Below, piece by piece: positions 1 to 64,000 of a stretch of DNA of 64,000 nt. Made by a program: the position numbers and the translations under genes. The stretch's first letter is position 1, and the number at the start of each line of letters is the position of its first letter. A model generated the notes under the pieces. That model was not told where the DNA came from and did not search any database. It worked only from the letters and a program-made list of their open reading frames with translations. Source of the stretch: Pseudomonas cremoricolorata (GTDB lineage Bacteria; Pseudomonadota; Gammaproteobacteria; Pseudomonadales; Pseudomonadaceae); contig NZ_CP009455.1 in NCBI RefSeq assembly GCF_000759535.1, positions 3,472,001-3,536,000 of the forward strand, read 5' to 3'.

Positions 1-1502
1 CGCTTGCGCTCGGCGGTGTCGGCCTGACCGACTTCATCGAACGCCATCACCACCACTGCAGCGCCGTAGCGCTTGCACAGGCGAGCGTGGTGCTTGAACT
101 GCTCGACGCCTTCCTTCATCGAGATCGAGTTGACGATGCCCTTGCCCTGAATGCACTTCAGGCCCGCCTCGATCACCTCCCACTTGGAGGAGTCGATCAT
201 GATTGGCACCCGGGAAATATCAGGCTCCCCGGCGATCAGGTTGAGGAAACGGACCATGGCCGCCTGGGAGTCGAGCATCCCTTCGTCCATGTTGATGTCG
301 ATCACCTGGGCACCGGCCTCGACCTGCTGCAGGGCCACTTCCAGCGCTTCGGTGTAGTTTTCCTCGCGGATCAGCCGGGCGAACTTGGCCGAACCTGTGA
401 TGTTGGTGCGCTCGCCGACGTTGACGAACAGCGACTGCCGGTCGATGGTGAACGGCTCGAGGCCCGACAGGCGGCAGGCCTTGGCAATATCGGGAATGGC
501 CCGCGGCGCGTACTTGCCGACCGCCTCGGCGATCGCCTGGATGTGCCCAGGGGTGGTGCCGCAGCAACCGCCGATGATGTTGAGAAAGCCGCTGGCGGCA
601 AACTCTTCGACCACTGCGGCCATTTCTGCCGGGGTCTCGTCGTATTCGCCGAAGGCGTTGGGCAGGCCGGCGTTGGGGTGGGCCGAGACATGGGTGTCGG
701 CCTTGCTCGACAGCTCTTCCAGGTAGGGGCGCAGGTCCTTGGCGCCGAGGGCGCAGTTCAGACCCACGGAAATCGGTTTGGCGTGGCGCACCGAGTTCCA
801 GAACGCCTCGGTGGTCTGGCCTGAAAGGGTCCGGCCGGATGCATCGGTGATGGTCCCGGAAATCATGATCGGCAGTTCCACGCCGTCGTCTTCGAACACC
901 TGCTGCACGGCGAAGATCGCCGCTTTGGCGTTGAGGGTGTCGAAGATCGTCTCGATCAGGATCAGGTCGGCGCCGCCCTCGATCAGGCCGCGGGTGGCTT
1001 CGATGTAGTTCTCGACCAGCTCGTCGAAGGTGACGTTGCGGTAGCCTGGGTCGTTGACGTCCGGGGAGATCGAACAGGTGCGGCTGGTCGGGCCGAGCAC
1101 GCCGGCGACGAAGCGCGGCCGATCGGGCGTTTCCAGGGTCTTGGCGTCGGCCACCTGGCGGGCGATGCGCGCGCCCTGTACGTTCAGCTCGTACACCAGG
1201 CTTTCCATGCCGTAGTCGGCCTGGGAAATCTGCGTGGCGTTGAAGGTGTTGGTTTCGAGGATGTCGGCGCCCGCATCGAGGTAGGCTTTCTCGATGGCGG
1301 CGATGATGTCCGGCTGGGTCAGCAGCAGTAAATCGTTGTTGCCTTTGAGATCGCTTGGCCAATCGGCGAAGCGCGTGCCACGATAGTCGCCTTCTTCCAG
1401 GCGGTAGCTCTGGATCATGGTGCCCATGCCGCCGTCAAGAATCAGGATGCGCTCCTTGAGTGCATGCTGGAGGGCTTGAAGGCGAACGCTGCGGTCGGAC
1501 AT
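1..1502 (-). CDS. metH: Cobalamin-dependent methionine synthase, N-terminal part (cut by window edge)
   Basis: Transfers a methyl group from methyltetrahydrofolate through cobalamin to homocysteine, giving methionine in the cytosol. The reading frame starts at ATG 1502-1500 ([12 protein letters not shown]) and stays open to base 1, about 500 of the roughly 1230 residues usual for MetH. Visible are the homocysteine-domain motif [10 protein letters not shown], the zinc ligands in GLNCALGA and [10 protein letters not shown] (the Cys and Cys-Cys set of the family), and the start of the pterin domain at [15 protein letters not shown]. Divergent from cti. I looked upstream for a cobalamin, SAM or SAH riboswitch and saw none. 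Identity is very secure; only the 3' end is missing. Confidence 0.97.
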
Positions 1503-1677
1503 GGCAAACTACCTGGTCGGGCGGATATCAGAAGGTGCGGGATGATAGCAAAGTTGCACGGTTTTTAGACGATCCGTGCCTTTGCATGAAGGACGCTCAT
1601 GTTCACGCACCCACGCCGCGCAAGTGCTCCAACCGTCCTTAATCGTGATGGCCTTCTAGAACCAGGATTCTCCGTAC

Positions 1678-3996
1678 ATGATGCATCGTTGTCGTACCCT
1701 TGCCAGCGCCGTGGTCTGCGCCCTGGCCTTGCTGCTGAGCCCTGCGGGCCTGGCGGGTGGCCCTCAGTCATCGCCGGTGATTTCCTATACCCGTGACATC
1801 CAGCCCATCCTCACCGAGAAGTGCGTTGCCTGCCATGCCTGCAACGATGCCGCTTGCCAGCTCAACCTGGGCAGTGCCGAGGGCGTGCAGCGCGGCGGTT
1901 CCAAGGTGCCGGTGTACCAGGGCGAGCGCAGTTCCGCGGTGCCCACCACGCGGCTGTTCTACGACGCGACCAGCGAAGAAGGCTGGCGCAAGAAGGGCTT
2001 TTACTCGGTGCTCGACCAACAGGGCAGCCAAGCGGCGCTGATGGCGCGCATGCTCGAACTGGGGCACAAGACCCCGCTGACGCCCAACGCCAAGATTCCC
2101 GATGACATCGTGCTGGGCCTGAACCGCACGAACATGTGCCCGGCGCCCATCGAGTTCGACGCCTACGCCGGCGCTCATCCCAGGGAAGGCATGCCGCTGG
2201 CGGTCACTGGCCTGACCGATCAGGAACACCAGACCCTGCAACGCTGGCTGGCCGCCGGTGCGCCGGTGGAATCTAGCGCGGTCAAGCCAAGCGCCGCCGA
2301 AGCCCGGCAGATCGCCGACTGGGAGGCTTTGCTCAACCGTCCGGGGGCCAGCGAGGCGCTGGCGGCGCGCTGGTTGTACGAGCATTTGTTCCTGGCCCAC
2401 ATCCACTTCCAGAACGGTGAGCGCGGGCACTTCTTCCAGTGGGTGCGTTCGCGCACGCCATCGGGTCAGCCGGTGGACATCATCGCCAGCCGCCGCCCCA
2501 ATGACCCGCCGGGCAGCGATTTCTACTACCGCCTGGTGCCGGTGCAGGGGGTGATCGTTCACAAGACCCACATCACTTATCCGGCAAGCCCCGACAAGCT
2601 CGCGCGAATCAAGCAACTGTTCTATGCCGGGGACTGGCAAGTGGCTTCGCTGCCTGGCTATGGCCCGCAGCGTCGGGCCAACCCGTTCGAAACCTTCGAG
2701 GCCATTCCGGCGCGCTCGCGCTATCAGTTCATGCTCGACAACGCCGAGTACTTCGTGCGCACGTTCATTCGCGGCTCGGTGTGCCGCGGGCAGATCGCCA
2801 CCGATGTCATTCGCGACAATTTCTGGGCGCTGTTCCAGGACCCGGAGCACGACCTGTACATCACCGATGCCCGCTACCGCGGCGAGGCCACGCCATTGCT
2901 GGCCATGCCCGGACAGAACGACGATGTCGGCAGCGTGCTCGGCCTGTGGCGCGCCTATCGCGACAAGCGCAACGACTACGAGATGCTGCGCCGCGACGCC
3001 TATGCCGACACGCCACCGCCGACCTGGGAAACCTTGTGGAGCGGCAACGACAACGCACTGCTGAGCATCTTCCGGCACTTCGACAGCGCCTCGGTGACCA
3101 AGGGCCTGATCGGCGACGTGCCACTGACCACCTGGCTGTTCGACTACCCGTTGCTGGAACGCACCTATTACCAGTTGGCGGTCAACTTCGACGTGTTCGG
3201 CAACGTTTCGCACCAACTGCAGACGCGGCTGTACTTCGACCTGATTCGCAACGGCGCCGAGGTCAACTTCCTGCGCCTGCTGCCGGCCAGCAAGCGCGGC
3301 GACATCCTCAGCGACTGGTACCAGAACAGCGGCAAGCTGAAGATGTGGCTCGACTATGAGGATATCGACACCAGCACCGCGAGTGCGTTGGGCATCGACC
3401 CGCACCACGCCACCCGCGACTTCGGCCTGAAGTTGCTGCAGCGCACCGCTGGCCTGAACGTCGCACCTGATCCGATCAACCGCTGCACGGGCGCGTATTG
3501 CTCGCGTCCGGATCAGCCCGAGGCGCTGCGCAATGCCGAACAGTCGCTCAGCCGCCTGGTGTCGCGACCGGCAGCGGGCCTGGAGGTGATTGGCCAGTTG
3601 CCCGAAGCGACCATGCTGCGCATCGAGCTGCCCAACGGCCAGCGTGAGGTGTACAGCCTGCTGCGTAACCGCGCCCACAGCAACGTCGCCTTCCTGCTCG
3701 GCGAGGCCTACCGCTACCAGCCAGGGCTGGACACCCTGACACTGTACCCAGGGGTGCTCAGCAGCTACCCCAACTTCATGTTCAATATTCCGAGTGATCA
3801 GGTGCCGGCGTTCGTCGATGCGCTGCAGAACGCGCGCGATGACAAACAGGCTTTCGAAGCCATCGTCGAGCGTTGGGGCATTCGCCGCAGCCACCCGCAA
3901 TTCTGGGACTATTTCCACGACCTGAGCCGTTACATCGAGCAGACCCAGCCGGTCGAGGCCGGGGTGCTGGACATGAACCGCTACGAGAACCTGTAA
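1678..3996 (+). CDS. cti: Periplasmic fatty acid cis/trans isomerase (cytochrome c type)
   Basis: Cti converts cis-unsaturated membrane fatty acids to trans forms in place, stiffening the membrane under solvent or heat stress. The 772-residue length and the order signal peptide (about residues 1-27, hydrophobic ALALLLSPAGLAGG) then heme-c motif C49-V-A-C52-H53 near the mature N-terminus fit the family exactly. ATG 1681 directly follows ATG 1678, so either could be the start. Monocistronic, divergent from metH as in other Pseudomonas. The 749-residue open frame on the opposite strand is a codon-bias shadow. Confidence 0.95.
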   Translation: MMHRCRTLASAVVCALALLLSPAGLAGGPQSSPVISYTRDIQPILTEKCVACHACNDAACQLNLGSAEGVQRGGSKVPVYQGERSSAVPTTRLFYDATSEEGWRKKGFYSVLDQQGSQAALMARMLELGHKTPLTPNAKIPDDIVLGLNRTNMCPAPIEFDAYAGAHPREGMPLAVTGLTDQEHQTLQRWLAAGAPVESSAVKPSAAEARQIADWEALLNRPGASEALAARWLYEHLFLAHIHFQNGERGHFFQWVRSRTPSGQPVDIIASRRPNDPPGSDFYYRLVPVQGVIVHKTHITYPASPDKLARIKQLFYAGDWQVASLPGYGPQRRANPFETFEAIPARSRYQFMLDNAEYFVRTFIRGSVCRGQIATDVIRDNFWALFQDPEHDLYITDARYRGEATPLLAMPGQNDDVGSVLGLWRAYRDKRNDYEMLRRDAYADTPPPTWETLWSGNDNALLSIFRHFDSASVTKGLIGDVPLTTWLFDYPLLERTYYQLAVNFDVFGNVSHQLQTRLYFDLIRNGAEVNFLRLLPASKRGDILSDWYQNSGKLKMWLDYEDIDTSTASALGIDPHHATRDFGLKLLQRTAGLNVAPDPINRCTGAYCSRPDQPEALRNAEQSLSRLVSRPAAGLEVIGQLPEATMLRIELPNGQREVYSLLRNRAHSNVAFLLGEAYRYQPGLDTLTLYPGVLSSYPNFMFNIPSDQVPAFVDALQNARDDKQAFEAIVERWGIRRSHPQFWDYFHDLSRYIEQTQPVEAGVLDMNRYENL

Positions 3997-4124
3997 GACA
4001 AAGGCCGGGGAGGGCACTGACCTTTCCTGGCCTGTTGCGGTCGTATTGCCTGAATCGCCCTGACAGCCTGGTCATCGCGACCGGCCCGTCGGGGCAGCAA
4101 TGCACCAACGACGCAGGAACACGC

Positions 4125-5147
4125 ATGCTGTATTCCCTTCAGGCACTGCGGGCGTTCGCCGCCTGGGTGGTGGTTTGCCATCACTTCATGCAGATCTTTT
4201 TCGACTTCCATGCCTCCGGCCCCATCGGCCGTCTGTTCACCGAACGCGGTGCGGTGGGGGTGGACATCTTCTTCGTCATCAGCGGGCTGGTGATCTACCT
4301 CTCCACCCGCGACAAAGACATCGCTCCGCGCCAATTCATGCTGCAACGCCTGCTGCGCATCGTTCCGGCCTACTGGTTCTACACCGCGCTGATGGGCCTG
4401 CTGATGCTGGCCGCGAGTCGCTGGATGCCCCATCAGGTGTTCGAATGGCAACACCTGCTGCTGTCGCTGTTGTTCATCCCGGCGGAGAATCCGGGGGGGT
4501 ACGGCATGTACCCGACCCTCAACGTCGGCTGGACGCTCAATTTCGAGATGTTCTTCTACGCGCTGTTCGCCCTGGCTTTCTTCGTGCGTCAGCGGCATCA
4601 ACTGATACTGGTCAGCGTTGCGCTGCTGATCGCCAGCGAGGTGCTGGGACGTTTCGGTGTGCTCAGCACGTTCTACAGCAACAACATCATCTATGAGTTC
4701 CTCCTGGGCATCGGGATCGGGGTGGCCTACCGCCGTGGTCTGATCCGTGAAGGGCTATGGCTGCCGCTCACGGTGCTGGCCGCCGCGTGCTACGCGATCT
4801 ATCACCTCGATGCCTCCAGTCGCCTGTTGCACTGGGGCCTGCCCAGCGCGCTGATCGTGCTGGCATTCATCGCCCTCGAGCCGTACTTCCGCGGTAATCA
4901 GCTGCTCAAGGTGCTTGGCGACTGCTCGTACTCGGTGTATTTGATCCACGTGCTGGTGCTCTGGAGCGGCTGGTTGATCAGCCAGCGCCTGCAACTGGAC
5001 CCGTACCTGACCTTCGCCTTCTGCGTGCCGTTGATCGCCCTGGCGTCGTGGGCCAGCTACCAGTGGCTGGAGCGCGGCCTGTACCGCAAGGGCAGGGCGC
5101 TGATGGAGGCGCGGGCCGAGGAAAACCGCCAGCCTGCGCTTTCCTGA
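4125..5147 (+). CDS. Acyltransferase 3 family membrane protein
   Basis: Predicted integral membrane O-acyltransferase of the OafA/ExoZ type, which acetylates surface polysaccharides. Shows the family opening LQALRAFAAWVVVCHHF, then GAVGVDIFFVISGLVIY and RRLLRIVPAYW-like motifs, with about ten hydrophobic segments over 340 residues. I chose ATG 4125 because AGGA lies just upstream and the family motif begins at once; the open frame extends upstream over the end of cti and beyond, where it is an artefact. It is alone between cti and nfuA, so its substrate cannot be inferred from neighbours. Confidence 0.85.
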   Translation: MLYSLQALRAFAAWVVVCHHFMQIFFDFHASGPIGRLFTERGAVGVDIFFVISGLVIYLSTRDKDIAPRQFMLQRLLRIVPAYWFYTALMGLLMLAASRWMPHQVFEWQHLLLSLLFIPAENPGGYGMYPTLNVGWTLNFEMFFYALFALAFFVRQRHQLILVSVALLIASEVLGRFGVLSTFYSNNIIYEFLLGIGIGVAYRRGLIREGLWLPLTVLAAACYAIYHLDASSRLLHWGLPSALIVLAFIALEPYFRGNQLLKVLGDCSYSVYLIHVLVLWSGWLISQRLQLDPYLTFAFCVPLIALASWASYQWLERGLYRKGRALMEARAEENRQPALS

Positions 5148-5208
5148 CTAGAATGCTAGGACTTTGTTCGTCGAGCCGGTTGGCGTACACTTGCCGGCAA
5201 GTCTGTGA

Positions 5209-5802
<594 letters not shown>

Positions 5803-5811
5803 GTGGGTGAC

Positions 5812-5856
5812 ACGCAACGGGCCCGGCGCTTGCAGCACCGGGCCCGTTGCGTTTCC
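5812..5856 (+). terminator. Intrinsic terminator after nfuA
   Basis: Perfect 15-bp GC-rich inverted repeat (5812-5826 pairs with 5838-5852, 11-nt loop) followed by a short T run. It closes the nfuA transcript. Confidence 0.85.
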
Positions 5857-6045
5857 AGTGGCCGATAGCAACAAACTGTTACTTTTACAAGCGCTGCGAC
5901 AACAGGCCGCAGCCTGATTTCACGGGGCTTTGCGGCCGATCAGGGCAATGCCCGGTGGTTGTGCTGGAGACGTCATGCAAGAATGCCCCGGTTTTCCGAC
6001 CAGCCCCGTCGAGGGGCCGGCACCTTCCCTGTAAAGGATGGTTTC

Positions 6046-6651
6046 ATGACTGATCTGTTGAGCCGGCGCGCCGTGGTCGCCGGAATGGGCGTCCTCGGGC
6101 TTGGCCTGCTGGCAGGCTGCAACCCGGCGCGCGGACTCGAGTTCAAGTACGGCAAGAACATGAGCAACGAAATTCTCGGTCGCTCGTTCAGCCTCAAGGA
6201 CCCGCAAGGCAACGTCCGCACCTTGTCCAGTTTCTACGGCACCATGCCGATGATCTTCTTCGGCTTCACCCAGTGCCCGGCCGTGTGTCCGACAGCGCTG
6301 GCCCGCGCCGCACAGATCAAGAAGCTGATGGGCCGCGATGCCGGTTTCCTGCAAGTGGTGTTCATTACCCTCGACCCGGAACGTGACACACCCGAAGTGC
6401 TCGATGCCTATGTCAAAGCCTTCGATCCCTCGTTCACCGCGCTCACCGGCACACCGGAAGAAATCGATCAGGTGGCCCGTGAATTCAAGGTGTACTACGA
6501 GAAAGTGCCGGCCGGTGATACCTACACCATCTCGCATACGTCCACCAGCTACGTCTATGATTCTCGCGGTACGTTGCGCCTGAGCCTGGGCCATTCGCTC
6601 AACGCCAAGGAATGCACCGAAGACCTGCTCACCCTGATGGAGATCTGCTAA
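6046..6651 (+). CDS. SCO1/SenC family copper chaperone lipoprotein
   Basis: SCO proteins deliver copper to, or reduce, the CuA site of cytochrome c oxidase in the periplasm. The 201-residue protein begins MTDLLSRRAVVAG with a twin-arginine-like stretch and a lipobox LLAGC, so it is probably a membrane-anchored lipoprotein. The thioredoxin-like fold carries copper ligands C77-P-A-V-C81 and H164 (in TISHTSTSYV), all intact. ATG 6046 is chosen for the AAAGGA RBS; the frame extends upstream but without a signal sequence there. Its stop overlaps the next gene by one base, so the two copper chaperones are translationally coupled. Confidence 0.92.
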   Translation: MTDLLSRRAVVAGMGVLGLGLLAGCNPARGLEFKYGKNMSNEILGRSFSLKDPQGNVRTLSSFYGTMPMIFFGFTQCPAVCPTALARAAQIKKLMGRDAGFLQVVFITLDPERDTPEVLDAYVKAFDPSFTALTGTPEEIDQVAREFKVYYEKVPAGDTYTISHTSTSYVYDSRGTLRLSLGHSLNAKECTEDLLTLMEIC

Positions 6652-7139
6652 TGGCTGTTTCGCTGCATTCGTTCACCCGTCGTCTGGCCGCCGTGGCGCT
6701 GTTGAGCTGCTCGATCTCGGCCATGGCCGACACCACCGTCAGTGAGCCGTGGGTCCGCGCCAGCGTGCCGCAGCAACAGGCGACTGGCGCATTCATGGTG
6801 TTGACGGCCGAGCGCGACAGCGCGCTGGTCAGCGTGGCTTCGCCAGTGGCCAAGACCGTGCAGATTCACCAGATGACCATGAATGGCGACGTAATGGGCA
6901 TGCAGCAGGTCAAAGTGCTGGCCCTGCCTGCCGGCAAGCCGGTGACCCTCGATCCCAACGGTTATCACGTGATGCTGATGGGGCTCAAGCAACAAGTGAA
7001 AGAAGGTGAGCACGTGCCGTTGACCCTGACCATCAAGACCGCCGCGGGCGAAACCCAGACCCTCAAGGTACAGGCTCCCGTGCGCGGGTTGACTAGCCAA
7101 TCCTCGGATCATGGTCACGACCACGGCAGCATGCACTGA
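6651..7139 (+). CDS. Periplasmic copper chaperone PCu(A)C
   Basis: Carries Cu(I) in the periplasm and works with SCO proteins in oxidase copper insertion. The 162-residue protein has a signal peptide ending SISAMA before DTTVSEPWVRAS, the family motifs TGAFMVL and VQIHQMTMNGDVMGMQ (His/Met copper ligands) and NGYHVMLMGLK. A histidine-rich C-terminus (HGHDHGSMH) could add metal binding. The ATG overlaps the stop of the SCO gene (TAATG), supporting one functional unit. Confidence 0.93.
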   Translation: MAVSLHSFTRRLAAVALLSCSISAMADTTVSEPWVRASVPQQQATGAFMVLTAERDSALVSVASPVAKTVQIHQMTMNGDVMGMQQVKVLALPAGKPVTLDPNGYHVMLMGLKQQVKEGEHVPLTLTIKTAAGETQTLKVQAPVRGLTSQSSDHGHDHGSMH

Positions 7140-7192
7140 TACGCTTGGCGGGGTCGCTCAGCCGGCCCCGTCGCTTGATGTACCAGGCAAAC

Positions 7193-7420
7193 TCAACTGC
7201 GAAAACGCGGCAGTGGCCGGTCTTGCCTGAGGCTGGACAGCGTCTTGCGTACCTGCGCTTCTTCTTCTTCCAGGGCCCTTAGGCTGGCGCGGATCTGTCC
7301 GGCAGTCGGTACGTCGCCCTGACGATCGATCCACTCGGCGATTTGCTTGCAAGTGCTGGTCAGACGAGCCTGGCGCTGGTTCATCAGAGTGAGCAGTGTG
7401 TTGATCTCTTTGGCAGACAT
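7193..7420 (-). CDS. Small conserved hypothetical protein (75 aa)
   Basis: No function recognised. The 75-residue protein is charged and helical (RASLRALEEEEAQVRKTLSSLRQD suggests a coiled coil), starting MSAKEINTLLTLMNQ with a GGAGGAA ribosome site just upstream of the ATG at 7420-7418. Cytosolic, no membrane segment. Single gene, convergent with the PCu(A)C gene. Confidence 0.6.
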   Translation of the reverse strand: MSAKEINTLLTLMNQRQARLTSTCKQIAEWIDRQGDVPTAGQIRASLRALEEEEAQVRKTLSSLRQDRPLPRFRS

Positions 7421-7815
7421 GGCAAGTTCCTCCGGTCGGCCCAGACAGTGTAGCAGTGGCCTGGGCAAGCGCTGCCACAGGCGGACGGGCGAGCGTCGCC
7501 GTACCGCAGCTCCAGCCGAGCACCTCCGCACGCTTATCAGACCGATCCTACAGGCCCGCCTACGTTTACAACGGATCGTTCGTCTACGCCCCCGTCTGAC
7601 AACCCGTCTGCACCTTCCCCTCCGTTGACCGCCGATCCTGCAACGCTGGCCGAGTGAACGCCCCGTTTGGTCAAAGCGGCCTGCCGCTGCCCACGAGATG
7701 GCCGAGGTGATCGTACACATTTTGTTACCTCGCTGGGCCTTTCAGTGTCGTTCATCGACTCCTAGCGTGGAAGCGAGGGGCTCCCCGTCGTGTGGTCTGA
7801 TAGGAGGGTTTCGCC
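7421..7815. other. Intergenic region of about 395 bases
   Basis: No convincing gene. The stretch separates two divergent genes and should hold both promoters; a strong TAGGAGGG ribosome site lies just before the GTG at 7816. The open frames here lack ribosome sites and recognisable protein motifs. Confidence 0.5.
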
Positions 7816-9888
7816 GTGAGTGTATTGATCGTGCACAGCGCCGAACTGGTGCTGCCGCAATGGTGTGATGCGACAGGACGGGTATTCGATGCGCCGGCGT
7901 GCCTGGCTGAGGCGTCGGCGCTGCTGCTGAGCGAGGACGACGCGCGGCACCCAGGCGTCGCCGATGCGGTAGCACGTTGGGCGCTGCCGCTGTTCATCGT
8001 GATCGGCACCGAGCCTGCGCGGCTGCAAGTGCCAGGGGCAGTGCACCTGAGTCTACCCCTGCGGGCCAGTGATTATCCGCGCATCATCGCGTCAGCGCGG
8101 GCCTACGAGCAGCAGGCCTTGCCGCCCTTGACCCGGGCATTGGCAGGGCTCATCGCAGCCACCACCGAACGCTACGCCGGCCCCGGCCATCGGGGCGGTT
8201 CGGCGCTGAGTCAGCATCCGGCCGGTGCCCGTTTCAGACGCCTGCTGGGCCGCCAGGTGTTCGAGGCCGACCTTTCTCAAGGCACCGTCGAGAACTGCGC
8301 ACTGGACTGGCAGGCGGGTCTGGTGCATGACGCCCAGCGTCTGGTAGCGAGGGTATTCGGCGCTGAACAGACGTGGTTCGTGCTCAACGGCGCCGCCACC
8401 GCCAACCGCATCGTGGCCAGTGCGCTGCTGCGCGCAGGTGACCTGATCCTGATGGATCGCGCGTGCCATGTTTCGGTGTTTCAGGGGGCCTTGTTACAGA
8501 GCGGTGCCTTGCCGGTGTACCTCGATACCCTGCATGACGCCCGTGGCATTCTGGCCGGCTATCGTTGCGGCACGTTGCAGGAAGGGCGCCTGCGCCAGGC
8601 TGCGGCTGCCCGCAGTGATGCCCAGGGCAGTCGCCGCAGACCGTTCCGGCTGGCCGTGGTGCAGGCCGTCACGCGCACCGGTGTGCTGCTCGATGCCGCA
8701 GCCTGGCTGGCACGCGTCGGGCATCTGTGTGACTACGTGCTGTTCGATGCCGGCTGCGGTGGACACGAGGCGTTCATCGACCGTCTGGCGCACCTCTCAC
8801 CGCTGGCAGCGCCGGTGGATGACACCTCACCTGGCATCATCGTCACCCATTCGGTACACCAGCAGATGGCTGGGCTGACCACGGCGGCGCAAATTCACAA
8901 ACAGGATCGGCACCTGCGCCACCTGCCGCGCTACTGCAGTGCGGCGGTGTTCAGCAGCGCCTGTGGGCAGCACGCTTCGGCGAATCTGTCTTGCCCGCCG
9001 TTGATGTCGCTGGAAATCAACGCCGCCATGTTCGCTGCAGGAGAGGGCCAGCGCCTGTGGCAGCAGGCGCTGCTCAGTGCCCAAGAGTTGTGTCTGGCGG
9101 TAAGCGCGCGTTGCCGCCTGCTGCGGCCACTGGCGAGCGCTCAAGCGCACGCGGCGGTCTGCGAGTACCTGGCCGTGAGCGGCGACGAGGCACAGTCCCA
9201 GGAGCCACGCCTGCACTACCATGACCCCTGCAAGGTCACCTTGATCAGCGACGGCGCGGGTCAAGCCGTAGCCATTCCGGCAGCCGTACTGGTGGCGTAT
9301 CTGCATGACCACGGCTTTACCGTCGACCGCCCTGAGCTCTACAGCTTCACCCTGGTGGTAACGCCTTTCAGCGATCAGGCCGGGCTCGCGCGGCTGGTCG
9401 ATTGCCTGGTGGCCTTCGAGCAGCATGTGCAGTTGCAGACCGACGTGCTCGAAGTCCTGCCTTCGCTGCGGCGCGATTGCGCGCGGTATGCCGGCATGAG
9501 CTTGACCGACCTGTGCAGCCGCCTCAATGGACTGATGGCCGTACACGGTCTGGGCTACTTGCAGGCGGCGATCTTCAGCACCGACGAGCAAGCTTCCTAC
9601 GTGTGTTCGCCCTACCACGCCAACCAGCTGTTCATCGGCAACGCCACGCGCTGGATCAGCCTCGGCGAGGCCCCTGGATGTGTGGCTGCCGAAGCGGTGA
9701 TTGCGTTGCCAAGCGGCTGCGTTTGCATAGCGCCCGGCGAGCGCTGGACATCAGCGCTGCTGGCGTACCTCGAGGGCATCGAAGCGCTGCAGGCGCACTA
9801 CCCGCAGTTCGCCCCGCAAGTGCAGGGCGTGCATTCCCGACGTGACGACAACGGCATCCGCAGCGTGGGGGTCTACGTGCTCGATTGA
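7816..9888 (+). CDS. Orn/Lys/Arg decarboxylase homologue lacking the PLP lysine (likely pseudoenzyme)
   Basis: 690 residues with the layout of bacterial group III PLP decarboxylases: an N-terminal wing domain, a PLP fold with a GPGHRGG motif (usually PGH-Q/K-GG) and a C-terminal domain (DPCKVTLIS). At the cofactor site the family has SVHK, whose lysine forms the Schiff base. Here codon 349 is CAG, giving THSVHQQMAGLT. The DxAW motif is also changed (FDAGCGGHEAF). Without the lysine, normal PLP catalysis is not expected, so the protein may be regulatory, structural or on the way to decay. The frame is full length with no stops. GTG start with RBS TAGGAGGG. Confidence 0.85.
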   Translation: MSVLIVHSAELVLPQWCDATGRVFDAPACLAEASALLLSEDDARHPGVADAVARWALPLFIVIGTEPARLQVPGAVHLSLPLRASDYPRIIASARAYEQQALPPLTRALAGLIAATTERYAGPGHRGGSALSQHPAGARFRRLLGRQVFEADLSQGTVENCALDWQAGLVHDAQRLVARVFGAEQTWFVLNGAATANRIVASALLRAGDLILMDRACHVSVFQGALLQSGALPVYLDTLHDARGILAGYRCGTLQEGRLRQAAAARSDAQGSRRRPFRLAVVQAVTRTGVLLDAAAWLARVGHLCDYVLFDAGCGGHEAFIDRLAHLSPLAAPVDDTSPGIIVTHSVHQQMAGLTTAAQIHKQDRHLRHLPRYCSAAVFSSACGQHASANLSCPPLMSLEINAAMFAAGEGQRLWQQALLSAQELCLAVSARCRLLRPLASAQAHAAVCEYLAVSGDEAQSQEPRLHYHDPCKVTLISDGAGQAVAIPAAVLVAYLHDHGFTVDRPELYSFTLVVTPFSDQAGLARLVDCLVAFEQHVQLQTDVLEVLPSLRRDCARYAGMSLTDLCSRLNGLMAVHGLGYLQAAIFSTDEQASYVCSPYHANQLFIGNATRWISLGEAPGCVAAEAVIALPSGCVCIAPGERWTSALLAYLEGIEALQAHYPQFAPQVQGVHSRRDDNGIRSVGVYVLD

Positions 9889-9908
9889 GTCAGGTTTGGC
9901 AGCTTGAA

Positions 9909-10763
9909 TCACACCGAAGCGCTCAGGGCTCTGCCACATGCCAGGCGGTAAGCGCCGGGCGTCACGCCGTAGGCCTGTTTGAACTGCCGGGTGAGGTGAC
10001 TCTGATCGGCAAAACCCAGCAAGCAGGCGACTTCCAACGCAGACGCCGCGTGCTTGAGCAGCTCCCGCGCGCGCATCAGGCGGCGTTGCTTGAGCCAGGC
10101 ATGGGGCGGCAAACCGGTGGCCTGGCGAAACACCCGGGCGAAGTGAAATGGCGAGAGGTTGACCGCGCTGGCCAGCGCCTCAAGGGACGGCGGGTTGGCC
10201 AACTGGCTGTCCAGCAGCTCGCGCGCCCGCGCCACCGCCAGCGGCTCGCGCCCCGGTGTGGCCAGGCTCAGCCCAGGGCCCTGGGCATGGCGCTGCACCA
10301 GCATCAGCACGGCCTGGCGCCAGGCAGTCTGCTGCTGCAAGGCGCTGGCCTGTGCTTCGCACAGCTGGTGCACCTGGCTCAAGGCGCGGGCCAGGGGTGG
10401 GTCATGGATGACGCTGTCCTTGAACAACGGCGTGCCGCGGCGGGACACTTGCAACTCGTCCAGAACCCCTGTGACCCGCTCGATGTCGGGATAGAAACCC
10501 CGATAGCCCCAGCCCGCTTCGTGGGCTTTGGCGCCGGTGTGCAGTTCGTCCGGGTTGATCAGCACCATGCTGCCTACCGGCGCCAGATGCTCACTGCCGC
10601 GGTGGCAGAAGCGCTGCGCGCCGGATTCGATCACGGTAAACACATAGCCTTCGTGCACATGCGGGGCGAAGCGCTGTTGCAAGTACCGGGCATGGAGCAT
10701 TTCCACGTCACCCAGCGCTGGCGCCTGCCACAGGTGCGTACGCTCGCCGGATGAGGTGCTCAT
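9909..10763 (-). CDS. AraC family transcriptional regulator linked to azlCD
   Basis: 284-residue AraC regulator: an N-terminal cupin-like sensor (HVHEGYVFTVIESG, VLINPDELHTG) and two C-terminal helix-turn-helix units (LEALASAVNLSPFHFARVFRQ; ALEVACLLGFADQSHLTRQFK). ATG 10763 overlaps the azlD stop in an ATGA, so the regulator is co-translated with the transporter it probably controls. A longer frame upstream lies inside azlD and is less likely to be the start. Confidence 0.88.
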   Translation of the reverse strand: MSTSSGERTHLWQAPALGDVEMLHARYLQQRFAPHVHEGYVFTVIESGAQRFCHRGSEHLAPVGSMVLINPDELHTGAKAHEAGWGYRGFYPDIERVTGVLDELQVSRRGTPLFKDSVIHDPPLARALSQVHQLCEAQASALQQQTAWRQAVLMLVQRHAQGPGLSLATPGREPLAVARARELLDSQLANPPSLEALASAVNLSPFHFARVFRQATGLPPHAWLKQRRLMRARELLKHAASALEVACLLGFADQSHLTRQFKQAYGVTPGAYRLACGRALSASV

Positions 10764-11074
10764 GTCAGTGCCGCGCGCAGGATCAGGAACAGTCCCATGC
10801 TCAGCAACAGGCTGAGCAACACCCGGCCGGTCCACAGCATCAGCGCTACGGCGGCGAGCGCACCGAGCAGGTAGGGGTTGAGCGGGTCGAGATTGAGCTG
10901 ATGCTCAGGTAGAAAGATGATCGGTCCGCAGATGGCGGTGAGCATACCGGGCACGGCGAAGCCCAGGAACTGCCGTGTGTTGGAGCTCAGGCGCAGCGGC
11001 AGGCGAGGTTCGAGAAAGGCATAGCGATTGAGGAACACGACAATCCCCAAGGCAACGATGAGCAACCAGATCAT
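10760..11074 (-). CDS. azlD: AzlD family small subunit of branched-chain amino acid exporter
   Basis: 104-residue membrane protein with about four hydrophobic helices (MIWLLIVALGIVVFLNRYAF, FAVPGMLTAICGPIIF). AzlD works with AzlC as a two-part exporter of branched-chain or related amino acids. The start at 11074 overlaps the azlC stop (ATGA) and its own stop overlaps the AraC start in the same way, so the three genes are translationally coupled. Confidence 0.88.
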   Translation of the reverse strand: MIWLLIVALGIVVFLNRYAFLEPRLPLRLSSNTRQFLGFAVPGMLTAICGPIIFLPEHQLNLDPLNPYLLGALAAVALMLWTGRVLLSLLLSMGLFLILRAALT

Positions 11075-11769
11075 CGGCGTACCCCTTGCAGTTTCTGGCA
11101 GGCGAAGCCTGCGGCCATGCCCAGCAGACCCGCGGCGACAAGCGCGGTCTCCCAGTGCCAGAGGCTGAACAACACCGAACAGAACAGTGACACTGCAACG
11201 CACACGGCAGTGGGCACATCGCGCACCCGTGGTGCGATCAGGGCGACGAACGTGGCGACGATGGAAAAGTCCAGACCCAGGCCCTGCAGGTTGGGAATGC
11301 GTTGACCCAACACGATGCCGGCGAATGTGAACAGGTTCCAGGCGATATAGAAGGTCAGGCCCACGCCCAGGGCATACCAGCGGTTGAACTGACGGGCGTC
11401 ATGCTGGCTGATCAGGGCGAAGAATTCGTCCGTCAGCAGAAATCCCAGACCCAGCCGCCAGCGCAGGGGCTGCTCTGCCAGAACCGGGCGCATCGACAGC
11501 CCGTACAGCAGGTGCTGTGAGGTCAAGAGCAGGCAGGTGAGCAGAATCGATAACAGACCGGCCCCGCTCTTGAGCATGCCGATGGCCACGAGCTGCGCGG
11601 CGCCGGCGAACACGATGGCCGACAGGCCTTGGCCCTGCCACGCGCTGAGGTCAGCCTCGATAGCCATTGAGCCGGCAAGCAGGCCCCAGGGGGCAACGGC
11701 CAGGCTCAGCGGCAGGATGGCAATGGCGCCACGCAGAAAAGCCTGGCGGGCGAGGGTAGAAGTTTTCAT
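11071..11769 (-). CDS. azlC: AzlC family branched-chain amino acid permease
   Basis: Large subunit of the AzlCD exporter in the inner membrane. The 232 residues show the family N-terminus FLRGAIAILPLSLAVAPWGLLAG and the FAGAAQLVAIGML segment, with several transmembrane helices. First gene of the coupled azlC-azlD-araC operon. Substrate (valine, isoleucine, methionine or an analogue) cannot be read from sequence alone. Confidence 0.92.
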   Translation of the reverse strand: MKTSTLARQAFLRGAIAILPLSLAVAPWGLLAGSMAIEADLSAWQGQGLSAIVFAGAAQLVAIGMLKSGAGLLSILLTCLLLTSQHLLYGLSMRPVLAEQPLRWRLGLGFLLTDEFFALISQHDARQFNRWYALGVGLTFYIAWNLFTFAGIVLGQRIPNLQGLGLDFSIVATFVALIAPRVRDVPTAVCVAVSLFCSVLFSLWHWETALVAAGLLGMAAGFACQKLQGVRR

Positions 11770-11853
11770 GGGCAGGGCAACGACTGGGCAAGGACGTTCA
11801 GCATGCCTGAACCTTCGCGGCGCGGGCTTGAACGTTCTTGCTCAAGCGGCGCT

Positions 11854-12546
11854 TCAACGGTAGCTGGTGAGCAGGCGCTGGGCGGTGGCACAGCCGTTGA
11901 TCTCTACTGCCTTTTGCAGCAGTGCCTGGCGTCGGGCAGGGTCCAGGTCGCCCAGCAAGCGGTAGACCTCGGCCTGGAAATCACGCTGGCGGCCCCATTG
12001 CATCTGCAAACCCTGCGGACGGCTGCGACTACAGGCCAGCACCGCAGCAGGCTGCGGATAATACGAGGCGTAGACGGAGGCCATGCCCGGCAGTGCATCC
12101 AGCGCATCGCGGTACGCCTGGCTGGCGTTGTAGGGCGGGCACCAGGTAGCAATGGCCGAAGCGGGGGGAGCGAAGCCCTGGCTGAGGCTTTGTTCCAGCA
12201 GCGGGCAGGCGGCGTCAGGAATCTGCGCGGCAGGCAGGTAGGTCATGTAGTAGAGGGCCAGGCGGTACTTGGCGACCGGATGATCCAGCGCCACGGACTT
12301 TTTCAGCAGCGCCACCGCTGCCGGCAATGTGTGCGCCATGGCCTGGCCTTGGCGGGTCAGCTCTGGATCGCTGTCGAGCACGGGCAGCAATGGGTTACCG
12401 TTGCCCTGGGCGTCGGCCTTCTCGAGCAACGGCAATGCCTGGCGGTAGAGCAGATCGGCATGGGCGTCGATCTGCACCTCCAGTGCCTGCACGGTGAAGG
12501 GGGCGCACGCCAGCACCAGCAACGTGGCCCGCGAGCGGCGAATCAC
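11854..12546 (-). CDS. Secreted helical-repeat (Sel1/TPR-like) hypothetical protein
   Basis: 230 residues with a signal peptide (RRSRATLLVLACAPFTVQALE) and a helical body with Sel1-like spacing: AVALLKKSVALDHPVAKYRLALYYM and CPLLEQSLSQGFAPP. Several cysteines suggest disulphides in the periplasm. Such proteins usually scaffold protein contacts; no specific role is recognised. Transcribed alone. Confidence 0.6.
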   Translation of the reverse strand: MIRRSRATLLVLACAPFTVQALEVQIDAHADLLYRQALPLLEKADAQGNGNPLLPVLDSDPELTRQGQAMAHTLPAAVALLKKSVALDHPVAKYRLALYYMTYLPAAQIPDAACPLLEQSLSQGFAPPASAIATWCPPYNASQAYRDALDALPGMASVYASYYPQPAAVLACSRSRPQGLQMQWGRQRDFQAEVYRLLGDLDPARRQALLQKAVEINGCATAQRLLTSYR

Positions 12547-12703
12547 AGGCCAGCCTCGGCTGTTTGCCAGGCGCGAACGGGAGCGTGTGGCAGGACAACG
12601 ATTGGGGAGTTCATGGATGACAAACGTATGCCTCGAGCCTGACAGAATCTGCGGCCTATTCTAGACACGCTTTGCGCAATGTCGAAAGTCCGGGTCATGG
12701 GAA

Positions 12704-13798
12704 TCAGACGAGCTTGACTGGCACGCCTTTGCGTCCCGGGTGTTTTTCCTGGGCGAGTCCCAGCTTGGCAGTGATTACCTTGGCCAGCGCGTTGTTTCCC
12801 AGGTCGTTGAAGTGCAGGCGATCGATGAACAACTGCTCGGCGAAGACGGGCGAACTGCTGAGCATGCCATTCATGTCATAACAGGGCACCTCGTCGGCCT
12901 GACGCTTGATGCGCCGAAAGAAACCGGCGTGGTGTTCGGCGCCAATGCCCGCCAGCAGGCCGTCGAAAGGCTTTGCCTGTCGTTGCAAGGCGGCGAGCAT
13001 GACCTGCTCGCCGGGCGGCAGCTCTTCGCGGCACCAGGGTAGCCACGGTTGCAGCATGAAGGTCAGGGTGGTATCGCTGCCGGCCAGCAACTGCTGCCAT
13101 TGTCGCAGGGTTCGGCCAATGCAGTCGGCCGCACGCATCAGCCGTTGTTCGGGGGGCGTGCAGGGCGCTGCGGCGATCCGCAGCGGCGCAGGCGTGCAGA
13201 ACCACCGCTCACGCAGACGTTGCCAGATCGAGTCGGCACGCGGCTGTACCTGCATGCCTTCGTGAAAGGTGCTGAGGAACTGCTCGCAGGCTCGCAACTC
13301 GGTCTGCGCCGGATCGCTGCCGACCCATTCTGCCAGCGCCTCGTGGGCCAGAGTATTGAGCCCGCTCAGCACGACTACGTGGCCAACCTTGCTCAGCCGA
13401 TGCTGATGGGTGAGGAACAGCATCAGTTCCTGGGTCGCGTTCAGTCCGCATCCGGCCAGGCTCAACCAGGCTTCGCCGCTCAAGGTCGAGAGAAACGAAG
13501 CCACTGTGCGGGCGTCGCAGCTGGCGCCGATGCCTTGTGCCGTCGAGCCCCCGACCAGCAAATTCACTCGCGCCAGCCCGCCGCGCTCGGCCAGAGAAAG
13601 CCGTTTGCTCGACCAGTGGCTGTAGCGTAGCCCGAGCGCGTCGGTGTTGAGCGTTGCCGACCGGTAGTCACGCTCTTGCATGTACAGGGTCAGCGGCAGG
13701 CGCCGGTGGCCAAGCCTTATGAAACGCTGGTAGTCCTCGGCCAGCGCTGCCGCGCTGGCAGCGCCTGGTTCGGTAGGCGGGATCGACGGCTGAGTCAT
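12704..13798 (-). CDS. SGNH/GDSL-hydrolase-like protein
   Basis: 364 residues. The block order resembles SGNH hydrolases: a nucleophile block LLVGGSTAQGIGA, an AGCGLNATQE block, VVLSGLN, and a C-terminal D-x-x-H (FIDRLHFNDLGN). No signal peptide, so probably cytosolic. It lies 13 bases after the LysE gene and is the third gene of a small operon with the YqcI/YcgG protein, so it may act on the same metabolite, for example as an esterase or acyl transfer enzyme. The substrate is unknown. Confidence 0.65.
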   Translation of the reverse strand: MTQPSIPPTEPGAASAAALAEDYQRFIRLGHRRLPLTLYMQERDYRSATLNTDALGLRYSHWSSKRLSLAERGGLARVNLLVGGSTAQGIGASCDARTVASFLSTLSGEAWLSLAGCGLNATQELMLFLTHQHRLSKVGHVVVLSGLNTLAHEALAEWVGSDPAQTELRACEQFLSTFHEGMQVQPRADSIWQRLRERWFCTPAPLRIAAAPCTPPEQRLMRAADCIGRTLRQWQQLLAGSDTTLTFMLQPWLPWCREELPPGEQVMLAALQRQAKPFDGLLAGIGAEHHAGFFRRIKRQADEVPCYDMNGMLSSSPVFAEQLFIDRLHFNDLGNNALAKVITAKLGLAQEKHPGRKGVPVKLV

Positions 13799-13811
13799 TG
13801 CAGCCTGATCC

Positions 13812-14447
13812 TCATTCCAGCAAGGCGCGCAGGTTGTAGGCCAGACCTGCAGCAGCGATCAACATCAGCATGACCCCCGACACCAGGGTGATGAGGCGAT
13901 TGCTGCGCGGCGACGCGATCTTGCCGATGGCGAAGATGTACAGGCTCAGTACGGCGAAGTCGATGGCGATCCACAGCAGCGACAGCACCACCATGCTTTT
14001 TTCGAACGACTCGGTGATCTGGATGAACTGCGGGAAGAACGAGATGAAGAAGATGATGTCCTTGGGGTTGGAGATGCCCACCATGAAACCTTGCCACAGC
14101 CCGCCGCGACCTTGACGTGGCAGCTCGTGCGCAGACACCTGTGCTGCGGGCGCCGGCTGCTGAAGGGCCTCCCTCAGGGTGCCGAAGGCGATATAGCCGA
14201 TGAACAGGCAGCCCAGCAGGCTCATGCCACTGAGCCAGGCGCGGTCGATGGCCGCGCTGGTCATGATGATCCACGCCGCCGCAGCGATCAGCACCAGTGA
14301 TGCCCAGTTCGTGCCAAGTGCGGTGAACAATGCCTTGCGCGAGCCGGATGCGGCGGCAGTGTTGACGATCAGCGCCACCACCGGGCCAGGCGTGGCGATC
14401 AGCAGCAGGACAGTCAGGGCGTAGGTGGCGGTCAGCGCGGTATTCAC
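13812..14447 (-). CDS. LysE/RhtB family amino-acid exporter
   Basis: 211-residue inner-membrane exporter with the family N-terminus ALTVLLLIATPGPVVALIV, the GISNPKDIIFFISFFPQF motif and about six helices. I chose GTG 14447, which overlaps the stop of the preceding YqcI/YcgG gene as GTGA; the frame upstream of it lies inside that gene. Coupling suggests it exports the product of the oxygenase-like neighbour or its amino-acid precursor. Confidence 0.88.
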   Translation of the reverse strand: MNTALTATYALTVLLLIATPGPVVALIVNTAAASGSRKALFTALGTNWASLVLIAAAAWIIMTSAAIDRAWLSGMSLLGCLFIGYIAFGTLREALQQPAPAAQVSAHELPRQGRGGLWQGFMVGISNPKDIIFFISFFPQFIQITESFEKSMVVLSLLWIAIDFAVLSLYIFAIGKIASPRSNRLITLVSGVMLMLIAAAGLAYNLRALLE

Positions 14448-15226
14448 GGTTCGTTCTCGTTGAGGGTGTCGTCGGCATGCAGCGCACGGAACGGGCAACG
14501 CTGCGGGTTCAGCGAGCCGGGCTCCTGCAATTGGTATTGCTGCCATTCATAGTTGTCCGCAGCGCCAAAGAAACCGAGGCTTGCGGGTATGGTTCCGTCG
14601 TTGTAGTCAGCGACCCGCTGGCGGATTCGCTCACGGATGCGTCGACCGCTTTCGCTATGGGCGCTCGCTACCTCATCGAAGCTTTCTCTGGGGTTGATGA
14701 CGAAGACCGTGTGCGGACCCAGGTTGCGGCTGCGCATCCGCACATGGCCGGGAAAGCTCATGTTGATGAACAGGGGCATGCCGTTGAAACAGAATGCCCA
14801 TTGCGTGTCATGGGGGTCGCGAGCGACTTCATCCGGCCAGGGGTAGGGGTCGAGCCTATGCACCTGCTGCAAGACGCCCCACGCCAGCGACTGCTGGTCG
14901 GCCAGATCGCTGTCGGGCTCGGTCTGCAGGAACACCAGCAGAGGATTGCCGATACGCTGTTTGAGGGCGATTGGCTGCAGCAGCTCGACATAGCTGCGCA
15001 GCCCATTGGCGATATCCGCTGCCAGCGCCCCGGCGCGGGCGAACACCAGGTGGCAGGTCTGTGCCGCTACCGCCTTGCGCCCGAACAGGCACGGAAAGGC
15101 AGGGTCGGCAAGGCGTGCGCGCAACTGGCGCAAGGCAGTGCAGGTCCAGTGCTGCTGATCATCGGCATGTTCATCGGCCAGCTCTAGCGCATCCAGGCGA
15201 TAGCATTTTCCATAACCCGTAAACAT
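14444..15226 (-). CDS. YqcI/YcgG family protein (possible heme-dependent N-oxygenase)
   Basis: 260 residues with the family features DPAFPCLFGRKAVAAQTCHLVF, WPDEVARDPHDTQWAFCFNG and PLFINMSFPGH. From memory, some members of this family are heme enzymes that N-hydroxylate guanidino or amino groups in natural-product pathways (DcsA/GntA type); that is family knowledge I cannot verify here. First gene of an operon with LysE and SGNH genes, divergent from a LysR regulator. ATG 15226 (MFTGYGKCYRLD) preferred over the slightly longer frame because the family motif starts there. Confidence 0.75.
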   Translation of the reverse strand: MFTGYGKCYRLDALELADEHADDQQHWTCTALRQLRARLADPAFPCLFGRKAVAAQTCHLVFARAGALAADIANGLRSYVELLQPIALKQRIGNPLLVFLQTEPDSDLADQQSLAWGVLQQVHRLDPYPWPDEVARDPHDTQWAFCFNGMPLFINMSFPGHVRMRSRNLGPHTVFVINPRESFDEVASAHSESGRRIRERIRQRVADYNDGTIPASLGFFGAADNYEWQQYQLQEPGSLNPQRCPFRALHADDTLNENEP

Positions 15227-15384
15227 TATTCCCTCAAGGGCGTCGCCCACTGCTCGCAGGCGCCGCCAGGGCGCCTGAGACAGAGGTAGTAGGTAATCAC
15301 CGCATTTTCAGAGATGCCCCAGGCGTTGTAAAACCGGTGGAACTATGACCTAATATTAGTTTTACTCATGATGGAAGGGTGGTC

Positions 15385-16305
15385 ATGTCGGAACGGATTC
15401 AAGCTCTTCACGCCCTTCGCGCGTTCGAAGTCGCTTCTCGGTATGGCTCCTTTACCCGCGCCGCCCAGGAGCTGGCACTCACCCAGGGCGCGGTCAGTCA
15501 TCACGTCAAGACCCTGGAGGACCTCTTCGGCTGCAGCCTGTTCGAGCGCCGCGGACCCAAGCTGCACCTGACCGAGCACGGGCGTTTGCTCGCCCAGGAA
15601 CTCAAGGTCGGCTTCAAGATCATCGAGAACGCCTGCGCGCTGCTGCGCCAGGACCGTTACGGTTTGCGACTCAAGGCACCCTCGACGCTGACGGTGCGCT
15701 GGCTGCTGCGTGCCCTGGATGGTTTCAAGAAGCTCGACGACACCTGCAGCGTGCAGTTGTCCAGCGTGTGGATGGACATCGACTCGGTGGACTTCTACTC
15801 CGAGCCTTATGACTGCGCGATCCTGCTGGGCAATGGTCGATTCCCCGCCGATGTGGAGAGCTGCAAACTGTTCGATGAATGGCTGATTCCAGTCTGTCAC
15901 CCGGACTACCTGCCCAATCCGTCTGCTGATCTTGAAGTGCTCGCGCACTGCGATCTGTTGCACCCATCACCTGACCGGCGCGACTGGCGGCGCTGGCTGG
16001 CGCGTTTGGACGCGCTGCACATCGGTATCGACCGCGGCCAGGTGTTCGATACCCTCGACCAGGGGATTTCCGCCGCGCAGCAGGGCCTCGGCATTTCGGT
16101 GGTCGACCTGGTGCTGGCCAGTGCCGACGTGGCGGGCGGGCGTCTGATCACGCCGTTCAAGCAGGCGGTGTCGACCGGCGACGGTTATTACATGACGTGG
16201 CTCAAATCCAGCCCCAAGGCGCGGCAGATGCACAAGCTGCGCGACTACCTGCTGAGCCAGGTGCCGCAAGCGCTGAACCGTGACCTGAACTACCTGTACG
16301 CCTAA
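15385..16305 (+). CDS. LysR family regulator (GcvA-like), divergent from the YqcI operon
   Basis: 306 residues: N-terminal winged helix (ALRAFEVASRYGSFTRAAQ, TQGAVSHHVKTLEDLFGCS) of the GcvA/AmpR subgroup, then a periplasmic-binding-like effector domain (STLTVRWLLRALDGF...). ATG 15385 has GAAGGG upstream; GTG 15379 in the same frame is an alternative. The 158-base divergent gap contains an AT-rich dyad around TAATATTA near 15350, typical of where LysR proteins bind. It probably senses the substrate of the YqcI-LysE-SGNH operon. Confidence 0.9.
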   Translation: MSERIQALHALRAFEVASRYGSFTRAAQELALTQGAVSHHVKTLEDLFGCSLFERRGPKLHLTEHGRLLAQELKVGFKIIENACALLRQDRYGLRLKAPSTLTVRWLLRALDGFKKLDDTCSVQLSSVWMDIDSVDFYSEPYDCAILLGNGRFPADVESCKLFDEWLIPVCHPDYLPNPSADLEVLAHCDLLHPSPDRRDWRRWLARLDALHIGIDRGQVFDTLDQGISAAQQGLGISVVDLVLASADVAGGRLITPFKQAVSTGDGYYMTWLKSSPKARQMHKLRDYLLSQVPQALNRDLNYLYA

Positions 16306-16319
16306 GCCGGCACCCGCAC

Positions 16320-17006
16320 TCAGTGCAGGCTGCGCCGCTCACCAACACAGGCTGCAGCGCGTTCGGTCAGTTGGTCGAGGCGTTCGTCGCGCTGATCTTG
16401 CGCGGCGATCATGGCCTGCTCCCCATGCTGTTTGAGCAGGTACGCATGAATCTGGCGGACCTCGACGGTCTGGTAGATCGGCGCGATGTCAAGTCGACCG
16501 ATCAGCGCGCCAATGGCCTGGCCGGTGCTGCTCATCAAGACCTGTGGGCCACTGGCGTGCACCACTTGCAGGCCCATGCCTTCGAACCAGGGCACCTGAT
16601 GGGGCAGGGCGCTGAGTTCCAGACGGGGATAACGCGTGCGCAGGTCAGCCAGCAGGGCCTGGGCGATACCTTGCCGACGGTGGCTGGGGTCGACCGCCAG
16701 GAAGGCCACGGCACAGGCCTGCGGGTCGTCAGTTGCGCTGATCGCGAGGGCGAACCCGAGCAGGCGCTCTGGAGCCTCGGCGTCCAGCGCCAAGGTCAGT
16801 ACCACTGACAACCCGCGCGTGCCGTCCAGAGCCTGCAGGTACTGATGTACCTCCAGACCAACGCCGTACTGATACAGCGGATACAGCGGGTTGTCGGCGC
16901 TGATGGCGACGCTGCTCAGCTCACCCACATGGTCGATCACCAGTTGGCGAATCTGGTTCTGGAAGGATTCAGGGGGGACACCGTCGAGGCGGTGAAGAAT
17001 GAACAT
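16320..17006 (-). CDS. GNAT family N-acetyltransferase
   Basis: 228 residues with the acetyl-CoA binding motif VAFLAVDPSHRRQGIAQALL (Q/R-x-x-G-x-A). Start MFILHRLDG at 17006 preferred over an in-frame codon 39 bases upstream, because the GNAT fold begins there. Convergent with the LysR gene, 14 bases apart. The substrate is not recognisable. Confidence 0.82.
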   Translation of the reverse strand: MFILHRLDGVPPESFQNQIRQLVIDHVGELSSVAISADNPLYPLYQYGVGLEVHQYLQALDGTRGLSVVLTLALDAEAPERLLGFALAISATDDPQACAVAFLAVDPSHRRQGIAQALLADLRTRYPRLELSALPHQVPWFEGMGLQVVHASGPQVLMSSTGQAIGALIGRLDIAPIYQTVEVRQIHAYLLKQHGEQAMIAAQDQRDERLDQLTERAAACVGERRSLH

Positions 17007-17106
17007 CGCAGTTACGGCTCCGGCAGGACTGACTGACCCGCGCACGGTGACGCGGGTCCGTCAGTCTACCGTTTTTCCACCCTTGGCGGGTCGGCCCTGA
17101 CAACGT

Positions 17107-18264
17107 CTACCAGAGCGCCTTGGTCCCCGCAGTGATAACCCGGGTGAACACCGCAATGGCGGCGTCCACCTCAGCCTCACTGCTGTAGCGACCCAGGCTA
17201 AGGCGCACGCTGCTGCGCGCCGCCTGCTCATCGAGCCCTAGCGCGAGCAGCACATGGGATGCCGCATTGCTGGCCGAATTGCAGGCAGAGGTGGTCGACA
17301 ACGCCAGTTCAGTGCTCAACGCGGCAGGCTTGAACCCGGTCGCCGCGATGCGCAGGTTCAAGGTGTGCGGTACTCGCTGGGCGATACTGCCGTTGACGCT
17401 TGCGCCAGGCAGCGCCAGCAAGCCCTCATGCAGGCGCTGGCTGAGTCGCTGCAGCTTTTGATACTCGGCATCGCCGGGTTTGCCAGCCAGTTCGAAGGCA
17501 TAGCCCATGCCGACGATCTGGTGGCTGGCCAGCGTGCCTGAGCGCAGCCCGAACTCATGGCCCCCGCCGTGCATCTGCGCGCGCAGAACCGGCTGCGCAC
17601 GCGGCCCGACGTACAGCGCACCAATGCCTTTGGGGCCGTAGGCCTTGTGTGCCGAGAACGACATCAAGTCTACCGGCTGACGCGCAACATCGATCTCCAG
17701 CTTGCCCACCGCCTGCGCCGCATCGACATGCATCAGCGCCCCGTGGGCCCGCACCCGCTCGCCGATGGCGGCAAAGTCGGTGAGGGTGCCCAGCTCGTTA
17801 TTGACCGCCATCAACGATACCAGCCGGGTATCGGGGCGCAGCGCAGCGCTCACGGCATGGGGCTGGATCAGGCCGTCGGCATCCGGCAGCAGCCGAGTCA
17901 CCGTCCAGCCCTGCTGCTCGAGCTGCGCTGCAGTGTCCAGTACCGCTTTATGCTCAAGGGCACTGGTGAGCAGATGCCCGGGCTGCGCGAAGGCCTCGGC
18001 GGCGCCCTTGAGTGCCAGGTTGTTCGATTCGGTGGCGCCGGAGGTCCAGACGATTTGCCCGGCCGTAGCATTGATGCACATCGCCACCTGCTGGCGAGCC
18101 TGCTCGACCCGTGCCCGCGCAGCGCTGCCGTAGGCGTGGCCGGAGGATGCCGGATTGCCGAAGTCGCCCTGCCGACCCAGGCAGGTGAGCATCATTTCGA
18201 TGACACGGTCATCGACAGGGGTGGTGGCGGCGTAGTCGAAATACAGAGGCAAGTGCGAGTTCAT
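17107..18264 (-). CDS. Cysteine desulfurase, NifS/IscS-like (stand-alone copy)
   Basis: PLP enzyme that removes sulfur from cysteine as a persulfide for Fe-S clusters or thio-cofactors. The 385 residues carry YFDYAATTPVD, WTSGATESNNLALKG, the PLP lysine in SFSAHKAYGPKGIGAL, and the active-site cysteine in TSACNSASNAASH. All catalytic residues are intact. It is not next to iscU/iscA, so it is a second copy beside the usual isc operon gene; the specific sulfur acceptor is unknown. Confidence 0.9.
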   Translation of the reverse strand: MNSHLPLYFDYAATTPVDDRVIEMMLTCLGRQGDFGNPASSGHAYGSAARARVEQARQQVAMCINATAGQIVWTSGATESNNLALKGAAEAFAQPGHLLTSALEHKAVLDTAAQLEQQGWTVTRLLPDADGLIQPHAVSAALRPDTRLVSLMAVNNELGTLTDFAAIGERVRAHGALMHVDAAQAVGKLEIDVARQPVDLMSFSAHKAYGPKGIGALYVGPRAQPVLRAQMHGGGHEFGLRSGTLASHQIVGMGYAFELAGKPGDAEYQKLQRLSQRLHEGLLALPGASVNGSIAQRVPHTLNLRIAATGFKPAALSTELALSTTSACNSASNAASHVLLALGLDEQAARSSVRLSLGRYSSEAEVDAAIAVFTRVITAGTKALW

Positions 18265-18570
18265 GGTGCTGTGCAGGTCCGTGCAAGGTGGAGATGCTGG
18301 TGAGTGGACAGGCTACGGGGAGAGCGCGGTGGAAGTTTTTCATTTTGTTGTCAGGTGTGGCGCTGATGCAGAACAAAAATTCCTGAAATATCCTCTTGCG
18401 TAGAAAATTCTCCCTTTGCAGTACAGCGGTGGGTTCAAACAGATATCCCGGTGTCGCTCACGTAGAAGTGCAGGTCGTTCGCAGGCGCTTTACTGGGTGC
18501 ACAACAACGATAACGCTGCCCATTTGCAGCACACCCCACAGGCTGCCTATGGAAACCGGAGAGCACGCGC
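18265..18570. other. Intergenic region of about 305 bases
   Basis: Divergent promoter region between the desulfurase and the MHS transporter. AT-rich patches near 18340-18420 are promoter-like. Short open frames here have no ribosome site or recognisable motif. Confidence 0.45.
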
Positions 18571-19911
18571 ATGTCCGTCACACATGAGGTTCCCCCAGCC
18601 ACCCTTCGCAGGGTAATCGCCGCATCAGCGGTCGGCAATTTCGTCGAGTGGTTCGACTTTGCAGTCTATGGCTTCCTCGCCACCCTGATCGCCAGCCAGT
18701 TCTTCGCCAGTTCCGACCCCGGTGTCGGGTTGCTCAAGACCTTCGCCGTATTCGCCGTGGCCTTCGCCTTGCGTCCGTTGGGCGGCGTGGTATTCGGTGC
18801 GCTGGGTGACCGCCTTGGCCGCAAGCGCGTGCTGTCGATGACCATCCTGATGATGGCCGGCTCGACCACTTTGATCGGTCTACTGCCTACCTATGCCAGC
18901 ATCGGCTTGCTGGCGCCAGTGCTGCTGACCCTGGCCCGCTGCATTCAGGGCTTCTCGGCAGGTGGCGAATACGCCGGTGCCTGCGCCTACCTGATGGAGC
19001 ACGCACCCCGTGAAAAACGCGCGTTCTACGGCAGTTTCGTGCCCGTCTCGACCTTCTCGGCCTTCGCCTGCGCTGCGGTGCTGGCCTATGGCCTGGAGGC
19101 CAGTCTGTCCGCCGAAGCCATGGCCAGCTGGGGCTGGCGCGTGCCTTTCCTGGTGGCAGCGCCGCTGGGTCTGGTGGGGCTCTACCTGCGCTGGCGCATG
19201 GAAGAAACCCCAGCGTTTCGCGCCGCCATGGCCGAAGGCAAGCAGCATGAGCATTCGCCGCTCAAGGACACCCTGCGCCATCACGGGCGCACCATCTGCA
19301 ACCTGGGCGCGTTCATTTCGCTGACGGCGCTGTCGTTCTATATGTTCACCACGTATTTCGCCACTTATCTGCAACTGGTCGGCCATCTCAGCCGCGCCCA
19401 GTCGCTGCTGGTGACCACCGTCGCGTTGTTGTTCGCAGCGGGTGGTTGTCCTCTGGCGGGTGCACTGTCCGATCGATTTGGCCGGCGCCGGACGATCATG
19501 TTCACCTGCTTCTGGGTCATCGCCTGTGTGTTCCCCGCTTACTGGCTGGCCAGCTCTGGGTCGCTGCCCTACGCCTTGGTAGGCGTCATTCTGCTCGCCG
19601 TTGGTGCATTGACCAGTGGCGTCGTGACCGCTGCCTTGCTTTCGGAAAGTTTCCCTACTCGCAGCCGCTACACCGCATCGGCCATTACCTACAACGTCGC
19701 CTATACGCTGTTCGGAGGTACTGCACCCTTGGTCGCGACCTGGCTCATCAGCCAGACCGGCAGCAGCCTGGCACCTGCGTTCTACCTGGTGGTCATCGCC
19801 TTGCTGGCGCTGGTGGGCGGCTTGGCCTTACCGGAAACCTCGCGCATCTCACTGCATGACGACACCCCCCATGCAGGTACGACGCCCCATCATGCGGCAT
19901 CAGGTGCCTGA
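18571..19911 (+). CDS. MFS transporter, metabolite:H+ symporter (MHS) type
   Basis: 446 residues, about 12 helices, with the MHS opening AASAVGNFVEWFDFAVYGFL and loop motif GALGDRLGRKRVL, plus GALSDRFGRRRTIMF in the second half. The family imports dicarboxylates, 2-oxoglutarate, citrate, proline or betaines with protons. GGAGAG precedes the ATG. Its 3' end overlaps the convergent histidine kinase gene by 12 bases. The substrate is not identified. Confidence 0.88.
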   Translation: MSVTHEVPPATLRRVIAASAVGNFVEWFDFAVYGFLATLIASQFFASSDPGVGLLKTFAVFAVAFALRPLGGVVFGALGDRLGRKRVLSMTILMMAGSTTLIGLLPTYASIGLLAPVLLTLARCIQGFSAGGEYAGACAYLMEHAPREKRAFYGSFVPVSTFSAFACAAVLAYGLEASLSAEAMASWGWRVPFLVAAPLGLVGLYLRWRMEETPAFRAAMAEGKQHEHSPLKDTLRHHGRTICNLGAFISLTALSFYMFTTYFATYLQLVGHLSRAQSLLVTTVALLFAAGGCPLAGALSDRFGRRRTIMFTCFWVIACVFPAYWLASSGSLPYALVGVILLAVGALTSGVVTAALLSESFPTRSRYTASAITYNVAYTLFGGTAPLVATWLISQTGSSLAPAFYLVVIALLALVGGLALPETSRISLHDDTPHAGTTPHHAASGA

Positions 19912-22095
19912 TACCTCGGCGAGCAGGGCGCAGACCTGCTGAGCGGAATAGGGCTTGGCCAGAAATGCGAAGCCCGCATGTCCACCTCCGGCAACAGCCT
20001 CGCTGTAGCCGGAGGTGAGGACTACCGGTAGCTCGGGGTAGCGCCGGCGAATCTCCTGGGCCATTGCCAGTCCGCCCATACCGGGCATCAGGACATCGGA
20101 AAACACTGCGTCGAACGGCACCTGCGCATGCTCCAGTTGCACCAGTGCATCTTCACCGCAGTCGGCCCAGCTGACCTGAAAGCCATGCTCGCTCAGAATC
20201 TGTGTGGTGAAGTTGCCGACGTCAGGATTGTCCTCAACCACCAGTATTCGCTTGGCCGAAGTCTGGCCGGACACGCTCCGGGTCGGTGCCAGAGTGCTTG
20301 CCGACGTTGCCTGCGGTGCGTGGGTCTGTGGCAGGTAAAGAACGAACGTCGCTCCCTCGCCCGGCACACTCCTGACCTGCACATCGCCACCCGATTGCCG
20401 CGCGAAACCAAATACCTGAGACAGGCCCAGACCGGTACCTTGGCCCAGCGCCTTGGTGGTGAAGAAGGGGTCGAAAATGCGTTCGAGCAGCTCCGGTGCG
20501 ATGCCTGGGCCCTGATCGATCACGGCGATGGCGGCAAACGGCCCGATCAGGCTCGGCTGGCCCGGCAGGTGCGGCTGCTGATTGGCCGTCAGGCGCAGGC
20601 GTAAGGCGCCTTCTCCGGCCATGGCATCGCGGCCGTTGATCACCATGTTGATCACCGCGGTTTCCAGCTGACCAAGATCTGCGCAGATATAGCAGGGCGT
20701 TTGCGGCAGCTCCAGCGACACCTGCAACCTGGCGCCGGTGACGGTGTCGAGCATTTCACTGATCGCCGACAGTCGTTGCCCGGCATCGAATATCTGCGGG
20801 CTGAGCGCCTGACGGCGAGCGAAGGCCAGCAACTGGCCGGTGAGCTTGGCGCCGCGGTCTACCGTGTCGACCATGGTCGTGAGGTAACGGCTGCGCCGCT
20901 CGGCATCCAGTTCCGGGCGTTGCAGAAAGTGCAGCGATGAGCGAATGATGGTCAGCAGGTTATTGAAGTCGTGGGCAACGCCGCCAGTGAGCTGACCGAT
21001 CGCTTCGAGCTTCTGGCTCTGACGCAGTACCGCCTCGGTGTGCAGCAGTTGGTCAGTGCGTTCTTGCACGCGTTGCTCCAGGGTGGCATTGAGCGCTTCC
21101 ATGGCGGCCATGGTATTGCGTACTTCGAGGTGCGCCTGGATGCGCTGAATGTGTGCCCAACTGCGTTCGATGACTTCACTGATCAGGCTCTGCTCGGCAG
21201 CGGTCCAGCAACGGGGCCGGCTGTCGTGGACGGCCATCAGCGCGGTCAGCCGCCCATTCTTGACCAAGGGCACGCACACGGTGGCACGTGCGCCGATATC
21301 GCCAAAGGTCGCGGCCGCCTCGCTGGGCAGTTCTCGCAGCGTATCGCTGATCACTACGGGCAGCCCGTCGCGCAGACGTTGCAACGCCAGCTCGCCGAAG
21401 TCCCTGAGGCGATAGCGGCCCAGCAGATGGGTCGAGGCATCGGCTACCCACTCGCCGCTGATGGTGAACCCGTCCTGGTCATCATCCATCAGCGCGTAGG
21501 CACAGCTGGCCAATTGCAGGTATTGCCCGAGCATTTGCGTGCTGATGTCGAGAATCCGTGAAGGATCGTTGGCGTTGGCGACCGCTCGTCCGAGGGCATC
21601 GAGGAACGTCAGCCGCTGGTTGGCGAGCACGGTGGCAGTGGTTTCGGCAACCGTATCGAGCATGCCGACGACGGTGCCTTCGGCGTCACGGATCGGGCTG
21701 TAGCAGAAGGTGAAGTAGGCTCGTTCGGGACGTGCCTGACGCTCGATCAGCAGCGGAAAATCCTGAATGAACACGGCTTCGCCGCTCATCGCATGACTGA
21801 CCATGGGGCCGATGTCACTCCAGGCTTCCTGCCACACCTCATTGAAAGGTCGGCCGATGGCTGCCGGCTTGTCGCCAAGGATTTCGGTGAACGCGTCATT
21901 GTGCAGGGTGATCAACTGCTCCCCCCATAGGATGGCCTGGGGAAACCGTGAAGCCAGACACAACGCCACGCTGGTGCTGAGCACCTGTGGCCAGCTATGC
22001 AAAGGCCCTAGCGGGGTGGCAGACCAATCGTGGTGCCTGATCCGCTCCGCCATCATGCCACTGCCTACCAGCCACTTAGCCATGCTCGCGCACAT
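19900..22095 (-). CDS. Hybrid sensor histidine kinase (PAS-GAF-HisKA-HATPase-REC)
   Basis: 731 residues, soluble: an N-terminal PAS-like domain (about 20-150, HNDAFTEILGDKPAAIGRPF), a GAF-like domain (about 165-320), a coiled linker, a HisKA box GQLTGGVAHDFNNLLTII (phospho-histidine in AHDF), a HATPase with DQGPGIAPELLERIFDPFF and GTGLGLSQVFGF, and a receiver with phospho-aspartate in FSDVLMPGMGG. No transmembrane helices, so it senses a cytosolic cue. Output probably passes by phosphotransfer to an unlinked regulator. The start may be residue 1 or the Met at residue 5, which has better ribosome-site spacing. Confidence 0.9.
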   Translation of the reverse strand: MCASMAKWLVGSGMMAERIRHHDWSATPLGPLHSWPQVLSTSVALCLASRFPQAILWGEQLITLHNDAFTEILGDKPAAIGRPFNEVWQEAWSDIGPMVSHAMSGEAVFIQDFPLLIERQARPERAYFTFCYSPIRDAEGTVVGMLDTVAETTATVLANQRLTFLDALGRAVANANDPSRILDISTQMLGQYLQLASCAYALMDDDQDGFTISGEWVADASTHLLGRYRLRDFGELALQRLRDGLPVVISDTLRELPSEAAATFGDIGARATVCVPLVKNGRLTALMAVHDSRPRCWTAAEQSLISEVIERSWAHIQRIQAHLEVRNTMAAMEALNATLEQRVQERTDQLLHTEAVLRQSQKLEAIGQLTGGVAHDFNNLLTIIRSSLHFLQRPELDAERRSRYLTTMVDTVDRGAKLTGQLLAFARRQALSPQIFDAGQRLSAISEMLDTVTGARLQVSLELPQTPCYICADLGQLETAVINMVINGRDAMAGEGALRLRLTANQQPHLPGQPSLIGPFAAIAVIDQGPGIAPELLERIFDPFFTTKALGQGTGLGLSQVFGFARQSGGDVQVRSVPGEGATFVLYLPQTHAPQATSASTLAPTRSVSGQTSAKRILVVEDNPDVGNFTTQILSEHGFQVSWADCGEDALVQLEHAQVPFDAVFSDVLMPGMGGLAMAQEIRRRYPELPVVLTSGYSEAVAGGGHAGFAFLAKPYSAQQVCALLAEVSGT

Positions 22096-22295
22096 CCCTT
22101 TACCAGACCCATTGAAGTACGCCGCGGCGCATCGTCCGTTCCTGACGCAGCAGCGCCAGGCAGTTTAACGCGGTCTGAAAAGCTTGGCGTAGCGGAGTCG
22201 AAAGGTTTTGCCGACGCAGGATGTCGACAGGCGCTGAGGGGAGGGGGCTCGACCACCGCACGAAGGGCGGCCGAGCACGTGCTGACGGGGCGGAC

Positions 22296-23633
<1,338 letters not shown>

Positions 23634-23849
23634 TCAGGCAGTCGGAAGTCTGGCAGCGTCGTCCTGAGCGGCCGGCGAATGCCGTTCTATGACCTGCTCG
23701 ATGAAGCTGCGCGCGGCATCGCTGCCCAGTTCCCGGACCAACAGGTCGACGGCGATGAGCATGAGCTCTTCCGGGCTCGCCGGGCTGTAGGCGCGATGGC
23801 CGCCGGCCAGTTTGACCTTGATGTCGGCATCGATGGTGATGGTGCTCAT
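23634..23849 (-). CDS. Small hypothetical protein (71 aa)
   Basis: Not recognised. It starts MSTITIDADIKVKLAGGHRAY and has an amphipathic helical middle (EELMLIAVDLLVRELGSDAARSFI), with only a weak GAGAG ribosome site. Upstream of ansB on the same strand but 250 bases away, so probably separate. Moderate doubt that it is expressed. Confidence 0.45.
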   Translation of the reverse strand: MSTITIDADIKVKLAGGHRAYSPASPEELMLIAVDLLVRELGSDAARSFIEQVIERHSPAAQDDAARLPTA

Positions 23850-24130
23850 GTGCGGCTCTCGTGGCAGGCGCGGATAAGGCGTTCGGGCGCTGGCGCTGCT
23901 TGAAGCAACGAACTCAGCGACTTTTCTCGCATTGAATCATGCCTTTGGCGTGCAAGCGCTGCGACCAAGGCATCAGGTCAGTACTGGCAAAGTTATCATG
24001 TCGTGCAAAATTCAGTCACGATTACGTTGAGCCTTGGCGACGCTTCGGCAGGCAGAATTGCGCGATTGTGCAACGAAAAGAGCTGTGGGCTGTCGCATTA
24101 GGCAGTTTCCGTTATTGATTAGGAGGGTTC

Positions 24131-24466
24131 ATGCTTGGTACTCGCGCTTCTCTGGCGTCGCTACTGGTGCTGGCTATGTTGGCTGGTTGCAGCACGGGCG
24201 GCAGCACCACGGACGCAGGCCGCGATGCGGCGCCGGCGGCTGACGCCGCACAGGCAAACGATGGCCGCTGCCAGGCCAGCGGCGCAGACTTCGCCATTGG
24301 CAAACAGGGTACGCCTGAGCTGCTTGAGCAAGCACGCGCTGCCAGCGGTGCGCAGATTGCCCGATTGCTTACGCCCCGCGACATGGTCACCCTGGAGTAT
24401 CGCTCCGAGCGCTTGAACCTAAACGTCAACGAGCAGGGTGTGGTCAATCGCGTCAATTGCGGTTGA
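24131..24466 (+). CDS. I78-family peptidase-inhibitor-like lipoprotein
   Basis: 111 residues with a lipobox (LAMLAGCS) and a low-complexity Ala/Asp linker, then an I78 fold: IGKQGTPELLEQARAASGAQIARLL and the C-terminal RLNLNVNEQGVVNRVNCG, the usual family ending. Two cysteines (QASG side and C-terminal NCG) probably form a disulphide. Likely outer-membrane-anchored and inhibits serine proteases. RBS TAGGAGGG. Single gene ending at a shared terminator. Confidence 0.85.
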   Translation: MLGTRASLASLLVLAMLAGCSTGGSTTDAGRDAAPAADAAQANDGRCQASGADFAIGKQGTPELLEQARAASGAQIARLLTPRDMVTLEYRSERLNLNVNEQGVVNRVNCG

Positions 24467-24491
24467 GGCGCATCGCCCGATTGGAGGGCAA

Positions 24492-24523
24492 CAAAAAACC
24501 CGCCATCGCTGGCGGGTTTTTTG
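24492..24523. terminator. Bidirectional intrinsic terminator between the I78 gene and the cold-shock gene
   Basis: Perfect 14-bp hairpin (24492-24505 with 24510-24523, loop TCGC) with A run on the left and T run on the right, so it can stop transcription from both converging genes. Confidence 0.9.
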
Positions 24524-24537
24524 TAGGACGAGCCGAA

Positions 24538-24750
24538 TTATTCCGGACGAACCTGCGCTGCCTGCATGCCTTTCTGGCCACGCTCAGCGACGAACGAAAC
24601 GGTCTGGCCTTCTTTCAAAGACTTGAAACCGTCGCTTTCGATGGCTTTGAAGTGAACGAACAGGTCGTCGCCGCCGCCTTGTGGAGTGATGAAGCCGTAG
24701 CCTTTCTCATCATTGAACCATTTGACGGTGCCGGTTTGGCGATTGGACAT
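24538..24750 (-). CDS. Cold-shock domain protein (CspA family)
   Basis: 70-residue single cold-shock domain with the RNA-binding motifs KGYGFITP (RNP1) and DLFVHF (RNP2) and start [20 protein letters not shown]. Acts as an RNA chaperone. ATG 24750 gives the canonical length; the frame upstream is long but not coding. The untranslated leader may itself be thermosensitive, as in other csp genes. Confidence 0.93.
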
Positions 24751-24907
24751 GGGTGGATCTCCAGACATTAGTTTTTCAGTAGTGCAGTGTTGCCGAGGCC
24801 ACTGAGCACGAGGGGCATGATAGTGCATTTCCTCGCATCTAGCGCCAATTACCTTGTTCGAACATTGATTGAGGTCAATCGCGGAGTCGGTTTTTCAGTG
24901 CGCCGAC

Positions 24908-25210
24908 TCAGCTTTTCTTCGAGCACGCCATGGCTACCGCAGTCTGGGCCTGCTCGACCAGGGTCGGCTTGGGGTTCTGCCCGTTCAATTCCTTGAGTTG
25001 CGCATCGCTGAAGTCTTTCTCCAGTACTTTCTTGCCACACTCGCAATGCTGCTTGGCGGCCTCGGCACTGAGGCCGTTGTCGGTCGAGGACTTGACGCAG
25101 GATGCAGTGTACGAGCGCTCGGCCTCTGCAGAGAACTTGCCGGCATGTGCCGCCAGTGGCAGAGACAGGGCGGTCGCAGCGACGATGGCCAGAAGCGGTT
25201 TAAGTCGCAT
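24908..25210 (-). CDS. Small secreted cysteine-containing hypothetical protein
   Basis: 100 residues with a clear signal peptide (LLAIVAATALSLPLAAHAGKF) and four cysteines (ASCVKS, QHCECGK, AMACSKKS) that could form two disulphides. No known motif. AAAGGAG lies 9 bases before ATG 25210. Alone between csp and thrS. Confidence 0.7.
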   Translation of the reverse strand: MRLKPLLAIVAATALSLPLAAHAGKFSAEAERSYTASCVKSSTDNGLSAEAAKQHCECGKKVLEKDFSDAQLKELNGQNPKPTLVEQAQTAVAMACSKKS

Positions 25211-25550
25211 AGCTTGAAACTCCTTTGGGTGATTCATCAATGACGGGACGTTCAGTAGGTCAGAGGCGAAGAATCCCCAAGAGTTCACCGCAGGCGACGG
25301 CGTTCAAATAATCCTGCGCCATCGCAAACCCGCGTGCTAGCATGCTCGGCTCGCAGCGCGCCAGTGATGATGGCGTGCTGGCGATCTCACCTTTTATTTC
25401 TCCAGTCACTCTGGTTCGTCCCTGACATGCCGAAAGGCTTCTGCCACTGTGAGGCAGGCTTCGCTTCAGCGAGGGCAGGTCGGATCTTGTACTGGCTCAT
25501 CCCAACCCACGTGACCTTTGGTAGGGGTCACCACTAGGAGAGGAGGCGCC
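25211..25550. other. Intergenic region of about 340 bases upstream of thrS
   Basis: Should hold the promoter and leader of the thrS-infC-rpmI-rplT transcript. A hairpin around GGCTTCTGCC...GGCAGGCTT (about 25430-25455) lies in the leader, and AGGAGAGGAGGCGCC gives a strong ribosome site for thrS. No gene seen. Confidence 0.45.
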
Positions 25551-27473
25551 ATGCCCACCATTACTCTTCCCGATGGCAGTCAGCGTTCGTTCGACGATGC
25601 CGTAACCGTGGCTCAAGTCGCCGCATCCATTGGTGCAGGTCTGGCTAAGGCCACCCTGGCCGGCAAGGTCGACGGCAAGCTGGTCGATGCCTGCGAGCTG
25701 ATCGAGCGCGATGCCACGTTGCAGATCATCACCCCCAAGGATGAAGAGGGACTGGAGATCATCCGTCACTCGTGCGCTCACCTGATCGGCCATGCAGTCA
25801 AGCAGCTGTATCCGACCGCGCGCATGGTGATCGGCCCTGTGATCGACGAAGGCTTCTACTACGACATCGCGTATGAGCGTCCCTTCACCCCGGACGACCT
25901 GGCTGCGATCGAGAAGCGCATGCATCAGTTGATCGACAAGGACTACGACGTCATCAAGAAAATGACCCCGCGCGACGAGGTCATTGAGGTGTTCGCCGCC
26001 CGTGGCGAGGAGTACAAGCTGCGTCTGGTCGAAGACATGCCCGACGAGCAGGCCATGGGCCTGTACTACCACGAAGAGTACGTGGACATGTGCCGCGGCC
26101 CGCACGTGCCCAACACCCGCTTCCTCAAAGCGTTCAAGCTGACCAAGCTGTCGGGCGCCTACTGGCGCGGCGATGCCAAGAACGAGCAGCTGCAGCGCGT
26201 CTATGGCACGGCCTGGGCTGACAAGAAGCAACTGGCCGCCTATATCCAGCGCATCGAAGAAGCCGAAAAGCGCGATCATCGCAAGATCGGCAAGCAGCTC
26301 GATCTGTTCCACCTGCAGGAAGAAGCGCCGGGCATGGTGTTCTGGCATCCGGACGGCTGGACCGTCTATCAGGTGCTCGAGCAGTACATGCGTACCGTGC
26401 AGCGCATCAACGGCTACCTGGAAATCAAGACCCCGCAAGTGGTCGATCGCATTCTTTGGGAGCGCTCCGGGCACTGGTCGAACTATGCGGAAAACATGTT
26501 CACCACCTCGTCCGAGAGCCGCGACTATGCGGTCAAGCCGATGAACTGCCCGTGTCACGTGCAGGTGTTCAACCAGGGCCTGAAGTCCTACCGTGACCTG
26601 CCGCTGCGTCTGGCCGAGTTCGGCGCCTGTCACCGTAACGAGCCTTCCGGGGCGCTGCACGGCATCATGCGCGTGCGCGGCTTCACCCAGGACGATGCGC
26701 ATATCTTCTGCACCGAAGAGCAGGTGAAGAAAGAAGCCGCTGACTTCATCAAGCTGACCCTGGATGTGTACAAGGACTTCGGCTTCACCGATATCGCCAT
26801 GAAGCTGTCTACCCGTCCTGCCAAACGAGTCGGTTCCGAAGAGCTGTGGGATCGCGCCGAGACTGCGCTGGCCGACGCCTTGAACGAGTCGGGTCTGGAG
26901 TGGGAATACCAGCCGGGCGAGGGCGCGTTCTATGGTCCGAAGATCGAATTCACCCTGCGCGATTGCCTGGGACGGAACTGGCAGTGCGGTACCTTGCAGT
27001 ACGATCCGAACCTGCCCGAGCGTCTGGACGCCAGCTACATCGCTGAAGATAACGCCCGCAAGCGCCCGGTCATGCTGCACCGTGCCATCCTGGGTTCGTT
27101 CGAGCGCTTCATCGGCATGCTGATCGAGCACTATGCCGGGGTCTTCCCCGCATGGCTGGCGCCGACCCAGGCGGTGATCATGAATATCACCGACAAACAG
27201 GCCGATTTTGCCCTCGAGGTGGAAAAAAACCTGGCTGATCGCGGCTTGCGTGCCAAGTCCGACTTGAGAAATGAAAAGATCGGCTTTAAAATCCGCGAGC
27301 ATACTTTGCTCAAGGTCCCGTTCCTTTTGGTTATAGGGGATCGCGAAGTCGAAACGCAAACCGTTGCCGTGCGCACCCGCGAAGGCGCTGACCTGGGCTC
27401 GATGTCCGTCGCGCAGTTCGCTGAGCACCTCTCGCAAGCGGTTTCCCGGCGTGGTCGCCAAGAATCGGAGTAA
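25551..27473 (+). CDS. thrS: Threonine--tRNA ligase
   Basis: Charges tRNA-Thr. 640 residues with the N-terminal TGS domain ([16 protein letters not shown]), the editing domain with [16 protein letters not shown] and CRGPHVPNT, class II motif 2 and zinc ligands ([10 protein letters not shown]), and motif 3 ([20 protein letters not shown]). First gene of a conserved translation operon; its TAA overlaps the upstream edge of infC. The 654-residue open frame antisense to it is a shadow. Confidence 0.98.
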
Positions 27474-27478
27474 TGACT

Positions 27479-28024
27479 ATTAAGCGTGATATGAGAAACG
27501 ATAAACGAGCTGCACCGAAAGCACCGATCAACGAGAATATCTCGGCCCGCGAGGTTCGGTTAATTGGTGCTGATGGCGAGCAGATTGGCATCGTCTCGAT
27601 CGATGAAGCGCTTCGTATCGCTGAAGAAGCGAAGCTGGATCTGGTGGAAATTTCTGCAGACGCTGTACCGCCTGTTTGCAAGGTCATGGACTACGGCAAG
27701 CACCTCTTCGAGAAGAAGAAGCAGGCCAACGAAGCCAAGAAGAACCAGAAGCAGATCCAGATTAAAGAAATCAAGTTTCGTCCAGGGACGGAAGAAGGGG
27801 ATTACCAGGTAAAACTACGCAACCTGGTACGTTTCCTTGCCGATGGGGACAAGGCCAAGATCTCTCTGAGATTCCGTGGTCGTGAGATGGCCCACCAGGA
27901 GCTGGGCATGGAGCTGTTGAAGCGGGTCGAAGCCGACCTCGTCGAATACGGCTCTGTTGAACAGCATCCGAAGATGGAAGGACGCCAGCTGATGATGGTC
28001 ATCGCCCCCAAAAAGAAGAAGTAA
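27479..28024 (+). CDS. infC: Translation initiation factor IF-3 (probable AUU start)
   Basis: IF-3 checks start codons and keeps 30S subunits free. The protein from the Ile-coded start reads M(ATT)[15 protein letters not shown], with [13 protein letters not shown] and the C-terminal [12 protein letters not shown] and MVIAPKKKK motifs, 181 residues. GGAG at 27467-27470 lies 8 bases before ATT 27479 but only 2 before ATG 27473, so ATT is the better-placed start. AUU starts are well known for infC and give autoregulation by IF-3. ATG 27473 (183 aa) is the alternative. Confidence 0.93.
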
Positions 28025-28085
28025 TCTCCCGGGCACGGCAGGCCTGATGATTATTGTGTAATTTTATCGAATGCGGAGTTCCAAC

Positions 28086-28280
28086 ATGCCAAAAATGAAA
28101 ACCAAGAGCGGTGCTGCGAAGCGTTTCCTGAAAACGGCAACCGGCTTCAAGCACAAGCACGCTTTCAAGAGCCACATCCTGACCAAAATGTCGACCAAGC
28201 GTAAGCGTCAACTGCGCGGTAGCAGCATGCTGCATCCGTCTGACGTCGCAAAAGTCGCGCGCATGCTGCGCGTTCGTTAA
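28086..28280 (+). CDS. rpmI: 50S ribosomal protein L35
   Basis: 64-residue basic protein of the large subunit ([20 protein letters not shown] ... [18 protein letters not shown]). RBS GGAG. Between infC and rplT in the universal order. In enterobacteria this pair is feedback-controlled by L20; the 61-base gap before it could hold such a site, but I cannot show it. Confidence 0.97.
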
Positions 28281-28308
28281 TTCTGGTCAAAGATAGAGGA
28301 AGTTACTC

Positions 28309-28665
28309 ATGGCTCGTGTAAAGCGCGGCGTTATCGCTCGTAAGCGTCACAAGAAAATCCTGAAGCTGGCTAAAGGCTACTACGGCGCCCGTTCGCGCGT
28401 ATTCCGTGTTGCCAAGCAGGCTGTCATCAAGGCTGGTCAATATGCCTACCGTGACCGTCGCCAGAAAAAACGTCAGTTCCGCGCACTGTGGATCGCTCGT
28501 ATCAACGCCGGTGCACGCACCAACGGTCTGTCCTACAGCCGTCTGATTGCTGGCCTGAAAAAAGCGTCGATCGAAATCGACCGCAAGGTTCTGGCTGACC
28601 TGGCAGTGAACGAAAAAGCGGCGTTTGCTGCAATTGTCGAGAAAGCTAAAGCCGTTCTGGCTTAA
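28309..28665 (+). CDS. rplT: 50S ribosomal protein L20
   Basis: 118 residues ([38 protein letters not shown]). Needed for large-subunit assembly and a translational repressor of its own operon in other bacteria. Followed by a strong terminator ahead of pheS. Confidence 0.98.
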
Positions 28666-28721
28666 GTACCCACGACAATCATCCGCTGGCGCCTCGCGCT
28701 GGCGGGTGTAGAACGTCATCG

Positions 28722-29793
<1,072 letters not shown>

Positions 29794-29825
29794 GTCCGCA
29801 CTTGACGCACATTTAGGAGAACAGC

Positions 29826-32207
29826 ATGAAATTCAGTGAACAGTGGCTGCGTGGTTGGGTAAACCCGCAAGTCTCCCGCGACGATCTGGTCGCCCGCCTG
29901 TCCATGGCCGGCCTGGAAGTCGACAGTGTCACGCCTGCCGCCGGCCAGTTCAGCGGCATCGTGGTCGGTGAAATCCTTGCCACCGAACAGCACCCGGACG
30001 CCGACAAATTGCGCGTCTGCCAGGTCAGCGACGGCAAGGACACCTTCCAGGTGGTGTGTGGCGCGCCCAATGCTCGCCCAGGCATCAAGATTCCTTTCGC
30101 CATGATCGGTGCCGAGCTGCCTGGCGATTTCAAGATCAAGAAGGCCAAGCTGCGCGGCGTCGAGTCGTTCGGCATGCTCTGTTCGGCGGCCGAACTGCAG
30201 ATCAGCGAAGAAAACGACGGTCTGCTGGAGCTTGCCGGTGACGCGCCAGTCGGCCAGGACATCCGTCAGTACCTGAGCCTCGATGATGCCAGCATCGAGA
30301 TCGGCCTGACCCCGAACCGTGGTGACTGCCTGTCAATCGCCGGCCTGGCACGTGACGTCAGCGCGCTCTACGATGTCGCCGTGCAGCGCCCTGAGGTGCC
30401 GGCAGTTGCTGCCAGCCACGACGAAGTGCGCTCGGTCGAGGTGACCGCGCCTGCCGCCTGCCCACGTTATCTGGGGCGGGTCATTCGCAACGTCGATCTG
30501 TCCAGGCCGACGCCGCTGTGGATGGTCGAGCGGCTACGCCGCAGTGATGTGCGCAGCATCGACGCCGCCGTCGACATCACCAACTACGTGATGCTCGAAC
30601 TCGGGCAACCAATGCATGCCTTCGATCTCGCCGAAATCAATGGCGGCATTCGTGTGCGCATGGCCGAAGAGGGCGAGAAACTCGTGCTGCTGGATGGTCA
30701 GGAAGTCGTCCTGCGCAGCGACACCTTGGTCATTGCCGACCACGCGCGGCCGCTGGCGATCGCCGGCGTCATGGGTGGCGAGCACAGCGGCGTCGATACG
30801 CACAAGACCCGCGACCTGTTCCTTGAAAGCGCGTTCTTCGAGCCTGTATCGGTTGCTGGCAAGGCGCGTTCCTACGGCTTGCACACCGATGCCTCGCACC
30901 GCTTCGAGCGTGGCGTGGATTCACAGCTCGCCCGTGAAGCGATGGAGCGTGCTACGCGTCTGATCATCGACATCGTGGGTGGTGACGCCGGTCCTGTCAT
31001 CGAAAGTGTCAGTGCCGAGCACCTGCCGCAGATCGCACCCATCACCCTGCGCGCCGAGCGTGTCAGCCAGATGCTGGGCATGGAGATGGAGCCTGCGCAG
31101 ATCGAGCAACTGCTCAATGCCTTGGGCTTGACCACTCAGGCTGACGGGGCAGGGCAGTGGACTGTCAGCGTCCCTAGCCATCGTTTCGACGTCAGCCTGG
31201 AAGTCGATCTGATCGAGGAACTCGCCCGGTTGTACGGCTACAACCGTCTGCCTGTGCGTTATCCCCAGGCGCGTCTGGCGCCTCAGGCGCGCCCTGAGTC
31301 GCGCAGCGAACTGCCAACCCTGCGACGTTTGCTGGTAGCGCGTGGCTATCAGGAAGCGATCACCTACAGCTTCATCGATGCCAAGTTGTTCGAGCTGTTC
31401 AATCCGGGCGTTGAGCCTCTGCTGTTGGCCAACCCGATCTCCAATGACATGGCGGCGATGCGCGGTTCCTTGTTGCCGGGCCTGGTCAAGGCATTGCAGC
31501 ACAACCTGAACCGTCAGCAAGACCGCGTACGCCTGTTCGAAAGCGGGCTTCGCTTCGTCGGTCAATTGGGCGATCTCAAGCAGGAGCCGATGCTCGCTGG
31601 CCTGATCAGCGGCAGCCGCCTGCCTGAGGGCTGGGCCAACGGTCGCGAGGGTGTCGATTTCTTCGACATCAAGGCTGATGTCGAGGCCGTTCTGGGGTAC
31701 GCCGGCGCGCTGCATCGCTTCACGTTCACCGCGGCGCAGCACCCCGCCTTGCACCCCGGCCAAACCGCTCGCATCGAACGAGACGGCGAGGAGGTTGGCT
31801 ACCTCGGTGCTCTGCATCCGGAGCTGGCCAAGGCACTGGACCTGGATCGTCCGGTATTCGTCTTCGAGATGGTTCTGGCCCATGTGGTCGAGGGTCAGGT
31901 GCCCGCGTTCAGCGAATTGTCGAAGTTCCCGGAAACCCGTCGCGACCTAGCCCTTATTGCCGGTCGGGAAGTGGCGGCCAACGATGTGCTTGACATCATT
32001 CGTGACAATGCTGGGGAATGGCTGACAGACCTGAGGCTGTTTGATGTCTATCAAGGTAAAGGTATTGATCCTGATAGAAAAAGCCTGGCGGTCGGCTTGA
32101 CCTGGCAGCATCCATCGCGCACTCTTAACGACGATGAGGTGAACGCCACCCTGCAAACCATTCTCACCTCGCTCGAACAAAGGTTGAACACCACGTTAAG
32201 GAAATAG
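29826..32207 (+). CDS. pheT: Phenylalanine--tRNA ligase beta subunit
   Basis: 793 residues: EMAP-like tRNA-binding domain (VGEILATEQHPDADKLRVCQ), B3/B4 editing core with SHRFERGVD, B5, and the C-terminal anticodon-binding domain (FSELSKFPETRRDLALIAGR). The subunit edits Tyr-tRNA-Phe and binds tRNA. Full family length. Confidence 0.98.
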   Translation: MKFSEQWLRGWVNPQVSRDDLVARLSMAGLEVDSVTPAAGQFSGIVVGEILATEQHPDADKLRVCQVSDGKDTFQVVCGAPNARPGIKIPFAMIGAELPGDFKIKKAKLRGVESFGMLCSAAELQISEENDGLLELAGDAPVGQDIRQYLSLDDASIEIGLTPNRGDCLSIAGLARDVSALYDVAVQRPEVPAVAASHDEVRSVEVTAPAACPRYLGRVIRNVDLSRPTPLWMVERLRRSDVRSIDAAVDITNYVMLELGQPMHAFDLAEINGGIRVRMAEEGEKLVLLDGQEVVLRSDTLVIADHARPLAIAGVMGGEHSGVDTHKTRDLFLESAFFEPVSVAGKARSYGLHTDASHRFERGVDSQLAREAMERATRLIIDIVGGDAGPVIESVSAEHLPQIAPITLRAERVSQMLGMEMEPAQIEQLLNALGLTTQADGAGQWTVSVPSHRFDVSLEVDLIEELARLYGYNRLPVRYPQARLAPQARPESRSELPTLRRLLVARGYQEAITYSFIDAKLFELFNPGVEPLLLANPISNDMAAMRGSLLPGLVKALQHNLNRQQDRVRLFESGLRFVGQLGDLKQEPMLAGLISGSRLPEGWANGREGVDFFDIKADVEAVLGYAGALHRFTFTAAQHPALHPGQTARIERDGEEVGYLGALHPELAKALDLDRPVFVFEMVLAHVVEGQVPAFSELSKFPETRRDLALIAGREVAANDVLDIIRDNAGEWLTDLRLFDVYQGKGIDPDRKSLAVGLTWQHPSRTLNDDEVNATLQTILTSLEQRLNTTLRK

Positions 32208-32210
32208 CGT

Positions 32211-32513
32211 ATGGGTGCTCTGACGAAAGCTGAGATGGCCGAACGGCTGTACGAGGAGCTGGGGCTCAACAAGCGCGAAGCCAAAGAGTTGGTCGAGTTG
32301 TTTTTCGAAGAAATTCGCCACGCACTTGAAGATAACGAGCAGGTCAAACTGTCCGGTTTCGGCAACTTTGATCTTCGCGACAAACGCCAGCGGCCGGGCC
32401 GCAACCCCAAGACAGGGGAAGAGATCCCGATCACCGCACGCCGAGTCGTCACCTTTCGTCCAGGGCAGAAACTGAAAGCCCGGGTTGAGGCCTATGCTGG
32501 AACCAAGCCATAA
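32211..32513 (+). CDS. ihfA: Integration host factor alpha subunit
   Basis: 100-residue DNA-bending protein ([20 protein letters not shown]; arm motif [20 protein letters not shown]). Starts 3 bases after pheT stops, so it is co-transcribed. Its 3' end overlaps the next gene by 20 bases. IHF is used by tRNA-targeting integrases and many sigma-54 promoters. Confidence 0.98.
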
Positions 32514-32850
32514 CGACGAGCTGCCCCCCATCCCGGGCAAACGCTACTTCACCATCGGTGAAGTCAGTGAGCTTTGCGCGGTAAAGCCGCACGTGTTGCG
32601 GTACTGGGAACAGGAATTTCCACAGCTCAACCCGGTCAAGCGCCGCGGAAACCGCAGGTACTATCAGCGCCAGGACGTGCTGATGATCCGCCAGATCCGC
32701 GCCTTGCTGTATGATCAGGGCTTCACCATCGGCGGCGCGCGACTGCGCATGTCCAGCGATGAAGCCAAGGAAGACACGACTCAGTACAAGCAGCTGATTC
32801 GACAGATGATTGTCGAGTTGGAGGATGTGCTGGTAGTGCTGAAGAAGTAA
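32494..32850 (+). CDS. MerR family transcriptional regulator
   Basis: 118 residues with the MerR helix-turn-helix and wing ([56 protein letters not shown]) and a short C-terminal dimer helix. ATG 32494 lies inside ihfA, the usual arrangement for this small MerR gene after ihfA in gamma-proteobacteria. Its regulated genes are not evident. Confidence 0.9.
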
Positions 32851-32947
32851 ACCTGCTTTAAGAGTGAAAGTTTTTTGAGAAAAAGCTTTCAATTATCAAA
32901 AGGTTAGGGTACCTTTCTTCTCGTTCTCGGCAACATCGAGAACAGTT

Positions 32948-33024
32948 CGGGGCGTAGCGCAGCCCGGTAGCGCACTTGCATGGGGTGCAAGGGGTCGAGT
33001 GTTCGAATCACTCCGTCCCGACCA
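32948..33024 (+). tRNA. tRNA-Pro(GGG)
   Basis: 77 bases with encoded CCA. Acceptor stem CGGGGCG pairs with CGTCCCG, D arm GCGCAGCCCGGTAGCGC, anticodon stem CTTGC/GCAAG with loop ATGGGGT (anticodon GGG, T33 and purine 37), T arm GAGTGTTCGAATCACTC. The 3' half of a tRNA is the usual integration target for islands; a broken integrase end lies 25 bases downstream. Confidence 0.96.
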
Positions 33025-33035
33025 AAATACCCTAG

Positions 33036-33070
33036 AAAATCCAGTCACTTAACGGTGACTGGATTTTTTT
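33036..33070 (+). terminator. Intrinsic terminator after tRNA-Pro
   Basis: AAAATCCAGTCAC (33036-33048) pairs with GTGACTGGATTTT (33055-33067), followed by a T run. Ends the tRNA transcript. The hairpin overlaps the last codons of the integrase remnant on the other strand. Confidence 0.88.
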
Positions 33071-33260
33071 ATGGGCGAGTGTGCGCAAAACCCACGTAAA
33101 CATACCTGGCGATATCGCCGATACCCAGGCCCACCTCGATCTTCCTCGTAATGTCTGGTCATGCCTTCGGTTGCATGGCCAGCGATCTTCTAACCGTCTT
33201 TTCCAACTCGCTCGCTTGTACAGGTGCAGGGAGAGGGCGCATACCTCAGCACCAAACACG
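33049..33260 (-). pseudogene. C-terminal remnant of a tyrosine recombinase (phage/island integrase)
   Basis: On the reverse strand 33190-33122 translates to KIAGHATEGMTRHYEED, the integrase box II end with the catalytic GH and, nine residues later, the nucleophile Tyr in M-T-R-H-Y. The frame runs on to a stop at 33049. Upstream, LHLYKRASWK (about 33240-33211) continues the family pattern but in another frame, so at least one frameshift is present, and the rest of the gene is missing. Lying next to tRNA-Pro, it marks a former integration at this site. Confidence 0.72.
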
Positions 33261-33551
33261 CAGCTTCGCGGTTGAATCAAGGCGTAAAGGTACGGCGTGC
33301 TGGGTCATCCAGCACCTCCCTGTGGCAAGCATTCTCGCCTGGAAGGGCCTCCGGGGTAGGTAGACCACCACACCGGGCAGTTATTCATCACGGGATCTAA
33401 CGCACTGGTTGGGAGTTTGGGCACTTCCCGCGTTCAAGGGGGAGCGTAGTCCATGTGGAAATTTCCTACACATTCGATTTACATCGCCGCAGCCTCGCCT
33501 TACCATCGACGCCAATGAGAATCATTAACGATATCGGTCAGGCTCGAGGGC
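33261..33551. other. Intergenic region upstream of the siderophore regulator
   Basis: About 290 bases with no gene seen. It carries the promoter of the AraC regulator and the Fur-like site at 33512-33530; the rest may be island-boundary debris. I looked for a second copy of the tRNA-Pro 3' end here and did not find one. Confidence 0.5.
33512..33530 (+). promoter_or_regulatory. Fur box upstream of the pchR-like gene
   Basis: CCAATGAGAATCATTAACG closely matches the Fur consensus GATAATGATAATCATTATC at the core ATGAGAATCATT. It lies about 22 bases upstream of the start of the regulator, so it should repress it when iron is plentiful. Confidence 0.75.
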
Positions 33552-34454
33552 ATGCTTATGGAGCATCGAGAAGCGACGCACACCCAACTGCAAATCACCA
33601 GTAAGGGCCTGCAGCTTCAGCCCGGGCTCATCGTCAACCTGACTTGCGCCAACCCCGACAACACCAGCGTCACGCGGACGTCCTACCAGCACACCAGCGA
33701 GTACATCCACTTCAATTGCCTGTTGCAGGGCAGCTTTCAGGCGAAGGTCAGAAACCACGAGATTTCATTATCAACCGGTGACCTGAACGTGGGGTATGCC
33801 AATGGTGAACACTTCAATGTGGCCCATTGCTCTGACCTGTCCAATATCGAGCTGCTGGTCGACCCCGAATTGTTGTTGTCTCTGGCCGGCGAGGATTGCC
33901 ACCTGGTGACACCGACCACGCTCGGACGCTTTTTCACGCTCAGTTGCCCGGCCAGCAACCGGGCGCGCTTTGCGGCGGCGCAACTGTGCTACCACCTGAG
34001 CAGCCCGCAGTACCCGCAATTGCTCATCCACTCGGCTGCGCTGGACTATCTGTATTGGCATCTGCACGCCTTCAAGGGCGAACCTGACGATGAGCCGGTG
34101 GCACAGTTCGAGCGGCGCCGGTTGCTCGAAGCGCGTGATTTCCTGCTGCAGGATCTCGGTTCGCCGCCCACTATCGCGCAGATCGCGCAGAAGGTCGGGC
34201 TGAATGAGTTCAAGCTCAAACAAGGCTTCAAGAAGCTCTTCAACAACAGCATCTACGCCTACTTTCAGGGTGAGCGGATGAAGAAAGCGCAGGCGCTGCT
34301 GCAACAGCACAACGTCACTGAAACCGCGATGATCCTCGGTTACAGCAACGTCAGTCATTTCAGCAGCGCGTTTCGCAAACAGTTTGGCGTGCTGCCCGGC
34401 AGCTTGCGCCAGGATCCGGACAGCCTGCTGTTCGGTGCGCCGCCCCAGCGTTGA
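33552..34454 (+). CDS. AraC regulator of the siderophore locus (PchR/YbtA-like)
   Basis: 300 residues: N-terminal ligand domain, then the C-terminal DNA-binding part with IAQIAQKVGLNEFKLKQGFK and TAMILGYSNVSHFSSAFRKQFG, the pattern of PchR/YbtA, which bind ferri-siderophore and activate synthesis and uptake genes. A Fur box lies just upstream. Convergent with the methyltransferase gene, 9 bases apart. This is one of two such regulators, the other being at the far end of the locus. Confidence 0.85.
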   Translation: MLMEHREATHTQLQITSKGLQLQPGLIVNLTCANPDNTSVTRTSYQHTSEYIHFNCLLQGSFQAKVRNHEISLSTGDLNVGYANGEHFNVAHCSDLSNIELLVDPELLLSLAGEDCHLVTPTTLGRFFTLSCPASNRARFAAAQLCYHLSSPQYPQLLIHSAALDYLYWHLHAFKGEPDDEPVAQFERRRLLEARDFLLQDLGSPPTIAQIAQKVGLNEFKLKQGFKKLFNNSIYAYFQGERMKKAQALLQQHNVTETAMILGYSNVSHFSSAFRKQFGVLPGSLRQDPDSLLFGAPPQR

Positions 34455-34463
34455 GCGAGTGGC

Positions 34464-35306
34464 TCAGTTGCCGCTGTCGAACGCGCAGTGAATCAACCCC
34501 GGCGCAAAGCGCCTGCGCAGGTAGCCGATATGCGACAGCAGGGCGAACAGGCGCATATAGCGCGGGTAGGGCTGGGCAAAGGTCGGGCAGGACAACAGCC
34601 GCAGCCCTGGCACCTGCTTCACGAATGACGGCACCCGGCCCAGCGGCATGCCAAACGGCATGGGCGGCGCGGTGTAGCCGGTTGACAGCTTCCAGCCTCT
34701 GAGCGTCTTGCGCGAGAACCATGGCGGAATGGTGTCGAAGAACGCTTCGCCGCGTCCGAAACGACGAGTGATCTTTTCCAACAATGCCAGCACCTGCGCT
34801 TCGGTGAAGTACATCAGCAACCCCGCCGCGCTGATGAACACCGGGCCCCTGATCTGTTGCGCGACCTGGTCGAGCCACTGATCGTCCAGTGCCGAGCAGG
34901 CGATCAGGTGGTTGCGTTCGTGAGCGGGGAGCAGACGCTGACGAATGCCGATCGACTCGGCAAGATCAACCGAATACCACTGCACCCGGGGATGAGCGAC
35001 GCGCCAGAACTGGGTCTCCAGGCCTTCGCCCAACACCACCACCGACCCTTCAGGTTCCCGCGCAAGAAAGGCATGGATGCGTTCATCGGCGTAGCGCGAG
35101 CGCACGGCATGCACAGGGGTCGGCGGGCCGAAACGCCCGCGAAAGTCGTAGTCGATGCGCTGCATCAGCGCCATCAGCAGCGGGTCGTTGAGCAGGCTGT
35201 GCGGGCCGTCGGAATAGGCCGAGCGAGTCCAGATGGTCAGCAGCATGGTTTCCGGCACGCCTTGCAAGCCCGGTGAGAGGCGTTCGAGGTCAACCGCAGC
35301 GTTCAT
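34464..35306 (-). CDS. SAM-dependent methyltransferase, LCMT/PPM1-like
   Basis: 280 residues with the leucine-carboxyl-methyltransferase pattern: SVVVLGEGLETQFWR (SAM site), WYSVDLAESIGIRQRLLP, IACSALDDQWLDQV and FISAAGLLMYFTEAQVLALL. Members transfer methyl groups to carboxylates or hydroxyls of peptides and metabolites. Last gene of the reductase/methylase transcript, 33 bases after the dehydrogenase. It may methyl-esterify or O-methylate the siderophore or a shunt product; that is inference. Confidence 0.78.
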   Translation of the reverse strand: MNAAVDLERLSPGLQGVPETMLLTIWTRSAYSDGPHSLLNDPLLMALMQRIDYDFRGRFGPPTPVHAVRSRYADERIHAFLAREPEGSVVVLGEGLETQFWRVAHPRVQWYSVDLAESIGIRQRLLPAHERNHLIACSALDDQWLDQVAQQIRGPVFISAAGLLMYFTEAQVLALLEKITRRFGRGEAFFDTIPPWFSRKTLRGWKLSTGYTAPPMPFGMPLGRVPSFVKQVPGLRLLSCPTFAQPYPRYMRLFALLSHIGYLRRRFAPGLIHCAFDSGN

Positions 35307-35339
35307 GGTGGGTTCCTTGTTGACAAGCCAGATCCAGCC

Positions 35340-37256
35340 TCATAGCGAGGCGGCCAGCGGGGTAGTGGTGAGGCCGGGCAACGCTGCGGCGGCGGGGGCG
35401 GTCAAGCTGACGATGGCACAGCCGTCGGCAGCCGATTGCCAGTCGATTTCCAGCGGTGTCAGGCGCGCCATATACGACAGCGCTTCATGTTCCATTTCCC
35501 GCATCAGGGTGCTCAGCTCAGGGCAGCCCAGAAGCGTGAACATTTCGGCGAAGGTGCAGTGGTCGATGCGATAGCCGTCCTCGGTGCGCTGGCCCTCGAG
35601 CAACCCCAAGGTCTGATAGCGTGCCATGAAGGCCTGCCAGTAGCGGCGCACCGTATCCGACGGATCGTCCGTGGCGGCGATGACTTCAGGTACCGGCCAC
35701 AGCCAGCGCATTTCCATCTTACCCGTGGCCAGGAACATCTCCCGATACAAGGCATAGGCCTGCTGCTGGCCCAGCAGGTCGCGTACGCGGCTGTAACCTG
35801 CGGTGAACATGCTCATATCGCGGGTGATCTTCGCCCATTCGGCGGCGTAGGTCGGGTGACGGCTGCGAAAGCTGGCAAGGCGCCGGTGATGGTCCCGCCA
35901 GCGCCACACAAAGCTGGCCACGAAACCGCCCAGGGCCAGCCCGGGTTTTTTCTCACGCAGGCGTGCCCACACGGCCGAATCGGTGAGGTAAGTGGTCTGC
36001 AAAGCGGGCATGCGCGGATGCATCGCGGCGTCGTACCAGCACTGGCCGAAATGCGCCAACTCATGGCTGCTGCCGCTGACCACCTGGCACCAGCCGAACT
36101 GCAACGGGTCCTTGGCGGTGTCGAGTTCATTGGCCCGGCGTGCGCTGATGCCGTGCTGGCGCAGAATCGTTTCCATCGCCTGATGAGCGCTGGCGGGCAG
36201 TTGTTCCATGCTGTAGACGCCGGCGCCGATCTCGCCCGATTCGGCCAATAACCACTGCACTGCCGCGCAGGCGGTGAGGGCGGTGAAGTCGTAGGAGGAG
36301 ATGCAGCCATGCACCACCCATCCGTCCTCCGGGCGATTGTCGGGGTAGACCCACAGGCAGCAGTCGGGGTCGGCTTTCTTGCGCTTTTTCATCGACTGGC
36401 CGCTGCTGTAGAACATCTTCGCCAGCCGTTCGCGCAAGCCTTTCCAGCGGCTCAAGCGGCCCATCAACCGGGCGCTGCGTGGCGAGAGGAATTGAATGCT
36501 GTAACGGTAATCCAGGGTGTTGATCGTATGGGTCGCTTGGCTGGTGTCACGCTCGCCCAGGGTCGCGATTTCCGGTGCCGAGTAGGCGATCAGGGGCGCA
36601 GGCGCGGCGTGGCCAGGGAAGGTGAACCGACTGTGGGCATCGCCCCAGGGCGCAGGCTGGGTCTGGCGTTTGCCGTCGATGAAGGCCGTCAGCGTTGGCT
36701 TGAAACTGTCCAGCAGCACGTAGGGGCTGGCTTCGCCTCCGCCGTAGGCTGCGCCCGCATAGAACCGGCTGCGGTAGGTGCCGCTGGCGGACGCCTGTTC
36801 GCGGACCAGTTTCATCAACAGGATGCCGGACAGCCCGGGCGTCAGTCCCATGCCGGTCAGCACTCGGCGACCCAGCGCACGTGCGCTGGGGTTCAGAGCC
36901 TGAATGGCGTCGGCGGCGCTCAGGCTGTCGTTGACGTCCACGCAATCGATGCCCGCTTGCAGGCACAGGGCGTGGGGACGCGCCCCATAGGCATCCATCG
37001 GCCCCAGCGCGATGATCGCCAGGTCGAACTGGCGAAGCACCGCCACGGCGCTCTGGCTGTCATCGATGTCCAGCCCCACCCGTGAGACTCCGGCGGGCAG
37101 GGGGGCGCCGCGCTCCGGGCGGCGTGACGCGCAGCTCAGGCGTACGTGCGGGCAGCGCCTGTGCAATGCGCGCAGAATGCGGCGTCCGGTTTCGCCGGTG
37201 CCGCCGATCACGATGACGTTCCTGGAGGGCGGTACGCCGTTGTCCAACGCGTTCAT
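35340..37256 (-). CDS. Saccharopine-dehydrogenase-like protein with extra C-terminal domain
   Basis: 638 residues. Residues about 1-330 form an NAD(P) Rossmann fold (NVIVIGGTGETGRRIL) of the saccharopine dehydrogenase family; MGLTPGLSGILLMKLV is a family hinge. The C-terminal part (about 430-638) resembles the ATC (2-aminothiazoline-carboxylate) hydrolase family by eye: HCTFAEMFTLLGCPELSTLM and a final acidic strand. In a thiazoline siderophore locus this suggests reduction and possibly ring chemistry on the thiazoline. ATG 37256 overlaps the previous stop (ATGA). Function inferred. Confidence 0.68.
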   Translation of the reverse strand: MNALDNGVPPSRNVIVIGGTGETGRRILRALHRRCPHVRLSCASRRPERGAPLPAGVSRVGLDIDDSQSAVAVLRQFDLAIIALGPMDAYGARPHALCLQAGIDCVDVNDSLSAADAIQALNPSARALGRRVLTGMGLTPGLSGILLMKLVREQASASGTYRSRFYAGAAYGGGEASPYVLLDSFKPTLTAFIDGKRQTQPAPWGDAHSRFTFPGHAAPAPLIAYSAPEIATLGERDTSQATHTINTLDYRYSIQFLSPRSARLMGRLSRWKGLRERLAKMFYSSGQSMKKRKKADPDCCLWVYPDNRPEDGWVVHGCISSYDFTALTACAAVQWLLAESGEIGAGVYSMEQLPASAHQAMETILRQHGISARRANELDTAKDPLQFGWCQVVSGSSHELAHFGQCWYDAAMHPRMPALQTTYLTDSAVWARLREKKPGLALGGFVASFVWRWRDHHRRLASFRSRHPTYAAEWAKITRDMSMFTAGYSRVRDLLGQQQAYALYREMFLATGKMEMRWLWPVPEVIAATDDPSDTVRRYWQAFMARYQTLGLLEGQRTEDGYRIDHCTFAEMFTLLGCPELSTLMREMEHEALSYMARLTPLEIDWQSAADGCAIVSLTAPAAAALPGLTTTPLAASL

Positions 37257-38401
37257 GACAAACCTCCTTGCCATTCGGGGTGGGGCTGCGCCGTGAGGCC
37301 GTCGATAGCGAGCAAGCCTTCGGCCCTGAACAGCTGCATGAAGCGGCGACTGTCGATGGCCTCGTGCAGCAGCTGTACGCCGTTGGCCAGCGGATCACCT
37401 TCCAGCAGGCAGCGCGCGGTGATGGCGATTGCAACGCCAGTGGCCTGGTAGGTGTCGGCGATCACCAAGGTGGCGCTTTCGCGCTGTTCATCGGCATAGG
37501 TCACATCGACCCGTAAGCCATACACCGGCTGCAGATTGCGCAAGTCCCGTGCCGATGCTCTGGCCAGACGTTGTGCGGCACGGTGGATCTGCTCGGGGGT
37601 GCGGAATTGGCCGAACAGTTTGGCCCGCAGACACGCCAGCGCCGCCCGCGGACCGACGTTGCTGCCGTAGGCGCGGGCCTCGGGGATCTTCAGCCGCCCG
37701 GCCAGGCGCGCCAGTTCTTCGCTGGGCATCAGCATTGTGCTGACGCGGCCAATCTGCCCGGGAAAGTTCACCTTGCGCATGGCCCTGAAAAAGCCCACCG
37801 ACTGATGTGCGCCGTGACGGATGATCGGAAAACCACGGTCCTGGCCAAAGTCGCCGAGGCTGTGGACGATGTCCCACGCCGAGTTGTAGGTCCAGGCATC
37901 GCGGCCAATGCAGCAGGTATCAAGGCGCAGCGGAGTACGTCCGTGGGCCGTGGAATCGATCACGTACTTGGGAAACAGCCCGGTCAGGCCGGGCATCAGG
38001 CCGACGCTGATGATCAACGGCACATTGACCGGCTCCTGGCGCTGGCGTGCTTCCAGGGCCTTGAGCAACGGGTCGTAGCCCCCGGCGTCAATCAAGGGCG
38101 TGTCCATCTCGATACAGGCGCGCGCGACCCGTTCACCGAGCACCCCGGAAGGTCCGATGCAGGCGATCACCAAGGCCGCCTCGGCAAACGCCTGCCTCAT
38201 CGCCTGATGATCGTTGGCGTCCAGCACCAGGTTGGCCAGGCGCGGCTCGTTCGGTGTCGTAACGGATGCCGAGTGCGCGCTGCGCGAGGCAATGATGATT
38301 TCGTGGTAGGTGTGCCGCAGCAGGTACCTTACGACTTCGCGTCCGACCCGCCCGTTGCCGCCCATGACGATGATGGGGCGGTTGTTTGTTTGATTGTGCA
38401 T
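37253..38401 (-). CDS. Saccharopine-dehydrogenase-like NAD(P) oxidoreductase
   Basis: 382 residues with a Rossmann start (PIIVMGGNGRVGREVVRYLL) and SVGLMPGLTGLFPKYV, the same hinge as its neighbour, so the two are paralogues. The usual thiazolinyl imine reductase (PchG/Irp3) is absent, so this pair are the best candidates for ring reduction. First gene of the tailoring transcript, with a Fur-like site upstream. ATG 38401 chosen; the longer frame runs into that site. Confidence 0.75.
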   Translation of the reverse strand: MHNQTNNRPIIVMGGNGRVGREVVRYLLRHTYHEIIIASRSAHSASVTTPNEPRLANLVLDANDHQAMRQAFAEAALVIACIGPSGVLGERVARACIEMDTPLIDAGGYDPLLKALEARQRQEPVNVPLIISVGLMPGLTGLFPKYVIDSTAHGRTPLRLDTCCIGRDAWTYNSAWDIVHSLGDFGQDRGFPIIRHGAHQSVGFFRAMRKVNFPGQIGRVSTMLMPSEELARLAGRLKIPEARAYGSNVGPRAALACLRAKLFGQFRTPEQIHRAAQRLARASARDLRNLQPVYGLRVDVTYADEQRESATLVIADTYQATGVAIAITARCLLEGDPLANGVQLLHEAIDSRRFMQLFRAEGLLAIDGLTAQPHPEWQGGLS

Positions 38402-38435
38402 GCTGCTATCCCGACAAGAGGGGAGAGTGCTCGAT

Positions 38436-38454
38436 TCAATGGGAATCGTTCTCA
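38436..38454 (-). promoter_or_regulatory. Fur-box-like site upstream of the dehydrogenase genes
   Basis: TCAATGGGAATCGTTCTCA has the AATGxGAATCxTT core of Fur sites, 35-53 bases upstream of ATG 38401. It suggests that the tailoring genes have their own iron-controlled promoter in addition to the NRPS transcript. Confidence 0.6.
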
Positions 38455-38529
38455 AGAAATCCGACTATGGAATCGCCAGCCAGCGCCGACCACCCGATCC
38501 GGGAGTGGCCCCCCCGGATCCGGAGCTTT

Positions 38530-39519
38530 TCAGCCCCGTGGCAGTTGTTCCAGTGCCGCCCTGACCACGTCCAGCACGCCGTCCTGCTGTTGCATGAGGT
38601 AGAAATGCCCGCCGGGAAAGCCGCGATGAACGAACCCCGCCGTGGTTTCATCGGCCCACGCCAGCGCATCGTCCAGGTCCAGCTCGTGGAACTGGTCGCC
38701 GGTCAAGGCGGTGATCGGTACGGACACGGGCGAGCGTTGCGGGTCCGGCACGTACGTCTCGATGGCCTGGTAATCGCTGCGGGTCGCTGGTAGCACCAGT
38801 TCCATCAGTTCCGGCGAGTGCGCCATGGCGTTTTGCGTGCCGCCCAGGCGCAACATTTCGTCCATCAAGCGCTGGTCGCTCGCCAGGTGAAACGCCTCGG
38901 CCTTGCGCCGGCTGGGCGCTTCGCAGGCAGACAGCAACAGGTGCCGCGCCAGCGGCAAGCCGCGCTGTTGCAAGGCGCGATGCAGTTCATACGCCAGCGC
39001 CGAACCCATGCTGTGGCCGAACAACAGGTACGGTTGCTGCAACAGGTGAGGCGTCCGCTGCAGGGCATCGGCAATGGCCGCCACCAGCAGCGTCAGGTCA
39101 CTGATCAGAGGGGCGTCGATGCGTTCTTCACGGCCCGGGTATTGCACCGCGATCAGCTCGACATGGGCGGGCAAGGCCGCACCCCAGTGGCGAAAGAAAC
39201 TGGCCGCACCCCCGGCATGGGGCAGACAGATCACCCGCTGCGTGGCGTGTGGGCGTGGCTGCCAGGTCTTGAACCAGTCCGCCGCGATGCCGCCCTGGGG
39301 CGTGTCCGCAGGCCCAGGCGCGGTGCCTGCCAGGCACGCCAGCACCTGCTGCCGGTTGCGTTTGAGCTGCTCGCGCAACGCATCGGTCAGCGCGCCTTGC
39401 GGCGCACGAAAGCGCAATTGACCGTTTTGATTCCACAGGTCCACGCCCAGGCTGCGGGCGTTGGCGAGTATCGCGGCGATGCTGTCGTCGGCCGGAACGG
39501 ATGGGGTGGCAGTGTTCAC
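38530..39519 (-). CDS. Type II thioesterase with N-terminal TubC-like docking domain
   Basis: 329 residues. Residues about 10-65 (AAILANARSLGVDLWNQNGQ, then LRFRAPQGALTDALREQLKR) match the TubC_N docking-domain pattern used between NRPS/PKS proteins. The rest is an alpha/beta hydrolase thioesterase with GHSMG nucleophile motif and a C-terminal catalytic His region (HRGFPGGHFYLMQQ). Such stand-alone enzymes hydrolyse mis-loaded carriers or release product; the NRPS lacks its own TE, so release is plausible. Overlaps the NRPS stop by 4 bases (ATGA). Confidence 0.8.
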   Translation of the reverse strand: MNTATPSVPADDSIAAILANARSLGVDLWNQNGQLRFRAPQGALTDALREQLKRNRQQVLACLAGTAPGPADTPQGGIAADWFKTWQPRPHATQRVICLPHAGGAASFFRHWGAALPAHVELIAVQYPGREERIDAPLISDLTLLVAAIADALQRTPHLLQQPYLLFGHSMGSALAYELHRALQQRGLPLARHLLLSACEAPSRRKAEAFHLASDQRLMDEMLRLGGTQNAMAHSPELMELVLPATRSDYQAIETYVPDPQRSPVSVPITALTGDQFHELDLDDALAWADETTAGFVHRGFPGGHFYLMQQQDGVLDVVRAALEQLPRG

Positions 39520-42500
39520 AGGATGCCCTCTTCGTAAAGCGCCTGTTCAACGTGCGCAGGACGCAATGGATGGGATCGCCCGCAGGCTTGGATATGAGCG
39601 GCCAGCGCGGCCACTGTGTGTGCCTGGGCGTAGAGTGTGCGCAACGTCACCGCTTGGGCGCCAAGACGCTCCTGCAGCAGGGTGACGATGCGCGTGGCAC
39701 TGAGGCTGTCGCCGCCCATGGCGAAGAAATCCTCATGGCGTGACACGGCCGAGCGCTGCAGTACCGCGCGCCACACTGCAGCGATTTCGCTTTCCAGGCC
39801 TGCCAGTGGCGCTTGATGACCGCTGCCTTGCGGGTGCACATCAGCGAGCTGCGCGAGCACCGTGGCACGGTCGACCTTGCCGTTGGCACTGAGCGGCAGT
39901 TGCGCCAGTAACAGCAGGTGTGCGGGGACCATGTAGTCCGGCAGCACTTCGCCCAGCCGCTGCTTGAAGGCGCCGATGCACGGCGCCGGATCGGTTGGCA
40001 CAACGGCCATGACCAGCGCCGCTGCCAGCGTTGCCGGCGAGCCAGTGGTCACGGCAATCGCGTGGTCGACACCCGGCAGGGCGGCCAGGGCAGTTTCGAT
40101 TTCGCCCAGTTCGATGCGGTGGCCGCGCACCTTGACCTGATGGTCGAGCCGACCGAGAAACTCCAGGTTGCCGTCCCGCCAGTAGCGCCCGCGATCCCCG
40201 GTGCGGTACCAGCGCTGGCCATCGTGCTCGACGAAGCGCTGGGCGGTCAGCTCCGGCGCACCGCGATAACCGTCGGCCACGCCCACGCCGCCAATCCACA
40301 GCTCGCCCGCCACCCAGTCCGGGCAGTCGCGGCCCAGCTCGTCGACCACGCGGTAGTGCTGGTTGGCCAACGGTTTGCCGTACGGGATCGAGGTCCAGTG
40401 GGCAGGCAACTGGGCGGGCACGTCGAAGACGTTGGACCAGATCGACGCCTCGGTGGCGCCGCCCATGGCGATCATCCGCGCCTGACCCTGGGTGCAGTGC
40501 TGCAAGCGAGCCGGTAGATCCAGGCCGATCCAGTCGCCCGACAGCATCACGTTGCGCAGCGGCAAGACCGCCTGCTCGTGCCGCGCGACCACTAGCAGCA
40601 TGTCCAGCAGCACCGGCACCGAGTTCCACAGGTTGACCTGATGGACCTGGATCAACGTCAGCCAGCTGGCGGCATCGCGTTGCTGTTCGTCGCTGATGAG
40701 CACCAGCGAACCACCGGCGCCCAGCAGGCCGAAGAGGTCATACACCGACAGGTCGAAATCCAGTGCCGAGACGGCCAGGCCACGGCTCGACTGATCGATG
40801 CCGTAGCGGCTGTTCAGATCATCGATGGTATTGGCTGCGGCGTGGTGCGCGATCTGCACGCCCTTGGGTTCACCGGTCGAGCCTGAAGTGAAGATCACGT
40901 AGGCAGGCGCCGCTGGATCCACGTCCAGCGCTTGTGCCAGCGGGGTGAACTCCTGCGCCTGCTCCACCGCAATCAATCTCACCTGATCATCGGCGAGCAG
41001 TTCGGGCCAGTGTTCAGCGCTGCACAGCACATGGGCAATGCCCGCTGTGCGGTGGATCTTCGCCCGGCGGCTGGCCGGTTGTTTGATGCCAATGGGCACA
41101 TAGCAGGCGCCTGCGGCCAGCACGCCGAGCACGGCGATGATCTGCTGACGCCCGCGAGGTAGGCTGACGGCGACCGGCATGTGCGGCTGTACGCCTGATT
41201 CGATCAGGCAGGCGGCGACGGCGAGGGCGCGTTGAGTCAGGTCAGCAAAGCTCAGGGTGCCTGCATCATCGATCAGCGCGGTGCGTTCGGGGGCGTGCAG
41301 GGCGCGGGCGAAGATATCGGTATGCAGGCCGCGCAAGCGGCGCGGGCGTTCAGTGGCGTTGGCTTTTAGCCGCGCGTCGAGGTGACGGGGCGGCAGGACC
41401 AGTGAGGTCGGTGCGCTCCAATCCTGTTCTACCAACCCCTCCAGCCGCGCCACGAATGCGGCAAACAGGCTGTCGATCAGCCCCTCGGGGAACAGCGCTT
41501 CGACCACGTCCCAGGAAAACAGCAGCTCGCCATGGTGTTCGTACATTTGATGATCGAGCCAGACTTGCGGCGTCTGCGACAGGCCACCGTCGGCCAGGTC
41601 CGGGAAACCGTCTGGCAGTGCTTGATCGAACAGGCTGTCGGAGATCCCCAGGGTGCTGGTGAACACCACCGGCAGTGCGGCGCCGCTCGATCCCAGACGC
41701 CGGGCACGCTCGCGCTGCACCCAGATCGAGGACACTTCGCGGTGGTCCAGCGCGTCGGCGATCTCCTGCTGCATGGCCTGGGCCTGCTGCAACAGGCTGG
41801 CACCGTTGTGCGGGTCATAGGCCACCGGCGCCAGCGAGGTGAAGTCGCCCAGCACACGATGGATGTCCGGATGCACATCCTGGCGGTCGAACAAAGTCAT
41901 GTTCAGGGTGTGGGCAGTGCCACCGCTCCATTGGCTCAAGACCTGGGCGTAGGCCACCAGTACCAGTACGCTCGGTGTGACCGCGTGTTGGCGGGCCAGG
42001 CTGCGCAGCTGTTGCCAGGTGGTCTGATCGAGCCGCCCCGAACGGCGGGTGAACTGCACGTCGGTGAGTGTCTGCGGATCACAGGCCAGAGGCAGGGCGG
42101 CAGCGGCGGGCAAGTGCTCGAGTTTCGCTCGCCACCAGGCTTGCGCCCGGCGTAGGGCCACGGGGTCGGGACGTACCTGCTCGACGTAGTCCCGAAAGCC
42201 GATGCCGATGTCGGGCAGCGCCTGGCCCGGCCGAGCGAACAGCGTGGCCAGTTCATTGAGCAGCAGCTTGATGCTGTAGCCGTCCAGCGCCATGTAGTTG
42301 AGGAAAATGCCCAACCGCCAGCGTGCCTGGCCATAGGGCACGGCGCGCAGGGCGAACAGTGGCCAGTGCCCCAGCTTGACCGGCTGACCGTGCCAGGCCT
42401 GATGCAGGCGAGCGCGGGCCTGGGCAAGATCCGGGGCGGCCTGGCTGTCGATGTCGATGCGCACTGGCGGCACCTGGGCCAGCACCCGTTGCGTGCGGTT

Positions 42501-45500
42501 GGCGTCGAACACCACGCGCAGCATGTCGTGACGTTGCACCAGGTGATTCCACGCCTGTTCGAGGCGCGGCAGATCGACCTGCTCACCGTCCAGCTCCAGC
42601 AGATAATGGCTGCCACAGCTCAACGGCAGGTCGCCGTGTTGACCCATCCAGTACGCCCGTTGCACCTCGGTGAGCGGGAACGGCGCATGGCGCGCCTCGA
42701 TGTTGGCCGTGAGCCGGCGGGGCGTGTCGCTCAGCGTTTGGGTGCCTAGCCGTGCAGCGAAGTCAGGCAGTTGCGGGTTGGCGAACAACTGGCGCAAGCC
42801 TTGCTCGCTGCCAAGTCCCGATTGCTTGAGGCGGGCGATGACCTGAGTGCCCGAGAGACTGTCGCCACCGAGGGCGAAGAAACTGTCACGGCGACCCACG
42901 CGAGGTTGTTGCAAGACCTCTTCCCAGACTGCCGCGACCTGTCGCTCACGGGCGTCCTGCGGCGCCTCGTAGGCATCGCTCGCAGGTTGCGCCCGCTGCG
43001 CGAGGCTGGCCAGCACCCGCTTGCGATCCACCTTGCCGTTGGCGCTTAGCGGTAGTTCATCGAGCAGCACCAGGGCGCTGGGCACCATGTAATCGGGCAG
43101 CGCTGCGCTCAATTGCTGGTTAAGTTGCCGAAGGTAGGCGCGTTCGTCGACTGGCCGGCGCTCGACCACCAGCGCCGCGGCCAGGGATGCCGGTGAGCCG
43201 GTGGTCACGGCAATGGCGTGATCGACCCCGGGCAATGCACTGAGGGCGGTCTCGATTTCGCCCAGTTCGATGCGGTGGCCACGCACCTTGACCTGATGAT
43301 CGAGGCGGCCGAGAAACTCCAGGTTTCCGTCCGGCCAGTAGCGCCCGCGGTCGCCAGTGCGATACCAGCGCAGGCCATCGTGCTCGACGAAGCGCTGCGC
43401 GGTCAGCTCCGGCGCGCCGCGATAACCGTCGGCCACGCCCACGCCGCCAATCCACAGCTCGCCCGCCACCCAGTCCGGGCAGTCGCGGCCCAGCTCGTCG
43501 ACCACGCGGTAGTGCTGGTTGCTCAACGGTTTGCCATACGGGATCGAGGTCCAGTGGGCAGGCAACTGGGCGGGCACGTCGAAGACGTTGGACCAGATCG
43601 ACGCCTCGGTGGCGCCGCCCATGGCGATCATCCGCGCCTGACCCTGGGTGCAGTGCTGCAAGCGAGCCGGGAGATCCAGGCCGATCCAGTCACCCGACAG
43701 CATCACGTTGCGCAGCGGCAACACCGCCTGCTCGTGCCGCGCGACCACCAACAGCATGTCCAGCAGCACCGGCACCGAGTTCCACAGGTTGACCTGGTAG
43801 CGCTGGATCAATCCCAGCCAGCTTGCGGCATCGCGTTGCTGCTGCTCATTGAGCAGCACCAGCGAGCCGCCGGCCCCCAGCAGGCCGAACAGGTCATACA
43901 CGGAAAGATCGAAGTCCAGTGCCGAGACAGCCAGGCCACGGCTCGACCGATCGATGCCGTAGCGGCTGTTCAGATCATCGATGGTATTGGCTGCGGCGTG
44001 GTGCGCGATCTGCACGCCCTTGGGTTCACCGGTCGAGCCTGAGGTGAAGATCACATAGGCGGCAGCGCTGTGGGGCACATCCACCGGCGCTGGCAAGGGC
44101 TTGAAGGTCAGCGCCTGCTCGACTGGCATCAGTGCCACTGCGTCGCCCGCTTCCAGCTCGGGGCGCTGCTCGATGCTGCACAGCACATGACCGATGTCCG
44201 CTGTCCGGTGGATTTTCGCCCGGCGGCTGGCCGGTTGCTTGATGCCAACGGGCACATAGCAGGCGCCAGCGGCCAGCACGCCGAGCACCGCGATGACCTG
44301 CAGGCGACCCCGAGGCAGGCTCACCGCGACCGGCATGTGGGCCTGCACACCTGCGTCGACCAGGCAGGCAGCCACGGCCAGCGCGGCCTGTCGCAATCGG
44401 CCGAACGTCATCACGCCGGTTTCGTCGATCAGCGCCGGGCGCTGCGGGTGGGCCATGGCCTGGGCGAAGGTGTCGGCGTGCAGGGTGCGCAGGCGGCGTG
44501 GGTCTTCGCTGGCGTTGACCCGCTGACGCACCTGGCGCTGAGTCTGGGGCAGCGCCAGGTGCAACGGCTGTTCCCAGGTGGCGTGCTGAAGTTGCGCCAG
44601 CAGCGCCTGATAAGCGCCGAACATGTCGTCCAGCAGACCTGCGGGGAACAATGCATCGACCGCGTCCCAGGTGAGCACCAGCGCGCCGTTGTACTCGTAT
44701 ACCTGATGATCGAGCCAGACTTGCGGTGTCTCGGACATGCCCGCTGCCACCATCTCCGGGAAACCGGGTGCCGGACGTTCGAACAGGCCGCCCCCAAGCC
44801 CAAGCGTGCTGGTGAAGACGATGGGCAGGGCGGCGCTGGCCCGGTCGCCGGTACGGCTGCGTTCGCGCTGAATCCAGATCGAGGAGACCTCCCGGTGCTC
44901 CAGTGCGTCAACGATGCCTTGTTGCAGAGCCCGGGCATGAGCCAGCAGTCCCGCATCCTTTTGTGGATGAAACGCCACCGGCGCCAGCGAGGTGAAGTCA
45001 CCGAGCACCTGATGAATGTCAGGGTGCACCTCCTGACGGTCGAACAGGGTCAGGTTCAGCGTGTGCGAGGTACCGCCGCTCCAGCGGCTGAGCGTCTGCG
45101 CATAGGCGGTGAGCAACAGCACCGACGGCGTGATGTCGTGCTGCCGCGCCCGATTGCACAGGGCCTGCCAGTCTGCCGCAGGCAGTACCACCTGGCGCCG
45201 GTGAAAGTGCACGGTGCCCAGGCTCTGCGGGTCGCAGGCCAGTGGCAGCGCTGCGGCGCCGGGCAGATCCTCCAGGCGGGCGCGCCAGTACGCTTCGGCG
45301 CGCTCGATCGCGCTGGCCGAGGGCCGGACCTGATTGACGTAGTCACGGAAAGTCAAACCCGGCACTTCTGTGACTGCTTGCGGGTCGGCATACAATCGCG
45401 CCAGCTGCTCCAGTACGCGCTTGATGCTGAACCCGTCGAGTGTCATGTAGTTGAAGATGATCGCCAGCCGACAGCGCCGGTCGCCGTAAAGGAAGGCGTG

Positions 45501-48500
45501 CAGGCCGTGCTTTGGCGCGGTGTGGCAGCAGGCCTGTTGCCAGGCCTGGTTCACGTGCGCCGCCAGTTGTTCTGCATCGACGGTACCGAGCTGTTGCTGC
45601 TCAATGGACGCGGCAGGTACGTGTGGCAGGATTCGCTGTTGACCGTCTTCGTCAATCACCGCCCGCAGCATGTCGTGTTGCAGCAGCAAGCGGTTCCAGG
45701 CCTGTTCGATGCGCGATAGATCGACATCCTGGCCGTCCAGCTCCACCAGGTAGTGGGTGCCGCAGTTGAGCGGCAGACCGCTGCGCTGGCCCATCCAGTA
45801 AGCGCGTTGGACTTCGGTGAGCGGGAAGGGCGCATGGCGCTGGGCCGGTTCGGCCAGCACCGGTGCCACCGACTCGCCCGCCTGCATCGGCTGCAACTGC
45901 GCAGCGAAATCAGCGAGTCTGGGCTGAGCGAACAGCACGCGCAGGCCGTGCGCCGTGCCCCATCCAAGCCGTTTGAGTTGGGTGATGACTTGCGTGGCCA
46001 GCAGGCTGTCGCCACCCAAGGCGAAGAAGCTCTGCTGACGGCTGATGTCGTTGCGCTGCAGGATCTGCTGCCAGACCTCGGCGACCCGCCGTTCCCGCTC
46101 ACCTTGGGGTGGCTCATGGTCAACGGTGACCTGCGTGGCTTGCGCCTGGAGGCTTTGCAGCACTTGCTTGCGGTCAACTTTGCCGTTGGCGCTTAACGGC
46201 AGCGCGCTCAACAGGCTCAGGCAAGACGGCACCATGTAATCCGGCAGCCGGGCAGACAACTGCAGTTTGACCTCAGCAATCCAGGCCGTTTCATTCTCCG
46301 GCAGGCAAGGCACCACCAGTGCGGCGGCCAGGGTCAGTGGTGAGCCCAGGGTCACCGCGATGGCATGGTCGACACCCGGCAAGGCGGCGAGGGCGGTTTC
46401 AATTTCGCCCAGTTCGATGCGGTGGCCACGTACCTTGACCTGATGGTCGAGCCGACCGAGAAACTCCAGGTTGCCGTCCGGCCAGTAGCGCCCGCGATCT
46501 CCGGTGCGGTACCAGCGCTGGCCATCGTGCTCGACGAAGCGCTGGGCGGTGAGCTCCGGCGCACCGCGATACCCGTCGGCCACCCCGACACCACCAATCC
46601 ACAGCTCGCCCGCCACCCAGTCCGGGCAGTCGCGGCCCAGCTCGTCGACCACGCGGTAGTGCTGGTTGGCCAACGGTTTGCCGTACGGGATCGAGGTCCA
46701 GTGGGCAGGCAACTGGGCGGGCACGTCGAAGACGTTGGACCAGATCGACGCCTCGGTGGCGCCGCCCATGGCGATCATCCGCGCCTGGCCCTGGGTGCAG
46801 TGCTGCAAGCGAGCCGGGAGATCCAGGCCTATCCAGTCGCCCGACAGCATCACGTTGCGCAGCGGCAACAGCGCCTGCTCGTGCCGCGCGACCACCAACA
46901 GCATGTCCAGCAGCACCGGCACCGAGTTCCACAGGTTGACCTGGTAGCGCTGGATCAATCCCAGCCAGCTGGCGGCATCGCGATGCTGCTCCTCATTGAG
47001 CAGCACCAGCGAACCACCGGCGCCCAGCAGGCCGAAGAGGTCATACACCGACAGGTCGAAATCCAGTGCCGAGACGGCCAGGCCACGGCTCGACTGATCG
47101 ATGTCGTAGCGGCGGTTGAGATCATCGATGGTGTTGGCTGCGGCGTGGTGCGCGATCTGCACGCCCTTGGGTTCACCGGTCGAGCCTGAAGTGAAGATCA
47201 CGTAGGCAGGTCCCGCTGGATCGACGTCCATCGCTGTTGCCAGCGGGGTGAACTTCTGCGCTTGCTCCACTGAAATCAGTGTCACCTGATCATCGGCGAG
47301 CAGTTCGGGGCAGTGTTCAGCGCTGCACAGCACATGGGCAATGCCTGCTGTGCGGTGGATCTTCGCCCGGCGGCTGGCCGGTTGTTTGATGCCAATGGGC
47401 ACATAGCAGGCGCCTGCGGCCAGCACGCCAAGTACTGCGATGATCTGCTGACGCCCGCGCGGCAGGCTGACGGCGACCGGCATGTGCGGCTGTACGCCTG
47501 ATTCGATCAGGCAGGCGGCGACGGCGAGGGCGCGTTGAGTCAGGTCAGCAAAGCTCAGGGCGCCCGCATCGTCGATCAGCGCGGTGCGTTCGGGGGCGTG
47601 CAGGGCGCAGGCGAAAACATCGGCATGCAGCGTGCGCACGCGGCGCGGCCGCTCGCTGGCATTGGCCTGCGCCCTCACCCGTGCCTGGCGCTCAGGCAGT
47701 CGCTCAACGGCCGCGTTTCGCCAGGCATCGGCGTCGCTTGCCAGCCCGTTCAGCAGGTGGGTGTAGGCGACGAACATGTCATCCAGCAGGGCCTCGGGGA
47801 ACAGCGCCTCAACCGCGTCCCAGGCCAGCAGCAGGCCCTGATCGGTTTCATACACTTGATGATCCAGCCAGACCTGCGGCGTCTGCGAAATCATGTACGA
47901 CAGCTCGCCCAAATGGGCAGCGCAGTCGCTGCCCACCAGCGCAGTGCCCAGGTTGCAGGCGAATACCACCGGCGCGACGAGCTGTTCATCAGGGCGTGCT
48001 CGGGCCAGATCGCGCAGCACGCTGACCCCCGAGTAACTGCCGTGGGCCACGTCCGCGTGCAGCTGGCTCTGCAATTGTCGGGCGCGTTGGCTGAAGGTTT
48101 GCGGCGTGCGGCAATCGCACTCCAGCAGCACCAGGCTGGTGAAGTCAGCGATGGCGTCATCGATGCCGGGGTGTTCGATCTGGCGGTCGAACAATGGAAT
48201 GTTGATCAGAAACCGCGAGTGCGAACTCCAACGCGCCAACACCTCGGCGTAGGCGCTGAGCAATAGCACTGCCGGGGTGATCTGCTGTTCGGCCGCGCGC
48301 TGGCGCAAGGCGTGCCAGACCGGCATCGGCAGCGTGTGAGTGCGTCGAGTGAAGCGGGTCTGCTCGAGCGTTTGCGGCGCGACCGCCAGCGGCAGTTCAG
48401 GGCCGCCCGGCAGGCTGTCCAAGCGGGCCTGCCAATACGCTTGGGCCTGCGCTCGTGCCTGGCTGCGCAGGCGCTGTTCCTGCGCGAGATACTCGCCGAA

Positions 48501-49322
48501 ATGCCACCTTGTCGGCTCTGGCTCGAGCGTGTCTGAGTCGGCATCGGTGGCGTAGCAGCGCGCCAGGTCACGCAGCACGATGTTCAGGCTTTGCACATCG
48601 GCCACCAGCAGGTCGATGTCCACGTGCAGGCAGCTGCGTCCGCTGCCCAGCAGGCTCAATTCAAGGCCCATCACCTGACCGTCCGCGACGTTCAGGCGGC
48701 GATGGGACAACCGCTCACGAACCTGAGTGAGCGCCGCCGTGGTGGCCTGTTCGTCGAACTGTCGCAGGTCGTGCACCGGCAGCTTCAGGCGCGACGCCTT
48801 GGCCGCGATGCGTTGCTGGCCGTCTTCATCGAAGTGCGCGCGTAGCATGCCGTGGGTACAGCGCAGGCGGTGCCAGGCATTCTCCAGGCGCTGTGGTTCG
48901 AGCGTGGGGCCGGTCAGCTCCAGATACGCATGGCAGCCGACGCCGCCCAGGGTCTGTTGATCCTGACGCCCGATCCAGTAGGCATGCTGCACATCGGTCA
49001 GGGCGAACGGTGCCTGTGGATCGAACCCGGTCACCGGCGCCAAAGGCTCGATCCTGGCACTGTCTGCCTGCACTTGGCCCATCAGCGCCCACCAGGCGGC
49101 CACGCTCGGGGTTTCCATCAAATGGGCAAAGCTGACCGCTGCGCCGAGCTTGCGCCAGACGCTGGCCAGACGCATGACACTGAGGGAGTCGAGCCCGCGT
49201 TCGATCAGATTATCGTGCTCGGCGATCTCGGTCTGTGCTTCGGGCAACAAAGCCTGCACCTGCTCGGTCAGAGCCGCTTTGCTGAGCGGGCGAGTACTGG
49301 GTGCGGTGGGTCGGGTGTTCAC
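39516..49322 (-). CDS. Siderophore NRPS, ArCP-(Cy-A-PCP)x3, three cysteine modules
   Basis: 3268 residues. Order: aryl carrier (about 1-85, LIERGLDSLSVM), then three Cy-A-PCP modules with carrier serines near 1104, 2150 and 3204 (GGDSL). All three A domains read the code D-L-Y-N-L-S-M-I-W, the cysteine pattern of PchE/HMWP2, from DFDLSVYD, NLWNSVP, LSGDW and AMGGATEASIW. Cy1 keeps the D-x4-D core (DLLVADVQS, near residue 229); Cy2 and Cy3 have N-x4-D (NYMTLDGFS near 1294, NYMALDGYS near 2346). No MT, E or TE domain. Should build salicyl plus three cysteines as thiazoline-type rings. Confidence 0.93.
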   Translation of the reverse strand: MNTRPTAPSTRPLSKAALTEQVQALLPEAQTEIAEHDNLIERGLDSLSVMRLASVWRKLGAAVSFAHLMETPSVAAWWALMGQVQADSARIEPLAPVTGFDPQAPFALTDVQHAYWIGRQDQQTLGGVGCHAYLELTGPTLEPQRLENAWHRLRCTHGMLRAHFDEDGQQRIAAKASRLKLPVHDLRQFDEQATTAALTQVRERLSHRRLNVADGQVMGLELSLLGSGRSCLHVDIDLLVADVQSLNIVLRDLARCYATDADSDTLEPEPTRWHFGEYLAQEQRLRSQARAQAQAYWQARLDSLPGGPELPLAVAPQTLEQTRFTRRTHTLPMPVWHALRQRAAEQQITPAVLLLSAYAEVLARWSSHSRFLINIPLFDRQIEHPGIDDAIADFTSLVLLECDCRTPQTFSQRARQLQSQLHADVAHGSYSGVSVLRDLARARPDEQLVAPVVFACNLGTALVGSDCAAHLGELSYMISQTPQVWLDHQVYETDQGLLLAWDAVEALFPEALLDDMFVAYTHLLNGLASDADAWRNAAVERLPERQARVRAQANASERPRRVRTLHADVFACALHAPERTALIDDAGALSFADLTQRALAVAACLIESGVQPHMPVAVSLPRGRQQIIAVLGVLAAGACYVPIGIKQPASRRAKIHRTAGIAHVLCSAEHCPELLADDQVTLISVEQAQKFTPLATAMDVDPAGPAYVIFTSGSTGEPKGVQIAHHAAANTIDDLNRRYDIDQSSRGLAVSALDFDLSVYDLFGLLGAGGSLVLLNEEQHRDAASWLGLIQRYQVNLWNSVPVLLDMLLVVARHEQALLPLRNVMLSGDWIGLDLPARLQHCTQGQARMIAMGGATEASIWSNVFDVPAQLPAHWTSIPYGKPLANQHYRVVDELGRDCPDWVAGELWIGGVGVADGYRGAPELTAQRFVEHDGQRWYRTGDRGRYWPDGNLEFLGRLDHQVKVRGHRIELGEIETALAALPGVDHAIAVTLGSPLTLAAALVVPCLPENETAWIAEVKLQLSARLPDYMVPSCLSLLSALPLSANGKVDRKQVLQSLQAQATQVTVDHEPPQGERERRVAEVWQQILQRNDISRQQSFFALGGDSLLATQVITQLKRLGWGTAHGLRVLFAQPRLADFAAQLQPMQAGESVAPVLAEPAQRHAPFPLTEVQRAYWMGQRSGLPLNCGTHYLVELDGQDVDLSRIEQAWNRLLLQHDMLRAVIDEDGQQRILPHVPAASIEQQQLGTVDAEQLAAHVNQAWQQACCHTAPKHGLHAFLYGDRRCRLAIIFNYMTLDGFSIKRVLEQLARLYADPQAVTEVPGLTFRDYVNQVRPSASAIERAEAYWRARLEDLPGAAALPLACDPQSLGTVHFHRRQVVLPAADWQALCNRARQHDITPSVLLLTAYAQTLSRWSGGTSHTLNLTLFDRQEVHPDIHQVLGDFTSLAPVAFHPQKDAGLLAHARALQQGIVDALEHREVSSIWIQRERSRTGDRASAALPIVFTSTLGLGGGLFERPAPGFPEMVAAGMSETPQVWLDHQVYEYNGALVLTWDAVDALFPAGLLDDMFGAYQALLAQLQHATWEQPLHLALPQTQRQVRQRVNASEDPRRLRTLHADTFAQAMAHPQRPALIDETGVMTFGRLRQAALAVAACLVDAGVQAHMPVAVSLPRGRLQVIAVLGVLAAGACYVPVGIKQPASRRAKIHRTADIGHVLCSIEQRPELEAGDAVALMPVEQALTFKPLPAPVDVPHSAAAYVIFTSGSTGEPKGVQIAHHAAANTIDDLNSRYGIDRSSRGLAVSALDFDLSVYDLFGLLGAGGSLVLLNEQQQRDAASWLGLIQRYQVNLWNSVPVLLDMLLVVARHEQAVLPLRNVMLSGDWIGLDLPARLQHCTQGQARMIAMGGATEASIWSNVFDVPAQLPAHWTSIPYGKPLSNQHYRVVDELGRDCPDWVAGELWIGGVGVADGYRGAPELTAQRFVEHDGLRWYRTGDRGRYWPDGNLEFLGRLDHQVKVRGHRIELGEIETALSALPGVDHAIAVTTGSPASLAAALVVERRPVDERAYLRQLNQQLSAALPDYMVPSALVLLDELPLSANGKVDRKRVLASLAQRAQPASDAYEAPQDARERQVAAVWEEVLQQPRVGRRDSFFALGGDSLSGTQVIARLKQSGLGSEQGLRQLFANPQLPDFAARLGTQTLSDTPRRLTANIEARHAPFPLTEVQRAYWMGQHGDLPLSCGSHYLLELDGEQVDLPRLEQAWNHLVQRHDMLRVVFDANRTQRVLAQVPPVRIDIDSQAAPDLAQARARLHQAWHGQPVKLGHWPLFALRAVPYGQARWRLGIFLNYMALDGYSIKLLLNELATLFARPGQALPDIGIGFRDYVEQVRPDPVALRRAQAWWRAKLEHLPAAAALPLACDPQTLTDVQFTRRSGRLDQTTWQQLRSLARQHAVTPSVLVLVAYAQVLSQWSGGTAHTLNMTLFDRQDVHPDIHRVLGDFTSLAPVAYDPHNGASLLQQAQAMQQEIADALDHREVSSIWVQRERARRLGSSGAALPVVFTSTLGISDSLFDQALPDGFPDLADGGLSQTPQVWLDHQMYEHHGELLFSWDVVEALFPEGLIDSLFAAFVARLEGLVEQDWSAPTSLVLPPRHLDARLKANATERPRRLRGLHTDIFARALHAPERTALIDDAGTLSFADLTQRALAVAACLIESGVQPHMPVAVSLPRGRQQIIAVLGVLAAGACYVPIGIKQPASRRAKIHRTAGIAHVLCSAEHWPELLADDQVRLIAVEQAQEFTPLAQALDVDPAAPAYVIFTSGSTGEPKGVQIAHHAAANTIDDLNSRYGIDQSSRGLAVSALDFDLSVYDLFGLLGAGGSLVLISDEQQRDAASWLTLIQVHQVNLWNSVPVLLDMLLVVARHEQAVLPLRNVMLSGDWIGLDLPARLQHCTQGQARMIAMGGATEASIWSNVFDVPAQLPAHWTSIPYGKPLANQHYRVVDELGRDCPDWVAGELWIGGVGVADGYRGAPELTAQRFVEHDGQRWYRTGDRGRYWRDGNLEFLGRLDHQVKVRGHRIELGEIETALAALPGVDHAIAVTTGSPATLAAALVMAVVPTDPAPCIGAFKQRLGEVLPDYMVPAHLLLLAQLPLSANGKVDRATVLAQLADVHPQGSGHQAPLAGLESEIAAVWRAVLQRSAVSRHEDFFAMGGDSLSATRIVTLLQERLGAQAVTLRTLYAQAHTVAALAAHIQACGRSHPLRPAHVEQALYEEGIL
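40092..40904 (-). repeat. A-domain coding repeat, module 3 copy (813 nt)
   Basis: Covers the central part of the module 3 A domain. By eye it is nearly identical at the DNA level to the blocks at 43248-44060 and 46395-47207, all 813 bases and spaced about 3.15 kb apart. Many synonymous positions agree, pointing to recent duplication or gene conversion. Confidence 0.85.
43248..44060 (-). repeat. A-domain coding repeat, module 2 copy (813 nt)
   Basis: Second copy of the block. It differs from the others at only scattered bases (for example CTGCGCGGT for CTGGGCGGT), while the flanking Cy domains have diverged much more. Confidence 0.85.
46395..47207 (-). repeat. A-domain coding repeat, module 1 copy (813 nt)
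   Basis: Third copy. The N-terminal part of this A domain (about 47230-47600) also matches the module 3 counterpart (about 40930-41300) more closely than it matches module 2, hinting at separate conversion tracts. Confidence 0.85.
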
Positions 49323-49389
49323 GTGCTCGGTCCCTCGATGGTGCGAAAGTCAATGAATGCAGCGATCAATACAACAGCGTGCGGGCCCA

Positions 49390-52300
49390 TCACTGCAGCG
49401 CCGAGGTCAACGTCCGCGCACTGCGCGCAGGCGCATCGGCAGGCGCCTCGACGGCCACCAGACAACGGGAAATGCTGGCGAATTTCTCGATGGTTTCCTG
49501 CAACTCGCGCGCAGGCGTGGACGGCGCGACGATGCCGGCCCCGGCTTGCAGCCAGGTCTGGTCGCTCTGCCGGAACAGCGAGCGCAGCACCAGCGCGGCA
49601 TCCAGCGAGCCGTCGCAATCGACCATCATCATGCTGCCGCTGTAAGGGCCGCGCGGCTGGTCTTCCAGGCGTTGTATGGCCTCGATGGCCGGTTGTTTCG
49701 GGATACCCGATGCGGTCACCGCCGGGAACAGCGCCGCGAAGGCGTGCCAGGCGTTGGCGCTGGCGCGCAACTGGCCCTTGACCCGCGACGCCAGGTGCTG
49801 CACCGGACCGCGTTCGCTGACCGTCATGAACTCGCAGACTTGCACCGAATTGGCCTCGCAGATGGCCTGCAGTTCTTCGACGGCAAGCTTCACCGACACC
49901 GCGTGTTCAGCGATTTCCTTGACGTCGCGCAGCAGATCGCGGCGCAGGTCCAGGGTCTGCTCGAAGGTCTCGCCCATCGCCCGGGTGCCGGCCAGGGGTT
50001 GGGTGCTGACCTGGCCAGTGGCGCTGACCTCGACCACGGTTTCCGGGCTGAAGCCGACGATCTGCAAGGTGCTGCGGTTGAGCACGAAGGAGCGCGCCGG
50101 CGTGTTCTGGCTGCGGCCCAGGCGGTAGCTCGCCAGCAGATCGACGTCACCGGGCACCGGCACCTTGCGTGACAAGATGACTTTGTCATAACGCCCGGCG
50201 TGAATCTCGTCCACGGCGCGTGCCACTTGGGCCTGATACTGCGCCGCGCCGTGGCTTTCGATCGCAGGCACCAGCAAAGCGCGGCCTGCCAATGCCGGGA
50301 GATTGCCCGGCACACTCAGCAGGCGGTCAAGCGCGGCGACTTCTTCGCAGAGCGCGGCGAGGGTCTGAGGATCGAGTGCGCGCACCAGCGCCTGGTTGGC
50401 GCAAAAGCGCACTTCCCGTTGTGGCACCACCAGTTCCAGCAGGGTCTCTTGGCTGGCGGGGTTGTCGACGCCGTGAATCACGCTGGCCATTTCGAAGCGG
50501 GCGGCACCGTAGGCGCGCCAGCCTTGCAGCGAGAGGGTGCCCAATGCCTGGGCGATCATCTGACAGGGATCGTCCGCGTGCAGTGTCAACTCTTGCTCGC
50601 CGTGGTGCAGGGTGACGCGGTTGCCGCTGGCCAGCAGGCTCGCCTTGCGTCCGAGCGCCACGTGCCAGACACCCTCGCGCTCGTAGAGCGTGGCGTCATC
50701 TTGCAGGTGGCGGCGCAGCAACTCACTGGCCAGCTCCATGGGGTTGGCGGTCAGTGGCAGTGCCTGTTCGATGAAGGTGTCCAGTGGCGCGCGGGTTTCG
50801 ACCGGGCGTGGTTCCAGGCTGCGGGCCAGGCGGCGCTTGTCGACCTTGCCGATGGGCGTGAGTGGCCAGTGATCAACGAATTCGATCTGGTCCGGGCATT
50901 TGAACCCTGCCAGGCCCCTGGCCATGAGCAATGCCCGCACCTGCGCAAGGTCCGGTCGTTGACCGTCGGTGATCAGAAACGCACAACTGCGCTCACCGAG
51001 GCGCTCGTCCGGCAGGCCCACCAGTGCGGCGCTGACGATAGAGGGGTGGAAACACAGCGCCTGCTCGACCTCTTCGGTCGCGATCTTTTCGCCCGCACGG
51101 TTGACCTGTTCCTTGATGCGCCCTTCGACCACCAGGTTGCCGTCGGCGGTCCAGCGCGCCAGATCGCCGGAGCGGTAGTAACCGTCCGGGGTGAACGACC
51201 GAGCGTTTTGCGCCGGAGCACGGTAGTAACCGCGCAGGGTGTAAGGGCCGCGCGTCAGCAGCTCACCTGTTTCACCAGGCGCGACGTCGAGACCGTCCTC
51301 GTTCACCAGCCGTACTTGGTCATCGGCGCACAGCGGCCGACCCTGACTGTGCAGGACTTGCTCCAGCGGATCGTCCAGCCGGGTGTAGCAGAGCAGACCT
51401 TCGGCCATGCCAAACACCTGTTGCAGGCCACAGCCCAGGCCTGGCGTGACTTTGCTGGCCAGCAACGACTCGCAGCGGGCGCCGCCGACTTGCAGGTATT
51501 TCAGGCTGCCGAGATCGGCGTCGTCCCATTCCCGCGCTTCCAGCCAGACCTGCACCAGCGGTGGCACCAGCGAGGTGAGGGTGACGCCTTCGCGCTCGAT
51601 CAGCGCAAAGCACTCATCAGGCCCGGGTGTGTGCGCCAACACCGCTGTGCCGCCGCTGGACAATGTGCCCAGCACGCCGGGGCATGCCAGCGGAAAATTA
51701 TGCGCGACGGGCAGAGCCGCGAGGTACACGCTGTGTTCGTCGAGGCCACACAGTGCGGCCGAGGCGCGAGCGTTGTAGGCGTAGTCGGCGTGGGTCCGCG
51801 GAATGAGTTTCGGCGTGCCGGTGGTGCCACCTGACAGCAACAGCAATGCCGGATCGCGGTGGTGCGGCTCGGGCAGCGCCGGCGGTTGCCCGGCCCACTG
51901 GCTACCGCTGTGCGCGATCTTGGTCAGGGTCGGTCCAGCGGCCTCATCGCTGTCGAGGATCACCTGCTTGATGCAGGGCCGTTCGGCAGCGACCTCCCGT
52001 GCCAGGGCTGCGTAGTCGAACCCCATGAAGCGCTCTTTACAGATATAGGCCACCGGCTCGGCCAGATCGCACAGCGCACCGATGTCGCTGCGGCGTTGCG
52101 CAGGCATGGCCAGAATCGGCAGCGCGCCCAGACGCAGCAGGCCGAACAGCGTGGTGACGAAGGCGATGCCATTGGGCAGTTGCAACAACACCCGGTCACC
52201 TTTTTGGATGCCTTGGCGGGCGAACCCCCACGCCAGGTGATCGGCCTGCCGGTCGAGCTGCGCGTAGCTCAGGCGGGTGTCCTGTTCAACCAGCGCCACC

Positions 52301-52425
52301 GCTTCGCCCCGAGCCTGCGCCCACTGCCGCAGGCATTGCCCCAAGGTGAAGGGCTGCCAGTGGCCCCGGCGCTCGAACTCATCGCACTGGGCATCGGGCC
52401 AGAAAGTGAAGTCGGTGTTCGTCAT
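49390..52425 (-). CDS. Fusion: salicyl-AMP ligase + salicylate synthase
   Basis: 1011 residues. Residues about 1-545 are an aryl-AMP ligase of the EntE/DhbE/YbtE family: LLLLSGGTTGTPKLIPRTHA, HNFPLACPGVLG with Cys248 where 2,3-dihydroxybenzoate enzymes have Ser, and GMAEGLLCYTRLDDP with Leu where DHB enzymes have Val. These replacements mark salicylate specificity. Residues about 555-1011 match Irp9/YbtS/MbtI salicylate synthases (WRAYGAARFEMA, YDKVILSRKV, GFSPETVV, PLAGTRAMG, FPAVTASGIPK). So one protein should turn chorismate to salicylate and load it on the ArCP. First gene of the operon, with GGAGAG RBS and a Fur site upstream. Confidence 0.92.
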   Translation of the reverse strand: MTNTDFTFWPDAQCDEFERRGHWQPFTLGQCLRQWAQARGEAVALVEQDTRLSYAQLDRQADHLAWGFARQGIQKGDRVLLQLPNGIAFVTTLFGLLRLGALPILAMPAQRRSDIGALCDLAEPVAYICKERFMGFDYAALAREVAAERPCIKQVILDSDEAAGPTLTKIAHSGSQWAGQPPALPEPHHRDPALLLLSGGTTGTPKLIPRTHADYAYNARASAALCGLDEHSVYLAALPVAHNFPLACPGVLGTLSSGGTAVLAHTPGPDECFALIEREGVTLTSLVPPLVQVWLEAREWDDADLGSLKYLQVGGARCESLLASKVTPGLGCGLQQVFGMAEGLLCYTRLDDPLEQVLHSQGRPLCADDQVRLVNEDGLDVAPGETGELLTRGPYTLRGYYRAPAQNARSFTPDGYYRSGDLARWTADGNLVVEGRIKEQVNRAGEKIATEEVEQALCFHPSIVSAALVGLPDERLGERSCAFLITDGQRPDLAQVRALLMARGLAGFKCPDQIEFVDHWPLTPIGKVDKRRLARSLEPRPVETRAPLDTFIEQALPLTANPMELASELLRRHLQDDATLYEREGVWHVALGRKASLLASGNRVTLHHGEQELTLHADDPCQMIAQALGTLSLQGWRAYGAARFEMASVIHGVDNPASQETLLELVVPQREVRFCANQALVRALDPQTLAALCEEVAALDRLLSVPGNLPALAGRALLVPAIESHGAAQYQAQVARAVDEIHAGRYDKVILSRKVPVPGDVDLLASYRLGRSQNTPARSFVLNRSTLQIVGFSPETVVEVSATGQVSTQPLAGTRAMGETFEQTLDLRRDLLRDVKEIAEHAVSVKLAVEELQAICEANSVQVCEFMTVSERGPVQHLASRVKGQLRASANAWHAFAALFPAVTASGIPKQPAIEAIQRLEDQPRGPYSGSMMMVDCDGSLDAALVLRSLFRQSDQTWLQAGAGIVAPSTPARELQETIEKFASISRCLVAVEAPADAPARSARTLTSALQ

Positions 52426-52538
52426 CGCTGCTCTCCAGAAGAACCGCACCCGGCACGAGGCCCGGCTGCGTGAGTGACGGTGCCGATTCACGGCGCAAAT
52501 ACACAGGCCCTTGCGCTGTTCGGCACGCAAAAACAAAC

Positions 52539-52557
52539 AATAATGATTCGCATATCA
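52539..52557 (-). promoter_or_regulatory. Fur-box-like site upstream of the biosynthetic operon
   Basis: AATAATGATTCGCATATCA resembles the Fur consensus with the ATAATGATT half and a weaker second half. It lies about 115 bases upstream of ATG 52425 and should place the ligase-NRPS-TE transcript under iron control. Confidence 0.65.
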
Positions 52558-52763
52558 GGCCAATACCCAAAACCGGTTTTGCGTAACCCGATCCGGATTT
52601 TTTAGAACCATTGGCTTGGTGGTCATAACCAAACAACTGCGCAGCTACAGCGGGAGCGTGCTTGCCGCTGCAGCTGATCTGGAGTTTGCTTTTGCGACGA
52701 CGCTTGCAGGTGCCGCATTTCATGTCTGGCGACGCGAATCCGGCACGGACAGCAGACAAAACC

Positions 52764-52792
52764 AAGCCCCGGACCCTTGCAGTCCGGGGCTT
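52764..52792 (-). terminator. Intrinsic terminator after the SnoaL-like gene
   Basis: An 11-bp GC-rich stem (52764-52774 with 52782-52792) read leftward and followed by a T-rich stretch (TTGGTTTTG). It ends the uptake operon before the biosynthetic promoter. Confidence 0.8.
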
Positions 52793-52800
52793 CAGATCAC

Positions 52801-53184
52801 TCAGTTGATCGCAAAGCCTGCCTTCAACAGCGGCGTCGGGTCATAGAAAAAACGTTCGAACACCACCTGATTGCCTTTCCAGGATTGCAGGGCCAGCTCT
52901 TCGATCCGTACCCGCTCGCCGTTCTTCAGCGTCCATTCGGCGTGCCATTCGATAACCACCAGGTTGCCGTCGATCAGCACGCTGGGTGCGCTGATTTCAT
53001 GGACGGCGCTGGTCCACTCGGCAGCTTCTGTGTTGCGCGCAAGGCTCGCGGCACGGCCGATACGCGGTGGCTGGTTGTTCTCCTGAATAACCACGTCTTC
53101 AGCGTAGAACGCCAGCAAGGCGGCTTCGGATCGGCCCTCGACGGTGTAGCGAATCAGTTGCTCGATGATGTCCTTATCAGGCAT
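52801..53184 (-). CDS. SnoaL/NTF2-like protein in the siderophore uptake operon
   Basis: 127 residues, an alpha+beta barrel pattern of the SnoaL/nuclear-transport-factor-2 fold (MPDKDIIEQLIRYTVEGRSE, VIEWHAEWTLKNGERVRIEE). Such folds are enzymes (cyclases, isomerases, hydrolases) or ligand carriers. Overlaps the permease gene by 8 bases, so it is co-translated. It may modify or release the imported ferri-siderophore; no catalytic residues are certain. Confidence 0.75.
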   Translation of the reverse strand: MPDKDIIEQLIRYTVEGRSEAALLAFYAEDVVIQENNQPPRIGRAASLARNTEAAEWTSAVHEISAPSVLIDGNLVVIEWHAEWTLKNGERVRIEELALQSWKGNQVVFERFFYDPTPLLKAGFAIN

Positions 53185-54466
53185 TTCGTACCTCCAGTGC
53201 GGTGTTGGCGGATGGGTGAGTGCCCTCGCGCAGCGGCATGCGTTGCAGGGCGATGCCGATCACGATCATCAGCACCAGGCCCAGCCCTGCGGTGCAGATG
53301 AACAGGCTGGCATAACCCAGCCAACCGGCCAGCATGCCGGCCAGCATGCCAGCGCCGATGTTGAACACCTGCTCGGTGCATTGCAGCACGGTGAAGTCAG
53401 TGCCGGCCTGTTCAGTGGACGCCCAGCGCATGAACAGTGTGAAGAACGCCACGTAGGCGACGCCTGCGGCCACCGAGTTGATCAGCTCGACCACCAGCGC
53501 CAGGTTGAAGTCCAGTTTCAGCCCCGTGGCGGGCAACAGCCACAGCAGGATCGAGCAGGCCGACAGCAGACCGGCGATCCAGGCCACCCGGCGTACGCCG
53601 AAACGCTCGATCAACAGGCTGCCGAAGGGCGCGCTGAACAGGGCGATGCACAGCGTGCCCGCACCGTTGATGGTGCCGATCTCGCTCATCGACAGGCCGC
53701 CGTCGACCATCAGTGGGCCGATCATGCTGCCTTTCATGGTGGTGGCGAAGAAGAACGTTGCCGCCACCAGAATCGCCCAACCGGCACCCGGCCTTGCGAG
53801 CATGCGCCAGAGGCTGGCGTGTCGTGCGCCGCTGCCTTCAGGCCCCACGGCGCGAGGCTGTCGGGGCGCGTCCGGGCCGCCGATCACCGGCGCCGTGCAC
53901 AACAAGACCAGCGCGCCCAGAATGACGAAGGTCAGGGCTTGCCCACCGTGTTCGTACAGGGTCACGGTCAAGGCGCCGCCGAGCATCATGCCCACCGAGA
54001 ACCCGCCGATCTGCAGGGCGTTGGCCCAGCCCAGTGCGCGGCCTTGCAGCAGCTCGATGGCCAAGCCATCGGTGGCGATGTCCTGTGTTGCACTGAGCGT
54101 GTTGGCCAGAAACAGCAGCGCCAGCATCCAGGCCCCGACGCCGCCGCTTTGCGGCAACAGCGCGATGACCAAGAAGATCGCCGCAAGGCCCACCTGCATG
54201 GGCACGATCCAGCTGCGTCGGGGGCCAAGCCGCCCGCCGTCGAAGCGGTCGACCCACGGCGCCCAGAGGAACTTCACCGCCCACGGCAGCACCAGCAGAC
54301 CGAGCATGCCGATCATTTGCAGTGAAACGCCCTGAGCCCGCAGGATGACCGGCAGTGCTACGAAGCCCAGGCCGATGGGCAAGCCCTGCGAGACGTACAG
54401 CGCACCGAGCATGATCAACGTGCGTCGGGTCCGCTGGCGCGGCGAATGTTGTGTCGTGTCTTTCAT
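53177..54466 (-). CDS. RhtX/FptX-type inner-membrane siderophore permease (MFS)
   Basis: 429 residues, about 12 helices, with ALYVSQGLPIGLGFVALPVIL, VKFLWAPWVDRF and LSATQDIATDGLA, as in FptX and RhtX, which import ferri-pyochelin or rhizobactin as single-protein permeases. Overlaps the receptor stop by one base (TGATG). With no ABC transporter in the locus this is the probable inner-membrane step. Confidence 0.88.
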   Translation of the reverse strand: MKDTTQHSPRQRTRRTLIMLGALYVSQGLPIGLGFVALPVILRAQGVSLQMIGMLGLLVLPWAVKFLWAPWVDRFDGGRLGPRRSWIVPMQVGLAAIFLVIALLPQSGGVGAWMLALLFLANTLSATQDIATDGLAIELLQGRALGWANALQIGGFSVGMMLGGALTVTLYEHGGQALTFVILGALVLLCTAPVIGGPDAPRQPRAVGPEGSGARHASLWRMLARPGAGWAILVAATFFFATTMKGSMIGPLMVDGGLSMSEIGTINGAGTLCIALFSAPFGSLLIERFGVRRVAWIAGLLSACSILLWLLPATGLKLDFNLALVVELINSVAAGVAYVAFFTLFMRWASTEQAGTDFTVLQCTEQVFNIGAGMLAGMLAGWLGYASLFICTAGLGLVLMIVIGIALQRMPLREGTHPSANTALEVRNA

Positions 54467-56550
54467 CAGAGCTTCCAGTCCACAGCGACGCCCACGGTTC
54501 GCGGCTCGCCAGCGGTTGTGTAGTCAAAGCCCCAGTTGTCCAGGGCGGCGAAGGTGCGGTAGTCCTTGTCGAACAGGTTGTTGACGAACACGCTGACGCC
54601 CACACCGTCCTTGCTCAGGCCCGCGCGCACGTTGGTCAGGCCGTAGGCGTTCTGTTGGAGCTCGTTCTGGATGTCGAAATACTGCTTGCCGGTGTACTGG
54701 TATTCGGCGCGAACCTGCGCACGTACCGGCAGGCTCTGCAGCGGCCAGCTGTACTGCGCGGCAACTCCTGCGCTGATGTCGGGGGTGTAGACCAGGCGGT
54801 TGCCGGACTGGCTGACACCCTTGGCGTCGGTCAGGTCGTCGTACTTGCCGTGGGTGGCGGCAAAGAAACCAGAGAACTCCAGACCTTCAGTGGGCGCCCA
54901 GCGCGACTCCAGCTCCAGCCCTTGGCTATGGGCTTTACCGGCATTGTCGGTGACCACCTGGCCAGGTCCGGCGACGGACTTGATCTGCAGGTCGCGCCAG
55001 TCGATGTAGAACAGGGCAGCGTTGAACATCAGCGTGTTGTCGAGCCACTGCGACTTGAAGCCGGTTTCGTAGCTCCACAGGTATTCAGGGTCGTACTCGC
55101 GCACGTTGGAGGTCAGCCGGTCGAAGCCACCGGAGCGCGCGCCGCGAGTGGCGGAGGCATACACCTGGCGGTCCTCATCCAGGTGGTAGGCGAGGGCGAG
55201 CTTGGGCGTGGTCATGGTCGCCGAGCCGCTGCCGGAGAATGGGTTGTTGTTCTCCATCTTGTACTTGTCATGGGACACGCGCGCGCCCAGGGTCAGGTCC
55301 AGCTGGTCGGTCAGGCTCAGGGTGGTTTCGCCGTAGGCCGCGGTGCTTTTGGTCTGGTACTTGCTGGTGCTGGTGAACGGGCCGCCGTACATGGCCACAT
55401 CCATCAGGTAGTCGTAGGTCAGGTCTTTCTTTTCCCAATACACACCGGCCAGCCAGGTCAGGTGACCTCTTTCGCCGCCTTGCAGACGCACGTCCTGGGA
55501 AAACTGCCGACCCCACTCCTTGGAGTCGGCCTTGCCGCCACCGGTCTGGGCCACCATCGGGCTGTAGCTCAAATCCTGATGCCCGGTGATGTCGTAGTCG
55601 CGCCAGGCGCTGATGGTGCGCAGTTGCGCCCAGCCCAGGTCGTAATTCAGGGTGGCGCTGGCGGCATGGGCGTCGCGCACTTCGTCGTTCTTCGGCTGGA
55701 TGTCAACCTTGCGCTTTTTGTAGTCATCGAACGGCAGGTAGGCATAGCCGCCCTGATTGACTCGCTCGGCGGAGGCTGCCAAGTCCAGCGACCAGTCATC
55801 GCCCGGACGGATGCGCAGGCGCCCGCTGCCCGACCAGGCGTCCAGGTCGTCGATGCCATGACCGTTATCGGCGTAGTCGGTGAAACCGTCGTTCTGCGCA
55901 TGATCGAAGAACACCTGGCCGAAGACTGTGTCCTCGACCAAGGGGGCGCTGGCGGCAACGCTGGCCTCGCGCTGACCGTGGTTGCCGACGCTGCCGTGCA
56001 GGTTGGCCTCGGGCTCGTGACCCGGCTCGCGGCTGGTCAGCTCGATCACCCCGGCGTTGGTGTTGGGTCCGTACAGCGTGCCTTGGGGGCCGCGCAGCAC
56101 GTGCACCGACTCCAGGTCACCGAGGCGGCGGGTGTATTCGGCGTTGGTCAGCGGCACGCCGTCCAGGTACACGCCCAAGGTGCTGTTGAAGTAGTCCTCA
56201 CGCACGGTGCTGCCGATGCCGCGCACTGAAGTCATGGAAAAGCGTTGCGAGCCTTGATGGGTCAGCACCAGGTTCGGCGTGCGTCCGGCGATGTCGGTCA
56301 GGGTCGTCAAACCGGCATCGTCGATGTCTTTGCGCGATACCACCGAAATCGACGACGGCGCCGCCTGAGCCTTCTCGGCTTGCTCGCGACCCAGTTGCTG
56401 GCTGGCGTTCAGGCGCGTGGGGTCAAGCTCTACCACCTGAGGCGCGGTGTCTTGCTGCGTGGCATTGGACGCGGCGATGGCGTCCAGTGCCGTTACCAGT
56501 GGCAGCACCGCGAATACCCACGATGCACCGCGCGAAATTGGAACACCCAT
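54466..56550 (-). CDS. TonB-dependent ferri-siderophore receptor (FyuA/FptA-like)
   Basis: 694 residues. A signal sequence (SWVFAVLPLVTALDAIA), TonB-box region (APQVVELDPTRL), plug domain (ISVVSRKDIDDAGLTTLTDI, GVYLDGVPLTNAEYTRR, VLRGPQGTLYGPNTNAG) and a beta barrel ending VGVAVDWKL with a terminal aromatic-rich strand. No N-terminal signalling extension, so control is by the AraC regulators rather than sigma/anti-sigma. First gene of the uptake operon. Confidence 0.92.
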   Translation of the reverse strand: MGVPISRGASWVFAVLPLVTALDAIAASNATQQDTAPQVVELDPTRLNASQQLGREQAEKAQAAPSSISVVSRKDIDDAGLTTLTDIAGRTPNLVLTHQGSQRFSMTSVRGIGSTVREDYFNSTLGVYLDGVPLTNAEYTRRLGDLESVHVLRGPQGTLYGPNTNAGVIELTSREPGHEPEANLHGSVGNHGQREASVAASAPLVEDTVFGQVFFDHAQNDGFTDYADNGHGIDDLDAWSGSGRLRIRPGDDWSLDLAASAERVNQGGYAYLPFDDYKKRKVDIQPKNDEVRDAHAASATLNYDLGWAQLRTISAWRDYDITGHQDLSYSPMVAQTGGGKADSKEWGRQFSQDVRLQGGERGHLTWLAGVYWEKKDLTYDYLMDVAMYGGPFTSTSKYQTKSTAAYGETTLSLTDQLDLTLGARVSHDKYKMENNNPFSGSGSATMTTPKLALAYHLDEDRQVYASATRGARSGGFDRLTSNVREYDPEYLWSYETGFKSQWLDNTLMFNAALFYIDWRDLQIKSVAGPGQVVTDNAGKAHSQGLELESRWAPTEGLEFSGFFAATHGKYDDLTDAKGVSQSGNRLVYTPDISAGVAAQYSWPLQSLPVRAQVRAEYQYTGKQYFDIQNELQQNAYGLTNVRAGLSKDGVGVSVFVNNLFDKDYRTFAALDNWGFDYTTAGEPRTVGVAVDWKL

Positions 56551-56596
56551 GCCGCCTTTCCCCTTTCAGATCTGAAGTGCGGCGATGGTGGCAGGC

Positions 56597-57562
56597 TCAG
56601 CATGGGGCTTCAAATGAGAATCTTTCGCAATCTGCTGTTTGTTTTTCGCGATCCGCCAGTGGTTGGCACCGCGACGGTTTGGCCCGCGCCACGTCGCGGG
56701 GCGAGCAGGCGTATTTGCGTTTGAACAGGGTCGAGAAATAGGCCGGGCTGTAGCCTATGCGGTACGCGGCCTGGGAACTGCTCAAACGCCCGGATTGCAG
56801 GTCTTGGTAGGCCTGGGCCAGGCGCAGATCCTGCAGGCATTCGGTGACCGACTGGCCGAACTGGCGGCGAAAACCTGCGGTCAGCCGACTGCTGCACATG
56901 CCCACCTGACGGGCCAGTTCTTCGAGCCCTGGCGGTTTGTCCAGATGGTTCTGCAAGAGCTCGTAAGCCTGTTGCAGACGCTCGACCTCCGGACGTGGCA
57001 GGGCGTTGTGTTGCCGCTGTTCGCGGCCCTTTTCGCTCAGGCTGTCGATCACCGTGGCCAAAAGCTCAAGGGATTTACCCTGCATGTACAGCGTGCGGGC
57101 GACCCCTTGAAACGGGCAGGAGACGATCTGTTCCAGCATGGCCATCAGCCGGTAATCAGGCACCCAGTCATGCACCACGGCCAGTGACGCGTGATGTATG
57201 TCTGCCTCAAGCGCGTGCAGTAATTGCGTGGGAAACTGCAGAAACACCGCCTGTACGCGGCTGTTACGGGTGACCTGATGCCGCGCCTGCCAAGGCTGTA
57301 GCGCGTGGACGACGAAACTGCGCGCGCCGCTGCAATCGATCACTTGATGCTGGCCGAGGCTGAAACTGATGCCACTGCCCACCAGAAACCCGGCACAGAT
57401 ACCGGCGCAGGTTTCGCTGCTCCAATGCGCTTCGACATGGGTTTCGATCAGGCCTATCGGCAGCTTCAGACCATTGGCGCTTTCGACCTGTTCATAGCGC
57501 AGGCTGCCACCGCCTTGCAGTGGCTGGATCCGAAGAGCAGGGGCAGAGGCAGGGCGGTCCAT
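56597..57562 (-). CDS. AraC regulator (PchR/YbtA family), second copy
   Basis: 321 residues with a ligand domain and C-terminal helix-turn-helix motifs (LEELARQVGMCSSRLTAGFR; AAYRIGYSPAYFSTLFKRKY). ATG 57562 has GAGG upstream (ATACCGAGGTTTCC-like spacing); an in-frame start 51 bases further up is less likely. The Fur box at 57626-57644 lies upstream. Together with the regulator at 33552 it brackets the locus. Confidence 0.88.
   Translation of the reverse strand: MDRPASAPALRIQPLQGGGSLRYEQVESANGLKLPIGLIETHVEAHWSSETCAGICAGFLVGSGISFSLGQHQVIDCSGARSFVVHALQPWQARHQVTRNSRVQAVFLQFPTQLLHALEADIHHASLAVVHDWVPDYRLMAMLEQIVSCPFQGVARTLYMQGKSLELLATVIDSLSEKGREQRQHNALPRPEVERLQQAYELLQNHLDKPPGLEELARQVGMCSSRLTAGFRRQFGQSVTECLQDLRLAQAYQDLQSGRLSSSQAAYRIGYSPAYFSTLFKRKYACSPRDVARAKPSRCQPLADREKQTADCERFSFEAPC
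56609..56627 (-). promoter_or_regulatory. Fur-box-like site upstream of the TonB receptor
   Basis: TCAAATGAGAATCTTTCGC has the AAATGAGAATC core. It lies inside the 3' end of the AraC gene, about 60 bases upstream of the receptor start on the same strand, so the receptor promoter overlaps that coding end. Confidence 0.6.
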
Positions 57563-57874
57563 GGAAACCTCGGTAGATATCAGAAGGCCACGGTAGGAAA
57601 AATCAAGTCGCAATGCAACTTGTTATCAAATGAAAATCATTTCTGTTATGCGGCGCGGAAGCGGGGGGTGAGGTGAGCAGCGTTTGGGGAGTGTTCAGTA
57701 CACCAGGGGCGATTCACTGCAGGGCAAGGACTGCGTCTACAGACGAACAGGTTAATTGAAGCGGGTTGAATGCCATTGCTTTCACAGGTGTCCCGATTCC
57801 TTGCAAGCCCATTCCAACAACACGCTAGACGTCAGGCAGTCGATCGGAACCAGGACACTTCACACGCTGCGCTA
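57563..57874. other. Intergenic region beyond the siderophore locus
   Basis: Holds the AraC promoter with its Fur box; about 230 bases beyond that show no gene, repeat or tRNA fragment by eye. This may be the right edge of the island, but no attachment repeat was found. Confidence 0.5.
57626..57644 (-). promoter_or_regulatory. Fur box upstream of the second AraC regulator
   Basis: TCAAATGAAAATCATTTCT is a near-dyad matching the Fur core ATGAAAATCATT, about 65-80 bases upstream of ATG 57562. Confidence 0.75.
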
Positions 57875-58132
57875 CTACCCGCGAATCCGCTGCAGGCGAG
57901 CGCGTCCGGCATCGGTGATGGCGGTTTCTCCGTCGTCGCTGATGCGGTAGCGACCTGAAGGCAGTTTGCTGATGGAGAACCTGACCAGCCCGCTCCTGGA
58001 CAGGGCTTCTCCCACTTCGAAACTCATGGCCTGTTCCAGATCGAACAGTTTGATCTCGCCGATCTTGAAGCGGGTGAACGCTATCAGTGCCGAGTCCAGC
58101 GCGGCTTGATCGACTTCGTGAACCTGTTGCAT
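57875..58132 (-). CDS. Small hypothetical protein (85 aa)
   Basis: Starts MQQVHEVDQAALDSALIAFT with a strong AGGAGG ribosome site 5 bases before the ATG. It has alternating helix/strand patterns and an RYRISDDGETAITDAGR C-terminus reminiscent of a winged-helix fold, but I do not recognise the family. It sits between the siderophore regulator and the phage-derived region. Confidence 0.6.
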   Translation of the reverse strand: MQQVHEVDQAALDSALIAFTRFKIGEIKLFDLEQAMSFEVGEALSRSGLVRFSISKLPSGRYRISDDGETAITDAGRARLQRIRG

Positions 58133-58359
58133 TTGACCTCCTGGTCGGAATCGTCCAGACCCGCTGGCTTGCAGGCAACGGGCCTGGAAGTTCGTTGGAA
58201 GGCAGACGCTACTACGGACCTGATTGAGAGGGGTACTGGCTTTGCGTCCAGGCTGGATGCGCGGCCAGCCGTCATGTAGCGGCTGCGCCTACATTCCCGA
58301 GTTATTTTCCTTACAGACCAGGTTCACGTTTCCGCAGGGGTAAGGTATGCTCGCCACAT

Positions 58360-58379
58360 TACTGGATAGATATACAGTT
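58360..58379 (+). promoter_or_regulatory. LexA (SOS) box upstream of the DUF1654 gene
   Basis: TACTGGATAGATATACAGTT matches the CTG-N10-CAG LexA consensus with 17 of 20 positions shared with the ideal site. It lies 13 bases before ATG 58393 and overlaps the likely promoter (TAAGGTATGCT just upstream). Confidence 0.85.
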
Positions 58380-58392
58380 AAAGGAGTGGGGC

Positions 58393-58707
58393 ATGGCTAC
58401 GCAATGGACTTCAACGCCGACGCTGCGCGAAGAGATGACCGGCGTTGAGCGTCTGAGTCTGAGGATTTCCTCGATGATCAACCATCCGGTGGCGCAGATG
58501 CAGCGCTGGGTGACGATCCACCCACTGGACTCGGACGCCCAGGCCGACTGGCAGGAGGTGCTGGGGCAACTGGACGAGACGCCGGAGTTGCAATTGCAGC
58601 ATCACGCTGATGGTACCGTGACGGTGCGCTGGCAGCGTGGGGCAGGCGCGCTGGGCGACGGTGAGCGGGACGGCGACGAAGACTCCACAGCCACGCCACC
58701 GTTTTGA
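58393..58707 (+). CDS. DUF1654 family protein, SOS-regulated
   Basis: 104 residues with the family pattern TGVERLSLRISSMINHPVAQ, RWVTIHPLDSDAQADWQEVL, LQLQHHADGTVTVRWQRG. The family occurs in Pseudomonas and its phages; function unknown. RBS AAAGGAG. The perfect-looking LexA box makes it DNA-damage inducible. Convergent with the repressor gene, 14 bases apart. Confidence 0.88.
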   Translation: MATQWTSTPTLREEMTGVERLSLRISSMINHPVAQMQRWVTIHPLDSDAQADWQEVLGQLDETPELQLQHHADGTVTVRWQRGAGALGDGERDGDEDSTATPPF

Positions 58708-58721
58708 GCGCAGGGTGAGCG

Positions 58722-59528
58722 CTAGACCAGATGCGCGTTCCACACCAACAGCACGCGCGCCTGAATGTAGGTGTCGTCGACGCGGATGTCTTCCACCGGG
58801 TGATGGGTGTTGTCGGAAATCATCTTGAAGTGGTCACGACCTTTGCGTTGCAGGCGCTTGATGTAGAGCATGTCGTGATGGGAGAACAGGTAGATGCCAT
58901 CGCCGACGAACTCGCGAATGCTCATGTCCACCAGCAACGGATCGCGATGCTTGATGGTCGGCGCCATCGACTGACCCCAGCCGGTGACCAGCTTCAGGTG
59001 GTAGTGCTCGGTGAACGACACGCCCATCTCGCGTAGACGCTTGGGGCTCACCCGCACATCCTGCAGCATCTCGGGATAGTCGTGGGGCACCTGGCCGCCG
59101 CCCATGGCAGCGCGGATGTCGTAGTGGGCGACCCAGACTTCATCGCCCACCAGGCGGGTGCCCGAGTCGACCTCGGCAAGCAGATTGCCAGTGGCGGGTT
59201 CTTCTGCGGCCGCCAGCAGCCGCTCGCGGGCCTGGCTGGAAAGTGCGGTGCCTTTCTTGGCGAGCATTTCCCTGACCATGTCGGCTGCACTCAGGGGCGT
59301 CGTCGACGCTGCACTGGGTGCTGGAGTGTCCAACAGCAATTGCGAAGGGTCGACGCCCAGTGCAGCGGCCATGGCCGAGATGTCTGCCAGGGTGGGCTCA
59401 CGGGTGCCTGCCTCGTAGTTGCCGACGCGCGACTGGGATTTCCAGCCACAGGCCTCGGCCAGCTGTGCTTGGGACAGCCCGCAGGCATTGCGCAGACGCT
59501 TGATGCGTTGACTCAACGATTCATTCAT
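58722..59528 (-). CDS. CI/PrtR-like repressor (XRE helix-turn-helix + S24 peptidase)
   Basis: About 268 residues from MNESLSQRIKRLR: helix-turn-helix (LRNACGLSQAQLAEACGWKS) and a C-terminal S24 self-cleavage domain with Ser in GWGQSMAPTI and Lys in MLYIKRLQRKG. The linker around AAMGGGQ is the likely cleavage region. It should hold the downstream phage genes off until RecA-induced cleavage. Start is uncertain: ATG 59528, ATG 59543 or GTG 59591, none with a good ribosome site, so the mRNA may be leaderless as for lambda cI. Confidence 0.9.
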   Translation of the reverse strand: MNESLSQRIKRLRNACGLSQAQLAEACGWKSQSRVGNYEAGTREPTLADISAMAAALGVDPSQLLLDTPAPSAASTTPLSAADMVREMLAKKGTALSSQARERLLAAAEEPATGNLLAEVDSGTRLVGDEVWVAHYDIRAAMGGGQVPHDYPEMLQDVRVSPKRLREMGVSFTEHYHLKLVTGWGQSMAPTIKHRDPLLVDMSIREFVGDGIYLFSHHDMLYIKRLQRKGRDHFKMISDNTHHPVEDIRVDDTYIQARVLLVWNAHLV

Positions 59529-59539
59529 AGGGTCGAATT

Positions 59540-59600
59540 TCATCACGAAACGAGATATCTGGCTTTCACTTATCGTGTTTACATTGACCACGAATAGTGA
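59540..59600. promoter_or_regulatory. Candidate operator region of the S24 repressor
   Basis: Three related sites by eye, TCACGAAACGAGA, CTTATCGTGTTT and CCACGAATAGTGA, spaced by about 20 bases in the divergent promoter area. Pattern suggests repressor binding; not proven. Confidence 0.45.
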
Positions 59601-59828
59601 TTATTCTGCCGCCTCAGCGCCCGTGCCGAGGTCACCGCATTTCCCACCAGGCGCTTGAATTCATCCGCCAGCCTGCGCTTCACATCCGGTGGGGCAGGGC
59701 ACGAATCCGAGGCCCACCATGCATCACTCATCTCCCCGCGTTGCATCTTCACTCTGGAGTCGCAACCTCAACCCTCGACCGGTCCCCACCACGCTCCGAG
59801 TTGGCAACGCCACCCAGGAGGCCGCGCC

Positions 59829-60416
59829 ATGCAACTGAACACCGCTCGTCAAGCCTGGCATGACTGCACCTACGGCAGTTGGGGCGCGCAGAGCGCCTTC
59901 GCAGCTCAGTTGACTCAGTTGGGCACGCGCATCCAGACCACCACCGGCCAGCGACATGCCGCACGCGCCGTGCATCAGGCGCTGGCCGGCGCTATTCAGG
60001 CCGCCATCGCCAGCTTGAGCCGGCCTTTGCGAGCGTTCGGCAACTACCTTTATGCGCCGCACGTGGAAGCGTGGGAACAGCAAGCCGCTGAACTGGCCGT
60101 GTTCTTGCTGGTCCAGCAGCGCGGCAAGCGCATGACCGCCACCAAGCGCGAAAAGCTCGAGGTGCTGGTCAAGGGCGTACTGCTTCGCTACCGCTACATG
60201 CACCAGGGCGGACAGTCGGCCAATGTCGATCCATTGGCCGCCCCGGAAGCGTTTCGCGGCTGGCTGCAAGCACACTACCAACTCAGCCTGAGCGCGGTGC
60301 GCTGGGAACGGGAGTGGGGCGGCTATGTACGCCTGGCGTTCGACTGCTGCGAGGACCTGGACAAGCAGGCACTGGCGCCAATAGCCACAAGAATCCACGC
60401 AATGAAAAAAAAGTGA
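59829..60416 (+). CDS. Phage-type hypothetical, possible late-gene regulator
   Basis: 195 residues with no family I recognise. Starts MQLNTARQAWHDCTYGSWGA with an excellent AGGAGG site. Position, divergent from the repressor and just before two intrinsic terminators and the lysis/tail genes, is that of an antiterminator or late activator. No zinc motif or helix-turn-helix is clear to me. Confidence 0.6.
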   Translation: MQLNTARQAWHDCTYGSWGAQSAFAAQLTQLGTRIQTTTGQRHAARAVHQALAGAIQAAIASLSRPLRAFGNYLYAPHVEAWEQQAAELAVFLLVQQRGKRMTATKREKLEVLVKGVLLRYRYMHQGGQSANVDPLAAPEAFRGWLQAHYQLSLSAVRWEREWGGYVRLAFDCCEDLDKQALAPIATRIHAMKKK

Positions 60417-60499
60417 CAATCACGTATTGTGTTTAAGCTCGGTTGGTGGCAGTATTTCTCCATCGTCACAGATTTACCTCCAGACCCGCACTGACACAG

Positions 60500-60525
60500 A
60501 CCCGGCCAACGCGCCGGGTTTTTTC
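60500..60525 (+). terminator. Intrinsic terminator before the lysis genes
   Basis: ACCCGGC pairs with GCCGGGT (60500-60506 with 60513-60519) followed by six T. Stops transcription from the regulator gene unless antiterminated. Confidence 0.8.
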
Positions 60526-60587
60526 TGCCTATGGAGAATGTGCTGTGACCACCGACCGTTTTCTTGCCCGCCACAGGAGCCGAGCGC

Positions 60588-60914
60588 ATGGATTTTTTTC
60601 ACCGCCTGCTCGACAAGTTCGATCTGGGCATTGCCGGCCTGATGGGCGCGCTGATCGCCACCCGCTGGCACAAGGATGACCTCACCGATCGCAAGTCCTG
60701 GCTGCTGTTTCTGCTCACGGGCATGGCCTGCGCGCATTATCTGACCGGCATGGTCAGCAGCTATTTCGCCATCAGCGAACCGCGCAGCGTGGCAGGTGTG
60801 GGCTTTTTGCTCGGAACCTTCGGCGGTTCGCTGATCGCCGCCATCACCCGTGCGATCAAGGCCGCCGATCTGTGGGCGGTGATCAAGTCGAAGTTCGGAG
60901 GGCCAAGCGCATGA
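60588..60914 (+). CDS. Small membrane protein, holin candidate
   Basis: 108 residues, three hydrophobic segments (LGIAGLMGALIAT, WLLFLLTGMACAHYLTGMV, GVGFLLGTFGGSLIAAI) and a basic C-terminus, typical of phage holins. RBS CAGGAG. Overlaps the next gene by ATGA. Confidence 0.72.
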   Translation: MDFFHRLLDKFDLGIAGLMGALIATRWHKDDLTDRKSWLLFLLTGMACAHYLTGMVSSYFAISEPRSVAGVGFLLGTFGGSLIAAITRAIKAADLWAVIKSKFGGPSA

Positions 60915-61222
60915 TCCTCGAATACAGCAATGCCGCTGCCGCCGGTGCGATCGCCTGGTGGGCGACCTGGGCGGTACTGAGCGGCAAGGTTCGCGACGGG
61001 GTCATCGGCAAGCTGCTCTATGTGGTGATCGCCCTGAGCGGCTATGCGCTGCTGGCCCGCGCCGAGTACCCGCTGTTCAGCGTCGGCACGGCAGGGGTGA
61101 CCTTGCACATCGCCCTTGCGCTTGCCGGTCTGCGGCACATGTTCATGCTCACTTACTGGCCAGCGTTCAGGCGCTGGCTTGAGCGACGTATCACCGGCGC
61201 GCACTGCAAGCGCGACCACTGA
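60911..61222 (+). CDS. Second small phage membrane protein (holin/antiholin-like)
   Basis: 103 residues, hydrophobic segments NAAAAGAIAWWATWAV, LLYVVIALSGYALL and TLHIALALAGLRHMF. Translationally coupled to the holin candidate, so probably part of the lysis control. No endolysin is visible between it and the tail genes; it may lie beyond the window. Confidence 0.65.
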   Translation: MILEYSNAAAAGAIAWWATWAVLSGKVRDGVIGKLLYVVIALSGYALLARAEYPLFSVGTAGVTLHIALALAGLRHMFMLTYWPAFRRWLERRITGAHCKRDH

Positions 61223-61249
61223 GTTCCACCGCTGCACCGCAACACCCAC

Positions 61250-61272
61250 AACCCGCCCCGAGCGGGTTTTTT
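61250..61272 (+). terminator. Intrinsic terminator before the tail genes
   Basis: AACCCGC pairs with GCGGGTT (61250-61256 with 61262-61268), loop CCCGA, T run. Second terminator inside the late region. Confidence 0.8.
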
Positions 61273-61296
61273 CGTTTCTATCCAAAGGAAAACACC

Positions 61297-61953
61297 ATGA
61301 CTGAACGCTTCCCTCTGCCCAATGGCGCCGTACTGGAAATCGCTGGCACCCTCGGCCAGGCCGTCCCCTTCAGCGCCCTGAGCAACGCGGCCAAACCGGC
61401 AGCGACCGCCAAAGGCCACACCTTGAAAAACGGCGACATCGTGCTGATCAACTCAGGTTGGTCGCTGGTCAACAACCGCGCCACCCGCGTCAGCGACGTG
61501 GCGACCGATACCTTCGTCCTCGACGGCCTGGACACCTCCAGCGTTGCCCGTTACACCCCAGGTGCCGGTATCGGCAAGGTGGTGGCAGCGTCCAACTGGA
61601 CGCAGATCTCCAAGGTCACGGCCTTCGCTTCCAGTGGCGGTGAGCAGCAGTACCTCACCGTCGGCTACCTGGATGACGATGACGACCGCCAGTACCCCAC
61701 CAACCGTACCCCGACCACCCTGGCGATCACGGTCGAAGACCAGCCTTCGGCGGCCTATGTCGGCCTGGTCGAAGGTTACGGTGACGCCCGCCAGTTGGCG
61801 GTGGTGCGTCTGAAGCTGCCAAGCGGCGATCAGATTCTCTACACCGGCTACGTGACCATCACCAGCTCGCCGACCATGGAGCGCAACAACCTGATGACCC
61901 GCACCGTCAGCATTGCGCTGTCCAACCGCCCCGTGCGCTACCTGGCAGCTTAA
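61297..61953 (+). CDS. Phage tail tube protein (lambda gpV-like)
   Basis: 218 residues. N-terminal GAVLEIAGTLGQAVPFSALS, a central TLAITVEDQPSAAYVGLVEG and a C-terminal RTVSIALSNRPVRYL, the pattern of long-tail major tail proteins. Forms the hollow flexible tail. RBS AAAGGA. Confidence 0.82.
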   Translation: MTERFPLPNGAVLEIAGTLGQAVPFSALSNAAKPAATAKGHTLKNGDIVLINSGWSLVNNRATRVSDVATDTFVLDGLDTSSVARYTPGAGIGKVVAASNWTQISKVTAFASSGGEQQYLTVGYLDDDDDRQYPTNRTPTTLAITVEDQPSAAYVGLVEGYGDARQLAVVRLKLPSGDQILYTGYVTITSSPTMERNNLMTRTVSIALSNRPVRYLAA

Positions 61954-61962
61954 GGAGTTCCC

Positions 61963-62346
61963 ATGGCGAAGATCAGCATTGCGCAAAATCCTACGTTCAG
62001 CGCTGCCGTGCAGCTGCCGCGGGTGGGCGGCGAAGCGGTGGCGGTGCAGTTCCAGTTCCGTTACCTCGATCGCCTGGCCCTGGCCGAGTTGTTCGATCAG
62101 TGGAACAGCACCCGGGAGACGCTGGCGGCACGTGCAGCGCAACCCGATACCCGCTGGGCTGAGATGACCGCCGACGAGATCGCCTTCCAGGCCGAACAGC
62201 TCAAGGCGATCGTGCTGGGCTGGGAGCTGGACGATCCGTTCGACGATGCCGCCTTGCGTGAGCTGGTGCAGACCTGCGCTGGCGCACCCAAGGCGGTCAT
62301 CGATGCCTATCAGGGCGCCTACAGCTCGGCTCGCCTGGGAAACTGA
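61963..62346 (+). CDS. Tail assembly chaperone, G product
   Basis: 127 residues (MAKISIAQNPTFSAAVQLPR ... DRLALAELFDQWNSTRETL) with the small acidic fold of lambda gpG, which coats the tape measure during tail assembly. Ends at TGA 62344-62346 immediately after the slippery heptamer. Confidence 0.82.
   Translation: MAKISIAQNPTFSAAVQLPRVGGEAVAVQFQFRYLDRLALAELFDQWNSTRETLAARAAQPDTRWAEMTADEIAFQAEQLKAIVLGWELDDPFDDAALRELVQTCAGAPKAVIDAYQGAYSSARLGN
62337..62343 (+). promoter_or_regulatory. Programmed -1 frameshift site GGGAAAC
   Basis: In the G frame the codons read CTG GGA AAC TGA, so GGGAAAC fits the X-XXY-YYZ pattern (lambda uses GGGAAAG). A -1 slip reads GGG AAA CTG and continues through the T frame to 62660, yielding about 232 residues. 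Confidence 0.88.
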
Positions 62347-62660
62347 GGGCCGCCGCCCGCGCGCTCTACAGCCCCAGTCCCCGGCTGGAGCAGTTGGCCG
62401 CGTTCGGCCTGACCTCGTCCGACCTGGTCGCTGACGAGGTCGAGGTCTGGGCCGATGGATGGCCGGCGTTTCGTTTGTTCGAAGCGCTGGGCACCCAGTG
62501 GCGGCTGGCACCCAGGGGGCCATCGGGTCTGGATTACACCACGCTGCCGGTCGTGGCCTCGATGCTTGGCATCGGGCGCCGCGACCTGGCTGCGCTGTTT
62601 CCCGACCTGCGAGTCATGGAGGCCGAAGCGTTGGCCGTCATGACGCAATCCATGGAGTAG
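62340..62660 (+). CDS. T part of the G-T frameshift chaperone
   Basis: About 106 residues from the slip site, KLRAAARALYSPSPRLEQLA to VMTQSME. It has no good start codon of its own at the front; ATG 62394 lacks a ribosome site and would truncate the domain, so expression by frameshift from G is preferred. DUF1799-like, as in other Pseudomonas tails. Confidence 0.8.
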   Translation, partial: KLRAAARALYSPSPRLEQLAAFGLTSSDLVADEVEVWADGWPAFRLFEALGTQWRLAPRGPSGLDYTTLPVVASMLGIGRRDLAALFPDLRVMEAEALAVMTQSME

Positions 62661-62663
62661 ACA

Positions 62664-64000
62664 ATGACAACGATTGCCGAATTGGGGATCCGGATTGACT
62701 CCACACAGGCCGCCCAGGCGGCCATCAATCTCGACAAATATACCGCTGCGGTCAAACGCAGCGGCGAGGCAGCCGTCCAGGCCGGTCGCGCCTGGGACCT
62801 GACCCTGAGCGGCCTGCAACGTAGCAGTGAGTCCCTGCAGCAGCAGCTCGAAACATTACAGTTCACCGCCCTCGACCTGCCGCAGCAAAGGGCCAGCCTA
62901 GGCAACACGGCGCCATCGGCAGCGAGCACTGACGGTGGCGGGCTGATGGGCGTGCTCGAAGGCGCCAACACCACAGCCGACGCCTTCAGGAATGCCCGCG
63001 ATGCGGTCAACGAAGTGAGCGGAATGATGCCGCCGCTGGCCATGGGCGTGGGTACGGTCGCTGCCGGCGCTGGAGCGGCGGTCGCCGCGATCGGGGCACT
63101 GGCCTATGGCTATGTCGCCGGCATGCAGGAAACCGAGGCGTACAACCGGGCGTTGATTCTCAGCGGCGAAGTCGCGGGGGTGAGTGCCAATGCCCTGGCC
63201 GACATGGCCGAGCGTCTGGGTGGCGGCAGCGCCACGGTGGGCGAAGCCGCAGCGGCACTCGCCCAGCTGGCCGGCAGCGGCAAGATCGCCGGGGATAACT
63301 TCGAGCAGATCGCCAGCGCGGCGCTGGCCATGGAAGACGCCACCGGCAAGGCAGTGTCCACCACCGTCGACGAGTTCGTGAAAATCGCCGAGGACCCGGT
63401 CAGTGCTGCCCAGGCGCTCAACGACCAATACCACTTCCTGACGGCTTCGGTGTATTCGCAAATCGCTGCGCTGCAGGAACAGGGCGATGAAACCGGCGCG
63501 GCGCAGTTGCTCACCGAGACCTACGCGCAGACTCTTGAAAGCCGCTCGGCGCAAGTCACCGAGAACCTCGGCGCGGTGCAACGTGCCTGGCGCAGCATCA
63601 AGAACGAAGCGGCAGGGGCACTGGACACAGTACTCGATATCGGGCGCCAGACCACCGAAGCCCAGCAGATCGCCAAGCTTGAAGCCAAGCTGGCGCGGCC
63701 AGCGAACTATTCCACGCATCCGTACTTTGGGCCTGGCAGTAACCGCAAGGCGGATGAGCAGGAGCTGGAGCGCCTGAAGCTTGAGCTCAAGCAGTCCGAG
63801 GAGGCGGCTCGACTCAAAGCGCAGAAACAGCGCACTGAGGACGAGGCCATGGCGGGTGTGCAAGTGATCGCCCGCGAGGCCAAGGCATCGATCACGCAGG
63901 TCGAACGGTTGCAGAACCGTCTCGACGATTTGCATGCAGCACGCAACAAGGCGGCAGGCGCGGTCGGCGGGATCGCTTCTGATGTACAGGCGCAATTTGA
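62664..64000 (+). CDS. Phage tail tape measure protein (cut by window edge)
   Basis: Open to the window end, 445 or more residues. N-terminal MTTIAELGIRIDSTQAAQAA, Ala-rich coiled coils, a hydrophobic stretch (PPLAMGVGTVAAGAGAAVAA) and TENLGAVQRAWRSIKNEAAG, the lambda gpH pattern. Sets tail length and acts in DNA or pore delivery. Follows T by 3 bases. Confidence 0.88.
   Translation, partial: MTTIAELGIRIDSTQAAQAAINLDKYTAAVKRSGEAAVQAGRAWDLTLSGLQRSSESLQQQLETLQFTALDLPQQRASLGNTAPSAASTDGGGLMGVLEGANTTADAFRNARDAVNEVSGMMPPLAMGVGTVAAGAGAAVAAIGALAYGYVAGMQETEAYNRALILSGEVAGVSANALADMAERLGGGSATVGEAAAALAQLAGSGKIAGDNFEQIASAALAMEDATGKAVSTTVDEFVKIAEDPVSAAQALNDQYHFLTASVYSQIAALQEQGDETGAAQLLTETYAQTLESRSAQVTENLGAVQRAWRSIKNEAAGALDTVLDIGRQTTEAQQIAKLEAKLARPANYSTHPYFGPGSNRKADEQELERLKLELKQSEEAARLKAQKQRTEDEAMAGVQVIAREAKASITQVERLQNRLDDLHAARNKAAGAVGGIASDVQAQF

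Follow-up and report, generated by a model that had tools for sequence, protein, structure and literature searches.

A probably shortened ulbactin-type siderophore locus in Pseudomonas cremoricolorata with a docking domain on its putative chain-releasing thioesterase

How is the chain released from a siderophore assembly line whose terminal synthetase is missing? This question is raised by a locus within a 64,000-nucleotide stretch of Pseudomonas cremoricolorata DNA, referred to here as the window. It is a real locus in which the siderophore genes appear intact (Table 1). An earlier note, made from the letters alone, had described it as salicylate-capped, three-cysteine and neither pyochelin nor yersiniabactin. 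The sequence makes it probable that a shortened, re-docked ulbactin-type line is encoded, which would release salicyl-Cys3 in free-acid form, bearing at most two thiazolidines and possibly a single methyl group.

Salicylate and three cysteines, the building blocks proposed earlier, are supported by the logic of the assembly line. The protein read as a salicylate ligase and synthase fusion matches both DHB_AMP_lig (638.2 bits, below the equivalog cut-off of 723.55) and TIGR03494 salicyl_syn (464.5, above the cut-off of 325.15), and its gene likely starts at the ATG at 52425 rather than at the TTG at 52536. Such fusions are too common to be a novelty, with 1235 proteins at E<=0.001 among 7998 candidates scored. 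This protein would make and activate salicylate and load the ArCP of the nonribosomal peptide synthetase (NRPS). In the NRPS, Pfam detected three Condensation, three AMP-binding and four PP-binding stretches over 3268 aa, in agreement with the order ArCP-(Cy-A-PCP)x3; at E<=0.001 it gave neither a methyltransferase nor a PKS or TE match. No PKS family was found in the Pfam scan of the locus proteins, and the noted absence of a PKS and of an MT insertion stands. The printed pocket motifs of the three A domains are identical, as had been observed. Their code, read by eye from these motifs, is DLYNMSMIWK in the window, which we take to be a cysteine code, versus DLYNLSLIWK in P. matsuisoli and Halomonas. 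The three Cy-A-PCP modules are expected to add and cyclise three cysteines. Cy2 and Cy3 have asparagine at the position of the Cy motif's first aspartate. This was rejected as a mark of dead domains because the same asparagine is ordinary in related NRPSs: it occurs in the third Cy of Pseudoalteromonas luteoviolacea, SMS1, Photobacterium and Oceanospirillum; P. matsuisoli and Halomonas have it too, as does Vibrio lentus in two of its Cy domains. B. guangdongensis has aspartate in both Cy2 and Cy3. Nor is the proline that stands for threonine in Cy1 an anomaly, since it is shared with PchE-Cy1 (HMWP2-Cy1 has threonine).

Table 1. Coordinates of genes and Fur-like sites in the window
Feature	Position	Strand	Basis
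AraC-type regulator R1	33552..34454	+	HTH_18 77 bits (Pfam); tblastn
LCM-type SAM methyltransferase, proposed to act in trans	34464..35306	-	PF04072 46.6 bits
DH644, saccharopine-type dehydrogenase	35340..37274, start probably 37256	-	PF03435 29.6 bits
DH400, saccharopine-type dehydrogenase	37253..38401; ORF as listed starts 38455	-	PF03435 52 bits
TubC_N-thioesterase, proposed chain-releasing enzyme	38530..39519	-	Pfam; thioesterase tree
NRPS, 3268 aa, ArCP-(Cy-A-PCP)x3	39516..49322	-	Pfam; pocket motifs; tail
Salicylate-AMP ligase / salicylate synthase fusion	49390..52425	-	NCBIfam
SnoaL-like protein, final gene of receptor-permease-SnoaL operon	52801..53184	-	PF12680 33.5 bits
MFS permease, RhtX/FptX kind	53177..54466	-	TIGR02718 272 bits, below cut-off 356.15
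TonB-dependent siderophore receptor	54466..56550	-	TIGR01783 235.2 bits, cut-off 223.5
AraC-type regulator R2	56597..57613	-	HTH_18 56.3 bits
Fur-like site upstream of R1	33511..33529	.	15/19; the one strong site
Weak Fur-like site, thioesterase-DH400 gap	38435..38453	.	12/19
Very weak Fur-like site upstream of fusion gene	52539..52557	.	11/19
Weak Fur-like site upstream of receptor gene	56610..56628	.	12/19
Weak Fur-like site upstream of R2	57626..57644	.	12/19

The receptor, permease and SnoaL members of the uptake operon were all recovered by profile matches, and both regulators are AraC-type by HTH_18. Homologs of R1 (40-47%, tblastn) lie near the dehydrogenase pair in most related loci. 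The ferric complex would re-enter through the TonB receptor and the MFS permease, and the locus is predicted to be iron-regulated. Of the Fur-like sites claimed over the locus, only that at 33511 is strong when scored against a Fur consensus; zero sites of at least 14/19 arose in Markov shuffles (n=30). The sites at 38435, 52539, 56610 and 57626 score 11-12/19 and are suggestive only, because the window holds 20 sites of at least 12/19 against 5.1 expected. Decay of the cluster was rejected, since 10 genes set against the P. cremoricolorata reference are under purifying selection (dN/dS 0.08-0.21), the NRPS having been left out because the reference contig breaks inside its gene. Also rejected was an origin as an island brought in by an integrase at tRNA-Pro and flanked by direct repeats, as the last 13-40 bases of the tRNA do not recur in the window.

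The docking-domain thioesterase noticed earlier was confirmed as one protein with TubC_N (55.6 bits) and Thioesterase (171.2 bits) matches, the latter domain being PF00975 with a GHSMG serine motif. What the fusion replaces emerged only from the relatives, which form an ulbactin-type family (Pseudoalteromonas, Vibrionaceae, Burkholderia, Oceanospirillum, Gilliamella). In these loci, the three-cysteine NRPS recurs, its C-terminal tail included, and stands opposite a second protein, TubC_N-Cy-A-PCP-R, that ends in a reductase. Each of the six second proteins scanned with Pfam (L046, L047, L048, L049, L050, L056) reads TubC_N-Condensation-AMP-binding-PP-binding-NAD_binding_4, with no methyltransferase family. 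The tail ends in EEGIL in the window, and consists of EEG plus two residues in all 12 sequences read in frame from both the docked and the reductive groups. The docked group comprises the window and loci L009, L010 and L011, from P. cremoricolorata, P. matsuisoli and one Halomonas; TubC_N and thioesterase are fused in all of them, and TubC_N-Cy-A-PCP-R is lacking.

A search of the window's genome returned a single TubC_N match, that on the thioesterase, and a second NRPS partner encoded elsewhere was therefore rejected. The same genome has four PF07993 matches, all in frames of 315-363 aa and outside any NRPS, so that by both searches TubC_N-Cy-A-PCP-R is absent from locus and genome alike. 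A single TubC_N is also present in each of P. cremoricolorata, P. matsuisoli and Halomonas, in frames of 338, 431 and 325 aa, whereas the only TubC_N of B. guangdongensis and of Oceanospirillum belongs to the second NRPS, in frames of 1636 and 1585 aa. One match per genome is not a family rule, since the reductive genome of Pseudoalteromonas luteoviolacea G152 has six. Judged from these domain searches, the distinguishing feature of the locus is the lack of the second NRPS together with the presence of TubC_N on the thioesterase.

In the relatives, the NRPS tail would meet TubC_N-Cy-A-PCP-R, which is expected to add a fourth unit and to release the chain by reduction. In the window it can presumably meet only the TubC_N of the thioesterase, which would for this reason stand at the end of the line. 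An editing-type enzyme that was once free would now end the line, hydrolysing the three-cysteine chain to a carboxylic acid. The docked and free catalytic domains group together, apart from three further thioesterases of this class (100/99), with support of only 78/79 for the docked clade. This kinship to the free, apparently editing (type II) thioesterases of related clusters, and the GHSMG motif common to both, would also suit an enzyme that still proofreads, release being spontaneous (by hydrolysis or as a lactam or thiolactone) or due to an enzyme encoded elsewhere; however, the locus has no other release domain, there is neither a TE nor an R domain on its NRPS, and nowhere in the genome does a PF07993 match lie on an NRPS. 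Moreover, the thioesterase gene is under purifying selection (dN/dS 0.11 against the P. cremoricolorata reference), and the TubC_N fusion is kept in both Pseudomonas and Halomonas loci, the dehydrogenases of which differ by about 40%. Continued proofreading is thus considered unlikely.

In a midpoint-rooted dehydrogenase tree, in which long branches meet at the root, the docked group is one clade (100/100) and the reductive Gilliamella loci fall outside a larger clade containing it. The reductive arrangement is likely ancestral on this evidence; 9 of the 24 loci were assigned to neither arrangement. We lean towards a transplantation of TubC_N from the terminal NRPS-reductase to the line's own editing thioesterase, which would have turned a proofreader into a releaser and replaced an aldehyde-derived polycyclic siderophore by a new, open-chain acid, salicyl-(cysteine)3, completed by a recruited LCM methyltransferase. 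The type of this methyltransferase, recognised in the earlier note, is borne out by PF04072. Loci L009, L010 and L011 also encode one, so that all four docked loci do, and none was seen in the sequenced stretches examined of other related loci. A search of solved structures gave no match at E<=1. The enzyme may methylate the product, candidate sites being a thiazolidine nitrogen and the carboxylate.

Ring reduction is the remaining step. No PchG/Irp3-type reductase was found, as had been claimed: TIGR01761 had no match in the whole genome at E<=0.1, and 7 of 14 control genomes matched. This absence does not imply a missing thiazoline reductase. Both saccharopine-type dehydrogenases are Sacchrp_dh_NADP by Pfam, and the pair occurs together in 23 of 24 loci, the remaining one being a 4.2-kb contig. 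Within the genus, full-length DH644 turned up in only 2 genomes of a sample of 398 (genus, phylum, class and order searches at E<=1e-40, with only the 3-5 best first-look candidates per genome scored). In an earlier search of relatives, 39 of 144 genomes had a match at E<=0.001, of which only the window's own was full-length and the other 38 span the N-terminal dehydrogenase part. In the searches for homologous proteins, scoring was confined to the 7996-7998 candidates per search with the most words in common.

Pseudoalteromonas flavipulchra S16 is reported to make ulbactins by means of two novel thiazolinyl imine reductases, identified by knock-out and complementation (PMC12819058). P0143 of P. 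flavipulchra, a DH644 homolog, is 98% identical to the homolog in the reductive P. piscicida cluster. From their species, number and family, we infer that the reported reductases are homologs of DH400 and DH644. Because homologous pairs are present in the Pseudoalteromonas cluster and two reductases are reported for ulbactins, DH400 and DH644 are most probably thiazolinyl imine reductases, and ring reduction would not be missing. They are predicted to act in trans, reducing up to two thiazolines to thiazolidines.

The helical C-terminal domain of DH644 weakly resembles ATC hydrolase (PF14196, 21.3 bits, below the 28.1 cut-off), and its relative P0139 bears a PF14196 annotation. Sorangibactin formation requires SrbE, which also contains a saccharopine dehydrogenase domain and has no assigned role (PMC10127202). 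These points would fit proteins that are not ring reductases, with DH644 opening or rearranging a thiazoline and the rings staying unreduced. Such a role is improbable, given the two reductases of the ulbactin producer, the species of which carries a DH644 homolog, and given that the annotation of the enantio-pyochelin protein PchK is likewise saccharopine dehydrogenase (PMC3377617). The predicted folds argue likewise: the closest PDB folds to the DH400 model (pLDDT 88.4) are saccharopine, carboxyspermidine and lysine dehydrogenases, and those to the DH644 model (pLDDT 88.2) are lysine and carboxyspermidine dehydrogenases.

The predicted [M+H]+ values of the product are 394.0348 (no reduction), 396.0505 (one), 398.0661 (two) and 412.0818 (two plus CH2), masses that can be searched for in a Pseudomonas type strain. 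Assembly-line engineers seek to swap release enzymes by means of docking tags, and evolution seems to have made such a swap here. Both versions are extant and share the upstream NRPS and its tail, and a direct exchange test is possible.

Among known systems, pyochelin, enantio-pyochelin and yersiniabactin share the salicyl cap, Cy domains and thiazolidines predicted for the window. Pyochelin contains two cysteines and yersiniabactin a PKS-derived part; their lines have PchG/Irp3 reductases and E/MT insertions. PchE is the top PDB match for the middle module, the Cy domains match Irp2/HMWP2 and PchE, and the permease is RhtX/FptX-like, as might be expected if the locus were strictly a variant of pyochelin or yersiniabactin whose third cysteine module is unusual. 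Such a variant is very improbable, and membership was refuted by the absent defining domains, in line with the earlier note. By Pfam, the NRPS lacks the embedded E, MT and TE of PchE/PchF, its A domains having no methyltransferase-like insertion and its last module no MT, and the locus proteins include no yersiniabactin-type PKS module. In addition, PchG/Irp3 is absent from the genome, the salicylate synthase is fused and at the locus, and the rarity of full-length DH644 in the genus points the same way.

Equibactin of Streptococcus equi resembles the window in its three predicted cysteines and saccharopine-family EqbM, but has one A domain for three PCPs, epimerase, MT and TE domains, a YbtU-type reductase and no salicylate synthase gene (PMC3672683). 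Mupirochelin, coelibactin and sorangibactin share an aryl cap, heterocycles and a saccharopine-dehydrogenase-type protein (MchE, SrbE) with the window. They differ in having oxazoline or oxazole as the first ring, a cytochrome P450, and a TE domain carried by the NRPS; the TE of sorangibactin and coelibactin has a cysteine in its active site, and mupirochelin and sorangibactin also have a VOC/glyoxalase protein (PMC10080011, PMC10127202). The scanned locus proteins include no P450 domain, no TE on the NRPS and no VOC/glyoxalase protein; the window thioesterase is separate and has the GHSMG serine motif. The 'Pyochelin-like 1 and 2' clusters of Pseudomonas are also predicted to yield aryl-Cys-Cys-Cys products, with a last module C-A-MT-T-TE on a separate protein (PMC8719888), whereas the window has one NRPS protein, no MT and a separate thioesterase. 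In searches of the open-access literature for the locus or for a docked stand-alone thioesterase, no title or abstract opening among the papers listed described this arrangement.

The closest systems are the ulbactin-type clusters, as the earlier note suspected when it placed the product perhaps nearer to ulbactins with different tailoring. Ulbactin itself has tricyclic N,S rings. These clusters share with the window the ArCP-(Cy-A-PCP)x3 first NRPS with cysteine-type A domains (by the presumed code), the DH400-DH644 homolog pair (by sequence), the EEG tail and a PF00975 thioesterase; the R1-type regulator is often present, and salicylate synthase and ligase are fused in most, separate in Photobacterium. 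The window differs in its TubC_N-fused thioesterase, its additional LCM methyltransferase and its MFS permease, where Vibrio lentus has an annotated ABC importer. Because the second NRPS of these clusters, TubC_N-Cy-A-PCP-R, is absent from locus and genome, the locus is filed, on present sequence comparisons, as a derived variant rather than as an ulbactin cluster.

Two arrangements of the cluster were found among 24 loci obtained by scanning the genome_contigs collection. In the ulbactin-type clusters, called reductive here, a second NRPS ends in a reductase (R) domain, which was detected in 12 loci, nine directly and three after the sequence was extended (L047, L049 and L050, for L017, L013 and L018). 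A thioesterase bearing the docking domain TubC_N, as in the window, was found in 3 of the 24 (L009, L010 and L011, from P. cremoricolorata, P. matsuisoli and Halomonas), which together with the window are termed the docked group. This count leaves out nine loci (L012, L019, L021, L022, L028, L029, L030, L031 and L032); L019 has a fourth Cy and A, and R was not seen in it. Three more records bear R: P. piscicida (L056), a Vibrio lentus plasmid (L057) and a genome of 3,962,240 bases (G1406).

All six second NRPS proteins run against Pfam contain TubC_N, Condensation, AMP-binding, PP-binding and NAD_binding_4, and none contains a methyltransferase family. The domain order of the three-cysteine NRPS, NRPS1, is the same in reductive clusters as in the window, by Pfam in L047 and by BLAST in L046-L050, the ArCP of L049 being read from the overlapping locus L013. 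TubC_N and Thioesterase are joined in one protein in the window, P. matsuisoli and Halomonas; in P. cremoricolorata they form a single open frame, also by tblastn. An LCM methyltransferase is present throughout the docked group and was not seen in any reductive-type locus within the sequence stretches covered.

Plasmid p1 of V. lentus LMG 21034 (251 kb, typed as conjugative) carries an ulbactin-type cluster of the reductive kind, which includes a PPTase and an ABC importer of its own. Such a plasmid is a plain route for horizontal spread of the cluster.

The docked locus looks like a reductive assembly line that has been re-routed to the thioesterase. This reading, drawn from sequence comparison, is based on the likeness of the NRPS1 tail and the TubC_N core in both groups, the single TubC_N on the thioesterase, the kinship of that thioesterase and the dehydrogenase tree. 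The tail reads EEG plus two residues in 12 of 12 proteins read. The only TubC_N match in the window's genome lies on the thioesterase, and none of its four PF07993 matches lies on an NRPS. One TubC_N each, again that of the thioesterase, was found in P. cremoricolorata (338-aa frame), P. matsuisoli (431 aa) and Halomonas (325 aa), and the sole TubC_N of B. guangdongensis (1636 aa) and of Oceanospirillum (1585 aa) belongs to the second NRPS; P. luteoviolacea has six matches, one of them within its second NRPS. The thioesterase catalytic domain groups with the free thioesterases of reductive clusters, with a support of 100/99 when three other thioesterases are set against them. Among 369 genomes sampled from the class, the full-length fusion was found in the window's own only (E<=1e-40), and the three other class-wide matches start at residue 78 or 79, past TubC_N.

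In the tree of the two joined dehydrogenases, the docked group is monophyletic (100/100) and belongs to a larger clade that excludes the reductive Gilliamella loci. This placement favours the reductive form as the ancestral one and does not prove it, the tree having a midpoint root and long branches.

These saccharopine-type dehydrogenases, DH400 and DH644, adjoin each other in 23 of the 24 loci, the exception being a 4.2-kb contig. DH644 is rare: 28 proteins reached E<=0.001 among 7996 scored candidates, which were drawn from a database of 5.8 billion. Genome samples searched at E<=1e-40 gave it in 2 of 398 from the genus, the window's own included, in 1 of 398 from the phylum, again the window's own, and in 2 of 300 from the order of Burkholderia guangdongensis, including that genome. 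Some P. aeruginosa strains have homologs of DH400 (P0161, 50%, 67 member sequences) and of the salicylate fusion (P0062, 53%, 97 member sequences), which may belong to a siderophore locus related to the present one. The matches listed name no DH644 from P. aeruginosa.

The model folds of both proteins match lysine, carboxyspermidine and saccharopine dehydrogenases. PMC12819058, citing Gu et al. 2025 (10.1021/acs.jafc.5c02142), reports ulbactin analogs from P. flavipulchra and two novel thiazolinyl imine reductases. P. flavipulchra has a DH644 homolog, P0143, which shares 42% identity with the window's protein and 98% with the corresponding protein of the reductive cluster in P. piscicida. We infer that DH400 and DH644 are counterparts of the ulbactin reductases. 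In the 27 aligned rows, the DH644 C-terminal domain has invariant residues, cysteine 573 among them.

The A domains of one NRPS are 82-89% identical in the window, 80-85% in P. matsuisoli, 97-98% in Halomonas and 80-83% in B. guangdongensis, with the lowest values in P. luteoviolacea (63-72%). Between genera the values are 54-72%. Within one NRPS the A domains are closer to each other than to those of other genera, which looks like concerted evolution, through either gene conversion or repeated duplication. In reductive clusters the fourth A domains lack the cysteine code found in the first three.

Salicylate and three cysteines, less six waters, would give C16H15N3O3S3, and two reductions and one methyl would lead to C17H21N3O3S3 (computed [M+H]+ 412.0818). 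Further [M+H]+ values computed for candidate products are 394.0348, 396.0505, 398.0661, 410.0661 and 426.0974, and the corresponding [M-2H+Fe]+ ions would lie 52.91 higher. The ulbactin ring would form when the R-released aldehyde closes on two thiazolidine nitrogens. Since the locus is without R, the window's product should be without that ring.

The siderophore gene inventory proposed in the earlier note was borne out, every named part being backed by Pfam and NCBIfam, and the claimed absence of a PchG/Irp3-type reductase agrees with a whole-genome search that gave no match at E<=0.1. Of the proposed Fur-like sites, one is strong and the remainder are weak. The biosynthetic genes all lie on the minus strand, overlapping or closely spaced (TE-NRPS -4, DH644-DH400 -4, NRPS-ligase 67, TE-DH400 128). 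Ten locus genes compared with P. cremoricolorata have dN/dS of 0.08-0.21. The locus is flanked by thrS-like, infC, pheS and pheT genes and tRNA-Pro(GGG), and is colinear with P. cremoricolorata DSM 17059, tRNA included, so the organism is a Pseudomonas near to that species. The cluster proteins of DSM 17059 are 92-97% identical to those of the window.

Coordinates of the features (window positions unless marked as genome positions)
Feature	Position	Strand	Observation
Window	3472001-3536000 (genome)		single-contig genome, 4,780,403 bases
Leftward segments	24000-30000, 32000-34000		G+C 55-58%
Colinear with DSM 17059	25407-46457		93.6% DNA identity
Colinear with DSM 17059	47341-59328		94.3% DNA identity
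tRNA-Pro(GGG)	32948-33024		
Strong Fur-like site	33511		15/19
Biosynthetic genes	34000-52000	-	G+C 63-67%
DH644 C-terminal domain	35340-36200		weak ATC-hydrolase (PF14196) signal
NRPS1	39516-49322	-	ArCP-(Cy-A-PCP)x3
Further large NRPS genes	4355202-4364066, 636861-679548 (genome, G000:C1)		one frame of 4369 aa

G+C elsewhere in the window is 61-66%, so the value of the biosynthetic genes gives little reason to suspect that they are foreign. A second copy of the tRNA-Pro(GGG) 3' end (50-54 bases) lies about 25-71 kb downstream in 4 of 12 same-genus relatives and was not found within the window; homology to the window ends at or just beyond this tRNA in the four relatives compared. The tRNA looks like an island hotspot. 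By its size, the 4369-aa NRPS frame may encode a PvdL-type pyoverdine protein.

Saccharopine-type proteins are also described in kindred pathways: PchK (PMC3377617), MchE (PMC10080011), EqbM (PMC3672683) and SrbE, which is essential (PMC10127202). For a TubC_N-thioesterase replacing an NRPS-R subunit, no description was found in the titles and abstract openings of the open-access papers that the searches listed. Three-cysteine siderophores in Pseudomonas are already known as an idea, since "pyochelin-like" clusters were predicted in PMC8719888 to make aryl-Cys-Cys-Cys with a last module C-A-MT-T-TE.
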